From the NCBI RefSeq assembly GCF_002213415.1, contig NZ_NJGU01000016.1, positions 1 to 64,000 on the forward strand: DNA of 64,000 nt, read 5' to 3'. Shown here piece after piece: positions 1 through 64,000 of the stretch. Each line of letters opens with the position of its first letter. Within the stretch, counting starts at the first letter, position 1. Origin of the DNA: Herbaspirillum robiniae (lineage in GTDB: Bacteria; Pseudomonadota; Gammaproteobacteria; Burkholderiales; Burkholderiaceae_D). The notes under the pieces are model-generated. The model was not told the DNA's origin, did not search any database, and saw only the letters and a list, made by a program, of their open reading frames with translations. A program made the position numbers and the translations under genes.

Positions 1-180
1 CATCTCCGGCATCTCCGGCATCTCCGGCATCTCCGACATCTCCAACACCTCCAACACCTCCAACACCTCCAACACCTCCAACACCTCCAACACCTCCAAC
101 ACCTCCAACACCTCCAACATCTCCAACATCTCCAACATCTCCAACATCTCCAACATCTCCGTCATCTCCGTCATCTCCGT
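1..180. repeat. 9-bp tandem repeat, 20 perfect-length units
   Basis: Exactly 20 head-to-tail 9-bp units fill this stretch without indels: three CATCTCCGG, one CATCTCCGA, one CATCTCCAA, eight CACCTCCAA, four CATCTCCAA and three CATCTCCGT. The array may continue left of the window. Runs of identical variants suggest local copying or slippage. The last unit runs straight into the CATCCCGGCG start of the hairpin repeat, whose first bases resemble the unit. No gene signals accompany it. Confidence 0.95.
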
Positions 181-686
181 CATCCCGGCGAACGCCGGGA
201 TCCAGTGTCGTTCGTCGCGCCTCCGAGAACTTCGTTCGGACTGAGTAGCCGCTTTGCGGCGTATCGAAGTCAGCGTGCATACGGTTGTTTGACGCTCGGG
301 TAGTCTGGTCTTGCTGCGTGCAGATGTACTGGCTCTGGTTCTATCTTTCTTCGGTCAGGAGGGAGCGCCGGGAGCGGCCCGGCAGCCGCTCACTTTTCTT
401 GCTCCGCCAAGAAAAGTAAGCAAAAGAAGGCGGCCGCTACCGCCCAGCCCCTTCGGGGTCCCCGCTGAACCGTGCGGAAAAATGGGAAAGGAGGCAAGTC
501 GCTACGCTCCGGCCTCCTTTCTGATCCATTTTTCCGCACGGTTCAGCGGCTGGGCAGAAGCGGACTTCCGATTCGGCTCGCCTGCGGCTTTGCCTTGTGT
601 CCGGCTCGCCTTCGGCCTCGCGGTGCTTGCTGCTCGCTGCTCACCTGCGGCATCGATTTCGTGGCTCGCTATCCAATGTAATCCGT
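181..686 (+). repeat. Composite hairpin repeat, copy A
   Basis: About 506 bp, non-coding. It opens with a palindromic REP-like box (ATCCCGGC, 4-nt loop, GCCGGGAT), followed by a TTCGATACGCCGC-type segment in complement. Next is an A/T-rich hairpin at about 391-420 (ACTTTTCTTG paired with CAAGAAAAGT). A large hairpin covers 441-557, with outer stem CGCCCAGCC/GGCTGGGC and inner arms CGCTGAACCGTGCGG and CCGCACGGTTCAGCG that pair perfectly. Then come alternating GGCTCGCCT-rich segments. Related copies lie at 39395 and 39891, and an inverted copy at about 817-1241. Open frames inside are judged spurious. Confidence 0.9.
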
Positions 687-723
687 CATCCCGGCGCAGG
701 CCGGGATCCAGCGTCGTTCGCGG
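687..723 (+). repeat. Isolated REP-like box of the hairpin repeat
   Basis: A lone copy of the leading module: ATCCCGGC and GCCGGGAT arms followed by ATCCAGCGTCGTTCG. The rest of the long element is absent here. It marks the end of copy A, as the same box marks the end of the tandem copies at 40387. Confidence 0.85.
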
Positions 724-816
724 CATCATCTCCATAGTTCGTTTTACGAAGCCGCCATCGCCGTCCCTCACACATCTCACACAATCGACGAGCAGAAGAT
801 TGCGAACACCCCTCCC

Positions 817-1241
817 CATCCCGATGCCGAAGGCGAGGCGGTTAAGTCTTCCCCTTGGGGGCCAGCCGGCGGGGCGCGGGGGAAAATGGATCAGAAAGGA
901 GGCCGGAGCGCAGCGACTTGCCTCCTTTCCCATTTTTCTCCGCGCTCTGTCGGGTACCCCTCCGCAGGAGGGGCTGGACCTTAGGGGCCGCCTTCTTTTG
1001 CTTACTTTTCTTGGCGGAGCAAGAAAAGTGAGCGGCTGCCGGGCCGCCCCCGGCGCTCCGTTTCGACCGAAGAAAGATAGATATAGAGCCAGTACATCGG
1101 CATGCAGCAAGACCAGACTACCCAAACGAAAACAACCGCATACACGCTGACTTCGATACGCCGCACAAGCGGCTACTCAGCCAGAACAGGGTTCAAAGAA
1201 GCACAACGAACGACACTGGATCCCGGCCTTCGCCGGGATGA
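817..1241 (-). repeat. Composite hairpin repeat, inverted copy
   Basis: A diverged copy in opposite orientation to copy A. In reverse it shows the same order: REP-like box at about 1216-1240, TTCGATACGCCGC segment, the ACTTTTCTTG/CAAGAAAAGT hairpin at about 1002-1031, then the large hairpin with AAAGGAGGC/GCCTCCTTT arms at about 880-955. The distal GGCTCGCCT portion has degenerated. With copy A it makes 181-1241 a nearly 1-kb imperfect inverted repeat. Confidence 0.85.
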
Positions 1242-1530
1242 CGGCGATGAAAGGAGCCAAGCGTGTATTGCGTAAGCACGTAAACAAGTAAGCGAATTGG
1301 CAAGCAGGCAGGCAGAAAACGGTGACGACGTGGAGCAGTAGTTCAAAACCCCAAATCAAACACCAACCAGCGCAAAGACAAAAGATCAAAACATTCAAAA
1401 ATGGAATACAACATAAGAACTTAAGTCATACAGCGACTTGACTCCCCTTCCTATACTCCCCCTGCCGACACCCGCCACGTCCGCCGGCCGCGGCGGCGGA
1501 ACCGGAATGACGCCGCCGCGGGGATAAACC
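1242..1530. other. Unique intergenic stretch before the FUSC gene
   Basis: About 290 bp between the inverted repeat copy and the FUSC gene. It has lower GC than its surroundings in 1260-1440 and probably carries the FUSC promoter. No convincing RNA gene or coding region was seen. Confidence 0.5.
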
Positions 1531-3705
1531 GTGCGGGTGCCGGCACCCTTCTTCTGCGCACCCTGTCCACCCGCCCATAGCATGCCGCCGCCGCTATCGA
1601 CCACCGGTCGTTCCGCTCTCCGTTTCCCATTTTCCTTGCGTCGTCTGCGCCTGTTGACCGAGCGCTGGCGCGCCCGTTTCCCGCTGCGCAACGCCAGCCT
1701 GTCGGAGGGCCTGCGCGCCGCCTGCGGGGCCAGCGCCATGCTGCTCCTGGGCGAGTGGCTGGGCAATCCGCTGTTCTCGTGGGCGGCCATCGGCGCCTTC
1801 CTGACCTGCCTGGCCGACAGCGCCGGTTCCAACCGCGCGCGGCTGGCTTCGATGGGGGGCTTCGCGCTGGCGTCCACGCTGGGCGGGATGCTGGCCGCGA
1901 GCGCCGCGGGGCTGGGCGTGGAGGCGGGTTTGCTGGCCATCATGGCCTGCGCCGGCGCGGCCGGATTTTCGCGCATCTATGGCGCCGCGGCCGGGCTGGT
2001 GCTGATGCTGGCGGCGGGCGTGTCGGCCATCATGGCCGATGCGCCGGTGGTGCTGTGGCCGTTTGCACACAGCCATGTGCTGGTCTATTTCGCGGGTTGC
2101 CTGTGGGCCATGCTGCTGGGGCTGACGGTGTGGCGCATCCATCCCTTCGCGCCGGCGCGCCAGGCGGTGGCGCGCGTCTACGGCACGCTGGCCGAGCTGG
2201 CGGCGGTGGCCGCGGACGGGCATGAGGGCGACGATGCGGCCCAGCTGGCGCATGCGGCCGAACTGGCGGCGCATACGCGTCGCCACGCCCGCTTCGACAT
2301 CGCCGCCGCGCGCCGCGCCCTGGATGCGGTGGCGGCCGAGCGCACCGAGTCGCGCCGGCTCTACGAAAACCTGCTGGTGCGCCTGGCGCGCGCCGGCGAT
2401 CTGCTCGACTGCATCACGGTGCTGGCCGACCTGCGGCTGACGCACTACCAGCAACACCAGGCGCGCCGCCGCACCACGCGCGTGCTGCAATCCATGTCGC
2501 AGCTGCTGCAAGGCATGCAGCGTGCCATGGCCAAAGGCGAGGACATCGCCGCGGCCGACGACGCCCGCATCATGCTGCGCCTGCGCCAGCTGGTGGCGCG
2601 CCTGCCCAGCGGCGCCGGCCGCGTGCTGCAGCTGGTGGAGGCGCCGCTGGCCGCCGGCGGCGACGCCGACGCCGACAATCCGGCCGGGCTCAAGCTGGCC
2701 GCCCGCGAAGCGCTGGCGCGGCCGCGCGGCATGCCGGCCCTGCTCCACCGGCTGCGCATGCTGTGGCGCAAGGGCGCGCTGCACGCCAACGCCGGCTCGG
2801 CCGAACTGCATCACGCCTGGCGCTGCGCCGCCGCCGCCGGCGTCACCTACCTCATCGTGCATCTGCTGGAACTGCCCTTCGGTTACTGGGCCACCATGGC
2901 GACCATGCTGGTGATGCAACCCACCATCGCCGACAGCTGGTCGCGCAGCATGGAGCGCGCCGTCGGCAGCGTGGTCGGCGGCGCGCTGGCCATCGCGCTG
3001 TGCCTGGTGGTGCATTCGCCGCTGGCGCTGGCGGTGCTGGTGTTTCCGCTGACGGTGCTGACCATGGCGCTGCGGCCGGTCAGCTATGGCTTGTACGCCA
3101 CCTTCCTGACGCCGGTGTTCGTGCTGGTGGCCGATGTCGCCACCGAACCCGCGCAGCAGCTGACCAATGCCGCGCTGCGTGCCGGCAACAACGTCATCGG
3201 CGCGGCGGTGGCGGTGGCCGCCAGTTATCTGTTCTGGCCGCGCCGCCAGCCGGCCGACGTCGGCGCGCAGTTGCTGCGCATGGTGCGGCTCAACCTCGCC
3301 TACCTGGCCGACGCGATCGGCGGCGAGCAGGCGCCGGCCGATGCCGCGCGCATGCATGCGCACCGGCGCGACGCCTGCGTGGCCAATGTCGAGGCGGGGT
3401 TGCTGCTGCAGAGATCGATGCGCGAGCGCAGCTTGAACGAGCGCCAGGCCGGCGCCGGGCGTACCGCCGTGGCGCTGTCGCGTCGCCTTGCCGCCGACGC
3501 CAGCCACCTGTGGGCGCATCCGCAGCCGGCCGCGCCGCAACTGGGCGAATGGATCGCGGGCATCGACGCCGCGCTGGCGGCGACCGACGCGCTCGCGCTG
3601 CGCGAACTGTTGCGCCAGCGCCCCGCGCCGATGCAGCTGGCCCAGGCCGATGCGGTGGAAACGCTGTGCCTGCTGGCCGCCGCCGTGATGCCCGCAGGCA
3701 AATAA
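1531..3705 (+). CDS. FUSC-family inner-membrane transporter
   Basis: A 724-residue membrane protein of the fusaric-acid-resistance/YccS-YhfK type. This family is proposed to export aromatic acids or related compounds across the inner membrane. Hydrophobic segments cluster in two blocks, about residues 65-215 and 430-570, separated by a long charged helical cytoplasmic region, and a soluble tail follows. This is the usual two-half FUSC layout, and the length fits YccS-like members. The GTG at 1531 has GGGGA seven bases upstream. An in-frame ATG at 1582 would shorten it by 17 residues, and the Pro-rich N-terminus makes that start plausible. An MscS channel follows 89 bp downstream and may be co-transcribed. 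The substrate is not visible from sequence. Confidence 0.85.
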   Translation: MRVPAPFFCAPCPPAHSMPPPLSTTGRSALRFPFSLRRLRLLTERWRARFPLRNASLSEGLRAACGASAMLLLGEWLGNPLFSWAAIGAFLTCLADSAGSNRARLASMGGFALASTLGGMLAASAAGLGVEAGLLAIMACAGAAGFSRIYGAAAGLVLMLAAGVSAIMADAPVVLWPFAHSHVLVYFAGCLWAMLLGLTVWRIHPFAPARQAVARVYGTLAELAAVAADGHEGDDAAQLAHAAELAAHTRRHARFDIAAARRALDAVAAERTESRRLYENLLVRLARAGDLLDCITVLADLRLTHYQQHQARRRTTRVLQSMSQLLQGMQRAMAKGEDIAAADDARIMLRLRQLVARLPSGAGRVLQLVEAPLAAGGDADADNPAGLKLAAREALARPRGMPALLHRLRMLWRKGALHANAGSAELHHAWRCAAAAGVTYLIVHLLELPFGYWATMATMLVMQPTIADSWSRSMERAVGSVVGGALAIALCLVVHSPLALAVLVFPLTVLTMALRPVSYGLYATFLTPVFVLVADVATEPAQQLTNAALRAGNNVIGAAVAVAASYLFWPRRQPADVGAQLLRMVRLNLAYLADAIGGEQAPADAARMHAHRRDACVANVEAGLLLQRSMRERSLNERQAGAGRTAVALSRRLAADASHLWAHPQPAAPQLGEWIAGIDAALAATDALALRELLRQRPAPMQLAQADAVETLCLLAAAVMPAGK

Positions 3706-3794
3706 GCGGAAACAAAATCCCCCTTCCCGGTTCGAACGCGGAAACGCCTTGCATCCACCACGATGCAACCGCGACAACCTATGGAAGGGAAGCG

Positions 3795-4922
3795 ATGACT
3801 CTGGACCTGGATTTTCTCTACAACATGAACGAGGGACCGTTGCGTTCCGGCCTCATCGTGCTGGGCGTGGCGCTGTTGTCGGTGGTGCTGGCCATCGTGA
3901 TCCACCGCGCCGGCACGGCGCTGATACGTCGTCTCGCGCGCGGCCATCCGTTCACCATCACCGCCACCGAAGTGGCCTACAACTCCGGGCGCACCTGCCT
4001 GATCCTGTTCCTGCTGCGCCTGGTGCTGACCGGCGCGCCCGACAACACGCCCGGACTGACCTCGATCTCCTACCTTACCTCGGTGGCGCTGATCCTGGCG
4101 CTGACCTGGTTCCTGATGCGCTGCGTGAAGTCGGTCAGCGTGGCCGTGGTCAAGCTCAATCCCTACGATGTGGCCGACAACCTGAGGGCGCGCCGCATCC
4201 TGACCCAGACCCGGGTGCTGTCGCGCAGCGCCTATTTCATCATCGCGCTGCTGGGCCTGTCCTTCGTGCTGCTCACTTTGCCGGGCGCGCGCCAGTTCGG
4301 CGCCAGCCTGCTGGCTTCGGCGGGCGTGGCCGGCATCGTCGCCGGTATCGCCGCCAAGCCGGTGCTGGGCAATTTCTTCGCCGGCCTGCAGATTGCGTTC
4401 TCGCAACCCATCCGCATCGACGATGTGCTGATCGTCAAGGGCGAGTGGGGGCGCGTGGAAGAGATCACCGGCACCTTCGTGGTAGTGAAGATCTGGGACG
4501 AGCGGCGCATGATCGTGCCCTTGCAGTGGTTCATCGAAAACCCCTTCGAGAACTGGACCCATACCTCGGCCACCATCCTGGGCACGGTGTTTCTGTGGCT
4601 GGATTATGCGGTGCCGGCCAGGGAAGTGCGCGCCGAGTTCGAGCGCGTCTGCAAGACCTTGCCGCTATGGGACAAGCGCGTGTGCGTGATGCATGTGACG
4701 GACGCCGACCAGCGCTGCATGCAGGTGCGGCTCTTGGTGTCGGCGGTCGACTCCGGCAGCGCCTTCGACCTGCGCTGCCAGATCCGCGAGCACATGATTT
4801 CCTTCATCGCGACGAATTATCCCCAGGCCTTGCCGCGCCTGCGCGCCGAAGTCACGCCGCGCAACGATCCCGATGCGCTGGAGCGCATCGTCGACGGTTC
4901 GCCCAGGGAGAGCCTGGGCTGA
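3795..4922 (+). CDS. Mechanosensitive ion channel, MscS family
   Basis: A 375-residue small-conductance mechanosensitive channel homologue. Such channels open on membrane tension and release solutes on osmotic downshift. Four or five hydrophobic helices occupy residues 15-190. The pore-lining helix is Ala/Gly-rich (LLASAGVAGIVAGIAAKPVL), followed by GNFFAGLQIAF, the conserved lead into the beta domain, and then the QPIRIDDVLIV segment typical of the MscS beta domain. The start ATG at 3795 follows GGAAGGGAAG. The frame is open far upstream, but that region is the antisense or shifted shadow of the FUSC gene. The C-terminus is soluble and mixed alpha/beta. No cyclic-nucleotide domain is present. 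Confidence 0.9.
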   Translation: MTLDLDFLYNMNEGPLRSGLIVLGVALLSVVLAIVIHRAGTALIRRLARGHPFTITATEVAYNSGRTCLILFLLRLVLTGAPDNTPGLTSISYLTSVALILALTWFLMRCVKSVSVAVVKLNPYDVADNLRARRILTQTRVLSRSAYFIIALLGLSFVLLTLPGARQFGASLLASAGVAGIVAGIAAKPVLGNFFAGLQIAFSQPIRIDDVLIVKGEWGRVEEITGTFVVVKIWDERRMIVPLQWFIENPFENWTHTSATILGTVFLWLDYAVPAREVRAEFERVCKTLPLWDKRVCVMHVTDADQRCMQVRLLVSAVDSGSAFDLRCQIREHMISFIATNYPQALPRLRAEVTPRNDPDALERIVDGSPRESLG

Positions 4923-5145
4923 CGGCGCGGAAAAGGGAAGGACAAAAACGCAAGGACAAAAAGGTAGGCGGGCCACACTACCGGCGACCGAGGGGAGAGA
5001 CTGTCGCTTTCATGGGGCCCGCCTGGGGAGAGCTTGGCGCGCCGGGATCTCCGGCGCCCTGTCGGCAAGCGGCGCTGGTGGCGCCGGTGCCGGGTACTGC
5101 GTGAACTGCGTTGCTACCGATGCATCGCGGCCGTGCCGCCGATGA

Positions 5146-5544
5146 TTACAGCGCGTTGCTGTTGCTGACGGCCTGGCCTTGCGAACGGGCTTGTTGCAGC
5201 TCGTCCTTCACTTGCTGGCGGGTCAGGGTCGACTGGAAAGGCTTGTCGGCCGGATATTGGTCGGTGACCAGGATTTCGCCGTTGGCGCGGGCTTCCTTGA
5301 GCTCGGCGACCACGTCGGCGCGGGTCTTGGTCGATGTCACGGCCTTGTCGGCGGGATAGCGGTCGGTGACGAGGATCTCGCCGCTGGCGCGGGCTTGTTG
5401 CAGTTCCGCGATCACTTCAGCGCGCGACTTGGTCGACACGATCTGGGTTTCGGCGGGATACGGTGCTTCAGCCATGGCGGCGCCGACGGCGGTGGTCAAC
5501 AGAAGGCCTGCAAACAGGTTCTTGGCAATGTTCTTGGTGTTCAT
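5146..5544 (-). CDS. Secreted DUF4148 protein with three tandem repeats
   Basis: A 132-residue periplasmic protein of unknown role, in a family common and expanded in Burkholderiales. A signal peptide spans residues 1-25, with cleavage expected after AMA. The mature part is three 34-residue repeats (29-62, 63-96, 97-132), each starting YPA and containing a TR.(E/D)V...EL..AR core. The repeats are strongly similar, so internal duplication is evident. Most family members carry one or two such units. It is transcribed alone, convergent with the MscS gene. Function cannot be given. Confidence 0.85.
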   Translation of the reverse strand: MNTKNIAKNLFAGLLLTTAVGAAMAEAPYPAETQIVSTKSRAEVIAELQQARASGEILVTDRYPADKAVTSTKTRADVVAELKEARANGEILVTDQYPADKPFQSTLTRQQVKDELQQARSQGQAVSNSNAL

Positions 5545-6028
5545 GATCGTTTCCTTGTGAGAGATAGGATGTGCGATTCAGCCCGGCCCGACACTTGTGG
5601 ATCAGTCGCTTTTCGCTTTCATCGTGAAACCAAGTTTAGGGATCGCGAGCGCCAAGAAAAAGGCTCAAAACCGGAATACATAATTCCCAATTCCAGAACA
5701 ATCAGTTTTTTCGTACAGCATGGATGGGATCCGCCATGTTGTCGCATGTGGTGGCTGGGGCGTTCAATTTCAATGGTTAGAATCTAGAATCGGCCGAAAA
5801 GCCTTGTAAATAAAGGATGTTGCAAAATAGGAAACGCGACATTTCTTGTACTGGGTGAAAGATTTTTGAGATGACGCAATGCGGAAACTATCGCCCTGAT
5901 ACAGAATTTCAATGAACTTGTTCAATGGATTTGAGCAAGTTCCTCAGGTGTTCGTTGTATACGTTAAGATATAGCGAAAACACCACCCTCGCCCTTCGCG
6001 CATCCCTACTCCACAGGCCGCCACCATC
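5545..6028. other. AT-richer divergent intergenic region
   Basis: About 480 bp between the DUF4148 and glutamine amidotransferase genes, clearly lower in GC than the genes. It must hold both promoters. An inverted repeat, GAACTTGTTC at 5914-5923 and GAGCAAGTTC at 5933-5942 (one mismatch, 9-bp spacer), lies 87 bp before the amidotransferase start and is a possible operator. No coding region was supported. Confidence 0.55.
5914..5942. promoter_or_regulatory. Inverted repeat upstream of the amidotransferase gene
   Basis: The arms GAACTTGTTC and GAGCAAGTTC pair at 9 of 10 positions around a 9-bp spacer in the AT-rich leader. No T-run follows, so an operator is more likely than a terminator. No regulator gene is adjacent. 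Confidence 0.35.
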
Positions 6029-6769
6029 ATGAAAACCGCCCTCGCCCTCCGCCACGTCGCCTTCGAAGACCTGGGCCAGCTCGCGCCGCTGCTCAAGAAG
6101 AGCGGCTACCAGGTCAGCTACTTCGATGTCGGGGTCGACTCCTTCGCCAACATCTCGCCGCTGGACGCGGACCTGGTCATCGTGCTGGGCGGCCCGATCG
6201 CGGTCTACGACACCGCCGAATACCCCTACCTGCGCGCCGAGATCGCCTGGCTGCGCGCGCGCCTGCTGGAGGATTTGCCGACGCTGGGGATTTGCCTGGG
6301 CGCGCAGCTGATGGCCGCGGCGCTGCATGCGCGCGTCTATCCCGGCACGTCCGGCAAGGAGATCGGCTGGAGCCCGCTGAGTCCGGCCGAGCATACGGAC
6401 GAGCTGCCCTGGTTCAGCCAGCTGGTCGGGCAGGATACGCGGGTGCTGCACTGGCACGGCGACACCTTCGACCTGCCGGAGGGGGCGCGCCACCTGGCGT
6501 CGTCCGCGCTGTATCCGAACCAGGCCTTCGCCTGGGGCGAGAACTGCCTGGCGCTGCAGTTCCATCCGGAATTCGACGTGCGCATGGTGGAGCGCTGGCT
6601 GATCGGCCACGCGCACGAGATCGCGCATACGCGCAACATCAGCCTGGCCAGCCTGCGCGCCGACGCCGAGCAATACGGCCGCTCTTTCGAGGCCGCCTCT
6701 CAGCATTTCTGGCAGGGCTGGCTGCGCAGCCTGAACGGGGAACGGGAAGGATTGCGGCGCACCGCCTGA
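6029..6769 (+). CDS. Class I glutamine amidotransferase-like protein
   Basis: A 246-residue stand-alone glutamine amidotransferase domain of the GMP-synthase-like group (COG0518 style). These enzymes hydrolyse glutamine through a Cys-His-Glu triad. The nucleophile elbow GICLGAQ places Cys89, and FHPEF gives His179 and Glu181, so the triad is complete. VLGGP near residue 53 is the oxyanion-side motif. No synthetase domain is attached and no partner is adjacent. Such proteins may act on gamma-glutamyl compounds or be amidotransferases of unknown acceptor. It is transcribed alone from the AT-rich region upstream. Confidence 0.85.
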   Translation: MKTALALRHVAFEDLGQLAPLLKKSGYQVSYFDVGVDSFANISPLDADLVIVLGGPIAVYDTAEYPYLRAEIAWLRARLLEDLPTLGICLGAQLMAAALHARVYPGTSGKEIGWSPLSPAEHTDELPWFSQLVGQDTRVLHWHGDTFDLPEGARHLASSALYPNQAFAWGENCLALQFHPEFDVRMVERWLIGHAHEIAHTRNISLASLRADAEQYGRSFEAASQHFWQGWLRSLNGEREGLRRTA

Positions 6770-6802
6770 GGTTACCCAGGCCGCGCGCCGCGCAGGAAGG
6801 GA

Positions 6803-8428
6803 TCAGGCGGAAGGCGTCAACTGCAGCGGCTGCGGGGTGATGTCGCGTTCGCGGCGCGTGCCGCCGGCCTCGACCAGCTGCGAACCCAGGCTGAACTTGC
6901 GGCCGGCCTCGGCCAGCTTCTGCGCCTGGCCGCGCAGCATGTCGGAGGTGGCCGTGGCCTGCTCCACCAGCGCCGCGTTCTGCTGGGTGGCGTCGTCGAT
7001 CTCGGTGACGGCGCGGCTGATCTGCTCGATGCCCGAACTCTGTTCGCGGCTGGCCACCGAGATCTCGCCCATGATGTCGGTCACGCGCTTGATGCTCTCG
7101 ACCACGTCGCCCATGGTGGCGCCGGCTTCGTTGACCAGCTTGCTGCCGGCGTCGACCTTGCCCACCGAGTCGTCGATCAGCTGCTTGATCTCCTTGGCCG
7201 CCGCCGCCGAGCGTTGCGCCAGCGAACGCACCTCCGAGGCCACCACCGCGAAGCCGCGGCCCTGCTCGCCCGCACGCGCCGCTTCCACGGCGGCGTTCAA
7301 CGCCAGGATGTTGGTCTGGAAGGCGATGCCGTCGATCACGCTGATGATGTCCACGATCTTGTTGGACGAGTGGTTGATCTCGTTCATCGTCTGCACCACC
7401 TGCGACACCACCCCGCTGCCCTTCTTGGCCACGTCGGAGGCATCCATCGCCAGCTGGTTGGCCTGCTGGGCGTTCTCGGCGTTCTGCTTGACGGTGGAGG
7501 TCAGCTCCTCGATCGAGGCCGCGGTCTCTTCCAGCGAACCGGCCTGCTGCTCGGTGCGCGAGGAGAGGTCGAAATTGCCGGAGGCGATCTCGCCGGCGGC
7601 GGTAGTGATCGACTCGGTGCCGACCTGCACTTCGCTGACGATGGCGCGCAGCGAATCGTTCATCTCCCGCAATGCGCCCATCAGTTCGGCGATCTCGTCA
7701 CGGCCCTTCTGCTCGATGCGCGCCGACAGGTCGCCGGCGGCCACCATCCTGGCCACGTCCAGCGCCCGCTTCAGCGGCGTGGTGATGCTGCGCGAGATGA
7801 TCACCACCGCCACCGCGCCGATGGCCACCAGCAGGATGCCCAGCACGATCATCAGCTGGATGCTGCGCTGGCTGCTGGCGTCGATGTCGGTGGCCAGCTT
7901 GTCGATGGCCTTGCGCTGCATGGCCAGCAGGTTGTTTACCTGCGCGCCGTAGGCTTTGGCCGCCGGGTCGAAGACCTCGACATAGGCCTTCTCCGAAGCG
8001 GCGGCGTCGCCGCTCTTGCGCGTGTTCATTACCAGCTCCTTGGCGGCCTGGTACTTCTTGCGCGCTTCGATGATGACGGCCATCAGCGCCTTCTCTTCAT
8101 CCGAGGACAGCAGCGGCTCGATCTTCTTGATGATCGCGCTGCCGCTCTTGACGCTCTGCTCGATGTCGTCCTTGAAGGTGTTGGACAGCTCGCCGTCGCT
8201 GCTGCGCGCGATCATCGAGGTGCGCACCACCGCCGAATAGGTCAGCACGAACCAGTCAGCCACCAGCCTCTCCTTGGCCAGCGGCACCTCCATCATCTGC
8301 CGCGTGGCATCAGCGTTGCGCCGGGCGTCGTACAGCGCCATCGACGTGGACAGGACGGCCAGCACCAGAACGAGGGCGAAGCCGAAGGTCAGGCGGTTGG
8401 AGATCCGCATGTTGGAAAGGATGTTCAT
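6803..8428 (-). CDS. Methyl-accepting chemotaxis protein (Tsr/Tar-like)
   Basis: A 541-residue transmembrane chemoreceptor. TM1 is at about 13-32, followed by a periplasmic four-helix-bundle region of about 155 residues. TM2 is at about 190-212, then a HAMP domain and a long signalling coiled coil. The hairpin tip reads [14 protein letters not shown] then [15 protein letters not shown], matching the E. coli receptor consensus. The C-terminal [17 protein letters not shown] is the common methylation-helix stretch. No NWETF-like tether for CheR/CheB is present. The ligand is unknown. It is monocistronic. Confidence 0.93.
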
Positions 8429-8730
8429 GATGTGTGCGAGTGAAAATGGCTTGCGCCGCGGGCCTCAGGATTATTCTTGTTGATTGTTATTGGACGTCGC
8501 CGGCTCTGCCGTGGGGACCGGGTTGCGGTGGCTGTACGGCAGCGGATGCAAATTCAGATTACTGGCTTTTGCAGGCGGAGTGAATAGGGATAAACCGCGT
8601 ATCGGAAGAAACAGGCGAAAGAGGCGCAATTGCCGCAAGGCATGTGGCGATGCTGCCATGCATCAAAGCACCGTCTTGCGCTCTGCGCCGCCGCCGCGCG
8701 AGGAATGCCCGATTCCTCACACACATCTTC
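8429..8730. other. Intergenic region between MCP start and LysR stop
   Basis: About 300 bp upstream of the MCP. A 62-codon open frame on the minus strand (8471-8659) has no recognisable product or clear ribosome site and is not called. The stretch should hold the MCP promoter, but no clear flagellar-type site could be assigned by eye. Confidence 0.4.
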
Positions 8731-9663
8731 TCAACAGCCGGGACCCGCGTTCTCCATCACGCCCACGCCCAGCAGCGGCGGCAATTCCTTCGCCAGTTCG
8801 TCGATCACCGTGCGCAGGCGATGCGGCATGTGGCGCATCGGCGTCCAGGCCAGGTGCATGTCGATGGCGACATAGGATTCTTCTTCCATCACCTTCACCA
8901 GCCGTCCGGACTTCACATGCGCCGCGATCAGCCAGCACGGCAGGCGCGCGAGCCCGGCGCCGGCCACCGCGGCGGCGGCGATGGCCTCGAGATCGTCAAA
9001 GCGCAGCCGGCTGAGCACCGGCGCTTCGCGCAGCCGCCCTTGCGGGTCGCGCAGCTGCCAGCCGTCGTCGCGCGCGCCGCGGCCATACAGAATGGCGTGA
9101 TGGCGGGCGAGATCGTCCAGGCGTTGCGGCCGCCCGTGCTGCGCAAGATAGGCCGGCGCGGCGCATAGCATCAGCGTCTGCACGCCCAGCTTGCGCGCGG
9201 CCAGGCCGCCGCTGTCGTGCATGTCGCCGCTGCGCAGCACCAGGTCCACGCCCTCGTCGACCAGGTCGACGCGGCGGTCGCTGAAGGATGCGGCGATCTC
9301 CAGCTGCGGATGGCGGCGCGCCAGCTCCACCAGCAGCGGCGCCACGCAGATGCGGCCGAACAATACCGGCATGCTGAGCTTCACGCGGCCGCTGGGTTCG
9401 CGCTTGCCGTCGCCGAGCAGCGCCTCGCCGCTCTCCAGCTCCGCCAGCGCGCGCAGGCAGCGTTCGTAGTAGGCCTGGCCTTCGTCGGTCAGGCTCTGGC
9501 TGCGCGTGGTGCGATGAAACAGCCTGACTCCCAACCGCTCTTCCAGTCGCGCGATGCCCTTGCCCACCGCCGAACGCGACAGGTGCATGCGCTCGGCCGC
9601 GCGCGCGAAGCTGCCGGCCTCCACCGCCTGCACGAAAACCGAGATGCCGTTGAAGCTGTCCAT
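8731..9663 (-). CDS. LysR-family regulator beside the oxidoreductase gene
   Basis: A 310-residue LysR-type regulator. The N-terminal winged helix (residues 1-60, ISVFVQAVEAGSFARAAERM through SRSAVGKGIARLEERLG) and the TRSQSLTDEG wing are clear, followed by the periplasmic-binding-like effector domain. The start ATG at 9663 has GGAAGGG just upstream. Longer upstream reading is rejected because it lacks domain content. It is divergent from the medium-chain dehydrogenase gene at 9830, the usual LysR-target arrangement, so it probably controls that gene. It resembles the CrgA/YhjC subgroup, whose members often respond to quinones or electrophiles, but its effector is unknown. Confidence 0.9.
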   Translation of the reverse strand: MDSFNGISVFVQAVEAGSFARAAERMHLSRSAVGKGIARLEERLGVRLFHRTTRSQSLTDEGQAYYERCLRALAELESGEALLGDGKREPSGRVKLSMPVLFGRICVAPLLVELARRHPQLEIAASFSDRRVDLVDEGVDLVLRSGDMHDSGGLAARKLGVQTLMLCAAPAYLAQHGRPQRLDDLARHHAILYGRGARDDGWQLRDPQGRLREAPVLSRLRFDDLEAIAAAAVAGAGLARLPCWLIAAHVKSGRLVKVMEEESYVAIDMHLAWTPMRHMPHRLRTVIDELAKELPPLLGVGVMENAGPGC

Positions 9664-9829
9664 GCCTGCCCTTCCCTGTAGTGACGATCTTGGCTGGGCG
9701 GATTGTCGCGCCATGTCGCCGTGTCGATTGGAGAATCTGATTCTACAGCGCGGCGAAAAAGCACCGCCACCGGCGCCCTGTATTCCTTTATAGACTGGCC
9801 TCCCCTTCATCCCTACAAGGAGTCCGTCG

Positions 9830-10849
9830 ATGGAAAAGCACATGCGACGCTGGCGTATCGAGCAGTTCGGCAAACAGAACCTGCGCCTGGAAACCGTCCC
9901 CGTTCCCACGCCGGGGCGTGGCGAGATCCTGGTCCGGGTGGCGGCGGTGGCGCTGAACTACCGCGACAAGATGAACATCGACAACGGCAGCGGCGGCGCA
10001 CAGGTGGCGCCGCCCTTCACGCCCGCCTCCGACATGGCCGGCGAGGTAGTGGCGCTGGGCGAAGATGCGCGACGCTTCGCCGTCGGCGCGCGGGTGATGT
10101 CGACCTTCTGGGGCGGCTGGCTCGACGGTGAATGGCCGTCGCACGCCGTGGCGCTGGGCGCGCCCGGGCCGGGCATGCTGTCGGAGTACGTGCTGCTGCC
10201 CGAAGACTGGGCCGTCGCCGCCCCCGCCGCGCTGTCGGACGCGCAGGCCAGCACCCTGCCCTGCGCCGGCGTTACCGCGTGGTCGGCGCTGGTGGAGCAC
10301 GGCCGCCTGCATGCCGGGCAGACGGTGGTGCTGCAGGGCACCGGCGGCGTGTCGCTGTTCGGATTGCAGCTGGCGGCGGCGCATGGCGCGCAGGCCATCG
10401 TCATCTCGGGCGACGACGCCAAGCTGGAGCGCGCGCAGGCGCTGGGCGCGGCCCACCTGATCAACCGCCGCCGGACGCCGCGCTGGGACGAGGCGGTGCG
10501 CGAGATGACCGGCGGGCGCGGCGCCGATCATGTGCTGGAGATGGTGGGAGGAGACAACTTCCGGCTGTCGCTGCAGGCGCTCAGGCAAGGCGGCCGGGTG
10601 TCGGTGATCGGCCTGCTGGGCGACGCCGAGATCCACGCGAGCAGCGTGCCGCTGTTCCTCGGCCGCCCGACCATCCAGGGCATAGGCGTGGGCCACCGGC
10701 GCGCGCTGGAAGAGCTCGCGCGCGCCGCCGGTCATGCCGGGCTGGCGCCGGTGATCGAGCGCGAGTACGGCTTCGGCGACCTGCCCCAGGCCATCGATCA
10801 CCTGGAGCGCGGTCCCTTCGGCAAGCTGGTGCTCAGGCTGGATCGCTGA
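9830..10849 (+). CDS. Zinc-independent NAD(P)H dehydrogenase, quinone oxidoreductase-like
   Basis: A 339-residue medium-chain dehydrogenase/reductase of the quinone oxidoreductase-like group. The N-terminal GroES-like fold (residues 1-130) lacks the structural-zinc Cys cluster and keeps the ALNYRDK motif typical of zinc-free enzymes. The Rossmann part carries GTGGVSLFGLQLA in place of a strict GxGxxG. TLPCAGVTAWSAL is the conserved hinge. The start ATG follows AAGGAG at good spacing. It is divergent from a LysR gene and probably its target. It likely reduces an enone, aldehyde or quinone with NAD(P)H; the substrate is unknown. Confidence 0.88.
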   Translation: MEKHMRRWRIEQFGKQNLRLETVPVPTPGRGEILVRVAAVALNYRDKMNIDNGSGGAQVAPPFTPASDMAGEVVALGEDARRFAVGARVMSTFWGGWLDGEWPSHAVALGAPGPGMLSEYVLLPEDWAVAAPAALSDAQASTLPCAGVTAWSALVEHGRLHAGQTVVLQGTGGVSLFGLQLAAAHGAQAIVISGDDAKLERAQALGAAHLINRRRTPRWDEAVREMTGGRGADHVLEMVGGDNFRLSLQALRQGGRVSVIGLLGDAEIHASSVPLFLGRPTIQGIGVGHRRALEELARAAGHAGLAPVIEREYGFGDLPQAIDHLERGPFGKLVLRLDR

Positions 10850-11821
10850 TCAGGCGACGGCGCGGCGCCGTGTCCATACCTCGGGACGCAGCATGTGTTC
10901 GGGCATGCGCCCGGCCAGCGCGTCGATCACCTGTTGCGCGCAGCGGCGCGCGGTGGCCTCCAGCGCCTCCTGCGAGGAACCCGCCACATGCGGCGTCAGC
11001 ACCACGTTGGGCAGCGCGGCGATGGCGGCGTCCGGCGCCAGCGGTTCGCGCTCGAACACATCCAGCCCGGCGCCGGCCAGCCTGCCGGCGGCCAGCGCCT
11101 CGACCAGCGCGGCTTCGTCGATCAGCCCGCCGCGCGAGGTGTTGACCACGATGGCGCCCGGCTTCATCAGCGCCAGGTGGGCGGCGTCCAGCGTATGGCG
11201 CGTATCGGCGCGCAGCGGGCGATGCAGCGACACCACGTCGGCCTCGGCCAGCAGCTGCGCCAGCGTGGGCACGGCGCGCGCGCCGCCCTGCGCGATCGCG
11301 GCCGGATCGGCGCTGGGCGACCATACCAGCACGCGCATGCCCAGGCCGCGCGCGGCCATCTCTCCCAGCAGCCTGCCGGTGCGGCCGTAGCCGACGATGC
11401 CCAGCGTCTTGCCGTACAGCGAAACCATGCGCCCTTCGTACTTGAAGCGCCAGTTGCCGCGCCGCGTGGCGGCGTCGGCGGCCACCACGTTGTGGGCCGC
11501 GGCCAGCATCAGGGTGAAGGCATGCTCGGCCACCGCCAGCACATTGGCGTCGGGCAGGTAGGTGACCGGGATGCCCAGCGCGTGCGCGCGCTCCACGGCG
11601 ATCTTGTCGGTGCCGGTGCCGTGGTTGGCGATCACCGCCAGGCGCGGCGCGCTGTCGACTTCCTGTTCGGAGAGGCCGTCGCGCACGATGGCGGCGTCGG
11701 CGCGTTGCAGTTCCGCGGCCAGCAACGCCGCGTCCGGCGCCATGCAGACCTCGATGCCGGCTGCGCGCAGCAGTTCGGGGCCCACCGGATGGATGGGCTG
11801 GGGAATCACGCACAGCGTCAC
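10850..11821 (-). CDS. NAD-dependent D-2-hydroxyacid dehydrogenase
   Basis: A 323-residue D-isomer 2-hydroxyacid dehydrogenase, interconverting a 2-hydroxyacid and a 2-oxoacid with NAD(P). The nucleotide site GYGRTG is at 144-149. The catalytic residues are Arg230 (TSRGGLID), Glu259 (FEREPL) and His278 (LTPHVAG), so the active site is complete. The start is GTG at 11821, one base after the TGA of the upstream M20 amidohydrolase, so the two are translationally coupled. The pairing suggests that the hydrolase releases an acid which this enzyme then processes. Its stop lies next to the stop of the convergent oxidoreductase gene. Exact substrate unknown. Confidence 0.9.
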   Translation of the reverse strand: MTLCVIPQPIHPVGPELLRAAGIEVCMAPDAALLAAELQRADAAIVRDGLSEQEVDSAPRLAVIANHGTGTDKIAVERAHALGIPVTYLPDANVLAVAEHAFTLMLAAAHNVVAADAATRRGNWRFKYEGRMVSLYGKTLGIVGYGRTGRLLGEMAARGLGMRVLVWSPSADPAAIAQGGARAVPTLAQLLAEADVVSLHRPLRADTRHTLDAAHLALMKPGAIVVNTSRGGLIDEAALVEALAAGRLAGAGLDVFEREPLAPDAAIAALPNVVLTPHVAGSSQEALEATARRCAQQVIDALAGRMPEHMLRPEVWTRRRAVA

Positions 11822-11822
11822 G

Positions 11823-13136
11823 TCAGCCCTCCATCAGTCCGGCGCGCGCGGCCATCACCTGCGACAGCGCGCGCGTGCCGGCGGCGAAGTCGTCCAGTTC
11901 CATCGCTTCATCGGGATTGTGGCTGCCGTTGCCGTTGCGGATGAACAGCATCGCCGTCGCAATCCCCTGGTTGGCGAACAGCGCCGAGTCGTGCCCTGCC
12001 CCGCTGGGCAGGCGCCGATGCGACAGCTGCAACCGCTGCGCCGCCGTCTGCAGTTCGTCCTGCAGTGCCGCGTCCATCTGCGCCGGCTGGCTGCCGGTGC
12101 GTTCGCCCAGTTCGAAGCGCACGCCGTGCTTGCCTTCGGCCGCCGCCACCGCGTCCAGCAGGTGGCGCTCCATGCGCTGCAGGCTGTCGGTGCTGCGCGA
12201 GCGGATGTCCACGCCGAAGCTGGCCAGGCCCGAGACCTTGCTGATGTCGGCCTGCTGGGCATCGGTATAGACCTGGCCGAAGGTCAGCGTCAGTTCGTGC
12301 CCTTCCGCTTCCATCTGCGCCCAGTCCTGCTGCAGGCGCGCGATCACCTCGGCCAGCGCCGCCACGGCGTCGCGGCGGTGGCTGCGCGGGGTCGCGCCGG
12401 AGTGAGCGTATTCGCCCAGCACGCGCGCATGGCGATAGCGCAGGCTGCCGCAGATGCCGGTGACCACGCCGACCTGTTCGCCGGCCTCCACCAGCACCGG
12501 GCCCTGCTCGATGTGCAGCTCGAGGAAGCAGGCGATGCGCGCGGCTTCGAGGTGGGCTTCGCCGGCGGCGATGCCGGGCGGGCGGCCGCCGCATTCGGCG
12601 AGGTGCTCGCGCAGGCTGCGGCGCGTGTCCAGGCGCAGGATGTCCAGCGCGGCGGCGTCCAGCAGGCCGAAGGCCGATTTGCTGCCGATGTACGACACCG
12701 GGAACCAGGCGCTCTCTTCCGCGCGCACGCCCATGACGGTGACGTCGCAGCGCGGGCGGCGGCCGGCGGCGACCCAGCCTGCCAGCACCGCCAGCCCCGC
12801 CACCACGCCGGCGGCGCCGTCGTAGTTGCCGCCGCGCGGCACCGAGTCGAGATGGGAGCCGGTCATCATGGCCGGCGCATCGCGGTCGCTGCCGGGCAGC
12901 GTCATGTACAGGTTGAGCGCGGCGTCGGTGGCGACCTCCAGGCCCAGGCGGCGCGCGGTCTGCGCCATCAGTTCGTGCGCGCGCTGTTCGCCGGCGCCGT
13001 AGGTGTCGCGCGTGATGCCGTGTGCGCTGCCGTTGAGTTCGTCGCTGTCGCGGCGCAGCTGTTCGAACAGCTGCCGCGCCAGTTGCATGTCGGGTTCGGC
13101 CGTGACGGGTGTGGCGGCCGTGGTCTTGGTATCCAT
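11823..13136 (-). CDS. M20 Zn-dependent amidohydrolase (carbamoylase/allantoate type)
   Basis: A 437-residue member of the hydantoinase/carbamoylase branch of peptidase family M20, close to N-carbamoyl-L-amino-acid hydrolase, beta-ureidopropionase and allantoate amidohydrolase. Metal-site motifs are visible: GSHLDSV (His95), NYDGAAG (Asp106), RAEES (Glu140/141) and ELHIEQGPVL in the dimerisation/lid region. A late GAGHDSA motif completes the site. The start ATG at 13136 has GGAAGC upstream; the open frame continuing 98 codons further has unrelated composition and is dropped. It forms a two-gene unit with the downstream dehydrogenase. It cleaves a carbamoyl or ureido group; which one cannot be decided here. 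Confidence 0.88.
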   Translation of the reverse strand: MDTKTTAATPVTAEPDMQLARQLFEQLRRDSDELNGSAHGITRDTYGAGEQRAHELMAQTARRLGLEVATDAALNLYMTLPGSDRDAPAMMTGSHLDSVPRGGNYDGAAGVVAGLAVLAGWVAAGRRPRCDVTVMGVRAEESAWFPVSYIGSKSAFGLLDAAALDILRLDTRRSLREHLAECGGRPPGIAAGEAHLEAARIACFLELHIEQGPVLVEAGEQVGVVTGICGSLRYRHARVLGEYAHSGATPRSHRRDAVAALAEVIARLQQDWAQMEAEGHELTLTFGQVYTDAQQADISKVSGLASFGVDIRSRSTDSLQRMERHLLDAVAAAEGKHGVRFELGERTGSQPAQMDAALQDELQTAAQRLQLSHRRLPSGAGHDSALFANQGIATAMLFIRNGNGSHNPDEAMELDDFAAGTRALSQVMAARAGLMEG

Positions 13137-13575
13137 GTCTGCTTCCGATGTGATTGCGGTGTGGCTGGGTGGCGAAGGGACGACGCTGCGGGCATTCTGC
13201 CCCAAAACGGCAAGCCTGCCCGCCGCAGGTGCGGCGTGCGCATGTCTCTGTGCCCGGACGGGGTTCGGCGGATGGGCCGCGAGGCGGCGCGGTGGCAGGG
13301 CCGGCGGCGGATGGCGCGCGGCGTGTCGTGTTTTCGCAGTCTTGCTGCAAGCAATACTCATGCCGCAGGGAAAGGCGGCACCGTTTCTCACAAGGCGGGG
13401 TTGGCGCTGTCCGACAGACGGCGCGCACATGTTTCTTCGCGGCTTCGAAAAGGCGCGTTTTGCGTCATCGGCGAAGCTGAAAATCAGGGCTTGTCCGACA
13501 TAGCCGGCGCGCGTGGCTGCCTATAGTGGTCGAACGGATTTTCCGGTTATTCATTTGACGCCTAGGAGGTAAAAC

Positions 13576-13899
13576 ATGAACGCACATAAGATGAAAGCAC
13601 GTCATATCCTGATTCCGTCCCTGCTGCTGGCCCTGGCCGGCGGCGCCATGGCGCAGACCACCGCACCGGCCGCGGCAACCGCCGGCGTGCCGTCGAACGA
13701 CCCGTTCGTGCAGAAGCGCCAGGCCGACGCCGACGCCAAGGCCGAATACAAGGCTCAAAAGAAGGCCGCCAAGGCCGACTACAAGGCCGACAAGAAGGCC
13801 GCGTCCAAGCAGCTCAAGCAGGAGCGCAAGGACTCCACCGCCGAACGCAACGAGCAGCTGGCCACATCGCCGGCCACCAAGTCGGACAAGACGCCTTAA
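13576..13899 (+). CDS. Small Lys/Ala-rich secreted protein, unknown function
   Basis: A 107-residue protein with a signal peptide (residues 1-26, cleavage after AMA). The mature chain is low-complexity and highly charged, rich in Lys, Ala, Asp and Gln, with heptad-like KAEYKAQKKAAKADYKADKK repeats, and should form an extended helix in the periplasm. The ribosome site AGGAGGT is nearly ideal, which suggests strong expression. A strong terminator follows at 13937. No domain was recognised; similar Lys/Ala-rich periplasmic proteins exist in related bacteria without a known role. Confidence 0.8.
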   Translation: MNAHKMKARHILIPSLLLALAGGAMAQTTAPAAATAGVPSNDPFVQKRQADADAKAEYKAQKKAAKADYKADKKAASKQLKQERKDSTAERNEQLATSPATKSDKTP

Positions 13900-13936
13900 G
13901 GATATCAGCCACGATTGGCGCATAGCCAGCGCCCAC

Positions 13937-13965
13937 AAAAAAGCCGGATCGCATCCGGCTTTTTT
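13937..13965. terminator. Bidirectional Rho-independent terminator
   Basis: AAAAAAGCCGGAT and ATCCGGCTTTTTT pair perfectly around a 3-nt loop between the convergent small secreted protein and MFS genes. The A-run and T-run make it work on both strands. Confidence 0.93.
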
Positions 13966-13992
13966 GTCGTCCATCGCCGGCCGCTGCGCGGC

Positions 13993-15267
13993 CTAGGTTC
14001 GTCCGTGTCGCCACAACCTGCGCGCCAGCCATCCTGCCGCCAGCACTTGCAGCAGCATGAACCCCGCCACCGCGTTCCATCCCGAATGCTCCCAGAACCA
14101 GCCGCCCACCGAGCCCAGGATGCTGCCGCCCAGGTAGTAGGCCAGCAGGTAGAGCGAGGCGGCGTGGCCGCGGCCGGTGGCGGCCATGCGGCCGACCCAG
14201 CTGCTGGCCGCCGAGTGCGTGGTGAAGAAGCCGATGGTCAGCAGCACGATGCCCAGGATCACCAGCGGCAGCCACGGCGTGCAGGTCAGGAACAGGCCCG
14301 CGCACGAGATCGCGATGCCGGCCGCCACCAGCGGCGCGCGGCCGAAGCGGTCGGCCAGCGCGCCGGCCCAGGAGGAGGCGACGATGCCGAAGATGTAGGC
14401 ACTGAAGATCAGGGCAGTGGCCGTGGCCGAGAGCGAGAAGGGCGCGCCCATCAGGCGAAAGCCGGCATAGTTGTACGAGGTGGCGAAGATGCCCATGGCC
14501 AGCGCGCCGATGCAGAACACCAGCGGCAGGCGGCCGTGCGCGAGATGGCCTTTCCACAGCGAGAAATGATCGCGCAGCTTCATCGCGCCGTTGCGCATGA
14601 AGTTGCGCGACGTCGGCAGCAGCAGCACGAAGGCCACGGCCAGCGCCAGGTCGAGCACGCCGATGGCCAGCATGGCGCTGCGCCAGCCGAAGGACTCGGC
14701 CATCATGCTCATCGCCACCCGTCCCATCATGCCGCCGAAGGCGTTGCCGCTGACGTACAGCCCCATCGAAAAGCCCAGGCCGGCCTGGTCGATTTCTTCC
14801 GACAGGTAGGCCATCGCCACCGCCGGCACGCCGCCCAGCGCGAAGCCTTCCAGCGCGCGCGCCGCCAGGATCAGGTGCCAGGTCGGCGCCACCGCCGCCA
14901 GCAGGTTGCAGCAGGCGGCCACGGCCATCGAGGCGAACATCAGTTCCTTGCGGCCGTAGCGTTCCGAGACGATGCCGGCCAGCGCGATCGACAGCGCCAG
15001 CAGGGCGGTCGACAGCGACAGCGCCAGCGAGGCGCCGGCCGCGCCGACGTTGAATTCGCGGGCGAACTCGGGCAGCAGCGGCTGCACGCAATACAGCAGC
15101 GAGAAGGTGGCGAAGCCGGAGCAGAACAGCGCCAGCGTGATGCGGCGATAGGCGGCCGAGCCGCGCACCGCGCCCTGCGCGGGTTTGGCTTGGACGCTGG
15201 AAGAGGGCGGGCGTTGCGCCGGCGCGCCGGACTTGGCGGGCTTGGCGGATTCGGAGATGGACTGCAT
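13993..15267 (-). CDS. MFS transporter, YnfM-like
   Basis: A 424-residue major facilitator with 12 predicted membrane helices after a roughly 35-residue Ser/Pro/Ala-rich cytoplasmic tail. Motif A variants are visible after TM2 (IVSERYGRKELM) and in the second half (ALADRFGRAPLV). The FATFSLLYCVQPLLPEFA opening and overall pattern match the YnfM/arabinose-efflux-like group. The start at 15267 is chosen over a longer frame that would run through the promoter region. It is divergent from a LysR gene, with a perfect palindrome between them, so regulation by that LysR is likely. The substrate is unknown; export is typical of the group. Confidence 0.88.
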   Translation of the reverse strand: MQSISESAKPAKSGAPAQRPPSSSVQAKPAQGAVRGSAAYRRITLALFCSGFATFSLLYCVQPLLPEFAREFNVGAAGASLALSLSTALLALSIALAGIVSERYGRKELMFASMAVAACCNLLAAVAPTWHLILAARALEGFALGGVPAVAMAYLSEEIDQAGLGFSMGLYVSGNAFGGMMGRVAMSMMAESFGWRSAMLAIGVLDLALAVAFVLLLPTSRNFMRNGAMKLRDHFSLWKGHLAHGRLPLVFCIGALAMGIFATSYNYAGFRLMGAPFSLSATATALIFSAYIFGIVASSWAGALADRFGRAPLVAAGIAISCAGLFLTCTPWLPLVILGIVLLTIGFFTTHSAASSWVGRMAATGRGHAASLYLLAYYLGGSILGSVGGWFWEHSGWNAVAGFMLLQVLAAGWLARRLWRHGRT

Positions 15268-15350
15268 GGCGGATTCCTGGCCGGCGCGCGCAGCCGTGAG
15301 GGCCGGGCGCCTTGTCGTTTCAGATGAACGCCAGTCTGGAAGAATTCGGC

Positions 15351-15366
15351 TATATTGTCCAATATA
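15351..15366. promoter_or_regulatory. Perfect palindrome, candidate LysR operator
   Basis: TATATTG and CAATATA flank a 2-bp centre in the MFS-LysR intergenic region, 37 bp before the LysR start and 84 bp before the MFS start. It fits the T-N11-A LysR box and is markedly AT-rich against its surroundings. Confidence 0.6.
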
Positions 15367-15403
15367 TGGCACTGCCTGTATCCATCTACAAAACAGATAT
15401 CAC

Positions 15404-16309
15404 ATGGAACTCCGACACCTGCGCTACTTCCTGGCCGTGGCCGAGCAACTGAGCTTCACCCGCGCCGCCGAGAAGGTCGGTATCGGCCAGCCGCCGCTGT
15501 CGATGCAGATCAAGGCGCTGGAGGAGGAGGTCGGCGCGCCGCTGTTCTTGCGCACCTCGCACGGGGTGGAATTGTCGGAGGTGGGGCGGGTGTTCCTGCC
15601 GCACGCGCAAAAGGCCGTGGCCGGCGCCGAGCAGGCGCTGCGCGCGGCGCAGCAGGCGGCCAGCGGCGAGGTCGGCCTGCTGCGCATGGGCTTCACGTCT
15701 TCCGCGGTGTTCCATCCGCTGGTGTCGCATTCGCTGCAGCAGTTCCGCGAGCGCCATCCGCGGCTGGAGATCTCGCTCAGCGAGGGCATCACCGAACAGC
15801 TGCTGGCCGACATCGCCGGCTCCCAGCTCGACGCCGCCTTCGTGCGCATCGCCACCACGCCGTCCGAGGAGCTGGGCGTGGTCGAGCTGCCGGCGGAGAA
15901 ACTGAAGGTGGCGCTGCCGCGCACGCATCCGCTGGCGCGGCGCAAATCCTTGCGGCTGGACGACCTGGCGCAGGAAAAATTCATCATGGTCCCGCGCGGC
16001 AAGGGTTCGGCGCTGTACGACGAGATCTTCAGCGCCTGCCAGGCGGCCGGCTTCGATCCGCAGGTGATCCAGCTGGCGCCGCAGCTGACCTCGGCCATCA
16101 ACCTGGTGGCGGCGGGCCTGGGCATTTCCATCGTGCCCGAAGCCATCGAGCAGGTGCAGCTGGCGCAGGTGCGCTATATCGAGATCCGCGAACCGGCGCC
16201 GCGCGCGCAGCTGTCGCTGGCCTATCACCGGCAGTCGATTGCGGCGTCGCGCTTCGCCGGGCACCTGCAGCGTTCGCTGCGGCGCGCGGGGGCGGCGGAA
16301 AAGGAGTGA
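15404..16309 (+). CDS. LysR-family regulator of the divergent MFS gene
   Basis: A 301-residue LysR-type regulator. The DNA-binding part reads MELRHLRYFLAVAEQLSFTRAAE, then GQPPLSMQIKALEEEVG, the signature of the BenM/CatM-like subgroup, and the co-inducer domain spans about 90-295. The ATG at 15404 has a poor ribosome site but agrees with family N-termini, and the MELR(H/Q)LRYF start is very characteristic. It is divergent from the MFS gene, with a perfect AT-rich palindrome between them, so it probably controls that exporter and itself. Effector unknown; this subgroup often senses aromatic acids. Confidence 0.9.
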   Translation: MELRHLRYFLAVAEQLSFTRAAEKVGIGQPPLSMQIKALEEEVGAPLFLRTSHGVELSEVGRVFLPHAQKAVAGAEQALRAAQQAASGEVGLLRMGFTSSAVFHPLVSHSLQQFRERHPRLEISLSEGITEQLLADIAGSQLDAAFVRIATTPSEELGVVELPAEKLKVALPRTHPLARRKSLRLDDLAQEKFIMVPRGKGSALYDEIFSACQAAGFDPQVIQLAPQLTSAINLVAAGLGISIVPEAIEQVQLAQVRYIEIREPAPRAQLSLAYHRQSIAASRFAGHLQRSLRRAGAAEKE

Positions 16310-16361
16310 GGCGGGCGTGAGCGCCGGCGGGGCAGGGCGGCATCGCCACCCGTCGCCGGGT

Positions 16362-16841
16362 TCAGCGGGTCTTGAACTGGTCCAGCACCGAGTTGGCCTG
16401 CTGCAGGAAGGCGGTCGGGTATTCCTCCACCAGCTTCTCCAGCGAAGGGATCATCCGCTCCAGCGCGATGGTCAGCGCGATGTCGCTGATCTCTTCGCCC
16501 CACAGCACTTTCTGCACGAAGGCGGCGGGGCCGATCTCGGAGATCAGGCGCATGCTCATCTGGCGTTCGATGGTGTCGGTGCGGGGGCCGAAGACTTCCT
16601 CGAAGATGTGCACGATGGCTTCCTCGAGCTTGCGGCGGAACTGTTCGACGTCGTCGATCAGCTGCTGCGGGTCGGCCGGCGCGGGCATCTGGCCGCGCTC
16701 GATCAGGTCGCGCGCTTCCTCGGCCATGCGGCTCAGTTCCTGGACGTGCAGCGTCAGCGCGCTGATCTCGTCGATCAGCGTGCGCAGGCGCAGTTGTTGC
16801 GGCATCTCGGATTCGGCGGAACCCGATGGACTTGGATTCAT
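16362..16841 (-). CDS. Helical protein of unknown function
   Basis: A 159-residue soluble, acidic, strongly helical protein with no recognised domain. Residues 15-100 show long amphipathic helices (coiled-coil likely), and the second half (LISEIGPAAFVQKVLWGEE through VEEYPTAFLQQANSVLDQF) looks like a packed helical bundle. It has no signal peptide and no membrane segment. The start ATG at 16841 was chosen because upstream codons are unlike the rest, and further ATGs lie within the first 25 residues. It stands alone, convergent with the LysR gene. It is probably a real gene, as composition and codon use match its neighbours, but no function can be assigned. Confidence 0.7.
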   Translation of the reverse strand: MNPSPSGSAESEMPQQLRLRTLIDEISALTLHVQELSRMAEEARDLIERGQMPAPADPQQLIDDVEQFRRKLEEAIVHIFEEVFGPRTDTIERQMSMRLISEIGPAAFVQKVLWGEEISDIALTIALERMIPSLEKLVEEYPTAFLQQANSVLDQFKTR

Positions 16842-17006
16842 ATTCTTCTTGTGCTCAGGCGACCGACCGGGCAAGGCCCGCGCAGCCTGGTTGAATCAAT
16901 CGTGCCGAGGAGACCGTTCCCTCACGGCTTCTTCGCCACCCCTGGGAAACGGCCATCCGATCCGGTGTCCCGGAAGGCGACGGCGACTTCCCGACCCTTG
17001 GTAATA

Positions 17007-17022
17007 ATTTCCGTGTGGAAAT
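17007..17022. promoter_or_regulatory. Short inverted repeat in promoter region
   Basis: ATTTCC and GGAAAT pair around a GTGT spacer, 166 bp upstream of the helical-protein start in the locally AT-rich 17000-17140 stretch. It could be an operator, but there is no independent support. Confidence 0.3.
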
Positions 17023-17118
17023 GATGCGAAGTATAGTGCGGTGCAAAAATTTACGCATGAAAATTTTGGTCGATTCAGCGCAGAAGCGACAAAGATGACG
17101 TCTATTATTGCCTGATTA

Positions 17119-18075
17119 TTAAAAGAATGGCGCTGCGTTACGTTTTTTTTCGTGGCCGCCGGCGGCCAGTTCCTCGATCTGGAACATGTCCGAAAATTCG
17201 CAGCATTCCTGCGCCAGCATCAGGATCGAGGAGATGAAGCTGCTCCTGCGCTCGCTGCGGTAGAGCGCGACGTAGGGCACGTCGGGCAGCTTGGGGGTGG
17301 TCTCCACGATTTCCAGCGTGCCGCCCTCGATCAGCGGGCGCAGCGGCTTGTAGGGCAGGTAGCTCACGCCCATGCCCGAGACGGTCAGGCCGATCAGCGC
17401 CACCACGCTGCTGCAGGAGAGCGAGTGGCTGGGGAAGATCGACTGCGACTTGATCCAGCGGTCATAGATGATGCCGGTGCCGGACTTGTTGCCCTGGGTC
17501 AGGATGGTGTGGGAGGCCAGCTCGTGCATGCGCAGCGGCCGCCGGCGCTCGCCGATCAGGCCCGGGCGCGCCAGCCATACGCTGCGCACGGCGGCCAGCG
17601 GCAGCGCCGACAGTCCCGGCTCGGCGAAGGCGTCGGGCACGATGATGGCGTCCATCTCGTCGTTGAGGAGCTTGTCGCGCAGGTTCACGCTCAGGTCCAC
17701 GTCCGGCTCGATCACCACCCGCGGATAGTGCTGGTGGATGCGGCGCACCAGGCGCGGCAGCCAGGTCATCGCCGTCAGTTCGGTCACGCCGATGCGCAGG
17801 CGGCGCTCGATCACCTCGGGTTTGCTGAACTGCTCGATGGCGATGTCGCGCTGCTCCAGCAGGCGCCGCGCGATCAGCAGCATTTCCTCGCCTTTTTCGG
17901 TCAGGCGCGCCTGGCGCTGCTCGCGGTCGAACAGCGGCGTGTCGAAACTGGTCTCCAGTTCCTTGATGCGCTTGGAGACCGCGGACTGCGTGGTGTTGAG
18001 CTTGCGCGCCGCCGGCGCGAAGCCGCCGAGGGTGGCGATCCAGTAGAGGGCTTCGAGTTGCTTGAACGAGAACAT
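17119..18075 (-). CDS. LysR-family regulator
   Basis: A 318-residue LysR-type regulator. The helix-turn-helix lies in residues 1-60 (FKQLEALYWIATLGGFAPAARKLN, TQSAVSKRIKELE), with wing EKGEEMLLIARRLLEQ, and the effector domain follows to about 295. The C-terminus ends in a basic tail. The ATG at 18075 matches family N-termini; the longer open frame upstream overlaps a promoter-like stretch before feoA. It lies divergently from the feo operon, 204 bp away, yet feo carries a Fur box, so a regulatory link is uncertain. No target is obvious downstream. Confidence 0.88.
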   Translation of the reverse strand: MFSFKQLEALYWIATLGGFAPAARKLNTTQSAVSKRIKELETSFDTPLFDREQRQARLTEKGEEMLLIARRLLEQRDIAIEQFSKPEVIERRLRIGVTELTAMTWLPRLVRRIHQHYPRVVIEPDVDLSVNLRDKLLNDEMDAIIVPDAFAEPGLSALPLAAVRSVWLARPGLIGERRRPLRMHELASHTILTQGNKSGTGIIYDRWIKSQSIFPSHSLSCSSVVALIGLTVSGMGVSYLPYKPLRPLIEGGTLEIVETTPKLPDVPYVALYRSERRSSFISSILMLAQECCEFSDMFQIEELAAGGHEKKRNAAPFF

Positions 18076-18219
18076 GGGCTTTCCTGGTGGGCCGCCCCGG
18101 GGCGCGGCCGATGGCGCATTGTAGAGCAAGCCCCGGCGGCGCCCCGCGGATGCTGCGTCATATTGCCGCACAAGCGCCTGGGCGCGGCGGCGAACGGGGC
18201 GCGCAGGCGGGCGGCCTTA

Positions 18220-18238
18220 TATAATGAGAATGCTTATC
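18220..18238 (+). promoter_or_regulatory. Fur box upstream of feoA
   Basis: TATAATGAGAATGCTTATC matches the 19-bp Fur consensus at 15 positions. It lies 42 bp before the feoA start, where Fur-Fe(II) would block transcription. This fits iron-repressed control of the ferrous uptake operon. Confidence 0.8.
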
Positions 18239-18279
18239 GATTCTGCTTGCCCAATTCTCCTCCCCATTATTTCCAAGCC

Positions 18280-18521
18280 ATGCGATTGACCGAATTAGCC
18301 AGGGGCGTTTCCGCCATCGTCGACCACGTTGCAGACATCCATGCCGCTGACGCGGTCGCGGGCCGCCTGCGCGACCTCGGATTCGTCAACGGCGAACCGG
18401 TGCGCATCGTCGCCGCCGCGCCCTGGGGCGGCGATCCCATCCTGGTGCAGATCGGCTCCACGCGCTTCGCCTTGCGCCGCGCCGAAGCCGACCGCGTGCG
18501 CCTGCGCGCCGGGGAGGCCCA

Positions 18522-18525
<4 letters not shown>
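18280..18525 (+). CDS. feoA: Ferrous iron transport accessory protein FeoA
   Basis: An 81-residue SH3-like cytoplasmic protein that assists FeoB in Fe(II) uptake. The fold signature is visible: LTELARGVSAIVDHV, RLRDLGFVNGEPVRIV near residues 35-50, and GDPILVQIGSTRFALRRAEADRV, the FeoA beta core. The TGA overlaps the ATG of feoB (ATGA), so translation is coupled. The ribosome site is weak. A Fur box sits directly upstream. Confidence 0.95.
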
Positions 18526-20350
<1,825 letters not shown>

Positions 20351-20354
<4 letters not shown>

Positions 20355-20635
20355 GCGCGCTCTGGTGGCAATACGCGGTGGTCGGCGCGCTGGTCGCGGC
20401 CAGTCTGTTCTACATGTTGCGCAAGCTGGCGCCCGCCGCCGCCTGGCGCTGGCAGGCGCGCTTTGCGACATGGCTGCTGCGCCGCCGCTCCCCACGCTGG
20501 CAAGCGCTCGGTCGCCGGCTGCTGCCCGCGCGCGCGGGCGGCGGTTGCGGCGGCGGCGCCTGCGACGGTTGCGGTGACAGCGGCGACGCCATGCCGCCGC
20601 TGGAGCAGAAGGTCACGTTTCACCGGCGCCGCTGA
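20351..20635 (+). CDS. FeoB-associated Cys-rich membrane protein (DUF6587-like)
   Basis: A 94-residue protein with one N-terminal membrane helix (about 6-24) and a basic, Trp/Arg-rich middle. Its Gly/Cys-rich patch has Cys66, Cys71 and Cys74. It starts at an ATGA overlap with feoB, so it is coupled to the transporter. It occupies the place of FeoC but has no winged-helix features. FeoB-associated small Cys-rich proteins (DUF6587 in beta-proteobacteria) fit this description, and metal binding or redox contact at the membrane is a reasonable guess. Confidence 0.8.
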
Positions 20636-20644
20636 AGCGCGTTT

Positions 20645-20666
20645 CCGGCCCCGGTCCCGGGGCCGG
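20645..20666 (+). terminator. GC-rich palindrome after the feo operon
   Basis: CCGGCCCCGG and CCGGGGCCGG form a perfect 10-bp stem with a 2-base centre, nine bases after the feo operon stop. The following bases are pyrimidine-rich but lack a true T-run, so termination is probable but weaker than canonical. Confidence 0.5.
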
Positions 20667-20789
20667 ATCTTCTTCCCGTTCCTCCCCTCTCAACCCCTTT
20701 TTGCGCAGCTCGCGGGAACGCCGTCCCGCGCGGCGGGAGCGCGTGCGCGCGGCAAAGCCATGCCGATATCGATCCGATAATTCATTCTT

Positions 20790-20825
20790 AAAAGCGATGC
20801 TTATTGATAATTAAATATCGCTTTT
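20790..20825 (+). terminator. AT-rich stem-loop with T-run
   Basis: AAAAGCGAT (20790-20798) pairs with ATCGCTTTT (20817-20825), followed by more T residues, with an 18-nt AT-rich loop. It lies between the feo operon and the RraA-like gene and can serve as a second terminator. The long loop leaves doubt, and it may instead be part of the next gene's leader. Confidence 0.5.
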
Positions 20826-20889
20826 TTTAACATTTCATCACTCCTATGATGCGGCCATACCCAATAACAAACGCATCGAGGAGATCAAC

Positions 20890-21573
20890 ATGGCGACCAA
20901 TGCCACTGTTCCCGTTTCGCCTTTCCAGATCCATCCCGTCACCGCACCCGCACCGGCCGCCACCATCGCCGCGCTGCAGGACATCGTGGTCTCGCACCTC
21001 TCGGACAACCTGCAGCGCCTGTGCGGGCTGGGCGGCCTGCGCCGCATCCACGGCAGCAAGAAGCTGGTCGGCACCGCCGTCACCGTCAAGACCCGTCCCG
21101 GCGACAACCTGCTGATCTACAAGGCGCTGATGATGATGCAGCCTGGCCACGTGCTGGTGGTCGACGGCGGCGGCGAGGGCAGCAACGCGCTGGTCGGCGA
21201 ACTGATCATGCTGTACGCGCAGCAGCGCGGCTGCGCCGGCTTCGTGCTGGACGCCGCGGTGCGCGACACCGCCGCCTTCGCCGAGGCCGACTTCCCTTGC
21301 TACGCGCGTTCGGTGTCGCATCGCGGCCCCTACAAGAACGGTCCGGGCCACATCAACGTGCCGGTCACCATCGGCGGCCAGGTGGTCAATCCCGGCGACA
21401 TCGTGGTGGGCGACGAGGACGGCCTGGTGTCGTTCCCGCAGGCGCAGGCCGAGGCGCTCATCGCCGCGGCGCGCAAGACCCAGGCCTACGAAGACGCCAT
21501 CAAGGCCGAGATCGCCAACGGCCGCGTCGAGCAGGAATGGCTCACGCGCGTGCTGTCGCCGTTCGGCCTGTAA
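20890..21573 (+). CDS. RraA-family CHA aldolase/oxaloacetate decarboxylase
   Basis: A 227-residue RraA-like protein. Members with this length and context are 4-carboxy-4-hydroxy-2-oxoadipate or HMG aldolases, which split the 2-oxoacid to pyruvate and also decarboxylate oxaloacetate, with a divalent metal. The signature is GEL (103-105), then AGFVLDAAVRD with Arg125 and Asp126 for substrate and metal. VNPGDIVVGDEDGLV is the conserved C-terminal block. Start: ATG after GAGGAG. An aminotransferase lies 52 bp downstream, and the amino acid ABC genes follow. No gallate or protocatechuate genes are near, so the physiological substrate is open. Confidence 0.85.
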   Translation: MATNATVPVSPFQIHPVTAPAPAATIAALQDIVVSHLSDNLQRLCGLGGLRRIHGSKKLVGTAVTVKTRPGDNLLIYKALMMMQPGHVLVVDGGGEGSNALVGELIMLYAQQRGCAGFVLDAAVRDTAAFAEADFPCYARSVSHRGPYKNGPGHINVPVTIGGQVVNPGDIVVGDEDGLVSFPQAQAEALIAAARKTQAYEDAIKAEIANGRVEQEWLTRVLSPFGL

Positions 21574-21625
21574 TCAGCGCAGCGCCCGCAGCGCCGTCTC
21601 CCTTTTCATCTTTCCGGAGTTTGCA

Positions 21626-22831
21626 TTGGATTCCCGACTCGCCCACCGGCTTGACAGCGTCAAGCCATCGCCCAGCATGGCCGCCAAGGCTCGCGTCGAC
21701 GCCCTGCGCGCCGAAGGCCGCAACATCGTCGACTTCACCATCGGCGAGCCCGACTTCGCCACGCCGCCGCACATCGTGGCCGCCGGCGTGGCCGCGCTCA
21801 ACGGCGGCCAGACCCGCTACACCGCCGCTACCGGCACGCCGGCGCTGCGCCGCGCCATCGCCGCCAAGCTGGAGCGCGAGAACTCGCTTTCCTACGCCAT
21901 CGAGCAGATCGTGGTGGGCATCGGCGCCAAGCACATCATTTACAATGCCTTCGCTGCAACGCTGAACGAAGGAGACGAAGTCATCATTCCGACGCCGTTC
22001 TGGGTGTCGTATCCGGACATGGTGGCCATCAACGGCGGCAAGCCCGTGATCGTCGGCTGCGACGAGAGCTCGGGCTTCAAGCTGACCGCCGCCGCGCTCG
22101 AAAAGAGCATCACGCCGCGCACCCGCTGGCTGGTGCTCAACACTCCCAACAATCCCAGCGGCGCCGTCTATTCGGCCGGTGAACTGAAGGCCCTGTGCGA
22201 GGTGCTGATGCGCCATCCGCACGTGTGGGTGATGACCGACGAGATCTACGAACACTTCGTCTACGGCGGCGCCAGGCATGTGTCGCCGCTGCAGGTGGAG
22301 CCCGCGCTGGCCCAGCGCACGCTGGTCATCAACGGCGTCTCCAAGGCCTATGCCATGACCGGCTGGCGCATCGGCTACGGCGCCGGTCCGCTGCCGCTGA
22401 TGAAGGCCATCGCGCTGCTGATCACGCAGAGCACCACCTGTGCCTCCGGCGCCAGCCAGGCGGCCGCGGTGGAGGCGCTGTCCGGTGCGCAGCAATGCGT
22501 GGCCGAAGGCGCGGCGCTGTTCGCCCAGCGCGGCGAGCGCATCGTCGCGCTGGTCAACGCCATCGACGGCATCCGCTGCCTGGCGCCGGACGGCGCCTTC
22601 TACATCTTCCCGAGCGTGCAGGGCCTGCTGGGCCGCACCACGCCGCAGGGCAAGACGCTGGACAACGACGTCGACGTGATGATGTACCTGCTGGAGCAGG
22701 CCGGCGTGGCCACCATCGACGGCACTTCCTACGGGCAGCCCGGTTACCTGCGCATTTCCTTCGCCACGTCGATGGAGCAGATCGAACAGGGTTGCGCGCG
22801 CATCGCCGAGGCGGTGGCGGCGCTGAAGTAA
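21626..22831 (+). CDS. Class I PLP aminotransferase, aspartate-type
   Basis: A 401-residue fold-type I aminotransferase of the AspC/PatA-like I-alpha group. It begins at a TTG codon, six bases after CGGAG; the N-terminus MDSRLAHRLDSVKPSPSMAA aligns with family starts, so the rare start is preferred over an internal ATG. Active-site elements are NTPNNPSGA (about 172-179), DEIYEH with Asp205 and Tyr208, the Schiff-base Lys240 in NGVSKAYAMTGWRIGYG, and Arg248. It sits between a CHA-type aldolase and a polar amino acid ABC transporter. This suggests transamination of an imported amino acid to a 2-oxoacid that the aldolase might process. Confidence 0.9.
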   Translation: MDSRLAHRLDSVKPSPSMAAKARVDALRAEGRNIVDFTIGEPDFATPPHIVAAGVAALNGGQTRYTAATGTPALRRAIAAKLERENSLSYAIEQIVVGIGAKHIIYNAFAATLNEGDEVIIPTPFWVSYPDMVAINGGKPVIVGCDESSGFKLTAAALEKSITPRTRWLVLNTPNNPSGAVYSAGELKALCEVLMRHPHVWVMTDEIYEHFVYGGARHVSPLQVEPALAQRTLVINGVSKAYAMTGWRIGYGAGPLPLMKAIALLITQSTTCASGASQAAAVEALSGAQQCVAEGAALFAQRGERIVALVNAIDGIRCLAPDGAFYIFPSVQGLLGRTTPQGKTLDNDVDVMMYLLEQAGVATIDGTSYGQPGYLRISFATSMEQIEQGCARIAEAVAALK

Positions 22832-22965
22832 GGCCGGCCGGCAGCAGGCGGCATGCAGCAGGACATGCCGGCCCGGGAGGCCGGCAACGATAGATCGGCC
22901 ACGCAAAAAAGGCCGCAATCAAACCGGGGGCGCCAGCCGGCGTCCCCTCTTTCAGGAGAGGGATC

Positions 22966-23781
22966 ATGATGCAATTCAAGAAAACCATTCTGGCAGCCGC
23001 GCTGCTGGCCGCCAGCTTCTCGGCCGCGGCCGACCAGCTGGCCGACATCAAGCAGAAGGGCACCCTGGTGTGCGGCACCCTAGGCACCGCCGAGCCGTTC
23101 AGCTTCCCCAACCAGCAGACCCGCGAGATCCAGGGCTACGACGTCGACTTCTGCAAGGCCATCGCCAAGAACCTGGGCGTGAAGCTGGAGCTGAAGATGA
23201 TCTCGGTGGCCGCCCGCATTCCCGAGCTGCAGCAGAACCGCGTCGACATCGTGATCGCCAACCTCGGCTGGACCGCCGAGCGCGCCGAGCAGATCGCCTA
23301 CTCCGACGCCTACTACGCCAGCCCGCAGAAGGTCGCCGTGAAGCGCTCCTCCGGCTACAAGTCGCCGGCCGACCTGGGTGGCAAGCGCGTCTCCGCGACC
23401 AAGGGCTCGACCTCGGAACTGGCCGTGCGCAAGGCCATCCCGACCGCCTCCGTGACCACCTTCCAGGATCCGCCGGCCGGCTTCCTGGCCATGCAGCAGG
23501 GCAAGGTCGAAGGCTTCGCCGTGTCCGAGCTGATGCTCTCCAAGTTCCAGGCCCAGGTCGAGAGCAGCTCGCCGATCGACATCCTCAACCCGCCGCTGAT
23601 CAACGAGCTGTGGGGCGTGGGCATGCGCAAGGAAGAGGGCGGCCTGATCAAGCAGGTCAACGCCACGCTGGAAGGCATGGAAAAGTCGGGCGAAGCGCAG
23701 CAGATCTTCGACAAGTGGTTCGGCGCATCCACCCAGTACAAGCTCAAGCGCGATTTCAAGATCGAGCCGATCAAGGGTTAA
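22966..23781 (+). CDS. Polar amino acid ABC transporter, binding protein
   Basis: A 271-residue family 3 extracellular solute-binding protein. The signal peptide is residues 1-22 (FSAAA cleavage region). The mature chain opens LADIKQKGTLVCGTLG, then IQGYDVDFCKAIAKNLG and ARIPELQQNRVDIVIAN, all typical of amino acid binding proteins, and SVAARIPELQQNRVD holds the expected ligand arginine. It is the first gene of a complete importer with two permeases and an ATPase. A stable hairpin at 23859 separates it from the permease genes, which usually gives more binding protein than permease. Confidence 0.92.
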   Translation: MMQFKKTILAAALLAASFSAAADQLADIKQKGTLVCGTLGTAEPFSFPNQQTREIQGYDVDFCKAIAKNLGVKLELKMISVAARIPELQQNRVDIVIANLGWTAERAEQIAYSDAYYASPQKVAVKRSSGYKSPADLGGKRVSATKGSTSELAVRKAIPTASVTTFQDPPAGFLAMQQGKVEGFAVSELMLSKFQAQVESSSPIDILNPPLINELWGVGMRKEEGGLIKQVNATLEGMEKSGEAQQIFDKWFGASTQYKLKRDFKIEPIKG

Positions 23782-23858
23782 GTCCCCGGCATCGTGATAT
23801 CGAGGCAGGCGCAGCGCGCCTGCCCAGCCGCATCACCTGACCGCGCAAGGCGGTCGCG

Positions 23859-23890
23859 ACGGCGCCGGGCCCGGGGAGGACCGGCGCCGT
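23859..23890 (+). promoter_or_regulatory. Intra-operon hairpin between binding protein and permease
   Basis: ACGGCGCCGG and CCGGCGCCGT form a perfect 10-bp stem with a 12-nt loop and no T-run. Such structures protect the upstream binding-protein transcript from 3' decay or attenuate reading into permease genes. Confidence 0.6.
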
Positions 23891-23908
23891 GCATTGCAGG
23901 AGACCTCC

Positions 23909-24601
23909 ATGAAACTGGATTTTTCGGTGCTGCTGCGCGAGGACTACCCGCGCATGATCATCGAGGGCGTGATCACCATGCTCAAGCTGACCGCCTACTC
24001 GTGGCTGCTGGCCATGGCGGTGGGCATCGTGCTGGCGGTGATCCGCATGAGCAACAACCGCGTGGCCACCGGCTTCGTCGCCGGCTATGTCGAGTACCAC
24101 CAGAACGTGCCCATGCTGGTGCAGATCTTCCTCTGGTACTTCGGCGTGCCGACCCTGCTGCCGGACTCGGTGCAGCTGTGGTTCAACATGCATCGCAGCG
24201 ATTTCCTGTTCGCCACCATCGCGGTGGGCCTGGCCATGGGCGCCTACATGTCCGAGGGCCTGCGCGGCGGCATCCGCTCGATCCCGCGCTCGCAGATGGA
24301 GGCGGCGCGCGCGTTGGGGCTGTCCTACCTCAAGGCCTCGCGCCTGGTGATCCTGCCGCAGGCGCTGCGCCTGGCGCTGCCCACGCTGGTGAGCTACAGC
24401 GTGCTGCTGTTCAAGAACACCAGCCTGGCGATGGTGATCGGCGTGGCCGAGCTGACCTACGCCACGCGTGAAATCGAAAGCCAGTCCTTCCACACCGTGG
24501 AAATCTACCTCGTGTCCACCATGATCTATCTCGGCATCTCGCTCTTGATCATGGCCGCCGGCGCGGCGCTGGAAAACCGCTACCGCATCAAGACGCGCTG
24601 A
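23909..24601 (+). CDS. Polar amino acid ABC transporter, permease 1
   Basis: A 230-residue HisM/GltJ-type permease with about five membrane helices. The EAA loop reads SQMEAARALGLSYLKASRLVILPQALR, the ATPase-docking motif. The ATG at 23909 follows AGGAGA; an upstream TTG in frame would add only five residues. It forms a heterodimeric channel with the next gene. Confidence 0.93.
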   Translation: MKLDFSVLLREDYPRMIIEGVITMLKLTAYSWLLAMAVGIVLAVIRMSNNRVATGFVAGYVEYHQNVPMLVQIFLWYFGVPTLLPDSVQLWFNMHRSDFLFATIAVGLAMGAYMSEGLRGGIRSIPRSQMEAARALGLSYLKASRLVILPQALRLALPTLVSYSVLLFKNTSLAMVIGVAELTYATREIESQSFHTVEIYLVSTMIYLGISLLIMAAGAALENRYRIKTR

Positions 24602-24611
24602 AGGGGCCGCC

Positions 24612-25358
24612 ATGAACGACATCTACGACATCATCCGCGACAACTGGGTGCTGCTGCTGGTCGGGCAGTATCCGCACGGCCCGCTGGGCGGGCTGGCGAT
24701 CACGCTGATCCTCTCCGTGCTGGGCCTCATTCTCGCGTTTCCGGTCAGCGTGCTGCTGGCGCTGGGGCGCGTCTCGCCCTTGCGCGTGCTGCGCGTGCCG
24801 GCCACCGTCATCGTCTACCTCGCCCGCGGCGTGCCGCTGGTGATGTTCATCTTCTGGGTCTACTTCTTCGTGCCGCTGCTGATCGGGCGCACGGTGTCGG
24901 GCTTCACTACCATGCTGATCACGCTGGTGATCTACGAGGCGGCCTACCTGGCCGAGGTGATCCGCGCCGGCATCGAGGGCCTGCCGCGCGGCCAGGTGGA
25001 AGCTTCGCGCGCGCTCGGCATGAGCTACCTGCAGACCATGTTCAAGGTGGTGCTGCCGCAGGCGCTGTACAACATGCTGCCGGCGATGATCAGCCAGTTC
25101 GTCTCCAACATCAAGGAGACCTCGCTGGGCTACGTGATCAGCGTCAACGAGCTGACCTTCGCCGCCAACCAGATCAACAGCATGCTGCTGACCAAGCCGT
25201 TCCCGGTCTTCGTGATGCTGGCGCTGATCTATTTCGTGCTGTGCTTCATGCTCACGCGCATGGCGCGCGTCGTGGAGAAACGCATCGCCGCCAAGCGCGC
25301 GGCCAACCCCGTGAACCCGGCGCCGCAGGCTCAGGCCGCGCCCGCGGTCGCGGCCTGA
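24612..25358 (+). CDS. Polar amino acid ABC transporter, permease 2
   Basis: A 248-residue HisQ/GltK-type permease beginning 10 bp after its partner. It has about five membrane helices and the docking loop [27 protein letters not shown] 20-residue Ala/Pro-rich tail ends the protein. Short spacing implies one transcript with the preceding and following genes. Confidence 0.93.
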
Positions 25359-25380
25359 ACCAAAACGAGGAGCAACGCAT

Positions 25381-26145
25381 ATGGCGAGCAACAACCAGAC
25401 CGCAGGCAATCCGGCCATGATTTCCTTCGACGGCGTCAACAAGTGGTACGGCGCCTACCACGCGCTGGCCGAGGTCAGCGCCGAAGTGGCCAAGGGCGAA
25501 GTGGTGGTGATCTGCGGCCCGTCCGGCTCGGGCAAGTCGACCCTGATCCGCACCGTCAACCGCCTGGAAGAGATCCAGAAAGGCCGCATCGTCTTCGACG
25601 GCCAGGACATCCACGCGCCCAAGCTGGACCTGAACCATTTCCGCAGCCGCGTCGGTTTCGTGTTCCAGAGCTTCAACCTGTTCCCGCACCTGTCGGTGGC
25701 GGAGAACATCATGATGGCGCCGATCAACGTGCTCAGGAAAAAACGCAGCGACGCCCGCGTGCGCGCGCTGGAGCTGCTCGAGCGGGTCGGCCTGGCGTCC
25801 AAGGCCGAGGCCTTTCCCGGCCAACTCTCCGGCGGCCAGCAGCAGCGCGTGGCGATCGCCCGCGCGCTGGCCATGGATCCGCCGGCCATGCTGTTCGACG
25901 AGCCGACTTCGGCGCTCGACCCCGAGATGGTGGGCGAGGTGCTGCAGGTGATGAAGGAGCTGGCGCGCGAGGGCATGACCATGATGTGCGTGACCCACGA
26001 GATGAACTTCGCCCGCGAGGTGGCCGACCGCGTCTGGTTCATGGACCACGGCAAGCTGGTCGAGACCGGCACGCCCGAGCAGTTCTTCAGCCATCCGCAA
26101 AGCGAGCGGGCGCGCAAATTCCTGGCCGAACTGCGCAATCACTGA
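25381..26145 (+). CDS. Polar amino acid ABC transporter, ATPase (GlnQ-like)
   Basis: A 254-residue ATP-binding protein energising the two permeases upstream. Walker [10 protein letters not shown] is at 46-54, the Q-loop is in [11 protein letters not shown], the signature is [15 protein letters not shown] near 150, Walker B is [11 protein letters not shown], and the switch His is in CVTHE. The sequence pattern is that of the GlnQ/HisP group. It completes the four-gene importer; an MCP follows 37 bp downstream and may share the transcript, which would link transport of the amino acid to chemotaxis. Confidence 0.95.
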
Positions 26146-26182
26146 CGCCGCCGCAAGCGCCGGCAAGCACAAGGGGAAAAGC

Positions 26183-27817
26183 ATGAAATGGAATGACGTG
26201 CGCGTATCGGTGCGCCTGTCGGCCTGCATCACGGGCCTGCTGGTGGCCATGCTGTCGGTGGCTGCGGCCACCCAGTACACCACGCTGCGCTCGATGGAAG
26301 CGGCGCAGGATTCGGTGCGCGATTACGACCAGCGCATCATCACTGCCGTGCGCTGGCTGGGCGCGGCCGAGCTGACCAGCGAGCGCATGGTGGGCGCGCT
26401 CAACACCTCCGACGGCGACCTCGCCATGCGTTACGAGCAGGAGGTGCAGGCCGGCCGCGAGCAGATGGCCAAATTGGAGAAGGAGATCGCCGCGCATGAA
26501 CTGAGCGACGGCGACCGCGCCTCGCTGGCCGCCATCGAGGCGGCGCGCAACAAGCTCGCCGGCATCTCCAGGGCCGCCACCGAGCTGTCTTACAAGGGGG
26601 ATATCGGCGGCGTGCAGACCATGATAGACGGCGAGCTCAAGCCCGCTATCGCGGCCTATCTCGGCGCGCTCAAGAAGTTCGTCAGCCTGGAAGAACAACA
26701 GCGCGACCAGGTGGTGGCCGACGTCGCCGCCCAGAACCGGCGGCTGACCAGCGCCGGCCTGATCGGCGCGGCGCTGCTGCTGGCCTTCGGCATTGCCACC
26801 GCGCGCCTGATCGCGCGTTCCATCACGCGCCCGCTGGCGCGCGCGGTGGAGCAGGCCGAGAAGATCGCGCACGGCAACCTGCTGCGCAGCCCCGATGAAG
26901 GACAGGTCGCCCGTCGCGATGAATTCGGCCAGTTGCAGCAGGCGCTGGAACGCATGTCCGAGGGACTGCGCACGCTGGTGTCGCAGGTGCGCGGCGGCGT
27001 GGGTTCGGTGTCCACCGCCACCTCCGAGATCGCCAGCGGCAACCAGGAGCTGGCGCAACGCACCGAGCAGACCGTGGGCAACCTGCAGGTCACCGCGGCC
27101 AGCATGGAAGAGTTCGCCGGCACCATCGCGCAATCGGCCGACACCGCGCGCCAGGCCAGCCGGCTGGCGGTGCAGGCCGCGCAGTCGGCCAGCCGCGGCG
27201 GCCAGGTGATGGGCGAGGTGGTGCAGCGCATGGAGCAGATCTCGGACTCCTCGCGCAAGATCGGCGAGATCACCGGCGTGATCGACGGCATCGCTTTCCA
27301 GACCAATATCCTGGCGCTCAATGCCGCGGTGGAAGCGGCGCGCGCCGGCGAGCAGGGCAGGGGCTTCGCGGTGGTGGCCACCGAGGTGCGCACGCTGGCC
27401 CAGCGCAGCGCCACGGCCGCGCGCGAGATCAAGGAGCTGATCGCCGCCTCGGTGCAGACGGTCGACGCCGGCGGCCAGCTGGTGCAGCAGGCCGGCTCGG
27501 CCATGCAGGAGATCGTCGGCGACGTGCATCGCGTGAGCGACCTGATCGGCGAGATCACCGCCGCCGCGGCCGAACAGAACAGCGGCATCAGCCAGGTCAA
27601 CGCGGCCTTGTCCGACCTCGACGCCATGACGCAGCAGAACGCCGCGCTGGTGGAGCAGGCCTCGGCCGCCGCCGAGTCGCTGCGCGACCAGGCCGCCGGG
27701 CTGGCGCAACTGGTCAGCGTGTTCGAGATCGAAGAGCGCCATCCGCGCGCATCGGCGCCGGCGCGCGCGCAACAGTCCTCTCTGGAAGCGCCGCTCGTGC
27801 AAGCGATCGGTGTCTGA
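26183..27817 (+). CDS. Methyl-accepting chemotaxis protein after amino acid transporter
   Basis: A 544-residue chemoreceptor. TM1 is at about 11-30, a helical periplasmic domain of about 160 residues follows, TM2 is at about 193-212, then HAMP and the signalling region. The tip sequence [14 protein letters not shown] then [15 protein letters not shown] is consensus. The C-terminal [21 protein letters not shown] helix carries methylation-type Glu/Gln pairs. It starts 37 bp after the GlnQ-like gene, so it may read through from the transporter operon and sense the same amino acid; this is an inference from position. A UUCG-loop terminator follows. Confidence 0.92.
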
Positions 27818-27850
27818 CGGGTTTCGGGTTTGATCGCCCGGAACGTTTCG

Positions 27851-27874
27851 GGGCCGGTTCGCCGGCCCTTTTTT
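27851..27874 (+). terminator. Rho-independent terminator with TTCG tetraloop
   Basis: GGGCCGG and CCGGCCC close a TTCG tetraloop, followed by six T. It ends the MCP transcript, and its T-run touches the stop codon of the convergent HxlR gene. Confidence 0.93.
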
Positions 27875-28406
27875 ATTGCCCGCTTTTTTTGGGGCGACCG
27901 GGCGCGCGTTTGGCGGGCGCCTTCTTCACTTCCACCTGGCTTGCCGTGAGCGGCTTGCCGTCGCCGCCCATCGGTTGCATGCGCGGCAAGGTCTTGCCGG
28001 TCTTGCTCTCCACCAGCTTCGAGTGCGCCTCGCCGGGAGCGAACAGGTGCTGCTCGCCCCACTGGCGCAGGCCGATCACCACCGGCAGCAGCGCTTCGCC
28101 CTTTTTCGTGAGCACGTATTCGAGGTAGGCGCTGCCGTCGGAGGCGGGCACGCTGTCGAGGATGCCGGCGTCGGTCAATTTCTTCAGGCGGTCGGCCAGG
28201 ATGTTGCGCGCCACGCCGAGGTTGTCGCGGAACTCGCCGAAGCGGCGCAGGCCGTCGAAGGCATCGCGCACGATCAGCAGCGCCCAGCGGTCGCCGACGA
28301 TGTCCAGCGAACGTCCCACCGGGCATTGTTGGGCATAACCGGGGTGGTCGGCGGCGGGTTTCTTGCTGGTCGGCATGGCGGTCTGGAAAGTTGCGTTCAG
28401 TTGCAT
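27873..28406 (-). CDS. HxlR-family regulator of the divergent MFS gene
   Basis: A 177-residue winged-helix regulator of the HxlR/MarR-related family. The core CPVGRSLDIVGDRWALLIVRDAF is the family hallmark, with the recognition region RRFGEFRDNLGVARNILADRLKKL and the wing YVLTKKGEALLPVV. A basic Lys/Pro-rich tail of about 25 residues is extra. An internal ATG at 28376 would give a 167-residue form; neither start has a clear ribosome site. It is divergent from an MFS gene, and three related half-sites lie between and just within its start (28400-28498). Such regulators usually respond to reactive electrophiles or drugs. Confidence 0.88.
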   Translation of the reverse strand: MQLNATFQTAMPTSKKPAADHPGYAQQCPVGRSLDIVGDRWALLIVRDAFDGLRRFGEFRDNLGVARNILADRLKKLTDAGILDSVPASDGSAYLEYVLTKKGEALLPVVIGLRQWGEQHLFAPGEAHSKLVESKTGKTLPRMQPMGGDGKPLTASQVEVKKAPAKRAPGRPKKSGQ

Positions 28407-28498
28407 AGTATCAAACCGCGCGCCAAAACCCTTGCGGCAGTCGGGTTGCATTTTGAAACCATATCGACTTACACTGCAACTGGTTTTGAATTGCAACC
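28400..28498. promoter_or_regulatory. Three related half-sites, candidate HxlR operator
   Basis: Arms at 28444-28460 (GGTTGCATTTTGAAACC) and 28482-28498 (GGTTTTGAATTGCAACC) form an inverted repeat matching at 14 of 17 positions. A third related half, TTGCA then ATCAAACC, lies at 28401-28417 at the regulator's start. The region is AT-rich and sits between the HxlR and MFS genes. Confidence 0.6.
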
Positions 28499-28525
28499 TG
28501 ATGAGTTCCCCAAGAAAGGAAAGCC

Positions 28526-29776
28526 ATGCCATCCGCCGCGCCAGCCCCGACCGCCCCGACCGCCATTTCCACCGATCCCTGCCGTGCGCCGGCGCTGGAG
28601 CGCGCCATGGTGCTGCTGTTCGCGGTGGCCGCCGGCATCAGCGTGGCCAACGTCTACTACGCCCAGCCGCTGCTGGATGCGCTGGCGGCCGATTTCGGCA
28701 TCGCCACCGCATCGGCCGGCGTGGTGGTCACGGCGACCCAGGCGGGTTCCACACTGGCGTTGCTGCTGCTGGTGCCGTTGGGCGACCTGCTGCCGCGCCG
28801 GGCGCTGATGCTGTGGCAGGCGGCGGCGCTGGCCCTGTTCCTGCTGGCCCTGGCGGCCAGCGCATCGGTGTGGACGCTGTTGGCGGGGATGCTGGCGGCC
28901 GGCCTGCTCGGCACGGCCATGACGCAGGGACTGATCGCCTACGCCGCGGCGTTGTCGGCGCCGTCGCAGCGCGGCAGCGTGCTGGGCACGGTGCAGTCGG
29001 GCGTGGTGATCGGGCTGTTGCTGGCGCGCGTGGTGTCGGGCGCCCTGGCCGACCTGGGCGGCTGGCGCCTGGTCTATCTTTGCTCGGCGGCGCTGATCGC
29101 GCTGCTGGGCGTGGTCCTGGCGCGCACCTTGCCGCCGTCGCCCGCGCCGGCGGCGGTCGGCGGCTACCTGCGGCTGCTGGCTTCGATGGCTGCGCTGCTG
29201 CGCCATGACCGCGCCTTGCAGGTGCGCGGTGTGCTGGCGCTGCTGATGTTCGCCGTCCTCAATGTGTTCTGGAGCGCACTGGTGCTGCCGCTCTCGGCGC
29301 CGCCGCATTCCATGTCCCACGGCGCCATCGGCGCGTTCGGTCTGGTCGGCGCGATCGGGGTGCTGGGCGGATCGCGCGCCGGCCGCTGGGCCGACCGCGG
29401 CCTGGCCCAGCGCGCGAGCGGCGCGGCCCTGCTGCTGCTGGTGCTGTCGTGGCTGCCGCTTGCCTTCACCGGGGCCAGCCTGTGGGCATTGATAGGGGGC
29501 ATCCTGGTGCTGGACATTGGCGCGCAGATGATCCACGTCACCAACCAAAGCCTGATCCTGCGCGCCCATGCACAGGCGCACAGCCGCCTGATCGGCTGCT
29601 ACATGATGTTCTACGCAGTGGGCAGCGGCGGCGGTGCGCTGGCGGGCACGCACGTGTATGCCAGCGCCGGCTGGGCGGGAGTGTGCTGGCTGGGGGCGGC
29701 GATCAGCCTGGCGGCGCTGCTGTGGTGGGCGTTGACGCTGAAATGGATGCCCTCTGCATCGCCAACGGCGGCGTAA
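28526..29776 (+). CDS. MFS efflux transporter
   Basis: A 416-residue major facilitator with 12 predicted membrane helices. It opens with VANVYYAQPLLDALAADFG, typical of the YnfM/EmrD-like drug and sugar efflux group, and VPLGDLLPRRALML is a degenerate motif A. It is controlled, very likely, by the divergent HxlR regulator. The substrate is unknown. The ATG has a GGAAAG ribosome site. Confidence 0.88.
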   Translation: MPSAAPAPTAPTAISTDPCRAPALERAMVLLFAVAAGISVANVYYAQPLLDALAADFGIATASAGVVVTATQAGSTLALLLLVPLGDLLPRRALMLWQAAALALFLLALAASASVWTLLAGMLAAGLLGTAMTQGLIAYAAALSAPSQRGSVLGTVQSGVVIGLLLARVVSGALADLGGWRLVYLCSAALIALLGVVLARTLPPSPAPAAVGGYLRLLASMAALLRHDRALQVRGVLALLMFAVLNVFWSALVLPLSAPPHSMSHGAIGAFGLVGAIGVLGGSRAGRWADRGLAQRASGAALLLLVLSWLPLAFTGASLWALIGGILVLDIGAQMIHVTNQSLILRAHAQAHSRLIGCYMMFYAVGSGGGALAGTHVYASAGWAGVCWLGAAISLAALLWWALTLKWMPSASPTAA

Positions 29777-29857
29777 AGAAAGCCGGCCACCTCGCGGCGC
29801 CGGCCTGGTTGTCCATCGTGGCCCGCCGTGCATCGAACGCGATGCACGCGCGCATGT

Positions 29858-30361
29858 TCAGCCCGGCCTGCGATAGCCGCTGGCCACCCAACGTTGCGCG
29901 CTGTCGGCGTTCAGTTGGTAGTTGGGCGCCACTTGCACTTTGGCCAGCATGTCGCCCATCTCGTCCCATGCGGTCAGGTCGGCATAGGGGAAGTCATCGT
30001 CCGGAACGATGTCCAGCGTGACCTTGATGCGGCCTTCGGCGGTGTCGATGGTGACATGCTTGTGCAATTGCGCATGCAGTTGCTGTTCGCTGCGACGGAT
30101 GAATTCCGACGCGGTCTTGACCAGGGTGTTGAAGGCGGATTTGTCCAGGGGCTTGGGATTTTTCTTGTCCCGTCCCATGGTCCAGGGGCCGATCAATGCC
30201 GGTTCGCGTTCGCCGTCGCGGCTCATCTCGACCGCCCAGCCATCGTCGTCTTCGTTCTTGATCACGCGCGCTGTCCAGCCTTCGTCGCGCCACAGGCGAG
30301 CATCGTGAATGGCGTCGTTGTCCGGGGAAAGGGTGTCGTTGTTGCTGTCGATATCTTGCAT
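29858..30361 (-). CDS. Hypothetical acidic protein
   Basis: A 167-residue soluble acidic protein with no recognised domain. An Asp-rich N-terminus is followed by mixed alpha/beta segments: LWRDEGWTARVIKNEDDDGWAVEM, WTMGRDKKNPKPLDKSAFNTLVK and TIDTAEGRIKVTLDIVPDDD. It has no signal or membrane segment. Codon use agrees with its neighbours, supporting a real gene. It is upstream of the threonine ammonia-lyase stop, probably with its own promoter. Function cannot be given. Confidence 0.75.
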   Translation of the reverse strand: MQDIDSNNDTLSPDNDAIHDARLWRDEGWTARVIKNEDDDGWAVEMSRDGEREPALIGPWTMGRDKKNPKPLDKSAFNTLVKTASEFIRRSEQQLHAQLHKHVTIDTAEGRIKVTLDIVPDDDFPYADLTAWDEMGDMLAKVQVAPNYQLNADSAQRWVASGYRRPG

Positions 30362-30449
30362 CGTGGGTATTTCTATTCTGAATAAAACGGAACTGCCATG
30401 GGCGCGGGGCGAGAGGAACGCCCCGGCCTGTTGCGGGAGATGCTGCGGC

Positions 30450-31655
30450 TTAGTGCAGCTCCTCCGCCTCGAACCCCGCCGCGCGCAGCGCCTGCAGTAC
30501 CTGCGCCAGGTGCGGGCGGCCGCGCGTCTGCAGCACCAGCTCGATGTCCACGTTCTGCGCCGCCAGCAGCGTGAAGGCGCGCTGGTGGTGGACTTCGTCG
30601 ATGTTGGCGCCGGCTTCGGCGACGATGCCGGTGATCTTCGCCAGCGTGCCCGGCACGTCGCGCGAGCTGACCTTCACGCGCGCCAGGCGGCCGGCGCGCA
30701 CCATGCCGCGCTCGATGATGGCCGTCAGCAGCAGCGGATCGATGTTGCCGCCGGAGAGCACCAGGCCCACGCGCTTGCCGCGGAAGCGGTCCGGGTAGCG
30801 CACCAGCGCGGCCAGGCCGGCGGCGCCGGCGCCTTCGACCAGGGTCTTTTCGATTTCCAGCAGCATCAGCACGGCCTGCTCGATGTCGCCTTCGTCCACC
30901 AGCAGCAGATCGTTGGCTTCGCGCGCGATGATGGCGCGCGTCAGCGTGCCCGGCGTGCCCACCGCGATGCCTTCGGCGATGGTGCTGGAGCCGACCGGAT
31001 GTTCGGTGCCCTTGACGGCGTTGACCATGGTCGGGAAGCGCTTGGTCTGCACGCCCACGATCTCGATCTCCGGCTTGATGGCGCGCGCGGCCACGGCCAT
31101 GCCGGCCAGCAGGCCGCCGCCGCCGATGGCCACCACCAGGGTGTCGAGCTCGGGCACGGCCTTGAGCATTTCCAGCGCCACGGTGCCCTGGCCGGCGATG
31201 ATGGCTTCGTCGTCATAGGGGTGGACGAAGGTCAGGCCTTGCTGTTCGGCCAGCTCGTAGGCGTGGGCGCGCGCCGCTTCCAGGGTGTCGCCGTGCAGCA
31301 CGACGTTGGCGCCGAAACCGCGCGTGCGCTCGATCTTCACGCCCGGCGTGAAGCGCGGCATGACGATGGTGGCCGGCAGCCCCAGGCGCTGCGCGTGGTA
31401 GGCCACGCCCTGGGCGTGGTTGCCGGCGGACATGGCGATCACGCCGCGGCTGCCGTTCTCGCTGGCGGCGACGTCGGCCATCTTGTTGCAGGCGCCGCGC
31501 TCCTTGAAGGAGGCGGTGAATTGCAGGTTCTCGAACTTGAGGAATACCTGGGCGCCGACGATCTGCGACAGCGTGCGCGACTCGACGCAAGGCGTCTCCA
31601 GGATCTGGCCTTGCAGCCGGCGGGCGGCTGCTTCGATGTCATTGAGTGTAGTCAT
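30450..31655 (-). CDS. Threonine ammonia-lyase with ACT domain
   Basis: A 401-residue fold-type II PLP enzyme deaminating threonine to 2-oxobutyrate. The Schiff-base Lys51 is in ASFKERGACNK, and the phosphate-binding glycine loop reads IGGGGLLAG. The catalytic part ends near residue 325, then one ACT-like regulatory domain (VSSRDVPGTLAKITGIVAEAGANIDEVHHQRAF). This single-ACT length is the form often named TdcB-like or biosynthetic-short IlvA. It is transcribed alone, so whether it feeds isoleucine synthesis or threonine catabolism is not settled. Confidence 0.92.
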   Translation of the reverse strand: MTTLNDIEAAARRLQGQILETPCVESRTLSQIVGAQVFLKFENLQFTASFKERGACNKMADVAASENGSRGVIAMSAGNHAQGVAYHAQRLGLPATIVMPRFTPGVKIERTRGFGANVVLHGDTLEAARAHAYELAEQQGLTFVHPYDDEAIIAGQGTVALEMLKAVPELDTLVVAIGGGGLLAGMAVAARAIKPEIEIVGVQTKRFPTMVNAVKGTEHPVGSSTIAEGIAVGTPGTLTRAIIAREANDLLLVDEGDIEQAVLMLLEIEKTLVEGAGAAGLAALVRYPDRFRGKRVGLVLSGGNIDPLLLTAIIERGMVRAGRLARVKVSSRDVPGTLAKITGIVAEAGANIDEVHHQRAFTLLAAQNVDIELVLQTRGRPHLAQVLQALRAAGFEAEELH

Positions 31656-32070
31656 GCTGGGATTGTAGAGGCATTGCCCGGTTTTGTAGCGTATCGATCA
31701 GGGCGACTTGCAGGATGACGCAAAATCGACGCCGCGACGACGCTCCTTTGCATCCATCGAAAAACCCGGCGGCATTTTTTTACCGGCTATCGACGGCTGG
31801 CGCCGGATAGTGCTGCGCCCGCAGCAAGGCGGGAGTGACAAATCGACAATTAGCGCCTGTCCATACGCAGGCCGGCGGCGATAGAAAAATTCTTTGGCGC
31901 GAACCATTGAAGTCCGGCGGAGCTGGGACTACAGTGAATTCTCCGTCGCACCGCAGCCTGAAATTTCCCGCCGAAGTGGAAAGCGACACCGGGCCGTCCG
32001 GCCTCTCCCCAGCAACACCATCAACCGGTAATTCAATCCAGCTTCTGCCGTTCTCACCAAGGAGACACTA
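31656..32070. other. Divergent intergenic region
   Basis: About 415 bp between the threonine ammonia-lyase start and the small Cys protein, of mixed composition. The ribosome site AAGGAG sits before the right-hand gene. A TGGCGCG-TTGAA string near 31893 resembles a sigma-54 site but has the wrong spacing. No RNA gene or coding sequence was supported. Confidence 0.45.
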
Positions 32071-32427
32071 ATGAGCATCGCAACCCGGCATCCGGATGTC
32101 AGGCCATCCCCGCCACCGTTGTTCCCGCCGCCGGCTACCCCGCGCATCGCGCCGCGCTACGAGCAGCGCGCCTCGCCGTTGCTGCTGTCGCTGGTCGAGC
32201 TCGATCCGCGCGAAGTCATCGAAGGCGTCATGACCGAGAAAGGTTTCCTCGCCGCCGACGTGGTGCCGGTGGGCCCCATGCGCGAAGCATGCCCGCATTG
32301 TCCCGGCGTGGCCCTGCAGCTGGTGCTGCGCCATCGCCACGTCAAGCGTTCGCACCTGTTCTGCCGCGTCTGCACCCGTTGCTATGACGCGCTCAACGAC
32401 CACGGCCATTCGGTGCTGACGGCCTGA
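32071..32427 (+). CDS. Small Cys-rich putative zinc-binding protein
   Basis: A 118-residue cytoplasmic protein of unknown role. The Pro-rich first 30 residues are probably disordered. A core holds Cys74-x2-Cys77 and Cys98-x2-Cys101-x2-Cys104, separated by a His/Arg-rich segment (LRHRHVKRSH). The two CxxC pairs suggest a zinc ribbon, with one spare Cys. The ATG follows AAGGAGACACTA, a strong ribosome site. It is monocistronic with its own roughly 400-bp leader, so it is probably regulated. No family was recognised. Confidence 0.75.
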   Translation: MSIATRHPDVRPSPPPLFPPPATPRIAPRYEQRASPLLLSLVELDPREVIEGVMTEKGFLAADVVPVGPMREACPHCPGVALQLVLRHRHVKRSHLFCRVCTRCYDALNDHGHSVLTA

Positions 32428-32494
32428 GCGCCCGCCCGATCCATTTCCTGTTGCACCTGTCGCCGGGGCGCCTTCCATTGGTTGGCGCCCCGCA

Positions 32495-33124
32495 TCATTT
32501 TCCGTCCTGCAATGATGGCGCCTGAACGCCTGCCGCCGCGGGCGCGGCCCTTTCCATTTCCCTGACCACCGCTTCCAGCATGGCCGCGAGGTCGCGCCGC
32601 ATCAAGGCGCCGCCGAACAGGCCCGGCACGTAGAAATCGGGCGAGAGCAAGCTGGTGTAGCGCAGCAGCACGCCGGGTCCGGCGGCGTCGTCCTGCGGCG
32701 CCAGCTCCCAGCGGGCGTGGTACTTGCGCATGTTGCCGCTTTGCAGCGTCATGTCGATGGCCGAGACCGGCTGTTCCCGCACCCGCAGCACCAGGTCTAT
32801 CGGTTGCCGGATGAACAAGAACTGCGCGTAACCGTGCTGTTCCACCAGATGCTCGTTGGCGGCGGCGTCGGGAAAGGGCAGCGCGCGCGACGAGCTCAGC
32901 CGCGGCACGAACTCGGCCAGCCGGTCGTAGCCGGTCAGCACCTTCCAGGCGCCGGCCATGTCGGTGCGGGCGAAGGCCTCGGCGCGCACGTCGAACTCGG
33001 TGCGGCCGTCGACCCGGCTGGTGGCCACGCTCACCCGCGGCGGCGCCTGCGCGGCAGTATCGGCGGCTGCCGCGGCCAGGGCGCACGGCAGCAAGAAAGC
33101 GAACAGGACCGGCCGTATCTTCAT
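32495..33124 (-). CDS. Periplasmic SRPBCC-fold protein
   Basis: A 209-residue exported protein of the SRPBCC/polyketide-cyclase-like superfamily (START-type cavity). Residues 1-25 look like a signal peptide. The fold signature is visible as VRAEAFARTDMAGAWKVLTGYDRLAEFVP, where the first helix cradles the sheet, then strands to FLFIRQPIDLVLRV. The start at 33124 is preferred because it gives the signal peptide directly; the longer frame has no such feature. Ligand unknown. It is convergent with the small Cys-rich gene. Confidence 0.78.
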   Translation of the reverse strand: MKIRPVLFAFLLPCALAAAAADTAAQAPPRVSVATSRVDGRTEFDVRAEAFARTDMAGAWKVLTGYDRLAEFVPRLSSSRALPFPDAAANEHLVEQHGYAQFLFIRQPIDLVLRVREQPVSAIDMTLQSGNMRKYHARWELAPQDDAAGPGVLLRYTSLLSPDFYVPGLFGGALMRRDLAAMLEAVVREMERAAPAAAGVQAPSLQDGK

Positions 33125-33288
33125 GCGATGAACGAGGGTGGGGATGGCGCAGCATACCGCAGCGATGCGCCGGTATTGTCGGCGCGACCTGCATATTGCG
33201 TGTGGGAACCTCGCCGGGCGCCGGCGTTCCATCCGAAGATCGGGCAACATCATTCAATTCCAGTCAATCCCAGTCATCAGGAGTCGCC

Positions 33289-33858
33289 ATGCCCCGTGCC
33301 GCCAGATTGCCGTCCCGCCAGGATTTCCCGGTGCACCAGGTCCGCCGTTACCTGGAGCCCGGCCCCATCGTGCTGGTGTCCTCCGCCTATCGCCGCCAGC
33401 GCAACATCATGACCATGGGGTGGCACTGCATGATGGAGTTCGCTCCCTCGTTGCTGGGCTGCGTCATTTCCTCCGGCAACCACAGCTTCGAGCTCATCCG
33501 CAAAAGCCGCGAGTGCGTGATCAACCTGCCGACAGCCGCGCTGATCGACCAGGTGGTGGGCATCGGCAACTGCTCCGGCGCCGAGGGCGACAAGTTCGAG
33601 CGCTTCGGCCTGACCGCCTTGCCGGCGCAGCAGGTCGGCGCGCCGCTGATCGGCGAATGCCACGCCAGTTTCGAATGTCGCCTGCACGACGGCAGGCTGG
33701 TCGGCAAGTACAACTACTTCATCTTCGAAGTGGTGCAGGCGCATGTGGCGCGTACGCCGAAAAATCCGCAGACGCTGCACTACAAGGGCAACGGCGAGTT
33801 CATGCTGGCCGGCGAGGTGGTCAGCCGGCGCGCGAAGTTCCACCGCGAATATCTCTGA
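33289..33858 (+). CDS. Flavin reductase-like FMN-binding protein
   Basis: A 189-residue member of the flavin reductase/DIM6-NTAB family, a split-barrel FMN-binding fold. Conserved elements are PIVLVSSAYRRQRNIMTMGWHCMMEF (the isoalloxazine-side strand pair), RECVINLPTAALIDQVVGIG, and HASFECRLHDGRLVGKYNYFIFEVVQA. It may reduce flavin with NAD(P)H for a partner monooxygenase or act on its own substrate. The start at 33289 follows CAGGAG. Its stop lies three bases from that of the convergent LysR gene. No partner is adjacent. Confidence 0.85.
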   Translation: MPRAARLPSRQDFPVHQVRRYLEPGPIVLVSSAYRRQRNIMTMGWHCMMEFAPSLLGCVISSGNHSFELIRKSRECVINLPTAALIDQVVGIGNCSGAEGDKFERFGLTALPAQQVGAPLIGECHASFECRLHDGRLVGKYNYFIFEVVQAHVARTPKNPQTLHYKGNGEFMLAGEVVSRRAKFHREYL

Positions 33859-33861
33859 TTG

Positions 33862-34767
33862 CTAGGGCTGCAGCGCCAGCACGAAGTCGAGGAAGGCGCG
33901 CACCTTGGCCGGCGGATGATGGCGCGAGGGATAGAGCGCATACAGCGGGAAGCGCTCGTCCGGCCAGTCCGGGAACAGGTCCACCAGGCGGCCGTCGTCC
34001 AGCATGGGCTGCAGCCCGAGGTCGAACACCTGCGCCACGCCGTAGCCCGACAGGCACACGCTGTAGAGCGAGCCGCCGTCGTTGACGGTGAGCTGGCCGT
34101 CCATCTCCAGCTCGATGCGCTTGCGGCCGCGGATGAATTCCCAGGTGAAGGGGCGGCCGGTGCGCGAGTCGCGAAACAGGATGCAGGTATGCCCCGGCGT
34201 CTGCAGCTCCTGCGGCGTGGCCGGACGGCCGTGGCGCTTGAGGTAGCCGGGAGCCGCGATGGTGACGATGCGGCAGTCGGCCAGCTTGCGCGCCACCAGC
34301 GTGGAGGCCGGCGGCTGGCCGAAACGCAGCGCCAGGTCATAACCGTCGGCCACCATGTCGCCCAGCTCGTCGCGCATGATCAGTTCCAGCTTCAGCTCCG
34401 GGTGGGCCGCCAGGAAGTCGCCCAGGCGCGGCGCCAGCACCATGCGCGAGAAGAACGGGTCGACGTTGACCCGCAGCCGCCCGCGCACCGTGCCGCGCCC
34501 CTCCTGCGCCGAGGACGCGGCCTCCTCCAGCGCCGCCAGCAGCGGCGCCACCTGGGCGTGGAAGCGCCGTCCCTCGTCGGTCAGCGTGATGGAGCGCGTG
34601 GTGCGGTCGAACAGGCGGATGCCCAGCCGCGCCTCCAGTCGCGCCACCGCCCGGCTCACGCCCGAGGGCGTCATGTCCAGCAGTTCGGAGGCGGCCGCGA
34701 AGCTGCCGCTGTCGACGATCGCGCACAGCACGCTGATGCCGTTCATCATGCGTTCGTCAAAGGCCAT
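33862..34767 (-). CDS. LysR-family regulator of the divergent NmrA-type gene
   Basis: A 301-residue LysR-type regulator in the CrgA/DmlR-like subgroup. The helix-turn-helix spans residues 1-60 (FAAASELLDMTPSGVSRAVARLEARLG), the wing TRSITLTDEG follows, and the effector domain continues to the end. The start at 34767 matches family N-termini. The intergenic region to the divergent NAD(P)-binding protein holds the inverted repeat TTGATGAT/ATCATCAA. This pair, a LysR with an NmrA-type reductase, is common in proteobacteria. Confidence 0.9.
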   Translation of the reverse strand: MAFDERMMNGISVLCAIVDSGSFAAASELLDMTPSGVSRAVARLEARLGIRLFDRTTRSITLTDEGRRFHAQVAPLLAALEEAASSAQEGRGTVRGRLRVNVDPFFSRMVLAPRLGDFLAAHPELKLELIMRDELGDMVADGYDLALRFGQPPASTLVARKLADCRIVTIAAPGYLKRHGRPATPQELQTPGHTCILFRDSRTGRPFTWEFIRGRKRIELEMDGQLTVNDGGSLYSVCLSGYGVAQVFDLGLQPMLDDGRLVDLFPDWPDERFPLYALYPSRHHPPAKVRAFLDFVLALQP

Positions 34768-34788
34768 GGTGTTTTTCCTTGCGGTGGA

Positions 34789-34809
34789 TTGATGATGAAT
34801 GATCATCAA
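34789..34809. promoter_or_regulatory. Inverted repeat, candidate LysR operator
   Basis: TTGATGAT (34789-34796) and ATCATCAA (34802-34809) pair perfectly around a 5-bp spacer, 22 bp upstream of the LysR start and about 100 bp upstream of the NmrA-type gene. Confidence 0.5.
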
Positions 34810-34909
34810 TGAAGTGACGTCGATGATATCGCAAAAGCAGTCGCCGACGCCCAGAATGCGCTCCATGCCTGCCCGCCGGGCAGCCTTCACACACGACAAG
34901 GAGCGCAAC

Positions 34910-35782
34910 ATGTATGCAATCACGGGAATCACAGGACAAGTCGGCGGCACGCTGGCCCGCAGCCTTCTGGCCGCCGGCCGCGACGTGCGCGCGGTGGTGC
35001 GCGACGCCGCCAAGGGGGAATCATGGGCGCGCCAGGGCGCCGAGGTGGCGCTGGCCGAGCTGACCGATGTGCCGGCCATGATCCGCGCCTTCTCCGGCGC
35101 CGACGGGGTGTTCATCCTGCTGCCGCCGGCCTTCGATCCCATGCCGGGCTTTCCGGCGGCGCGCCGCATCATCGCCGCCGTGCGCGAGGCGCTGGAGATG
35201 GCGGGCCCGAAAAAGGTGGTGGCGCTGTCGACCATCGGCGCCGATGCCGAGCAGCCCAACCTGCTGAACCAGCTGCGCATCATGGAACAGCAGTTCGCCA
35301 CGCTGGAGATGCCGGTCACCTTCCTGCGCGCCGGCTGGTTCATGGAAAATTCGCGCTGGGATATCGACGCCGCCCGCGCCGGCGCCATCGCCAGCTATCT
35401 GCAGCCGGCCTCGCGCGCCATCGCCATGGTGTCTACCGCCGACGTCGGCCGCACCGCCGCCGCGCTGCTGCAGGAGGACTGGAACGGGCGCCGCGTGGTG
35501 CAGCTGGAAGGGCCGCAGCGCACCAGCCCGGACGACATCGCCGCCGCCTTCGGTCGCCTGCTGGGCCGCGCGGTGGAAGTCGACGTCGTGCCGCGCGTCG
35601 AATGGGAAGGCATCTTCCGCGCCCAGGGCATGGAAAACCCCTTGCCGCGCATGCAGATGGTGGACGGCTTCAATGCCGGCTGGATCGACTTCGCCCACGG
35701 CGGCCGCGATTCGCGCCGCGGCAGCGTCGGCATCGAGGCGGCGCTGCGCGCGATGCTGGAGGAGCAGGCCGGTACCGTGTGA
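34910..35782 (+). CDS. NmrA/QOR2-like NAD(P)-binding protein
   Basis: A 290-residue atypical short-chain dehydrogenase of the NmrA/QorB group. The Rossmann motif ITGITGQVGGTLARSLL lies at residues 4-20, followed by VRAVVRDA for the cofactor ribose. FILLPPAF is a conserved strand end. TFLRAGWFMEN is the family's central block. Such proteins act as quinone or aldehyde reductases or as redox sensors. The ATG at 34910 follows AAGGAGCG. It is divergent from its likely LysR regulator. Confidence 0.88.
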   Translation: MYAITGITGQVGGTLARSLLAAGRDVRAVVRDAAKGESWARQGAEVALAELTDVPAMIRAFSGADGVFILLPPAFDPMPGFPAARRIIAAVREALEMAGPKKVVALSTIGADAEQPNLLNQLRIMEQQFATLEMPVTFLRAGWFMENSRWDIDAARAGAIASYLQPASRAIAMVSTADVGRTAAALLQEDWNGRRVVQLEGPQRTSPDDIAAAFGRLLGRAVEVDVVPRVEWEGIFRAQGMENPLPRMQMVDGFNAGWIDFAHGGRDSRRGSVGIEAALRAMLEEQAGTV

Positions 35783-35807
35783 TGCCGGCTGCGGCCACGA
35801 GGGAGGT

Positions 35808-36737
35808 TCAGCCGCCGCGCTCGCCGTTGGCGCGGTCGGCGATCTCGTTCCACAGGTGCTGGGCCACATAGGCGCGATAGGGCGCCCAGGCCAGGCTGCG
35901 CTGTTTCTGCTGGGCGGGCTTGACCAGCGCAGCATCGCGCGCGGCGATGGCCTGCATCAGCACCAGGTCGGTGGCCGGCCAGCCGTCCGGGTCGCGCCAG
36001 GCGCGCATGGCGACATACTCCACCGTCCATGGGCCGATGCCGGGCTGGGCCAGCAGCGTCTGGCGCAGCTGCGCCAGTTGTTCCTGTGAATAGGGCTGGC
36101 CGGGTGGGTCGATCACGGCGGCGCCTTCGGCCACCGCGCGCGCCAGGCCCTGCAGCGCCGCCACCCGTTTGCCGGGCATGCCGATGCTGGAGAGATCGGC
36201 GTCGGCCAGCGCCGCCGGCGTGGGAAAGCGCCATGCCGTCAGCGCATGTCCATGATCGGGGATGTGCTGGCCGGCGCGCTGCACCACGCGGCCCATGATG
36301 GTGGTGGCGGCCTTGACGCTGACCTGCTGGCCGATGATGGTGCGCACCACCAGTTCGAACGCCGACCAGGCGCCGGGTACACGCAATCCCGGCGCGGCCT
36401 TGAGCAGGGGCTTGAGCCACGGGTCGGCGCCCAGCGCCTTCTTCACCGCGGCGGGATCGGCCTGCAGGTCGAACATGCGCGACAGCGGAGCGGCCAGCGC
36501 GTCGGCGTGGCGGCTGACCTTGCCGGCCAGGGTCGCCACCAGGCAATGCTTGGCCGCATCGAGCGTGACGGCCAGCGTGCCGGCGTCGCCTTCCCATTCG
36601 ATGGCCCGCAGATAGGCGCCGTTTTCCACCGCCTCCACGCCGATGGTGGCGCGGCCGTTGAAGAAACGCAGCATGCGCGGCCAGTCGAAAGGCGGCCGGT
36701 AGGGCAGGTGGAGGACGGCGATCGCGGGCTTGGGCAT
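35808..36737 (-). CDS. DNA-3-methyladenine glycosylase II (AlkA-like)
   Basis: A 309-residue helix-hairpin-helix DNA glycosylase removing alkylated purines. An AlkA-type N-terminal domain covers about 1-110, then the GIIGQQVS-like motif reads RTIIGQQVSVKAA. The HhH motif LAQPGIGPWT is at 229-238, and the catalytic Asp257 is in WPATDLVLMQA. It is divergent from the alkyltransferase gene at 36812, so the two share a short promoter region and form a base-repair pair. No Ada domain is fused. Confidence 0.9.
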   Translation of the reverse strand: MPKPAIAVLHLPYRPPFDWPRMLRFFNGRATIGVEAVENGAYLRAIEWEGDAGTLAVTLDAAKHCLVATLAGKVSRHADALAAPLSRMFDLQADPAAVKKALGADPWLKPLLKAAPGLRVPGAWSAFELVVRTIIGQQVSVKAATTIMGRVVQRAGQHIPDHGHALTAWRFPTPAALADADLSSIGMPGKRVAALQGLARAVAEGAAVIDPPGQPYSQEQLAQLRQTLLAQPGIGPWTVEYVAMRAWRDPDGWPATDLVLMQAIAARDAALVKPAQQKQRSLAWAPYRAYVAQHLWNEIADRANGERGG

Positions 36738-36811
36738 GCGGCATCATAGCGCAGCGCGTAGCGTGTCGCATTCCGCAGTAGAATCGACGGTCTTGAAGCA
36801 CGGAGACCGCA

Positions 36812-37384
36812 ATGGATTACGCATACAAGCTCATCGACTCGCCCGTTGGGCAACTGACGCTGGTGGCCAGGGGCGACAAGCTGGCCGCGATCCTGTGGGA
36901 GAACGACCGTGCCGGCCGCGTGCGCCTGGGCGAGATGACGCCGGACGAGCAGCGCCCGGTGCTGCTGGCCGCCGCCGGCCAGCTGGAAGAATATTTCGCC
37001 GGCAAGCGCACCGGCTTCGACGTGCCGCTCAGCTTCGATGGCACCGATTTCCAGAAGCAGGTGTGGGCTGCGCTGCTCACCATTCCTTACGGCCAGACCC
37101 GCACCTACCTGCAGATCGCCCGCCAGCTCGGCAACGAGAAGGCGGTGCGCGCCGTGGGCGCGGCCAACGGCCGCAACCCGATTTCCATCATCGCGCCCTG
37201 CCACCGCGTGATCGGCGCCGGCGGCGAACTCACCGGGTTTGCCGGCGGCCTGCATGCCAAGAAACTGCTGCTGGCCATCGAAGGCATTTCCACCGAAGGA
37301 CGCGACGCCGGCGACACCATCGACCCGCGCCGCAAGGCCCAGCATCGTCGCCGGGAAGATCCCAACCAGTTGTCCCTGCTGTAA
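36812..37384 (+). CDS. ogt: O6-alkylguanine-DNA alkyltransferase
   Basis: A 190-residue suicide alkyltransferase. The acceptor Cys130 is in APCHRVIG, preceded by the DNA-binding helix with Arg in PYGQTRTYLQIARQLG and AVGAANGRNP. The N-terminal domain is short. The basic C-terminal tail is longer than in E. coli Ogt. The start follows CGGAG. It is divergent from the AlkA-like glycosylase gene, an alkylation-repair cluster. Confidence 0.93.
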   Translation: MDYAYKLIDSPVGQLTLVARGDKLAAILWENDRAGRVRLGEMTPDEQRPVLLAAAGQLEEYFAGKRTGFDVPLSFDGTDFQKQVWAALLTIPYGQTRTYLQIARQLGNEKAVRAVGAANGRNPISIIAPCHRVIGAGGELTGFAGGLHAKKLLLAIEGISTEGRDAGDTIDPRRKAQHRRREDPNQLSLL

Positions 37385-37442
37385 GTCCCGCACCGGATCC
37401 CTGCGTCCGGTCATGCCATTTCCGCCCTTACGGAGAGCCGCC

Positions 37443-37685
37443 ATGGAACAGCCCGCCAACGCATTTTCCGACCCGTTGCACGCGCAGGTCGGCGCCTTGC
37501 GCTATCTCGTGCTGATGATGCTGCAGCGGCTCGACGCCGACGGCTACGCCAGCATCGCCGAGATCACCGCGGGCGTGAAGGGCGACCGCGCCCATCTCGA
37601 TCCCGGCCTGCCCGACCACGCCCTGATCGACGCCACCTTCCGCGAGACCCTGGCCATCCTCGAGCTGGCCGCGCACAAGCACTGA
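37443..37685 (+). CDS. Small hypothetical protein after ogt
   Basis: An 80-residue protein with no recognised domain. It is helical, with ALRYLVLMMLQRLDADGYASIAEI and ATFRETLAILELAAHKH. No signal or membrane segment is convincing. The ATG at 37443 follows CGGAG with good spacing and lies 58 bp after the ogt stop, so it is likely in the same transcript. The role is unknown. Confidence 0.7.
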   Translation: MEQPANAFSDPLHAQVGALRYLVLMMLQRLDADGYASIAEITAGVKGDRAHLDPGLPDHALIDATFRETLAILELAAHKH

Positions 37686-37758
37686 GGCCTTGCGCGCCAG
37701 GCGAGAAAAACGGCAGCGGGCGCAGCCGGCTGCCGTTATCGTCGCTTGCGGCTTGCGC

Positions 37759-38397
37759 TCAGGCCGCCTTCAGGAACTCCGGTCCGAAATCCAGCAACAC
37801 GTCGCGCACCAGCGAGGCGGTGCTCTGGCAACCGAGCTTGTCCTTGATGCTGGCGCGATGCACGTCCACCGTCTTGACGCTGATATTGAGTTCGCGCGCG
37901 ATCAGCTTGCTGGAGTGCCCCAGGATCACCTTGTCCAGGATCTCGCGCTCGCGCGCGGTCAGCGTTTTCAGGCGCGCCTTGAGCAGTAGGCGGCGTTCGC
38001 GCGCCTGCATGTTTCCGGCCACGTTCTTGAGCGTCACCTGGATGCGCTCCAGCATCTGCTGCGAGTTGTAGGGCTTCTCGAAGAAATCCACCGCGCCGTT
38101 TTGCAGCGCCCGCACCGACATCGGGATGTCGCCGTGGCCGGAGACGAAGATCACCGGAATGCCGGCGCCGATCTCGTTCAAGCGCTCCTGCAGCTGGAAG
38201 CCGCTGACCTCGGGCATGCGCACATCGAGGATCAGGCAGGACAGGCTGTTGGCGTCGTAGGCCCTGAGGAAGGCCTCGGGGCCGTCGAAGCATTCGGTGC
38301 GGATGTTGACCGAGCTCAGGAGCCAGGCCAGCGATGTGCGGACGGCCTCATCGTCGTCGACGATATAGACCACGGGCAGGTTGGAGTCCATCATCAT
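37759..38397 (-). CDS. FixJ-type response regulator
   Basis: A 212-residue two-component regulator. The receiver domain (8-125) holds the acidic pair DDD (14-16), phosphoacceptor Asp58 in ILDVRMPEVSG, and Lys108 in FFEKPY. A linker helix leads to a LuxR/NarL helix-turn-helix (145-205) with LTAREREILDKVILG and KLIARELNISVKTVDVHRASIKDKLG. The FixJ/TodT/StyR group regulates aromatic and respiratory genes. No kinase is adjacent; the nearest candidate is the two-PAS kinase at 47344-48861, about 9 kb away in the same catabolic locus. A perfect palindrome at 38572 lies 175 bp upstream. Confidence 0.92.
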   Translation of the reverse strand: MMMDSNLPVVYIVDDDEAVRTSLAWLLSSVNIRTECFDGPEAFLRAYDANSLSCLILDVRMPEVSGFQLQERLNEIGAGIPVIFVSGHGDIPMSVRALQNGAVDFFEKPYNSQQMLERIQVTLKNVAGNMQARERRLLLKARLKTLTAREREILDKVILGHSSKLIARELNISVKTVDVHRASIKDKLGCQSTASLVRDVLLDFGPEFLKAA

Positions 38398-38715
38398 TCC
38401 TCGTCAGAAAGCCGGCGCACCGGCAGGTGGCATCCCGGCCGCCGCCGTCGCGGCTGGCACAGGTTGGCGCGGCATGCCTTGATCCATGCAAAAAGCAGGC
38501 CCGATATGGCACCCGCCGCGCATCGCACCGCGCGCACCGACATGCCGCAGCATGCGCCCCGCACCGGATCACGGCCTAGGTATTTCTACCTAGGCCGCCT
38601 GCGGGAATCCCCCGAAACAGGGCATGCGGCACGAATTGTGGGCGGCCTGCGCCTGCCTTAATCTGGTGACATCGACAACGCCGCGCATCATCGGCGTGCA
38701 AACCAGGGAGTCACC
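38398..38715. other. Divergent regulatory region of regulator and flavin reductase
   Basis: About 318 bp between the response regulator and the flavin reductase genes. It contains the perfect palindrome at 38572-38597. No coding region or RNA gene is supported. Confidence 0.6.
38572..38597. promoter_or_regulatory. Perfect 11-bp-arm palindrome
   Basis: CGGCCTAGGTA (38572-38582) and TACCTAGGCCG (38587-38597) flank a TTTC spacer. It lies 118 bp before the flavin reductase start and 174 bp before the response regulator start. No T-run follows, so an operator is favoured. The left half recurs in diverged form at 50643-50655, before the IacA-like gene. Confidence 0.7.
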
Positions 38716-39267
38716 ATGAGCGCCAACGGCGTCAGCAGTCAACACAACCCGGCGGCCAGGCCGCCGCTCACCCAGCAGCAGATCGCGTTTCGCAACGCCA
38801 TGGCGCACCTGCCGGCGGCGGTCTCGGTCATCACCACCAACGGCCCGGGCGGGCGCTGCGGCATCACCGCCAGCGCGGTGTGTTCGGTGACCGATTCGCC
38901 GCCGACGGTGCTGGTGTGTATCAACCGCGGCAGCGCCATGCATGGGGTGTTCCGCAAGAACGCGCGGCTGTGCGTGAACGTGCTGTCGGATGAGCAGGAG
39001 CAGCTGGCCATGCATTTCTCCGGGGCCACCGGGGTGCCGATGGAGGAGCGCTTTTCCTGGGATATCTGGCGGCACGACGGCGCGCTGGAGCAGCCGGTGC
39101 TGGCCGATGCGCTGGTGACGCTGGAGGGGCGGATCCTGGAGTTCAAGGAGGTCGGGTCGCATTCGGTGATGTTTGTGGAGCTGGGTGAGGTGCGGGTCAA
39201 TGAGCGCAAGGACAGTCTGATTTATTTCAATCGCTTGTTTCATAAGGTCAAGAGGACGGCGATTTGA
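38716..39267 (+). CDS. iacG: Flavin reductase, IacG/HpaC-like
   Basis: A 183-residue flavin:NADH reductase of the HpaC type, supplying reduced flavin to a two-component monooxygenase. Family blocks are FRNAMAHLPAAVSVITTNGPGGRCGITASAVCSV, PPTVLVCINRGSAMHGVFRKN and LCVNVLSDEQEQLAMHFSG. The partner would be the IacA-like flavin monooxygenase at 50770; the pairing is inferred, since the two lie 11.5 kb apart. It is divergent from the FixJ-type regulator with a perfect palindrome between, so it may be its target. Two tandem hairpin repeats lie downstream. The iac name rests on locus content; an HpaC-like role elsewhere is possible. Confidence 0.72.
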   Translation: MSANGVSSQHNPAARPPLTQQQIAFRNAMAHLPAAVSVITTNGPGGRCGITASAVCSVTDSPPTVLVCINRGSAMHGVFRKNARLCVNVLSDEQEQLAMHFSGATGVPMEERFSWDIWRHDGALEQPVLADALVTLEGRILEFKEVGSHSVMFVELGEVRVNERKDSLIYFNRLFHKVKRTAI

Positions 39268-39394
39268 CGGGGGCTGTTTTTTCTATGGGGTCTTTTGTTG
39301 TTTTCGTGGCGGGGGGATGGGCGCGATGAGGGGACTTGTGTTGCGATGATGGGCATTTCATCGGGTGCGTGACTCGCTATCTTGCCTTCTCCGT

Positions 39395-39890
39395 CATCCC
39401 GGCGAAGGCCGGGATCCAGCGTCGTTCGTCGCGCCTCCGAGAACTCCGTTCGGACTGAGTAGCCGCGTATGCGGTGTATCGAAGTCGGCGTATATGCGGT
39501 TGGTCTTCGGGGTAGTCTGCTCTTGCTACATGCCGATGTACTGGCTCTATGCCTATCTTTCTCCGGTCGCAGGGGAGCGCCGGGGCGGCCCGGCAGCCGC
39601 TCACTTTCTTTGCTCCGCCAAAGAAAGTAAGCAAAGAAAGGCGGCCGCTACCGCCCAGCCCCTTCGGGGTACCCGCTGAACCGCACGGAAAAATGGGAAA
39701 GGAGGCAAGTCGCTACGCTCCGGCCTCCTTTCTGATCCATTTTTCCGCGCGGTTCAGCGGCTGGGCAGAAGCGGACTTCATTGACGGCTCGCCTGCGGCT
39801 TTGCCTTGTGTCCGGCTCGCCTTCGGCCTCGCGGTGCTTGCTGCTCGCCTGCGGCATCGATTCCGTGGCTCGCTATCCAATGTAAACCGT
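39395..39890 (+). repeat. Composite hairpin repeat, copy B
   Basis: 496 bp from one REP-like box to the next. It has the same modules as copy A: REP-like box, TTCGATACACCGC-type segment in complement, the A/T-rich hairpin at about 39600-39631 (ACTTTCTTTG with CAAAGAAAGT), the large hairpin at 39651-39767, and the GGCTCGCCT-rich end. Two base pairs in the first hairpin differ from copy A on both arms, so pairing is kept. It is directly followed by copy C. Confidence 0.93.
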
Positions 39891-40386
39891 CATCCCGGCG
39901 CAGGCCGGGATCCAGTGTCGTTCGTTGCGCTTCTCCGAATTCCGTTCGGGCTGAGTAGCCGCGCATGCGGCGTATCGAAGTCAGCGTATATGCGGTTGTT
40001 CTTCGGGGTAGTCTGGTCTTGCTGGATGCCGATGTACTGGCTCTATGCCTATCTTTCTCCGGTCGGAAGGGAGCGCCGGGGGCGGCCCGGCAGCCGCTCA
40101 CTTTCTTTGCTCCGCCAAAGAAAGTAAGCAAAGAAAGGCGGCCGCTACTGCCCAGCCCCTTCGGGGTGCCCGCTGAACCGCACGGGAAAATGGGAAAGGA
40201 GGCAAGTCGCTGCGCTCCGGCCTCCTTTCTGATCCATTTTTCCGCGCGGTTCAGCAGCTGGGCAGAAGCGGACTTCCGATTCGGCTCGCCTGCGGCTTTG
40301 CCTTGTGTCCGGCTCGCCTTCGGCCTCGCGGTGCTTGCTGCTCGCCTGCGGCATCGATTCCGTGGCTCGCTATCCAATGTAATCCG
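39891..40386 (+). repeat. Composite hairpin repeat, copy C
   Basis: 496 bp, the same length as copy B and in tandem with it, very similar throughout with scattered substitutions. The large hairpin covers 40148-40265, here with outer stem CTGCCCAG/CTGGGCAG. The tandem head-to-tail pair, each bounded by the REP-like box, indicates duplication of a whole unit. Confidence 0.93.
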
Positions 40387-40424
40387 TCATCCCGGCGAAG
40401 GCCGGGATCCAGCGTCGTTCGTTG
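40387..40424 (+). repeat. Terminal REP-like box of the tandem pair
   Basis: A fresh CATCCCGGCG box with GAAGGCCGGGATCCAGCG following, then divergent sequence. It closes the tandem array on the right and shows that the unit boundary is this box. The IacF-like gene ends about 100 bp further right. Confidence 0.88.
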
Positions 40425-40524
40425 CGCTCAGCCAGCGCTTCGCTCAGATCGCGCGAAGTTCACATCCATCTCCATCCTCCCAAAAAAAGCCGCCCAAAGG
40501 CGGCCATCCCCCCAGCGACCCCGC

Positions 40525-41484
40525 TCAAAGATCCAGCACCAGCAACCCCGACTTCGCCCGCGAAACGCAGGTGCAGATCTGGTCATTGGCCGCCTTTTCC
40601 TTCTTCGACAGGCAATTGTCCCGATGGTCGGGTTCGCCTTCCAGCAGCGGCACCACGCAGGTGCCGCAGATGCCTTCGCGGCAGGAGGTGTCGATGGCGA
40701 TGCCTTCCTGCGCCAGGATGTCGACGATGGGGATGCCGACCGGGATGCGCACCACCTTGCCCGAGCTGGCCAGCTTGACTTCGAAGGCGCCGTCGCCTCC
40801 GCTCGCGGCCGATGTGGAAGCTGGCGCGGCCTGGAAGTGTTCCAGGTGGATGGCGTCTTCGGCACGGTTGCGCGCGGCGCATTGCACCACCGCGTCCATG
40901 AACGGGGCCGGGCCGCAGGTGTAGACGTGGGCGTCGCTGGCCGCGGCGTCCAGGCATGCGTTCAGGTAGTGCGCCATGTCCGACGGTTGTACGGCGTAGT
41001 GGAAGCGTACATGGGCGGCGAAGGGCGCGGCGTCGAGCAGGTCGGCGAAGGCGGCGTGCTCGCGCGCGCGGACGAAATAGTGCAGCGTGAACTTGCTCTG
41101 CCCGGCCCACAGCTTGTAGGCCATCGACAGCAGCGGGGTGACGCCGATGCCGGCGCCGAAGAGCACGTGCTCGGGCGCGTCGGCATGCAGCGCGAACAGG
41201 TTGCGCGGGGCGCCGATCTCCAGTTCCATGCCTTCGGTGACGGCCTCGTGCAGCGCCGAAGAGCCGCCGCGCGAGGCGGCTTCCTTCTTGACCGCGATGG
41301 TATAGCCGCAGGCGTCGTCCGGCGGGCCGCACAGCGAGTACTGGCGCGTCACGCCGGTCGGCCCGGTGACGTCGATGTGGGCGCCCGGCTCATAGCCGGG
41401 GAGCGCCGCGCCATCGGCGCGCACCAGGCGGAAGGAGCGGATGTCGCCGGTTTCGTCGATGAGTTTGTCTACGATCAGTTTCAT
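40525..41484 (-). CDS. iacF: Ferredoxin-NAD(P) reductase of Rieske oxygenase, IacF-like
   Basis: A 319-residue PDR/VanB-type electron-transfer protein: an FMN/FAD-binding barrel (1-105, RQYSLCGPP), an NAD-binding part (GAGIGVTPLLSMAY near 110-124, and YTCGP at 188) and a C-terminal plant-type [2Fe-2S] ferredoxin. Cluster ligands are Cys268, Cys273, Cys276 and a later Cys (304 or 306). It should pass electrons from NADH to the oxygenase encoded just upstream. The start at 41484 is chosen; an upstream TTG adds four residues. It is the last gene of the leftward block amidase-alpha-beta-reductase. Confidence 0.8.
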   Translation of the reverse strand: MKLIVDKLIDETGDIRSFRLVRADGAALPGYEPGAHIDVTGPTGVTRQYSLCGPPDDACGYTIAVKKEAASRGGSSALHEAVTEGMELEIGAPRNLFALHADAPEHVLFGAGIGVTPLLSMAYKLWAGQSKFTLHYFVRAREHAAFADLLDAAPFAAHVRFHYAVQPSDMAHYLNACLDAAASDAHVYTCGPAPFMDAVVQCAARNRAEDAIHLEHFQAAPASTSAASGGDGAFEVKLASSGKVVRIPVGIPIVDILAQEGIAIDTSCREGICGTCVVPLLEGEPDHRDNCLSKKEKAANDQICTCVSRAKSGLLVLDL

Positions 41485-41530
41485 GTGTTGCGCCAATACG
41501 GTGTGCGGTGTTGCGGTCGCGATGCTGCGC

Positions 41531-42031
41531 TTACAGCAGGAAGCCCAGGGCGTTCAGGCTGTCCATGGAGTTGATCAGGCGGATCACCTTCTGCTCGATC
41601 TTCGGTCCCTGTGCGGTAAAGCGCAGGCGGTGCGTGACGTCGCCCACGAACAGCGTGTGCTGCTGGCGCTTGTAGCCGACGATGACCTGGGCCGAGTTGA
41701 TCTCCACCAGCTCGTCCGACAGGTGCACCGGCACGAAGCGCGACACCGTGCGCACCGTGGCTGCGGCGTCGGCAGCCGACATCGCGAAGCCCGAGGTCAG
41801 GCGCTCGATGCGGATCTTGCGCATGTGGGCGTTGTCGTAGGCGTAGTTCAGCGTGGCGGCGAAATCGGTGGTGGCGTGGTCGATCGGCACCACGTAGTAG
41901 CCGTCCTCGCTCCACAGCTCCTGCCAGGCGGCGTAGTCCTTCCGGTCCAGCAGCTCGGCCTCCTTCCAGATGAAGGCGATGGCGCGGGCCATTTGTTCGG
42001 GGATGCCCTGCAGCTTGTCTTGTTGGTTCAT
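41531..42031 (-). CDS. iacD: Rieske dioxygenase small subunit, IacD-like
   Basis: A 166-residue beta subunit of an aromatic-ring-hydroxylating dioxygenase, cystatin-like/NTF2 fold, structural partner of the alpha subunit. Family features are EAELLDRKDYAAWQELWSEDGYYVVP and TVRTVSRFVPVHL, with LEINSAQVIVGYKRQQHTLFVGDVTHRLR-like strands toward the end. It starts five bases after the alpha-subunit stop, so synthesis is coupled. Together they form an anthranilate/IAA-type oxygenase. Confidence 0.82.
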   Translation of the reverse strand: MNQQDKLQGIPEQMARAIAFIWKEAELLDRKDYAAWQELWSEDGYYVVPIDHATTDFAATLNYAYDNAHMRKIRIERLTSGFAMSAADAAATVRTVSRFVPVHLSDELVEINSAQVIVGYKRQQHTLFVGDVTHRLRFTAQGPKIEQKVIRLINSMDSLNALGFLL

Positions 42032-42036
42032 GCTGA

Positions 42037-43323
42037 TCACTTCTCCATCATCTTTTTCCACATGGCATAGGCTTCGCGCATGCCGGTTTCGTCGGTCGAG
42101 TGCGAGACCTTGTCGCCGTTGTCGTCGACCCATTCGCGGTTCAGGCCGCGGTTGACCAGGATGGGCGCGTTGCGGCCGGCGTAGGCGCCGGTTTGCACGC
42201 GTTCCCAGGCCTCGGCGTCGTCGGGGCTGCCGAAGCCGAACGGACCCTGGAAGTGCTCATGGATGCGCAGGCGCTCGCGGTTGGCGATCTCGGGGCCGCC
42301 GTCCATGCCCAGCGCCACGTGGCGGATCTGGGTCTCGGTCACCGACACCGGATGCAGCACGCGGAAGAAGGACATCGACATGGCCACGTTGGGGAACAGG
42401 TTCAGGTTGAAGCCGGCGCCGTGCAGCGAGCGCACGATGCGGCGCACCTGCTCCGGCGGCATCGTCCTGGACAGCTCTTCGATGACGTGCGAGAAGCGCT
42501 CCTGCAACTGTTCGGAGCCGTCGTCCACATCCAGGTCGACATGCTCGGGCACCATGATCATGACGCTGTGGCCGTTGCCCAGCGAACGGGTGATCGACTG
42601 GTCGTCGGTCATGAAGGACAGCATCTCGGAGGTCTCTTCATCCACCGACGAGAGGAAGGTCTTGTGCACCACCGGGAAGTGGTAGCCGTCGGTGGTGTTC
42701 TCCAGCTGGATCTTCCAGTTGCCCTTGAAGCTGAACTTGTGCTCGCCCTGCACCTTGATGGGGAAGCCGGCGCCCTGCTTCATGAACAGGTCGATCCATG
42801 TCCTGGCGTGGCCGAGGAAATCTTCCAGCGGCTCGATGTCCTGGTTGAAGGAGGCGAAGATCATGCCGCCGTAGCTGCCCACGCGCAGGCTTTGCAGCGG
42901 CAGGTCGGCTTTTTCCACCACGTCTTCGTAGCCTTCCGGATAGGGCAGGCCGCGCAGCTTGCCGTCCAGGCCGTAGGACCAGCTGTGATACGGGCAGGTG
43001 AAGCCGGTGGCGTTGCCCTTGTGCTTTTCGCACACGGTGGCGCCGCGGTGGCGGCAGCGGTTTTCCAGCACGTTGATCTTGCCGCTCTTGTCGCGTACCA
43101 CGATCACCGGCTGGCGGCCGATCTGGGCGGTCTTGAAGTCGCCCGGGTTCTTGATCTCGCTTTCATGCGCGACCCAGACCCAGGTCTTGTAGAAGATCTT
43201 GTCCATCTCGGCCTCGAAGATCGCCGGATCGGTGTACAGCGAGGGATCGACCACGGCGCCCTGGACCAGGTCGCCGTAGGAAGTGTCCGTCGTTCGCGGA
43301 TGGAAGCGTAGCGGTGCGTTCAT
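42037..43323 (-). CDS. iacC: Rieske dioxygenase large subunit, IacC-like
   Basis: A 428-residue alpha subunit. The Rieske cluster is bound by Cys90-x-His92 and Cys110-x2-His113. The mononuclear iron site has His215 and His220 in DGYHFPVVH, with Asp212 bridging to the Rieske centre of the next subunit. The length and the close beta-subunit gene fit the benzoate/anthranilate-like subgroup, to which IacC belongs. In iac pathways this oxygenase acts late, on an oxidised indole-acetate product on the way to catechol. Assignment depends on the linked IacA/B/E/H-like genes; an anthranilate-type substrate is the alternative. Confidence 0.82.
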   Translation of the reverse strand: MNAPLRFHPRTTDTSYGDLVQGAVVDPSLYTDPAIFEAEMDKIFYKTWVWVAHESEIKNPGDFKTAQIGRQPVIVVRDKSGKINVLENRCRHRGATVCEKHKGNATGFTCPYHSWSYGLDGKLRGLPYPEGYEDVVEKADLPLQSLRVGSYGGMIFASFNQDIEPLEDFLGHARTWIDLFMKQGAGFPIKVQGEHKFSFKGNWKIQLENTTDGYHFPVVHKTFLSSVDEETSEMLSFMTDDQSITRSLGNGHSVMIMVPEHVDLDVDDGSEQLQERFSHVIEELSRTMPPEQVRRIVRSLHGAGFNLNLFPNVAMSMSFFRVLHPVSVTETQIRHVALGMDGGPEIANRERLRIHEHFQGPFGFGSPDDAEAWERVQTGAYAGRNAPILVNRGLNREWVDDNGDKVSHSTDETGMREAYAMWKKMMEK

Positions 43324-43376
43324 TGCATTCTCCAATTGTTGCGTCGGTGTTGTTGTCGGGGGGTGTCGCGCGCGGC

Positions 43377-44537
43377 CTATGCCGGCACGCGCCTGAGCGC
43401 CTGTTCCAGGTGCAGGCCCAGGGCGCAGATGGTCTCGTCGTCGCCTTTGCGGCCCACCAGCTGCAGGCCGGCCTTGAGCTTGCTGCCGGCGATCGGCACC
43501 GGGATGCTCAGCGCCGGATGGCCGGACAGGTTGAACGGCCGCACCAGCGCCGACAGCGTCAGCACGCTGGCGCCGTTGCGGATCTCGGCCAGCGTCGGCG
43601 GCAGGGTCGGGAGCGTGGGCATCAGCAGCGCATCGGCATCGGCCAGCGCGGCGTCGACTGCCGCAGTGAAGGCGCTGCGCACCTGCTCGGCCCTGGCCAC
43701 TGCCTCGTCGCTGGTGGCGCCGGCGGCGGCCAGGCGCTTCTCGATGTCGGCGCCCAGGCTGCCCCGGCCCAGCAGGTGGCCGAAGGCGGTGTGGGTTTCG
43801 CGGTTGATCAGCACCATGCCAGCCTCGAAGGCGGCCTGCATGTCCGCCAGTCCGATCGGTGTGCCTGTCCAGCCGGCGGCGTCGAACGCGGCCTGTACGG
43901 CGGCGGCGATGGCCGGGTCGGCGTCGGCCTGCACCAGTTTCACGCGCGCGCCGGCTTGCGGTGCGCGGGCGGCGGCGAGGTCGAAGCCGGGGGCGATCGA
44001 GGCCATGGCGCTGACGATCAGGTCCATGTTGCGTGCGAAGGGCCCCAGGCAGTCCAGCGTGCTGGCTTGCGGCCAGGCGCCGGCGCGGCTCACGCGGCCA
44101 TAGGTCGGCTTGAAGCCGGCCACGCCGCAGCAGGCGGCGGGCAGGCGGATCGAGCCGCCGGTGTCGCTGCCGATGGAGACATCCACCAGGCCGGCGCCGA
44201 CCGCCGAGGCCGAGCCGCTGGAGGAGCCGCCGGGCATGCGCGCCGCATCCTGCGGGTTGACGGGGGTGCCGTTCCATTCGTTGATGCCGGTCATGCCGTA
44301 GGCCAGCTCGTGCATGTTGGCGCGCGCGGTGATCTGCCAGCCGTCGGCCAGCAGGCGGCGCACCACATCGGCGTGCTGCGCCGCCGGGCGCGCGTCGGCC
44401 AGTGCGGCACTGCCGCCGCAGGTGGGCTGGCCGGCGATGTCGATGCAATCCTTGATGGCCACGGTGGGGCCGCTGCCGCCCAGGTGAAAGCGCGAAAGCA
44501 GGGCGTTGCCGGTGCCCGCGACGGTGCGTTCGCTCAT
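43377..44537 (-). CDS. iacH: Amidase-signature hydrolase, IacH-like
   Basis: A 386-residue amidase. The Ser-cisSer-Lys triad is present: Lys29 (VAIKDCID), Ser105/106 in GGSSSG and Ser129 in GSDTGGSIRLP. It is shorter than most family members (about 450-490 residues), mainly in the second half. Start: ATG at 44537, eight bases after AAGGGGG and overlapping by one base the TGA of a small upstream frame. It is the first long gene of the Rieske block. IacH of iac clusters is an amidase of this family, with a step not firmly assigned. Confidence 0.78.
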   Translation of the reverse strand: MSERTVAGTGNALLSRFHLGGSGPTVAIKDCIDIAGQPTCGGSAALADARPAAQHADVVRRLLADGWQITARANMHELAYGMTGINEWNGTPVNPQDAARMPGGSSSGSASAVGAGLVDVSIGSDTGGSIRLPAACCGVAGFKPTYGRVSRAGAWPQASTLDCLGPFARNMDLIVSAMASIAPGFDLAAARAPQAGARVKLVQADADPAIAAAVQAAFDAAGWTGTPIGLADMQAAFEAGMVLINRETHTAFGHLLGRGSLGADIEKRLAAAGATSDEAVARAEQVRSAFTAAVDAALADADALLMPTLPTLPPTLAEIRNGASVLTLSALVRPFNLSGHPALSIPVPIAGSKLKAGLQLVGRKGDDETICALGLHLEQALRRVPA

Positions 44538-44701
44538 CAGGCATCCCCCTTGCATGCGATTTCTGTCTGGCGGCGCAAGGCGGCTGCCGCGGCGACGCCG
44601 GTCAGCTTGCGCGGCGCCGGGATCGGGGCGTGGTACCGGGCATCGCCGGACGGTTGTGGCGCCGCGGTGGATGCCGGCGGCGAAGTTGGCTCAGGTGTCA
44701 T
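44537..44701 (-). CDS. Small Pro/Ala-rich frame coupled to the amidase gene
   Basis: A 54-codon frame beginning ATG at 44701 and ending in TGATG, the stop sharing its last base with the amidase start. The peptide begins MTPEPTSPPAS and ends RRQTEIACKGDA. It is Pro/Ala-rich at the N-terminus and basic later, with no recognised domain. Its position resembles small AtzG/HpxX partners of some amidases, but no such motif is seen. It could equally be a leader peptide that couples translation, or chance. The ribosome site is weak. Confidence 0.4.
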   Translation of the reverse strand: MTPEPTSPPASTAAPQPSGDARYHAPIPAPRKLTGVAAAAALRRQTEIACKGDA

Positions 44702-44820
44702 GGCGCATCCGTAGGGTTAGGCATTGCAGGTGGCGCGAAACGCAGCGCCGGCGCGGGATGCAAGCGATCGGGAATCAAAACCTTGGCTGATCGGAAGCAT
44801 TCTAGAAGTCGCCTTAAAAT

Positions 44821-44834
44821 AGATCAAATTGATG
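44821..44834. promoter_or_regulatory. AGATCAAATTGATG motif, candidate LysR operator
   Basis: Contains the palindrome ATCAAATTGAT at 44823-44833, 79 bp before the LysR start and about 120 bp before the leftward block. The identical 14-mer appears at 47162-47175, upstream of the porin gene. The surrounding stretch is AT-rich, as a promoter would be. Confidence 0.65.
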
Positions 44835-44912
44835 TAAAATATTTTTCTCATAAATGGCATTGATGTATGTGCCGTTTCATCTTCCAGGCTGTTTTTCACC
44901 CAGAGGGCTGCG

Positions 44913-45842
44913 ATGGCGACGTTCAACAACATGGATCTCAACCTGCTGCGCGTCTTCCAGGCCATTGCCGACGAACGCAGCCTGACGCTGGCCGGCAACC
45001 GCCTGCACCTGTCCCAGCCGGCGGTCAGCTACGCGCTGGGGCGGTTGCGCCACATCTTCGACGACCCCCTGTTCATCCGCACCAAGGAGGGCATGCAGCC
45101 CACCCCGACGGCGATCGAACTGTCCAAGCCCATCAACCGCGCGCTGCAGGCGGTGCAGGACGCGCTGCGCCATACCGAGCGCTTCGAGCCGTCCACCAGC
45201 ACCCGCGTGTTCCGCGCCTCGATGACGGACGTCGCGGAGATGATGTTCCTGCCGCACCTGTGCGAAATCCTCACCGAGCAGGCGCCGGGCACCCGGCTGC
45301 AGGTCGAGCAGGTCGCGCCCGCCCATCTGGAAGAAGCGCTGCGCACCGGCCAGCTCGACTTCGCCTTCGGCAACCTGCCGGCCTTGAAGCCGGTCACCCA
45401 CTACGAACTGCTGTTTCGCGAGAGCTACGTCTGCATGATGCGCAAGCGTGACGGCCTGCCGCGGCGGCGCCAGCTTGAGCTCGACGAGTTCCTCGCCATG
45501 TCGCACGTGCTGGTGGAGTCCGCCGAGAGCAGCCACCACCAGGTGGAGAGTTCGTTCCGCACGCTGGGCGTGCAGCGCAAGATCAGCCTGCAGATCCCGC
45601 ACTTCACCGTGCTGCCGCGCATCCTCGGCAAGTCCGACCTGGTGGCCACGGTGCCGCAGCGCATCGCCAAGCTGTTCCAGGTCGAGCATCCGGACGCTTT
45701 CGCCGTCTACCAGCTGCCGGTGGACATCCCGGCGGTGGACGTCACGCTGCACTGGCACGAGGGCTTCGACAGCGACGCCGGCAACGCCTGGCTGCGTCAG
45801 ATCTTCATCGACCTGCTGCAGCAATACGGGCGCAGCAGCTGA
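44913..45842 (+). CDS. LysR-family regulator of the Rieske block, NahR/NodD-like
   Basis: A 309-residue LysR-type regulator. Its N-terminus (FNNMDLNLLRVFQAIADERSLTLAGNRLHLSQPAVSYALGRL) is of the NahR/NodD/LeuO subgroup, which senses aromatic acids and flavonoids. FEPSTSTRVFRASMTDVAEMMFLPHL opens the effector domain. It is divergent from the amidase-dioxygenase block, with a palindromic motif between that is repeated before the porin gene. It is probably the pathway-specific activator. The effector could be IAA or an intermediate. Confidence 0.88.
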   Translation: MATFNNMDLNLLRVFQAIADERSLTLAGNRLHLSQPAVSYALGRLRHIFDDPLFIRTKEGMQPTPTAIELSKPINRALQAVQDALRHTERFEPSTSTRVFRASMTDVAEMMFLPHLCEILTEQAPGTRLQVEQVAPAHLEEALRTGQLDFAFGNLPALKPVTHYELLFRESYVCMMRKRDGLPRRRQLELDEFLAMSHVLVESAESSHHQVESSFRTLGVQRKISLQIPHFTVLPRILGKSDLVATVPQRIAKLFQVEHPDAFAVYQLPVDIPAVDVTLHWHEGFDSDAGNAWLRQIFIDLLQQYGRSS

Positions 45843-45864
45843 CGCCTTCCCGTCCAACGCAGAA

Positions 45865-45884
45865 GGCCCGTCCTGCGACGGGCC
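45865..45884. terminator. Hairpin between convergent LysR and porin genes
   Basis: GGCCCGTC and GACGGGCC form an 8-bp stem with a CTGC loop, followed by a pyrimidine-rich stretch rather than a true T-run. Position between two convergent genes supports termination. Confidence 0.6.
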
Positions 45885-45960
45885 GTCTCCTCTCCCTCCT
45901 GCGCGGGAAGGCCGCCGGATGTCGGCGGCGGCCCTCCCATCCTCAGACTACTTGCCCTGC

Positions 45961-47019
45961 TCAGAAGCGATGGCGGATGCCCATGCGCACCGCGGACTGG
46001 TTGCCGGTGGCCGACTGGATGCCGCCGCCGAACACCGGATAGGCGTTGTAGCCCTTGTCGCGGTCATACACCGCGCCCACGTACAGGTCGGTGCGCTTGG
46101 AGATCTTGTAGTCGGCCATCGCAATGAGCGCCTGGGCATTGCCCACGCCCTGGTTGCGGCTCTGGAATTGATAGGCCGCCGACAGGTCCCACAGCGGGGT
46201 CAGCGCATACACGGTGCCCAGTTCATAGGTGGTGGCCTTGGCGCTGGTGTTGGTGTTCTTCACCTGGGTCGCCACGCCAAAGGGCTTGAACGCGCCCAGC
46301 TGGTAGGTCGCGCCGATGCCGTACATGCGGGTCGAGTAGCTGCCGGTGGAGTCCTTGATGTCGGTGTAGGACAGCGCGCTGCTGAAGGCGCCGTTGTCGT
46401 ACTGGCCGGTGGCGCTGGTGGTGCGGCCGGCCGAGTTGTTGCCGGCCACTTCGCCGAAGCCGTACATCAGGCCGAAGCTGAAGCCGCCCATCTTGGCGCT
46501 GTTGTACTTGACCGAGTTGTTGGTGCGGTCGCCGGCGTAGATGTGGTTGTTCAGCGCGGTGCCGTGCGCGGCGTCGGCATGCAGGCCCCAGGCGAAGGAA
46601 CCGGCCGGCGACAGCGCGCCCATGGCGTACTGGCCGCCGAGGTTGGCCATGAAGTCGTACTGGCGACCCACGCTGACCGAGCCCCACTGCTTGCTGCCGA
46701 TGCCCACGAAGGACTGGCGGCCGAAGATCAGGCCGCCCTGGCCCAGGCTGCCGTCGTCGGCGCCGAAGCCGGTTTCCAGCGTGAAGAAGGCGTTCAGGCC
46801 GCCGCCCAGGTCTTCGGTGCCCTTGAAGCCGATGCGGCTGCCCTGGGCGATGCCGCTGTCCATGCGCAGCAGCGAAGCGCCGCCGCCGCCGGTCTTGGGC
46901 GCGCTGGAGTAATAGGTCAGGCCGAGGTCGATCAGGCCATAGATGGTGACGCTGCTCTGCGCATGCGCCATCCCGGTACCTGCCGCGAGCATCGCGGCGA
47001 CCAGCAGTTTCTTCTTCAT
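45961..47019 (-). CDS. Outer-membrane porin, Burkholderiales type
   Basis: A 352-residue general porin (Porin_4 group). The signal peptide is 1-20 (AHA cleavage). The mature chain begins QSSVTIYGLIDLGLTYYSS, a hallmark first strand, and contains SRIGFKGTEDLGGGLNAFFTLE and GRQSFVGIGSKQWGSVSVGRQYDF. It ends in MGIRHRF, with the terminal Phe needed for barrel assembly. The start follows GGGAG. A motif identical to that in the LysR-amidase intergenic region lies upstream (47162-47175), so it is likely co-regulated with the aromatic block and may admit its substrate. Confidence 0.93.
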   Translation of the reverse strand: MKKKLLVAAMLAAGTGMAHAQSSVTIYGLIDLGLTYYSSAPKTGGGGASLLRMDSGIAQGSRIGFKGTEDLGGGLNAFFTLETGFGADDGSLGQGGLIFGRQSFVGIGSKQWGSVSVGRQYDFMANLGGQYAMGALSPAGSFAWGLHADAAHGTALNNHIYAGDRTNNSVKYNSAKMGGFSFGLMYGFGEVAGNNSAGRTTSATGQYDNGAFSSALSYTDIKDSTGSYSTRMYGIGATYQLGAFKPFGVATQVKNTNTSAKATTYELGTVYALTPLWDLSAAYQFQSRNQGVGNAQALIAMADYKISKRTDLYVGAVYDRDKGYNAYPVFGGGIQSATGNQSAVRMGIRHRF

Positions 47020-47343
47020 GTAATGGAGCTCCCTGTAGTGTTGCGTAGTGAATGTCTGCACAGCCGTGCACGACACGTGGCGACACAACGTGCCGCGCCG
47101 ACGTGCAAGCGCAGACCACGACAACGTCATGCAGGGCCATGTTAGGGACGGGGTTTGAGGCAGATCAAATTGATGCCTTCGATTGCCGGGATAAGTACGG
47201 CCGATGGCGGCGGCGGCGCGCGCTCGCATTCTCGAATTCGGTGCAGAAACGGATGCGCGGCATGGCGCCAGGGGCGCAACGGCACCACGCAAGTGCGCGG
47301 CGTCACCAATCCGGCGCGTGCGGCATGGGGGCTAAAGGTATCT
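47020..47343. other. Porin promoter region
   Basis: About 324 bp between porin and sensor-kinase genes. It contains the AGATCAAATTGATG motif, 143-156 bp upstream of the porin start. Near the kinase stop, GCTAAAG and CTTTAGC pair around a 4-nt loop but lack a T-run. No coding region was supported. Confidence 0.5.
47162..47175. promoter_or_regulatory. Second AGATCAAATTGATG motif, upstream of porin
   Basis: Identical over 14 bases to the motif at 44821-44834 between the LysR and amidase genes. It lies about 150 bp before the porin start. The shared palindrome suggests one regulator, most likely the LysR protein, for both promoters. Confidence 0.6.
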
Positions 47344-48861
47344 TTAGCTGTCGCATTTCACCAACGGCAGCGCGAAGCAAAAACAGGCGCCGCGCGGCGT
47401 ATTCGGCTGCGCCCAGATATCGCCGCGGTGGCGCGAGACGATGTTCTTGCACAGCGCCAGGCCGATGCCGTTGCCGCTGACCTTGGAGGAGAAAAAGCCG
47501 TCGAACAGCCGTTCACGCTGGCCGGCCTCGATGCCGCCGCCTTCGTCGGCCACGCGCAGCAGCGCGGTGGCGCCGGCGCGTTCGACGGCGATGCGCACGC
47601 GCCGGCGTTCCGGCTCGAACGCGCTCATCTCTTCGATCGCGTTGAAGGCGAGGTTGAGGATCACCTGGCCGATCAGCACCTTCTCGCAGCTCACCGCCAG
47701 CGGCTCGCCGCCGGCGTCGATCTCCAGCCGCACGCGACCCTCGGCGGCCTTGAGCTCGATGAACCAGCGCACCTCGTTCAACACCTCGCCGAGCTCGATC
47801 ACCGTCTCGCTCTGCTCCAGTTTGACCACGTACTCGCGCACGCTCTTGATGATGGCCGCGGCGTGGTCGACCTGGCGCCCGGCGCTCTCCAGTCCCCACA
47901 CGATGCCGTCGGCCTGGCTCGCCTCGAGCTGCGCGCGGGCCTGCTTCATGCGCAGCACCGAGCCTTCGAGGAAATTGCGGATCGCCGCCAGCGGCTGCGA
48001 GAGCTCGTGCGCGATGGCGGTGGCCATCTCGCCCATGGCGTTGTGGCGCGCCAGGTATTCCAGCGAGGCCTGGTCGCGCCGCCGCGCCTCCTCGGCCTCG
48101 ACCTGCTCGGTGATGTCGTGGAAGTGCAGCAGGTGACCCTTGAGGTCGTTCTCGATCTCGATGTAGCGGCAGCTCGCGTGGTGCCAGCGCGCCACGCCGT
48201 CCTTGCGCACGATGCGGTAGCGGATCGGAAAGGAGATCGCGTCCGGCAGCGCCAGCGTCAGCAGTTCCAGCAGCTCCTCGCGCGACTCCGGCAGGCACAT
48301 CGCGGCGAAATTGCGCGGCGGATGCTGGCCGGGCCGCACGCCCAGCAGCTTGCGGCCGGCGTCGCTCATGTACTCGATGCCGCCGTCGGCGCGCAGCACC
48401 GCCACGCCTTCGTCGGAGTCCTGCATGAACTCCTTGAGGCGGCTCTCCAGCCGCTTCATCTCGCGCCGGATCTGCTCCTCGCGCGCGATGTCGCGGAACT
48501 GCACCATGATCACGTCGCGCTCGGACAGCTTCACCAGGGTGGCGATGGCTTCCGACAGGATCTCGTCGCCGTTCTTGGCGCGGTAGCACCATTCGACCAC
48601 GTTGCTGCCGTGCAGGACCGCCTCATGCAGCCACTTGCGGCCGATCTCGCGGCGATACTCGTGCGAGCGCCGGCTCATGTCGGGCGCCTTCAGCGGCAGC
48701 AGCTCCTCCAGCGTGAACCCCAGCACCTTGCAGGCCGAAGGATTGGCCCAGAGGATGGACTTGGTCTGGGCGTCGTGCAGGATGATGCACATCGGCAGCG
48801 CTTCCATCATGCGGCGGAAGTCTTCCATTTCGAAGCGGATGGCGTCGTCCGGGGCAGCCAT
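47344..48861 (-). CDS. Two-PAS sensor histidine kinase, FixL-like group
   Basis: A 505-residue soluble kinase. Two PAS domains (about 10-130 and 145-255) precede a HisKA-type dimerisation domain with phosphoacceptor His285 in AIAHELSQPLAAIRNFLEG, then the ATPase part: N-box NLAFNAIEEM, G1 DEGGGI, G2 GNGIGLALCKNIV. It has no membrane segment, and no haem-binding PAS residue is evident. The kinase sequence suits FixJ/TodT-type regulators such as that at 37759, its likely partner at a distance. An upstream GTG at 48876 overlaps a perfect palindrome and is less likely the start. Confidence 0.88.
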   Translation of the reverse strand: MAAPDDAIRFEMEDFRRMMEALPMCIILHDAQTKSILWANPSACKVLGFTLEELLPLKAPDMSRRSHEYRREIGRKWLHEAVLHGSNVVEWCYRAKNGDEILSEAIATLVKLSERDVIMVQFRDIAREEQIRREMKRLESRLKEFMQDSDEGVAVLRADGGIEYMSDAGRKLLGVRPGQHPPRNFAAMCLPESREELLELLTLALPDAISFPIRYRIVRKDGVARWHHASCRYIEIENDLKGHLLHFHDITEQVEAEEARRRDQASLEYLARHNAMGEMATAIAHELSQPLAAIRNFLEGSVLRMKQARAQLEASQADGIVWGLESAGRQVDHAAAIIKSVREYVVKLEQSETVIELGEVLNEVRWFIELKAAEGRVRLEIDAGGEPLAVSCEKVLIGQVILNLAFNAIEEMSAFEPERRRVRIAVERAGATALLRVADEGGGIEAGQRERLFDGFFSSKVSGNGIGLALCKNIVSRHRGDIWAQPNTPRGACFCFALPLVKCDS

Positions 48862-48870
48862 GGTGAGGAT

Positions 48871-48903
48871 ATTCACATGTGAATTTATAGAAATATCTCT
48901 ATA
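48871..48903. promoter_or_regulatory. Two adjacent palindromes at the kinase promoter
   Basis: ATTCACATGTGAAT (48871-48884) is a perfect 14-bp palindrome. Two bases further, TATAGA (48886-48891) and TCTATA (48898-48903) form a second inverted repeat. Both lie in the AT-rich region just upstream of the kinase start and about 95-125 bp before the divergent MCP gene. Confidence 0.5.
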
Positions 48904-48996
48904 AGCAAGGACTATGCGCGGCGCCCGGCGGCGCTGGCCTTGAAGCCATCATCTCCGGTTTGTACGGTGGAATCACATCAACGCCAAGGAGCCGCC

Positions 48997-50634
48997 ATGA
49001 AACTCGCCGCCATGAAAGTCGCCACGCGGCTCAACATCGTCTTCGGCATGCTGCAGATCATCCTGGCCACCGTGATCGGCGTGGCGATCTGGCGCATGGC
49101 GCAGATCAACGAGCACATGACCTCGATCACCGATATCAACAACGTCGAAGTCCGCCATGTCAACGCGATGCGCTCGGCCGTGTTCGAGCAGTCGATGACG
49201 GTGCGCAACCTGGCGCTGACCCAGGATCCCGCGGACGCGGCGCGCGAGGCCGGCCGGTTGCGCCAGCAGGTCGCCGCCTACGATCATGCCGAGGCGGCGC
49301 TGGGCCGGATGTTTGCCGACATCGCCGAAACCACCGACCATGAGCGCCAGGCCATGCAGCTCATCGCGCAGCAGGCCTCACGCGCGCGCCCCCTGCTGGA
49401 GCGCGCCGCCGCTTCCGGCCAGGCCGGCGATATCGCCGGCGTACGCGCCTTGCTTGGCGGCGAGATGGTCGCCCTGCAGGCGCAGCGCCGCGAGACGCTG
49501 GCCGCCCTGGCGCGCTTCGAGGACGAGCTCAATGCGCGCATGCAGACCGAGGCCGCCGGCGCCTACCGCATGGCCTTCCTCAATATCGTCGCGCTCGGCG
49601 TGGCGGCCCTGGTGCTGGGCCTGCTGGGCACCTGGCGCGTCACTCGCAGCCTGCTCGACGAGCTGGGCGGAGAGCCTTCCTATGCGGCGGCGCTGGCGCG
49701 CTCGATTGCCGCCGGGGACCTGACGCGCCGCATCCATACCCGCGAGAGCGACCGCCTCAGCCTGCTGGCTGCGATGCGCACGATGAACGAGAGCCTGCAA
49801 GGCATCGTCTCGCGCGTGCGATGCGGCGCGCACAGCATCAGCACCGCCAGCGAGCAGATCGCCACCGGCAACATCGACCTGTCGGAGCGCACCGAGCGCC
49901 AGGCGGGTTCCCTGCAGCAGACCGCATCGGCCATGGAGCAGCTGACCTCCATCGTGCAGCAGAACCAGCGCAGCGCCGAGCAATGCAACGAACTGGCGGC
50001 CGAAACGGCGCGCGCCGCCGCTGACGGTCGCGCGCTGATCAGGGAGCTGATTGCGACCATGCGCGCCATCGATGCCAGTTCGTCCCGGGTGGTCGAGATC
50101 ATCGAGGTGATCGACGGCATCGCCTTCCAGACCAATATCCTGGCGCTGAACGCGGCGGTCGAGGCGGCGCGCGCCGGCGAAAGCGGACTGGGTTTTGCGG
50201 TCGTGGCCAGCGAGGTGCGCGCGCTGGCGCAGCGCGCGGCCACCGCGGCGGCGGAAATCAAGGTGCTGATCGGCGACGCCGCCTGCGCGGTCAATGCCGG
50301 CACGCGCCAGGTGGCCGATGCCGGCGGCGCCATCGACGGCATCGCGGAGCGCGTAGAGCGGGTGGTCGGCGTGATGGCCGACATCACCGGCGCCGGGCGC
50401 GAGCAGGCCCAAGGCATCGAAGAGATCAACAAGGCCATCGTGCTGATGGACGGCGTCACCCAGCAGAACGCCGCGCTGGTCGAGCAGGCCGCGGGCGCCG
50501 CCCAGGCCCTGCTGGACCAGGCGCGCGAGCTGACCGACATGGTCGACGTCTTTACGCTCGAAGAGTCGCCCGCGCCGGCGGCGAGGATGCCGGCACGGCC
50601 CGCCGCGCCGCCGGCGGAGATACTGATCAACTGA
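48997..50634 (+). CDS. Methyl-accepting chemotaxis protein with variant tip
   Basis: A 545-residue chemoreceptor: TM1 about 14-33, helical periplasmic domain of about 160 residues, TM2 about 192-214, then HAMP and signalling coiled coil. Tip: [14 protein letters not shown] is consensus, but the next turn is [15 protein letters not shown], where nearly all receptors, including the two others here, have GEQGRGF. The Arg equals a trimer-contact residue of E. coli Tsr (R388). It lies between a sensor kinase and the IacA-like gene, so it may sense the locus substrate or its product. The ATG follows AAGGAGCC. Confidence 0.9.
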
Positions 50635-50642
50635 CGTCGCCC

Positions 50643-50655
50643 GCCTAGGGGTTTT
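50643..50655. promoter_or_regulatory. Diverged half of the 38572 palindrome before the IacA-like gene
   Basis: GCCTAGGGGTTTTC resembles the left half and spacer of the perfect palindrome at 38572 (GCCTAGGTATTTC). It lies about 115 bp upstream of the IacA-like gene. It suggests the same regulator may act at both promoters, though the right half is poorly kept. Confidence 0.35.
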
Positions 50656-50769
50656 CTTTATGCGCCTCCCGCCTATCCCCTAAAAATCCCCCGGCCGTCC
50701 CGATTGAACCGGGAAAGCGCGCTCCCTACACTCGTTTCCAGATGTGCAGCACGCAACCTGGAGAACGAG

Positions 50770-51939
50770 ATGTCCGTAATGGAAGCACCGGAAGCACCGG
50801 CCGCATGGGTGGCCGGGGAAGAAGACGCGATGGCGCAGTTGTTTGCCGAGATCCGCGCGCGCCGCGACGAGTTCGGCCGCCAGCGCTTCGTCCCCAAGGA
50901 GTTCATCGCGCAGCTCAAGAAGCTGGGCGTCTATCGCGCCGCCACGCCGAAATGCTTCGGCGGCACCGGCCTGGCGCCGGCCGACTTCCTCCGGCTGGTC
51001 GAGAAGATCTCCGAAGCCGACGGCTCGGTGGGCTGGGTCGCCAGCTTCGGTTCGGCCTCGGTCTACCTGGCGGCGCTGCCGAAGGAGACCCAGGCCAGGC
51101 TTTACGCCGGTTCGCCCGACCTCACCTTCGCCGGCGGCCTGTTTCCGATCCAGCCGGCCACCCAGGTGGACGGCGGCTGGATGGTGGACGGCACCTGGAA
51201 GTTCGCCAGCGGCTGCAAGGGCGCCGACATGCTGGGCGTGGGCATAGGCGCGGCGGTGCCGGGCCAGCCGGGCGCCAAGCCGCGCACCGCGGTGCTGCCG
51301 CCGGAGCAGGTCGAGATCGTCGACAACTGGGACGTGATGGGCCTGGCCGGCACCGGCAGCCACGACCTCAAGGTGACGCAGCAGTTCGTGCCGGATGAGT
51401 GGACCTTCATCCGCGGCGGCGTGCCCACCATCGACGAGCCGCTCTACCGCTATCCCACCATCGCCTACGCCGCGCAGGTGCTGGGCGTGGTCAACCTCGG
51501 CATCGCGCGCGCCGCCATCGACGAGATCAACCGCATGTCGGGCGGCCGCGTGGCCATCACCGGCGCGCCCAAGCTGGCCGACCGCTCCTATGTGCGCATC
51601 GAGGTGGCCAAGGCCGAAGCCATGCTGCGCTCGGCGCGCGCCTTCCTGTACGACGCCACCGGCGAAGTCTGGCACACCATCCTGGCCGGCGATCCGGTCA
51701 CGCCGGAGCAGGTCAGCCTGCTGCGCCTGACGGCGGTGGAGATCGCCCGCGCCGGCAATGAGGTGGTGCAGAACATGTTCGGCCTGGCCGGCACCACCGC
51801 CATCTACTCGCACCACCCGCTGCAGCGCTGCCTGCGCGACGCGGCCGTGGTCAAGCAGCACGCCTTCCTCGGCGAGGGCATCTACGACGGCGCCGGCGCC
51901 GTGACGCTGGGCGTGCCGCCCATGCCCGGATACCTGTGA
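50770..51939 (+). CDS. iacA: Acyl-CoA dehydrogenase-fold flavin monooxygenase, IacA-like
   Basis: A 389-residue two-component flavin-dependent monooxygenase of the HpaB/HsaA/acyl-CoA-dehydrogenase superfamily. The helical N-terminal domain is about 15-120, then the beta barrel with GGWMVDGTWKFASGCKGADM, where the flavin stacks. The C-terminal helical domain contains AGNEVVQNMFGLAGTTAIY and ends in a short AVTLGVPPMPGYL tail. IacA is the initial oxidase of indole-3-acetate, acting at indole C2. It needs reduced flavin, which the IacG-like reductase at 38716 could supply. It is followed by IacB- and IacE-like genes, the order that supports the name. The ATG follows TGGAGA. Confidence 0.8.
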   Translation: MSVMEAPEAPAAWVAGEEDAMAQLFAEIRARRDEFGRQRFVPKEFIAQLKKLGVYRAATPKCFGGTGLAPADFLRLVEKISEADGSVGWVASFGSASVYLAALPKETQARLYAGSPDLTFAGGLFPIQPATQVDGGWMVDGTWKFASGCKGADMLGVGIGAAVPGQPGAKPRTAVLPPEQVEIVDNWDVMGLAGTGSHDLKVTQQFVPDEWTFIRGGVPTIDEPLYRYPTIAYAAQVLGVVNLGIARAAIDEINRMSGGRVAITGAPKLADRSYVRIEVAKAEAMLRSARAFLYDATGEVWHTILAGDPVTPEQVSLLRLTAVEIARAGNEVVQNMFGLAGTTAIYSHHPLQRCLRDAAVVKQHAFLGEGIYDGAGAVTLGVPPMPGYL

Positions 51940-51968
51940 CGCACAACGCATTCAAGACGGAGAACAGC

Positions 51969-52334
51969 ATGACCCCAACCACTGAAAAAGAACCGCTGCG
52001 CGTGCTGTTTTGCGTCGGCGTCACGCAAAACTTCTTCGACCTGCCGGCCACCGAGACCGGCCCGGTGTGGAAGGCCTACGGCGACATGATGAGCAACCTG
52101 GCCAGGATGGAGGGCATCAGCGTGATCGGCACCATGGACGACGACCGCCTGATGGTAGGCAAGTCCGACGACGCGCCCTGGACCTTCTACATCATGGCCG
52201 ACGTGGCCGACCTCGACACGGTGGTGGCCGCCTGCAACCTGTTTCGCACCACCATGGTCGGCGAGCATCGCCTGTGGAAGTACGGAAAGATCGAGGCGCG
52301 CGTGGGACGCGCGCTGATCATCCAGGGCGGTTGA
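51969..52334 (+). CDS. iacB: Small protein, IacB-like
   Basis: A 121-residue soluble protein between the IacA- and IacE-like genes, the position of iacB. It has no clear domain; FCVGVTQNFFDLPATETGPVW then MSNLARMEGISVIGTMDDDRLMVG suggest an alpha/beta, ferredoxin-like or dimeric-barrel fold. IacB is a small protein of unsettled role, conserved in iac clusters. It starts 29 bp after the IacA stop, with GACGGAGA as the ribosome site. Naming rests on position and size; sequence identity could not be tested here. Confidence 0.65.
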   Translation: MTPTTEKEPLRVLFCVGVTQNFFDLPATETGPVWKAYGDMMSNLARMEGISVIGTMDDDRLMVGKSDDAPWTFYIMADVADLDTVVAACNLFRTTMVGEHRLWKYGKIEARVGRALIIQGG

Positions 52335-52371
52335 GCCGCGCTCTTGCAACGATCTCAAGCGACAGGAACAC

Positions 52372-53115
52372 ATGGACAAGAAGATTGCACTGGTCACGGG
52401 CGCGGCGCGCGGGCTGGGTGAGCGCATCGCGCGCAAGATGCACGCGGCCGGATGGAAGGTGGCGCTGGCCGACGTCGACCTGGAACTGGTTTCGGCGGTG
52501 GCCGCGAGCCTCGACGCCAGCGGCGACACCGTCATGGCGCTGGCGCTGGACGTGCGCCGCAAGCCCGATTTCATCGCCGCCTGCGACGCCGTCGAGGTGC
52601 GCTGGGGCGGCGCCGCGGCGCTGGTCAACAACGCCGGCCAGTCGCGTGTGGCGGCGCTGATGGACATCACGCCCGAGGAGTTCGACGACGTCACCGCGAT
52701 CAACCTCAAAGGCACGTTTCTTGCGTGCCAGGTGTTCGGCAAGCGCTTCGCCGAACGCGGCTACGGCCGCATCGTCAACATCGCCTCGCTGGCCGGACAG
52801 AACGGCGGCACCGCCACCGGCGCGCACTATGCGGCGGCCAAGGGCGGCGTGCTGACGCTGACCAAGGTGTTCGCGCGCGAACTGGCGGCATCGGGCGTCA
52901 CCGTCAACGCGATCTCGCCGGGGCCGCTGGACCTGCCCATCGTGCGCGAGATCGTACCGGCCGACAAGCTGGCCGCGACGATCCAGAACATTCCGGTCAA
53001 GTCGCTGGGCGAACCGGACTTCATCGCCGACGCCGTGCTGCTGCTGGCCTCGCCGGAGGCGGGCGCGGCAACCGGCGCCTGCCTGGACATCAACGGCGGC
53101 CTGTTCATGCGCTGA
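52372..53115 (+). CDS. iacE: Short-chain dehydrogenase, IacE-like
   Basis: A 247-residue classical SDR. The cofactor motif TGAARGLG is at 9-16, NNAG at 87-90, and the catalytic Ser139, Tyr153 and Lys157 are all present. The tail DINGGLFMR is typical of FabG-like enzymes. In iac pathways the SDR acts with IacA in making dioxindole-acetate. It starts 37 bp after the IacB-like gene. The following ABC binding-protein gene starts 73 bp later, so one long transcript is plausible. Confidence 0.82.
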   Translation: MDKKIALVTGAARGLGERIARKMHAAGWKVALADVDLELVSAVAASLDASGDTVMALALDVRRKPDFIAACDAVEVRWGGAAALVNNAGQSRVAALMDITPEEFDDVTAINLKGTFLACQVFGKRFAERGYGRIVNIASLAGQNGGTATGAHYAAAKGGVLTLTKVFARELAASGVTVNAISPGPLDLPIVREIVPADKLAATIQNIPVKSLGEPDFIADAVLLLASPEAGAATGACLDINGGLFMR

Positions 53116-53188
53116 GCATGCCGTCGACGCACGGCGGCGCCGGGGAGCAGCCGCCATCCGTTTCACTTCACCAAGGGAGAGAACCAAC

Positions 53189-54337
53189 ATGCTGCACAAA
53201 CGCCTGATTGCCGCCGCCGTCGCGCTGGCCGCTTTTTCCGCCGCTTCGGTCCATGCGCAGGTCAAGATCGGGGTCGTGACCTCGTCCACCGGCCCGGTCT
53301 CGCTGGTGGGCATCCCGCAGAAGAACACCGTGCCGCTGCTGCCGGCCAAGGCCGGCGACCTGAAGGTCGAATACATCTCGCTGGACGACGCCAGCGACCC
53401 GACCAAGTCGGTCACCGAAGTGAAGAAGCTGATCTCCGAATACAACGTCGACGCCATCATCGGCCCCTCGGGTTCGCCCAACGCCATGGGCGTGATTTCC
53501 TTCGTGGCCGAGGCCGGCGTGCCGATGCTGGCGCCGGTGGGCACCGCCGCCGTGGTGCTGCCGATGAACGAGCAGAAGAAGTGGGTCTTCAAGACTACCC
53601 AGAACGACGACCTGATCGCCAAGGCGCTGGTCGAGCAGATGGTCAGGACCAAGGTGAAGACGGTCGGCTTCATCACCATCAACGACCCCTTCGGCGAGAA
53701 CTGGAACAAGGTCTTCGGCGAGCTGGCCGGCAAGGCCGGCATCAAGATCGTCGCCAACGAGCGCTACCAGCGCACCGACACCTCGGTCACCGCGCAGACC
53801 CTGAAGATCATGGCCGCCAATCCGGACGCGGTGCTGGTGGCGGCGCCGGGCGCGGCGACCGTGCTGCCGCAGACCACGCTCTACGACCAGGGCTACAAGG
53901 GCAAGATGTACCAGACCCACGGCGCGGCGCTGCCGGCCTTCCTGCAGCTGGGCAAGAACAAGGTCGAGGGCACCATCCTGGCCGCCTCGCTGATGCTGGT
54001 GCTGCCGGAGATCTTCGACGGCAACCCGTCCAAGAAGGTCGCCACCGACTACATCGAGGCCTACAAGAAGATGTACGGCAGCGTGCCGGCCACCTTCGGC
54101 GCCAACGTGTATGACGCCGGCCTGTTGCTGCAGCAGGCCATTCCCGTCGCCGCAAAGAAGGGCAAGCCGGGCACCAAGGAGTTCCGCGCTGCGCTGCGCG
54201 ACGCGCTGGAAAACACCAAGGAGCTGGTCGCAACGCAGGGCGTCTACAACATGAGCGCGGCCGACCACAGCGGCTTCGACGAACGCGGCCGTGAACTGAT
54301 CACGGTCAAGAACGGCAACTGGACCTTGTTGAAGTAA
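53189..54337 (+). CDS. ABC binding protein, branched-chain/aromatic type
   Basis: A 382-residue Leu/Ile/Val-binding-protein-like periplasmic protein (type I fold). The signal peptide is residues 1-23 (VHA cleavage), and the mature chain starts QVKIGVVTSSTGPVSLVGIPQ, a typical opening. Many members bind aromatic acids instead of branched-chain amino acids, and the locus suggests IAA or a related acid. It heads the transporter genes; a hairpin at 54348 follows and probably tunes relative expression of the permeases. Confidence 0.88.
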   Translation: MLHKRLIAAAVALAAFSAASVHAQVKIGVVTSSTGPVSLVGIPQKNTVPLLPAKAGDLKVEYISLDDASDPTKSVTEVKKLISEYNVDAIIGPSGSPNAMGVISFVAEAGVPMLAPVGTAAVVLPMNEQKKWVFKTTQNDDLIAKALVEQMVRTKVKTVGFITINDPFGENWNKVFGELAGKAGIKIVANERYQRTDTSVTAQTLKIMAANPDAVLVAAPGAATVLPQTTLYDQGYKGKMYQTHGAALPAFLQLGKNKVEGTILAASLMLVLPEIFDGNPSKKVATDYIEAYKKMYGSVPATFGANVYDAGLLLQQAIPVAAKKGKPGTKEFRAALRDALENTKELVATQGVYNMSAADHSGFDERGRELITVKNGNWTLLK

Positions 54338-54347
54338 TCGTCCTTTC

Positions 54348-54382
54348 GCCTTCGATACGCCGCAACGCGGTATATCGAAGGC
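54348..54382 (+). promoter_or_regulatory. Hairpin between binding protein and permease genes
   Basis: GCCTTCGATACGCCGC (54348-54363) pairs at 14 of 16 positions with GCGGTATATCGAAGGC (54367-54382) around AAC, with no T-run. Its core CTTCGATACGCCGCAA also occurs, in complement, in the hairpin repeat copies, e.g. near 255-275. It may reduce read-through or protect the upstream transcript. Confidence 0.6.
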
Positions 54383-54447
54383 GCGCCGGAATCCACATCG
54401 GAATCCGCATCGGAATTTGACCCGGAATTTGCATCAGGGAAGTCGCA

Positions 54448-55482
54448 ATGAATCTTCAGATCGTGGCGTTGCTGGGACAGGACGGCATCACCAACGGCGC
54501 CATCTACGCGCTGCTGGCGCTGTCCATCGTGCTGGTGTTTACCGTCACCCGCATCCTGCTCATCCCGCAGGGCGAGTTCGTCTCCTTCGGCGCGCTCACC
54601 ATGGGCATGATGCAGAACGGCCAGCCGCTCTCGGTGGCCTGGCTGCTGGTGGCGCTGTGCCTGGGCGCCGCCGCGCTCGACTTCTGCGACATGTGGCGCA
54701 GCGGCCGCCGCCGGCCCAGCCTGTGGCTGCCGGCCAAGCTGCTTTACGCCGTCGTCGTGGCGGGCGTGGCGCTGTCGTTCAATTTCAGCGCCGTGCCGAT
54801 GCTGCTGCAGGTGGCCATGACGCTGCTGCTGCTGGTGCCGATGGGGCCGCTGATGTACCGCATCGTGTTCCAGCCCATCGCCGGCGCCTCGCCATTGGTG
54901 CTGCTGGTGGTGTCGATCGCGGTGCACGTGGCGCTGGTGGGCGTGGCGCTGCTGGTGTTCGGCCCCGAGGGCGCGCGCACCGCGCCGTTCACCGAGGCCG
55001 CGCTGGAGCTGGGCTCGCTGCGCCTGAGCAGCCAGGCGATCTGGGTCATCGGCGTGTCGCTGCTGCTGATCGTGGCGCTGTTCCTGATGTTCGAGCGCAC
55101 GCTGTACGGCAAGGCGCTGCGCGCGGCCGCGCTGAACCGCATGGGCGCGCGCCTGATGGGCATTTCGCCGGTGTTCGCCGGCAAGGCCATGTTCCTGCTG
55201 GCCTCGCTGATCGGGGTGATGTCGGGCGTGCTGATCGCGCCCATCACCACGATCTACTACGACTCGGGTTTCCTGATCAGCCTCAAGGGCTTCGTCGGCT
55301 CCATCATCGGCGGGCTGGTGAGCTACCCGGCCGCCGCCGTCGGCGCAGTCGCCATCGGCCTGATCGAATCCTTTTCCACCTTCTGGGCCAGTGCCTACAA
55401 AGAGATCATCGTGTTCGTCCTGATCATCCCCATCCTGCTGTGGCGCTCGCTGACCAGCCGCCATGTGGAGGAGGAAGAATGA
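54448..55482 (+). CDS. ABC permease, LivH-like
   Basis: A 344-residue permease of the branched-chain amino acid family with about 8-10 membrane helices. The first segment ALLALSIVLVFTVTRILLIPQGEFVSFGAL is the classic LivH opening, and GAVAIGLIESFSTFW is a late conserved helix. It is about 50 residues longer than E. coli LivH, from an extra hydrophobic segment near 55-110. Its TGA overlaps the ATG of the next gene (ATGA). Confidence 0.9.
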   Translation: MNLQIVALLGQDGITNGAIYALLALSIVLVFTVTRILLIPQGEFVSFGALTMGMMQNGQPLSVAWLLVALCLGAAALDFCDMWRSGRRRPSLWLPAKLLYAVVVAGVALSFNFSAVPMLLQVAMTLLLLVPMGPLMYRIVFQPIAGASPLVLLVVSIAVHVALVGVALLVFGPEGARTAPFTEAALELGSLRLSSQAIWVIGVSLLLIVALFLMFERTLYGKALRAAALNRMGARLMGISPVFAGKAMFLLASLIGVMSGVLIAPITTIYYDSGFLISLKGFVGSIIGGLVSYPAAAVGAVAIGLIESFSTFWASAYKEIIVFVLIIPILLWRSLTSRHVEEEE

Positions 55483-57348
55483 AGCGGCCCATCCCCGCGC
55501 GCGCCGTGCTGGGCGCGTTCATCCTGCTGCTGGCGGCGGCGCCCTTCGTGCTGCCCTCGTTCTACATGACCCTGCTCAACAACATCGGCCTGGCCTCGCT
55601 GGTGGTGCTGGGGCTGGTGCTGCTGAGCGGCGTGGCCGGGCTGACCAGTTTCGGCCAGGCCGCCTTCGTCGGCCTGGGCGCCTATATCTCGGCGGCGCTG
55701 TCGGCCAACGTGGTGCCGCTGCCGCAGGCGCTGGACTGGCTGCATTCGCCGTGGGCCGCGCTGTTCGTGGCGCTGGCGCTGACCGCGCTGCTGGCGCTGG
55801 CGGTGGGCGCGATCACGCTGAAGCTGTCTGGTCATTACCTGCCGCTGGGCACCATCGCCTGGGGCATCAGCCTGTACTTCATCTTCGGCACGCTGGAGAG
55901 CATGGGCGGACAGACCGGCATGTCGGGCATCCCGCCGATCACGCTGCTGGGGGCGTCGCTGTCGTCGGACCGCGCGATCTACGGCCTGATCTGGCTGGCC
56001 GTGATCCTGGGCGTGGCGGCGCTGAACAACCTGCTGGATTCGCGCGAAGGGCGCGCCATCCGTGCGCTCAAGGGCGGCATGGTGATGGCCGAGGCGATGG
56101 GCATCAACACCGCCCGCTCGCGCACCGTGATCTTCGTCATCGCGGCGGTGCTGGCGGCGCTGTCGGGCTGGCTGTACGTGCACATGCAGCGCTTCGTGAA
56201 CCCGTCGCCGTTCGGCCTGGGCTTCGGCATCGACTACCTGTTCATGGCAGTGCTGGGCGGCGCCAGTTACGTCTGGGGCGCGGTGCTGGGTTCGACCGTG
56301 ATCGTGGTGCTCAAGGAATGGCTGCAGGGCGTGCTGCCGGCGCTGCTGGGCCGTTCCGGCAACTTCGAGACCATCGTCTTCGGCCTGTTGATCGTGGTGC
56401 TGCTGCAGCGTTCGCGCGACGGCATCTGGCCTTACCTGGCCCGGCTGGTGCCGGTGCGTGCGCGCCGTATCGAGCTCGACCTGCAGGCCGAGCCGCTGCC
56501 GCGCCGTCCCATGCCCAATCCGAACGAGGTGGTGCTGGACGTGCGCGACGTCACGCGCCGCTTCGGCGGGCTGGTGGCCAACAACAACATGAACCTGAAA
56601 GTGGTGGCCGGCGAAGTGCTGGCGCTGATCGGCCCCAACGGCGCGGGCAAGTCGACGCTGTTCAACCAGGTCTCGGGCGTGGATACGCCGACCTCGGGCA
56701 GCGTGCAGTTCCGCGGCCATGAGGTCACCGGGCGCGGCTCGCGCCACATCGCCGGGCTGGGCATGAGCCGCAGCTTCCAGCATGTGCGCCTGATGCCGCG
56801 CATGACGGTATTGGAGAACGTGGCCATCGGCGCCTACCTGCGCGGCAAGCGCGGCGTGCTGGCGGCGATGCTGCGGCTGGACCGCCGGGAAGAAGCGCGC
56901 CTGCTGGCCGAGGCGGCGCGCCAGATCGAGCGCGTGGGCCTGAAGGAACAGATGTTCGAACAGGCCGGCGCGCTCTCGCTGGGCCAGCAGCGCATCCTGG
57001 AAATCGCCCGCGCGCTGGCCGCCGATCCCTGCCTGCTGTTGCTGGACGAGCCGGCCGCCGGCCTGCGCCTGGGCGAGAAGCAGGCGCTGGGCGACCTGCT
57101 GCGCAAGTTGCGCGCCGAGGGCATGGCGATCCTGCTGGTGGAGCACGACATGGACTTCGTGATGGAACTGGTGGACCGCATCGTGGTGATGGACTTCGGC
57201 CAGAAGATCGCCGAAGGCCTGCCCGAGGAAATCCAGAACAACCGCGCGGTGCTGGAAGCCTATCTGGGCGTGGCCGACGAGGAAGAGGGCGGGGCCGGGG
57301 CTGGTGCACAATCGGCGCCGCCACAGGCCGCCATCGCAGGAGCGCAAC

Positions 57349-57359
<11 letters not shown>
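55479..57359 (+). CDS. LivM-LivG fusion: permease joined to ATPase
   Basis: A 626-residue fusion. Residues 1-325 are a LivM-type permease with about nine helices (LLSGVAGLTSFGQAAFVGLGAY, LGRSGNFETIVFGLLIVVLLQ). About 345-610 is a LivG-type ATPase: Walker A GPNGAGKST at 385-393, signature LSLGQQRILEIARAL, Walker B LLLLDEPAAGL, switch His in VEHDMDF. Elsewhere these are usually two genes, though fusions occur. An acidic, Gly/Ala-rich tail ends it. It overlaps the LivF gene by 11 bp, tightly coupling synthesis. Confidence 0.92.
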
Positions 57360-58098
<739 letters not shown>

Positions 58099-58189
58099 GC
58101 CGGCGCAACATGAATGCAAACGGATAGACCGGCATCGCGATGCCGGCGGGGGCGGCTGTTCGCCCGCATCACACCACGCCAAACGCTGG

Positions 58190-59221
58190 ATGAACGACAT
58201 GAGCAATGAGCCAAGCACCGCAGCCGAGCCGCTGCGCATCTGCATCGCCGGCGCCGGCGCCATCGGCGGCACGCTGGCCGTCCGGCTGGCGGCAGCCGGC
58301 CACCACGTCAGCGTGCTGGCGCGCGGCAAGACCCTGCAGGCCATCCGCGAGAACGGCCTGACGCTGCATGATCTGCACGGCGTCACGCACGCGCGCCCGG
58401 CGGCCGACGACCGGCCCGGCTTCGGCGTGCAGGACCTGATCCTGGTGTGCGCCAAGAGCCAGGACATGGCCGGCCTCCTGCCGCAGCTGCAGCCGCTGAT
58501 CGGCGAGCACACGGTGGTGGTGCCGACCAACAACGGCGTGCCCTGGTGGTACTTCCACAGGGAGGGCGGGCGTTTCGACGGCGAGCAGGTCAGGGCGGTC
58601 GACCCCGAGGGTGCGCTGGCGCGCGCCGTGCCGCTGGACAACCTGATCGGCAGCGTGCTGTTCATCACCGCCGAGGTGACGGCGCCGGGCGTGATCCGCT
58701 CGGTCAACCCGCACCTGATCGTGCTGGGCGAGCCTTCCGGCGCGATGAGCGAGCGCCTGCTGCGCGTGCGCGCGGCGATCGAAGCCGCGGGCATCGAGGC
58801 GCGCGCCACCGACCGCATCCGCGACAAGCTGTGGACCAAGATCATCGCCAACATCAGCACCAATCCGCTGTCGGTAATCACCCATGGCACGCTGGAGCAG
58901 CTCTACGGCCAGCCGGAGCTGCGCGAGGTGGTCACGCAGGTCATGCGCGAAGCGCTGCTGGTGGCGTCCAGCTACGGCGCGCGGGTGGACATCGATCCGC
59001 TCACTTTCGTGCAGCTGGGCGAGGCCATGGGGCCGTTCCGCACATCGATGCTGCAGGACCTCGAGCGCGGCCGTCCGCTGGAACTGGCGGCCATCGGCGA
59101 CGCCGTGCTGGAGCTGGCGCAGCGTTATGCGGTGCCGATGCCGATCACGCGCGCGGTGGTGTCGCTGGCGCGCTTTCGCGGTCTGGGCGCGCAGCAGCAA
59201 CACGCCGCCCGCGCGGCCTGA
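58190..59221 (+). CDS. Ketopantoate reductase-family protein
   Basis: A 343-residue 2-dehydropantoate 2-reductase-like protein (PanE/ApbA family). The N-terminal Rossmann fold carries GAGAIGGTLAVRLA, and DLILVCAKSQDM is the usual strand after it. The C-terminal helical domain contains KLWTKIIANISTNPLSVITHGTL, with the catalytic-type Lys. It is longer than E. coli PanE (303), with an extra segment near 115-150. Position after transporter genes and before a class II aldolase suggests a catabolic reductase, not pantothenate synthesis. A second ATG at 58199 is possible. Confidence 0.82.
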   Translation: MNDMSNEPSTAAEPLRICIAGAGAIGGTLAVRLAAAGHHVSVLARGKTLQAIRENGLTLHDLHGVTHARPAADDRPGFGVQDLILVCAKSQDMAGLLPQLQPLIGEHTVVVPTNNGVPWWYFHREGGRFDGEQVRAVDPEGALARAVPLDNLIGSVLFITAEVTAPGVIRSVNPHLIVLGEPSGAMSERLLRVRAAIEAAGIEARATDRIRDKLWTKIIANISTNPLSVITHGTLEQLYGQPELREVVTQVMREALLVASSYGARVDIDPLTFVQLGEAMGPFRTSMLQDLERGRPLELAAIGDAVLELAQRYAVPMPITRAVVSLARFRGLGAQQQHAARAA

Positions 59222-59302
59222 AGAGGATCCGGGGACGCGGCCGCGCCGGCATTTCACCTCGCGCGGCCATATCAATCACAGACAGAGTTCGGGAGTTTGA
59301 CG

Positions 59303-60076
59303 ATGAGCATCATGCAATACAGCTACGGCGCCGACCAGCCGGCCCATTGCAGCGACGAGGAATGGCGCCTGCGCATCCAGCTGGCGCATTGCTACCGCCT
59401 GGTGGACTACCTCGGCTGGACCGAGATCATCTTCAACCACATCTCGGCGCGCCTGCCGGGCGCGGAGCATCACTACCTGGTCAATCCCTTCGCGCTGAAC
59501 TACAACGAGGTGACGCCGGCCAACCTGCTCAAGGTGGGCCTGGACGGCCAACTGGTCGAGCCGTCGGACTACAAGGCCAACCCGGCCGGCTTCGCCCTGC
59601 ACAGCGCCATCCACGGCGCGCGCGACGACCTGCACTGCGTGATCCACACGCACACCACGCCGATCTCGGCGGTGACGATGAAGAAGTCCGGCTTCGAGCA
59701 CAACGACTTCTACGGCGCGCAGCTGTTCGGCCGCATCGGCTATCACGACTTCGAGGGCATCACCCTGTTCGCCGACGAGAAGGAGCGCATGCTCAACAGC
59801 CTGGGCCAGAAGCACATCCTGGTGCTGCGCAACCACGGCGTGGCGGTCTGCGAGCGCGATATCCAGCGCGCCTTCTTCCTGCTGTGGACGGTGCAGCGGG
59901 CAGCCGAGATCCAGGCCGCGGGCCGGGCGATGGGCGGCGAAGACGTGCAACTGGCCGACGAGGTGCGGCAGAAATGCGCCGACCTGACGCAGCAACTGAT
60001 CCGCAATGACGGGTTCGCGGTGATTTTCTTCGAAGCCATCGTGCGCAGGATGCTGAAGGCGCAGAGGCTGGTGTAG
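59303..60076 (+). CDS. Class II aldolase/adducin-family protein
   Basis: A 257-residue member of the zinc-dependent class II aldolase family (AraD/FucA). Metal ligands His115 and His117 (VIHTHTTP) and His178 (LRNHGVAV) are present. YLVNPFALNYNEVTPANLLKV is the family's phosphate-side block in diverged form. Members cleave or decarboxylate hydroxyacid substrates. It is last in the long rightward series starting with the IacA-like gene and ends about 30 bp before the convergent antitoxin stop. The start at 59303 follows GGGAG; an upstream in-frame TTG is less likely. Confidence 0.85.
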   Translation: MSIMQYSYGADQPAHCSDEEWRLRIQLAHCYRLVDYLGWTEIIFNHISARLPGAEHHYLVNPFALNYNEVTPANLLKVGLDGQLVEPSDYKANPAGFALHSAIHGARDDLHCVIHTHTTPISAVTMKKSGFEHNDFYGAQLFGRIGYHDFEGITLFADEKERMLNSLGQKHILVLRNHGVAVCERDIQRAFFLLWTVQRAAEIQAAGRAMGGEDVQLADEVRQKCADLTQQLIRNDGFAVIFFEAIVRRMLKAQRLV

Positions 60077-60103
60077 GCGGGACGCTGCGGGCGGAGGGGA
60101 TGT

Positions 60104-60403
60104 TCAGGTTTGCGAGAGCGGCTTGACCTGCAGGCCCAGTCCCATCGCCTTGAGGATGGCGGTGAGGCTGTTCAAGCCAGGATTGCCCCTGGACGACAGC
60201 GTGCGGTAGAGCTGGGTCGGGTTCAGGTCGGCGCGCTCCGCCACGGCCTGCACGCCGCCGAAGGCCTGTGCCAGCTGGCGCAGCACGATCAGCAGTTCGG
60301 ACTGGTCGCCGTCTTCCAGGATGTCGTTGATGACGGCCAGCGCGAGGGCCGGATCCTTGCGGTACATCTCGGCCATCACATCGTCATTTGGTCTGCTTCT
60401 CAT
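60104..60403 (-). CDS. Antitoxin of type II system (COG3636/HigA-like)
   Basis: A 99-residue helix-turn-helix protein. The HTH is LAQAFGGVQAVAERADLNPTQLYRTLS, followed by SLTAILKAMGLGLQVKPL, the typical end of putative addiction-module antidotes. The N-terminal DPALALAVINDILEDGDQSELLIVLRQ is conserved in the group. It overlaps the toxin gene by 20 bp, with the toxin first, which is usual for this family. It should neutralise the toxin and repress the pair. Confidence 0.88.
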   Translation of the reverse strand: MRSRPNDDVMAEMYRKDPALALAVINDILEDGDQSELLIVLRQLAQAFGGVQAVAERADLNPTQLYRTLSSRGNPGLNSLTAILKAMGLGLQVKPLSQT

Positions 60404-60731
60404 GATCGTATCTCCTCAGCCAATCCTTCCAGCACGCGACGGCGCGCGCGATGTCGGCGTCCTGCCTGCGTTTGTCGCCGGCGCATAGCAACAGCACGAT
60501 ATGTCCGTCGGCGCAGGCAAAGTAGACGCGGTATCCCGGCCCGGTGTCGATGCGCAATTCCCACACGCCGTCCCGGCAAAACTTGTGGTCGCCGAAATTG
60601 CCGCCTTCCATCCGGATCACCCTGCGAATTATCGCCAGTCTGGCATGTTGATCCTTCAGGCCTCCCAGCCAGTCGCCATAGTGGTTATGGCGCTGATCGG
60701 CGGTGATGTAGTGCTCGACGCGGTAATTCAT
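60384..60731 (-). CDS. RelE/ParE-superfamily toxin
   Basis: A 115-residue mRNA-interferase-like toxin of the addiction-module killer group (COG3657). Core motifs are ARLAIIRRVIRMEGGNFGDHKF, GVWELRIDTGPGYRVYFA and HIVLLLCAGDKRRQDADIARA, the conserved beta-sheet and basic C-terminal helix. It likely cleaves mRNA when free from its antitoxin. The first gene of the pair; it overlaps the antitoxin gene. Codon use is slightly more AT-rich than the neighbours, as expected of a mobile module. Confidence 0.88.
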   Translation of the reverse strand: MNYRVEHYITADQRHNHYGDWLGGLKDQHARLAIIRRVIRMEGGNFGDHKFCRDGVWELRIDTGPGYRVYFACADGHIVLLLCAGDKRRQDADIARAVACWKDWLRRYDHEKQTK

Positions 60732-60804
60732 TTTCGTTTATTGACGAATTCTGGTCAAGTCGGAGATGTTTGCGACTCATCATCCTCGCAGCGCTTGCGT
60801 CAAT

Positions 60805-60838
60805 AAAAAAGGACGGACGCCCAAACAGGCATCCGTCC
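60805..60838 (-). terminator. Rho-independent terminator of the leftward ABC operon
   Basis: On the minus strand a stem of 11 bp with one mismatch (arms 60811-60821 and 60828-60838, loop of 6) is followed by six T. It lies 46 bp after the permease stop and separates that operon from the toxin-antitoxin pair. Confidence 0.92.
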
Positions 60839-60884
60839 TCGGAAAGCGCCGACATGCGCTCAGGGATTCTTCGGCGTCATGCGC

Positions 60885-61751
60885 TCAGCGCTGCATGCCC
60901 CAGCGCTTCACGGTCGCGCGCTCCAGGGTGTTGAACACCAGGTTTTCCACCAGCAGGCCGATGATGATCACCATCGCCAGTCCGGCGAACACCTTGTCCG
61001 TATACAGCTCGTTGCGGTTCTGGAAGATGTACCAGCCCAGGCCGCCTTTGCCGCTGGTGGCGCCGAACACCAGTTCGGCGGCGATCAGCGTGCGCCAGGC
61101 GAAGGCCCAGCCGATGCGCAGGCCGGCGAGGATGGAGGGCAGCGCCGCCGGCACCAGCACCTGCAGCACGAAGGACAGGCCCGTGAGGCCGTAGTTGCGG
61201 CCGGCCATGCGCAGCGTGTCGGACACGCCGAGGAAGCCCGCATAGGTGTTCACCGCCAGCGCCCACAGCACCGAGTGCACCAGCACGAAGATCAGGCTGC
61301 CCTGCCCGAGGCCGAACCACAGCAGCGCGATCGGCAGCAGCGCGATGGCCGGCAGCGGGTTGAACATCGAGGTCAGCGTGCTCAGCAGGTCGCGGCCGAA
61401 CTGGGTCGACACCGCCAGCGTGGTCAGCACGAAGGCCGCGACGATGCCCAGCACGTAGGCTTTCAGCAGCACCTGCAGGGACAGCCAGGTCTTGTTGAGC
61501 AGCTCGCCGGTAGCCAGGCCTTCGAAGAAGGCTTGCGCGGTCTGGCCGAAGGTGGGCAGCAGCAGGTCGTTGTTCTGCCAGCGGCCGATGGCTTCCCACA
61601 GCAGCGCCAGCAGCACCAGGATCACGCCCTTGCGGATCCAGGCTTGCTGCCAGATGCGCTGCGGCAGCGAGAAACGGCGTTCCAGCGCGAGACCGGGCAG
61701 GGGCGCGAGCGGGATTTCATACTCTTCGCGGACGGGGGGAGTCAGGCTCAT
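60885..61751 (-). CDS. ABC permease, SsuC/TauC-like
   Basis: A 288-residue permease with about six helices of the nitrate/sulfonate/taurine family. An EAA-type loop is visible near DTLRMAGRNYGLTGLSFVLQVLVPAALPSILAGLRIG, contacting the ATPase upstream. A roughly 40-residue cytoplasmic N-terminal extension precedes TM1. It is last gene in the leftward order binding protein(s)-ATPase-permease; the ATPase stop is 24 bp upstream. Likely substrates in this family are organosulfonates, nitrate-like ions or thiamine precursors. Confidence 0.9.
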   Translation of the reverse strand: MSLTPPVREEYEIPLAPLPGLALERRFSLPQRIWQQAWIRKGVILVLLALLWEAIGRWQNNDLLLPTFGQTAQAFFEGLATGELLNKTWLSLQVLLKAYVLGIVAAFVLTTLAVSTQFGRDLLSTLTSMFNPLPAIALLPIALLWFGLGQGSLIFVLVHSVLWALAVNTYAGFLGVSDTLRMAGRNYGLTGLSFVLQVLVPAALPSILAGLRIGWAFAWRTLIAAELVFGATSGKGGLGWYIFQNRNELYTDKVFAGLAMVIIIGLLVENLVFNTLERATVKRWGMQR

Positions 61752-61775
61752 GGTGAAATTCCAGTGGCGGCGCGC

Positions 61776-62645
61776 TCAATAGGAGAAGCGCACATCGCCG
61801 AAGTTGATCGGTGGTTCGGCTGCCGCAGGCGGCGCGCCGCCCTCGTCGAACAGCAGGCGGTGGATGCGCTGCGCGGTCTGCTGGAAGCCGGCGCCGCCCA
61901 GGCTGGAGAGGTCGTACTGGTGGCTGTTGATCTCGGCGCGCACGCGACCCGGATGCGGCGAAAGCAGCAGGATGCGGTTGCCGACCACCAGCGCCTCTTC
62001 GATCGAGTGGGTGACGAACAGCAGCGTGAAGCGCACCTCGTCCCACAGCGCCAGCAGCTCTTCCTGCATCTTGCGGCGGGTCAGCGCATCGAGCGCGGCG
62101 AAGGGCTCGTCCATCAGCAGCATCTTGGGTTGCATGGCCAGCGCGCGGGCGATCGCCACGCGCGCCTTCATGCCGCCGGAGAGCGTATGCGGGTAGGCGT
62201 CGGCGAAGCGCGCGAGGCCGACCTTGTCCAGGTAATGGCGGGCGCGCTCGGCGGCTTCGCGCTTTTTCAGCGTCTTCGAGGCCAGCAGCGGGAACATCAC
62301 GTTGGCGAGCACCGTCTTCCACGGCGGCAGCTGGTCGAACTCCTGGAACACCACGATGCGGTCCGGCCCCGGATGGCGCACCGCCTGGCCGTCCAGCCGG
62401 ATCTCGCCGGAGGCCGGCGGCAGGAAGCCGGCTACCGATTTGAGCAGGCTGGACTTGCCGCAGCCCGACGGGCCCAGCAGCACGAAGCGGTCGGCCGGAT
62501 GCACGCCGAAACTGACCTCATGCGTGGCCTGCACCACGGCCGAGGCGGTGCGGTACTGCAGGCTGACGCGGTTCACCTGCAGCAGCGGCGAGGAGGCCTG
62601 GGCGGTTGCCGAGACGCTGGCCGTTTCAGCTGCCGGGTTGTGCAT
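61776..62645 (-). CDS. ABC ATPase, SsuB/TauB-like
   Basis: A 289-residue ATPase. Walker A GPSGCGKSS is at 58-66, the Q-loop in VVFQEFDQLPPW, signature [15 protein letters not shown] (with Met-Lys-Ala in place of the common Gln), Walker B LLMDEPFAALD and switch His in FVTHS. An extra 25-residue N-terminal stretch and 50-residue tail extend past the core. It overlaps the binding-protein gene by 20 bp, so both are coupled. Confidence 0.92.
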   Translation of the reverse strand: MHNPAAETASVSATAQASSPLLQVNRVSLQYRTASAVVQATHEVSFGVHPADRFVLLGPSGCGKSSLLKSVAGFLPPASGEIRLDGQAVRHPGPDRIVVFQEFDQLPPWKTVLANVMFPLLASKTLKKREAAERARHYLDKVGLARFADAYPHTLSGGMKARVAIARALAMQPKMLLMDEPFAALDALTRRKMQEELLALWDEVRFTLLFVTHSIEEALVVGNRILLLSPHPGRVRAEINSHQYDLSSLGGAGFQQTAQRIHRLLFDEGGAPPAAAEPPINFGDVRFSY

Positions 62646-63633
62646 ATGCTTCCTCGAAGAAGTAGTCTTTCCACGACGACGAGCGGTTCTTCAGCACGCC
62701 GATCTCATGCAGCTTCTCGGCATAGACGAAGCTGCGCTCGGGCGAGACGGTGAAGTTGATCTCCGGATCCTCGACGATCTTGCGCACGAACTCCGGCGAC
62801 AGCTTGGACTTCTGCACGCGGATGAAGGTGTCGGCGGCTTTGGCCTTGTTGTTGCGGATGAAGTCGGCCGCTTCCACCAGCGCGTTGTAGAAGGCGCGGT
62901 AGGTCTTGGGATTCTCGTCGTGGAACTTCTGCGTGGTGTACAGGAAGTTGAAGGTGGCCGGGCCGCCCAGGATGTCGTAGGAGCTGATCACCTTGTGCAC
63001 GTTCTTGTTTTCCAGCGCCTGGTACTGGAACGGCGGGCTGGAGAAATGCGCGTTGATCTCCGAGCCGCCGGCCAGCAGCGCGGCGGTGGCGTCCGGATGC
63101 GAGAGGCTGACGGTGATGTCGTCGAAGCGCTTGTAGTTCTCCTTGCCGTAGAGCCTGGCGGTCTCGATCTGCAACGTGCGCGACTGGAAGCCGACGCCCG
63201 CGGCCGGCACCGCGATGCGGTCCTTGCTGCTGAAGTCCTTGACCGTCTTCACGTTCGGATTGTTCGACAGCAGGTAGTTGGGCATGGAGCCCAGCGAGGC
63301 GATCGCCTTGACGTTCTGGCGGCCGCGCGTGCGGTCCCACAGCACCAGCGCCGGCGGCGCGCCGGCCGAGACCACGTCGAGCGCGCCGGCCAGCAGCGCC
63401 TCGTTCATGCCGGTGGCGCCGGACAGGCTGTTCCACTCGACCTTGATGTCCAGGCCTTCCTTCTTGCCCTGCTTTTCGATCAGCTTCTGGTCCTGCACTA
63501 CGTCCAGGATCAGGTAGCCGATGCCGAACTGCTGGGCGATGCGGATCTGGCCTTCGGCCTGCGCATTGGCGGCCAGCGCGAGGGTAATGAGGCCGGCGGC
63601 GACGGCCGGGATGAATGTGCGTGCGAACGGCAT
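62626..63633 (-). CDS. ABC binding protein, SsuA/NMT1-like
   Basis: A 335-residue periplasmic binding protein of the sulfonate/nitrate family. The signal peptide is 1-26 (ANAQA region). The mature chain begins EGQIRIAQQFGIGYLILDVVQDQKLIEKQGKKEG, the usual opening; GATGMNEALLAGALDVVSAGAPPALV is the conserved hinge. The end SSWKDYFFEEAYAQPGS resembles the end of the next protein (SVKDYFFDDAHIQGGS), showing paralogy. It lies one base downstream of that paralogue's stop. Confidence 0.92.
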   Translation of the reverse strand: MPFARTFIPAVAAGLITLALAANAQAEGQIRIAQQFGIGYLILDVVQDQKLIEKQGKKEGLDIKVEWNSLSGATGMNEALLAGALDVVSAGAPPALVLWDRTRGRQNVKAIASLGSMPNYLLSNNPNVKTVKDFSSKDRIAVPAAGVGFQSRTLQIETARLYGKENYKRFDDITVSLSHPDATAALLAGGSEINAHFSSPPFQYQALENKNVHKVISSYDILGGPATFNFLYTTQKFHDENPKTYRAFYNALVEAADFIRNNKAKAADTFIRVQKSKLSPEFVRKIVEDPEINFTVSPERSFVYAEKLHEIGVLKNRSSSWKDYFFEEAYAQPGS

Positions 63634-63634
63634 G

Positions 63635-64000
63635 TCAGCTGCCTCCCTGGATATGGGCGTCGTCGAAGAAGTAATCCTTCACCGACGCCGGTTTGTTCTT
63701 GATGGCGCCCACGCGGTGCATGAATTCGGCCAGCCCGTAGGTGTTTTGCGGGCCGATCTTGAACTGCACCTCGGGGTTCCTGATGATCTGCAGCAGCAGC
63801 TTGCGGTCGGTGTTGCCCTTGTTGACCTTGAGGTAGATGTCGGCCGCTTTCTCCGGATTGGCCGAGATGAACCTGGCCGCTTCATCCAGCGCGCCGACGA
63901 AGGCGCCGTAGGTCTTGGGGTTGTCCTTGCGGAATTTCTCAGTGGCGTACAACACCGTGGCCGAGGACGGGCCGCCCAGCACCTGGTAGGAGTTGAGCAC
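63635..64000 (-). CDS. Second SsuA-like binding protein, partial
   Basis: C-terminal 121 residues of a binding protein; the N-terminus lies beyond the window. It is clearly paralogous to the next gene (SYQVLGGPSSATVLYATEKFRKDNPKTYGAFVGALDEAARFI compared with SYDILGGPATFNFLYTTQKFHDENPKTYRAFYNALVEAADFI). The first Met given by position 64000 is internal, not the start. The two stand in direct repeat with almost no gap and suggest tandem duplication of the receptor gene. Confidence 0.9.
   Translation of the reverse strand: MLNSYQVLGGPSSATVLYATEKFRKDNPKTYGAFVGALDEAARFISANPEKAADIYLKVNKGNTDRKLLLQIIRNPEVQFKIGPQNTYGLAEFMHRVGAIKNKPASVKDYFFDDAHIQGGS

What the first reader, a model, noticed from the sequence alone, without database searches (positions are those of the whole stretch)
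181..40424. Family of about 500-bp composite hairpin elements, four long copies in the window
Copies at 181-686, about 817-1241 (inverted), 39395-39890 and 39891-40386 share an ordered set of modules: REP-like box, TTCGATACGCCGC segment, A/T-rich hairpin, large hairpin, GGCTCGCCT-rich end. No transposase or conserved protein explains them. In the A/T-rich hairpin two base pairs differ between copy A and copies B/C with both arms changed, which argues that the fold, not only the sequence, is kept. It could be a non-autonomous mobile element, a structured RNA or a nucleoid or replication-related site.
Basis: partly seen in the sequence, partly recalled or inferred. Interest (0 to 1): 0.75.

Follow-up and report, generated by a model that had tools for sequence, protein, structure and literature searches.

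The report
Dispersed repeat encoding a triple-helix pseudoknot
A non-coding DNA element repeated dozens of times in a Herbaspirillum genome keeps, on its reverse strand, an RNA-like fold with a predicted triple helix, and lone copies almost always point the same way relative to DNA replication; what it does is not known.

Summary
The four window copies belong to a Herbaspirillum family (36 matches over 180 bp in this genome; matches in 30 of 33 congeners). The fold is conserved: in 35 copies 44 of 73 pairs change on both sides, covariation 0.382 against 0.138 shuffled, 0/500. Mismatch asymmetry in the large stem (A-C 59: G-T 2) puts the fold on the REVERSE strand. There the "A/T hairpin" is stem 2 of an H-type pseudoknot whose pyrimidine loop fits the third strand of a triple helix: 257 of 258 positions in 37 congeneric modules, 0/2000 permutations. 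A second pseudoknot follows. The module recurs in other Beta- and Gammaproteobacteria; no Rfam match in the window or 16 loci. Single-orientation clusters follow replication direction in 32 of 33 cases, with caveats on terminus positions. The window's tandem site lacks the core in 10 of 10 congeners readable there. Best reading: a non-autonomous dispersed element whose folded reverse strand (RNA or ssDNA) is the active form. Carrier enzyme and function are unproven.

The parts
181..686 (+). Copy A, full length (reader orientation; folded strand is -)
   Evidence: 662 bits, 89% identity to copy C
804..1241 (-). Inverted copy; with copy A forms a head-out (+ then -) pair
39395..39890 (+). Copy B, first tandem unit
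39891..40386 (+). Copy C, second tandem unit (query of the searches)
39888..39914 (+). REP box of copy C, looks CGTC-tagged (optional module); further REP boxes begin near 178, 683, 39392 and 40384, and one ends the inverted copy near 1244
   Evidence: type by comparison with passages of PMC3733652
39941..39982 (+). CCGTTCGG-CTGAGTAG..TATCGAAG palindrome (optional module; occurs without the core in the same gap of some relatives)
40075..40096 (-). Second pseudoknot on the - strand: CGGC-UGCCGG-GCCG plus downstream CCGGC
   Evidence: helices 9, 10
40097..40140 (-). Triplex pseudoknot on the - strand: S1a CGCC, third strand UUUCUUU, S2a CUUACUUUCUUU, S1b GGCG, S2b AAAGAAAGUGAG (haplotype B)
   Evidence: helices 7, 8
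39603..39639 (-). Triplex core of copy B (haplotype B)
392..428 (-). Triplex core of copy A (haplotype A)
993..1029 (+). Triplex core of the inverted copy (haplotype A)
40142..40271 (-). Large covarying hairpin with its outer stem and the CCCC-GAA-GGGG hairpin
   Evidence: helices 1-6
40283..40386 (+). GGCTCGCC-rich end, variable between copies

Best explanation
What it is: a non-coding dispersed element of Herbaspirillum with a conserved core of about 300 bp, whose reverse strand folds into a long hairpin, an H-type pseudoknot with a predicted major-groove triple helix (S1a CGCC - L1 UUCUUUU - S2a GCUUACUUUUCUU - S1b GGCG - S2b AAGAAAAGURAG), and a second pseudoknot. How it most likely works: the folded reverse strand, as RNA or single-stranded DNA, is the active form; it is copied into new intergenic sites at replication forks with an enzyme supplied from elsewhere, which is why lone copies share one orientation relative to fork movement; at old sites the copies of this genome have been homogenised. 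Shown here: the covarying fold and its strand, the third-strand code, the replication polarity of single-orientation clusters, head-out pairing, one lineage-specific site, several shared old sites, and partial concerted evolution in this genome. Inferred: that the triple helix forms, that the folded strand is an intermediate of spreading, and that an outside enzyme carries it.
For: Fold: 44 of 73 pairs with change on both sides, 338 such cells, covariation 0.382 against 0.138 (shuffles, 0/500) and 0.061-0.104 (slid structures), 35 copies. Third strand: 257 of 258 positions in 37 distinct modules of the genus from loci not chosen by the motif, 0/2000 permutations; 712 of 716 in 95 modules of other genomes, 0/2000 (motif-chosen loci)., which did not demand a pyrimidine tract: by my count 146 of 149 parsed copies match throughout, 3 have one mismatch, 6 of 155 could not be parsed. 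In 7 complete genomes 106 of 106 matches of a pattern leaving 64 combinations open are one of two self-consistent haplotypes. S1: 31 distinct S1a/S1b pairs in Beta+Gamma, mean 3.26 bp against 2.1, 0/5000. Mobility: core absent between the same two genes in 10 of 10 congeners readable there. Polarity: 32 of 33 single-orientation clusters in 7 complete genomes, 15 of 15 in G015 alone; the window tandem pair fits if synteny with G020 holds. Concerted evolution: in 10 of 13 comparisons at least half of the 19 other own loci are closer than the ortholog.
Against: No carrier enzyme found: the one RAYT of this genome has neither REP box nor core in the 6 kb read around it. No phage match and only short partial matches in 5 plasmid records. 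Many sites are old and shared between species, which fits a resident functional element as well. One of 33 clusters (L336 '+', G029) breaks the polarity rule; if the doubtful dif hit of G031 at 1.10 Mb were real, two more would. dif was not found in G015 and G029, and skew is weak. Clusters at orthologous sites are not independent. In 3 of 13 comparisons the ortholog is closer than most own copies. In the inner stem the mismatches are nearly balanced (29:22). Within the genus S1 has no double change. No expression data. No target duplication could be read.
Confidence: 0.5

Rival explanations
1. A resident functional RNA of gene ends: the reverse-strand RNA fold terminates or insulates read-through between neighbouring, often convergent, genes; a head-out pair serves both directions.
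For: Clusters avoid divergent gaps: 7 of 58 flanked -+ against 10 of 32 intergenic gaps of the window, and 26 of 58 convergent against 7 of 32 (10 further clusters lacked a called gene on one side). Old sites shared across species keep intact folds. Head-out pairs put an RNA-form element in the path of either read-through.
Against: Orientation of lone copies follows replication, while flanking genes run ++, --, +- and -+. In some lone cases the folded strand is antisense to both neighbours. Gene calls are from a simple codon model, the background is one window, and clusters at orthologous sites are counted several times.
Confidence: 0.25
2. A DNA-level replication or recombination site: the sequence forms an intrastrand triplex or hairpin in single-stranded DNA and pauses forks or attracts a protein in one direction.
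For: Replication polarity of single-orientation clusters; intrastrand triplex repeats in E. coli are linked to instability (PMC4666352, sections read).
Against: A covarying fold with two pseudoknots and a strand-specific mismatch pattern are more than a DNA triplex needs; both orientations coexist in pairs. PMC4666352 reports no in vivo footprint for the E. coli motif.
Confidence: 0.15
3. Neutral local duplication of palindromic DNA kept alike by gene conversion only.
For: Tandem arrays and within-genome homogenisation.
Against: Compensatory changes across species, the third-strand code, and recurrence of the module in distant genera with different flanks.
Confidence: 0.05

Closest known systems
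Intrastrand triplex repeats of bacteria (PIT elements / BoxC / TMECO; Holder et al. 2015, PMC4666352)
   Same: Intergenic, multi-copy, three consecutive segments with triplex code; by that paper's scheme the + strand here is class II and the - strand class IV.
   Different: TMECO is G/C-rich, class II, 37 nt. Here the motif is A/T-rich, lies in an H-type pseudoknot within a covarying fold of about 300 nt, and shows replication polarity. The main text has no mention of Lysobacter, Xanthomonas, Stenotrophomonas or a GCTTA linker; I did not search it for Herbaspirillum.
Major-groove triplex pseudoknots (telomerase RNA, recalled; SAM-V and guanidine-III riboswitches, start of abstracts in the listing)
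   Same: Order S1a-L1-S2a-S1b-S2b with a pyrimidine-rich L1 placed for the deep groove of an A-U rich S2 (geometry recalled).
   Different: Those are RNA genes or riboswitches; here the fold is a dispersed repeat with no partner gene identified.
CGTC-tagged REPs (PMC3733652, passages)
   Same: The REP box of the copies: CGTC tag, stem starting AT, 4-nt loop, CCA tail; that paper reports no dedicated transposase for this type.
   Different: The REP box is an optional flank; most core matches listed in congeners begin after it.
IS200/IS605 HUH elements and REP/RAYT systems (PMC6006769, passages)
   Same: Structured single-strand ends and a link to replication.
   Different: No transposase found inside the element or beside the copies examined; the RAYT locus lacks the repeat.

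Membership tests
Intrastrand triplex repeat (PIT/TMECO kind) | Three consecutive segments obeying the triplex code | tested here: met
   257 of 258 positions, 36 of 37 modules perfect; 989 of 995 over 135 modules
Intrastrand triplex repeat (PIT/TMECO kind) | TMECO consensus CCCTCNCCC..GGGNGAGGG..GGGNGAGGG | tested here: not met
   modules compared by eye with the consensus in PMC4666352
Intrastrand triplex repeat (PIT/TMECO kind) | Triplex forms in solution (CD/NMR) | not testable with these tools
   -
H-type pseudoknot with major-groove triplex | S1 and S2 helices supported by compensatory change | tested here: met
   S2: 6 of 12 pairs change on both sides (helix 8). S1: across Beta+Gamma genera; no double change within the genus (helix 7)
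REP/REPIN with RAYT | Cognate RAYT flanked by the repeat | tested here: not met
   one RAYT match in G000, no REP box or core in the 6 kb read
MITE | Terminal inverted repeats and target duplication | tested here: inconclusive
   one search lists no inverted repeat joining the ends of a tandem unit; flanks of the sites without the core differ too much to read a duplication
IS200/IS605-type element | Y1 transposase in or beside copies | tested here: not met
   four ORFs in the window copies; one Y1 match in the genome
Known Rfam family | Match at the gathering score | tested here: not met
   window, 0; 16 loci, 0; 20 sub-threshold hits, mostly microRNA hairpins, also Pseudomon-Rho, LPR69 and P6

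The most novel reading that the evidence does not exclude
A class of non-coding mobile elements found in many proteobacteria that spread at replication forks through a folded RNA (or ssDNA) copy protected by a telomerase-type triple-helix pseudoknot, carried by an enzyme not yet linked to them.
Probability: 0.25. Interest if true: 0.9.

Novelty: new variant of a known kind. Interest (0 to 1): 0.72.

Why it matters
Intrastrand triplex repeats have been described in bacteria since 2000, but the sections of PMC4666352 that I read report no compensatory change of the third strand. Here it changes together with the duplex in several haplotypes and many genera, inside a pseudoknot, on a defined strand, in copies polarised by replication. 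That makes the open question whether natural bacterial triplex repeats do anything directly testable, and it would add a structured repeat class for which I found no Rfam match.

Tried and rejected
Rejected: coding explanation. Known RNA family. RAYT mobilisation of the core. Phage or plasmid vector (5 plasmid records, at most 25% of the query). Orientation set by gene direction: rejected for lone copies.

Led nowhere: the class-wide pattern search (3 of 369 genomes including the window's own, so two others; the exact pattern is rare when the class is sampled evenly); low-threshold Rfam; a paper on Herbaspirillum sRNAs (passages only). The dif pattern hit 5 of 7 genomes and the G031 hit at 1.10 Mb looks doubtful. 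In Clostridia and Negativicutes the motif obeys the third-strand code, but only 2 of 16 distinct S1a/S1b pairs have 3 bp or more, although their mean (1.5 against 0.83) still exceeds permutation (1/5000); I leave open whether that is the same element.

Ascertainment: loci L130-L318 were found with a pattern fixing 16 of 20 motif positions, so only the open positions, arm lengths, S1 and neighbour copies test the code there. The scan keeps only modules with a pyrimidine tract and a hairpin; one search did not demand the tract. One search repeats the test on L001-L129 only, because some loci from L319 on were fetched at motif positions. Seven distinct viral modules fit at 53 of 53 positions, permutation 15/2000. 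Rows dropped: one search kept 146 distinct copies of 279 profile hits (score and length limits, overlaps, duplicates); one search dropped loci under 58% G+C and clusters without a called gene on either side; four of the 14 congeneric stretches end at contig ends and were not counted.
Full report
Observation. The whole genome (5.53 Mb, 31 contigs) gives 108 matches to the 496-bp unit: 36 over 180 bp and 72 shorter, of which 51 start at the REP end, 16 are the large hairpin matching its own reverse and 5 are other pieces (my count). Among relatives 37 of 61 genomes match, own included: 30 of 33 congeners, 1 of 3 of the family, 5 of 24 of the order (some weak matches may be the REP end only). In most matches listed for congeners only the core, about positions 116-440, is shared; in G015 nearly the whole unit is. 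The REP box and the TTCGATAC palindrome thus behave as separate repeats that often sit upstream of the core. The palindrome occurs without the core in the orthologous gap of several relatives, and the box fits the CGTC-tagged REP type in passages of PMC3733652.

Organism. L312, from Herbaspirillum sp. SJZ106, is identical over 4501 bases to L094 of same-genus genome G021, and L223, L267 and L280 (Herbaspirillum) match other loci of the genus. The window is therefore from Herbaspirillum; my earlier working label Lysobacter was wrong.

Fold. An alignment of 146 distinct copies shows stems whose two arms change together. On 35 copies aligned in the reverse orientation, a named structure of 73 pairs has 96.0% standard pairs, 44 pairs with a change on both sides, 338 such cells and a covariation score of 0.382. 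Shuffling gives 0.138 (0 of 500 as high) and sliding the partner by 1-3 columns 0.061-0.104. The structure was derived from these copies, so the paired percentage favours it; the double changes and the shuffles are the stronger evidence, and they are counted over related sequences.

Which strand. A wobble pair on one strand appears as an A-C mismatch on the other. In the inner stem the two are nearly balanced (29 and 22 in 48). The C-A mismatch at the base of the A/T hairpin (136 of 146) is a G-U pair on the reverse strand.

Triple helix and pseudoknots. On the reverse strand the A/T hairpin is preceded by a pyrimidine tract that reads parallel to the purine arm with T for A and C for G, the pyrimidine-motif code (class IV of PMC4666352, which states that the pyrimidine type occurs in RNA too). 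In 37 distinct modules of the genus, from loci not chosen by the motif, 257 of 258 positions fit and permuting the tracts never reaches this (0 of 2000). In 95 modules of other genomes it is 712 of 716 (0 of 2000). In one search, which did not demand a pyrimidine tract, by my count 146 of 149 parsed copies match throughout, 3 have one mismatch and 6 of 155 could not be parsed. In seven complete congeneric genomes a pattern leaving six positions open (64 combinations) returned 106 matches, all of two self-consistent kinds. The tract lies between a CGCC and the stem, and the loop of the stem starts GGCG. Across Beta- and Gammaproteobacteria this S1 helix changes in both strands (CCCGC/GCGGC, GCGGC/GCCGC, CCTGC/GCAGG, TCGGC/GCCGA, GGTGC/GCACC and others): mean 3.26 bp in 31 distinct pairs against 2.1 permuted, 0 of 5000; 21 of 31 have at least 3 bp, so 10 do not. 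Within the genus S1 shows no double change (helix 7). This is the strand order of telomerase-type triplex pseudoknots (recalled; the starts of abstracts on the SAM-V and guanidine-III riboswitches were seen). Beside it lies a second pseudoknot, CGGC-UGCCGG-GCCG with CCGGC: two of four pairs of its first stem change on both sides, its second helix does not vary in the genus (helices 9 and 10) and reads GUCGG/CCGAC in some other Burkholderiales (by eye).

Distribution. The triplex pattern occurs, among others, in Burkholderia, Paraburkholderia, Caballeronia, Ralstonia, Variovorax, Polaromonas, Herminiimonas, Undibacterium, Collimonas, Neisseria, Pseudomonas and Stutzerimonas (119 stretches, scan stopped at its limit). 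Sampled evenly over the class, only 3 of 369 genomes have it, own included. More of the core is recognisable in other Oxalobacteraceae, shorter pieces elsewhere. No phage record matches and five plasmid records match over at most 25% of the query. Rfam has no match in the window or in 16 further loci.

Arrangement. Clusters avoid divergent gaps: 7 of 58 against 10 of 32 gaps in the window; convergent gaps are 26 of 58 against 7 of 32 (simple codon-model gene caller; orthologous sites counted more than once). Many sites are the same in different species although copy number or orientation differs, for example own L117 with G015 L082 and G021 L092, or L122 with the second of two pairs 13-16 kb apart in L060-L067. 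Own copies are often closer to each other than to the copy at the orthologous site: in 10 of 13 comparisons at least half of the 19 other own loci are closer, in 3 they are not.

Replication polarity. In seven complete genomes I placed dnaA and, in five, a dif-like site. Clusters of a single orientation number 33: 15 in G015, 7 in G005, 4 in G031, 4 in G029 and one each in G019, G020 and G025. In G015 alone it is 15 of 15. Caveats: clusters of different genomes may be orthologous; dif was not found in G015 and G029; the G031 dif hit at 1.10 Mb, if real, would turn two clusters into exceptions (I assumed a terminus near 2-3 Mb from position and weak skew). In G015 no cluster found by the pattern lies between 1.57 and 3.35 Mb, so its exact terminus matters little. 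Flanking gene directions are mixed, so gene direction does not explain the rule.

Mobility. The genes beside the tandem pair of the window, a flavin reductase and a 2Fe-2S oxidoreductase, were both found in 10 of 14 fetched congeneric stretches, and none of the ten has the core between them. Eight of these gaps are 87 to 775 bases, two hold about 2 kb of other sequence; the other four stretches end at contig ends and say nothing. In G020 the site lies on the right replichore in the same strand, so the two window copies also follow the rule if synteny holds.

Mechanism. The strongest claim is structural: a strand-specific, RNA-like fold with a triplex-coded pseudoknot is conserved. For action I prefer a non-autonomous element that spreads at forks via its folded strand (0.5). 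A resident RNA of gene ends explains the avoidance of divergent gaps and the old sites (0.25), a DNA-level replication site explains the polarity (0.15). A difficulty for any IS200/IS605-like route is that the folding strand is not the lagging-strand template at lone sites.

Literature. Searches (open-access full text only) showed no description of this element in their listings; one search searched motif strings and found one unrelated paper. Of PMC4666352 I saw the abstract, sections 15 and 16, the first parts of sections 3 and 20, and passages; of PMC3733652, PMC6006769 and PMC6337395 passages; all other papers in listings only.

Noticed in passing
window 1-178: A 9-bp satellite (CATCTCCAA, 19.8 copies, 96% matches) ends directly in the REP box of copy A; its last units (CATCTCCGT) resemble the REP edge CCGTCATC. 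L020 has a CCTT repeat in the same place.
   Followed up: no
L060-L067: Head-out pairs 13-16 kb apart flank the same syntenic block in Herbaspirillum genomes: both pairs complete in five of eight stretches (L060-L064), one half missing or outside the stretch in three.
   Followed up: partly
L380, L385, L387, L389 (gap orthologous to window 39268-40524): An independent palindromic repeat, CCGTTCGG-CTGAGTAG..TATCGAAG, often as inverted pairs, occupies the gap.
   Followed up: no
L237, L273, L232: In Clostridia the triplex-coded tract with a hairpin lies directly next to sequences that by eye look like 5S rRNA (L237, L273) and tRNA (L232) genes.
   Followed up: no
L146, L149, L158, L162, L166, L180 (IMG/VR): Viral contigs share a mirror-symmetric TTTTTCTTTTGCTTACTTTTCTTTTTA tract without the hairpin.
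   Followed up: no
L068:2468-2791: One copy has a small hairpin (CAGAAGCAGTGCTTCTG) in place of a stem of the second pseudoknot; similar GAAGCACTGCTTC inserts occur in L033, L053 and L063.
   Followed up: no
G024, G027, G028: Three of 33 same-genus genomes have no match to the element (G028 is only 63% complete).
   Followed up: no
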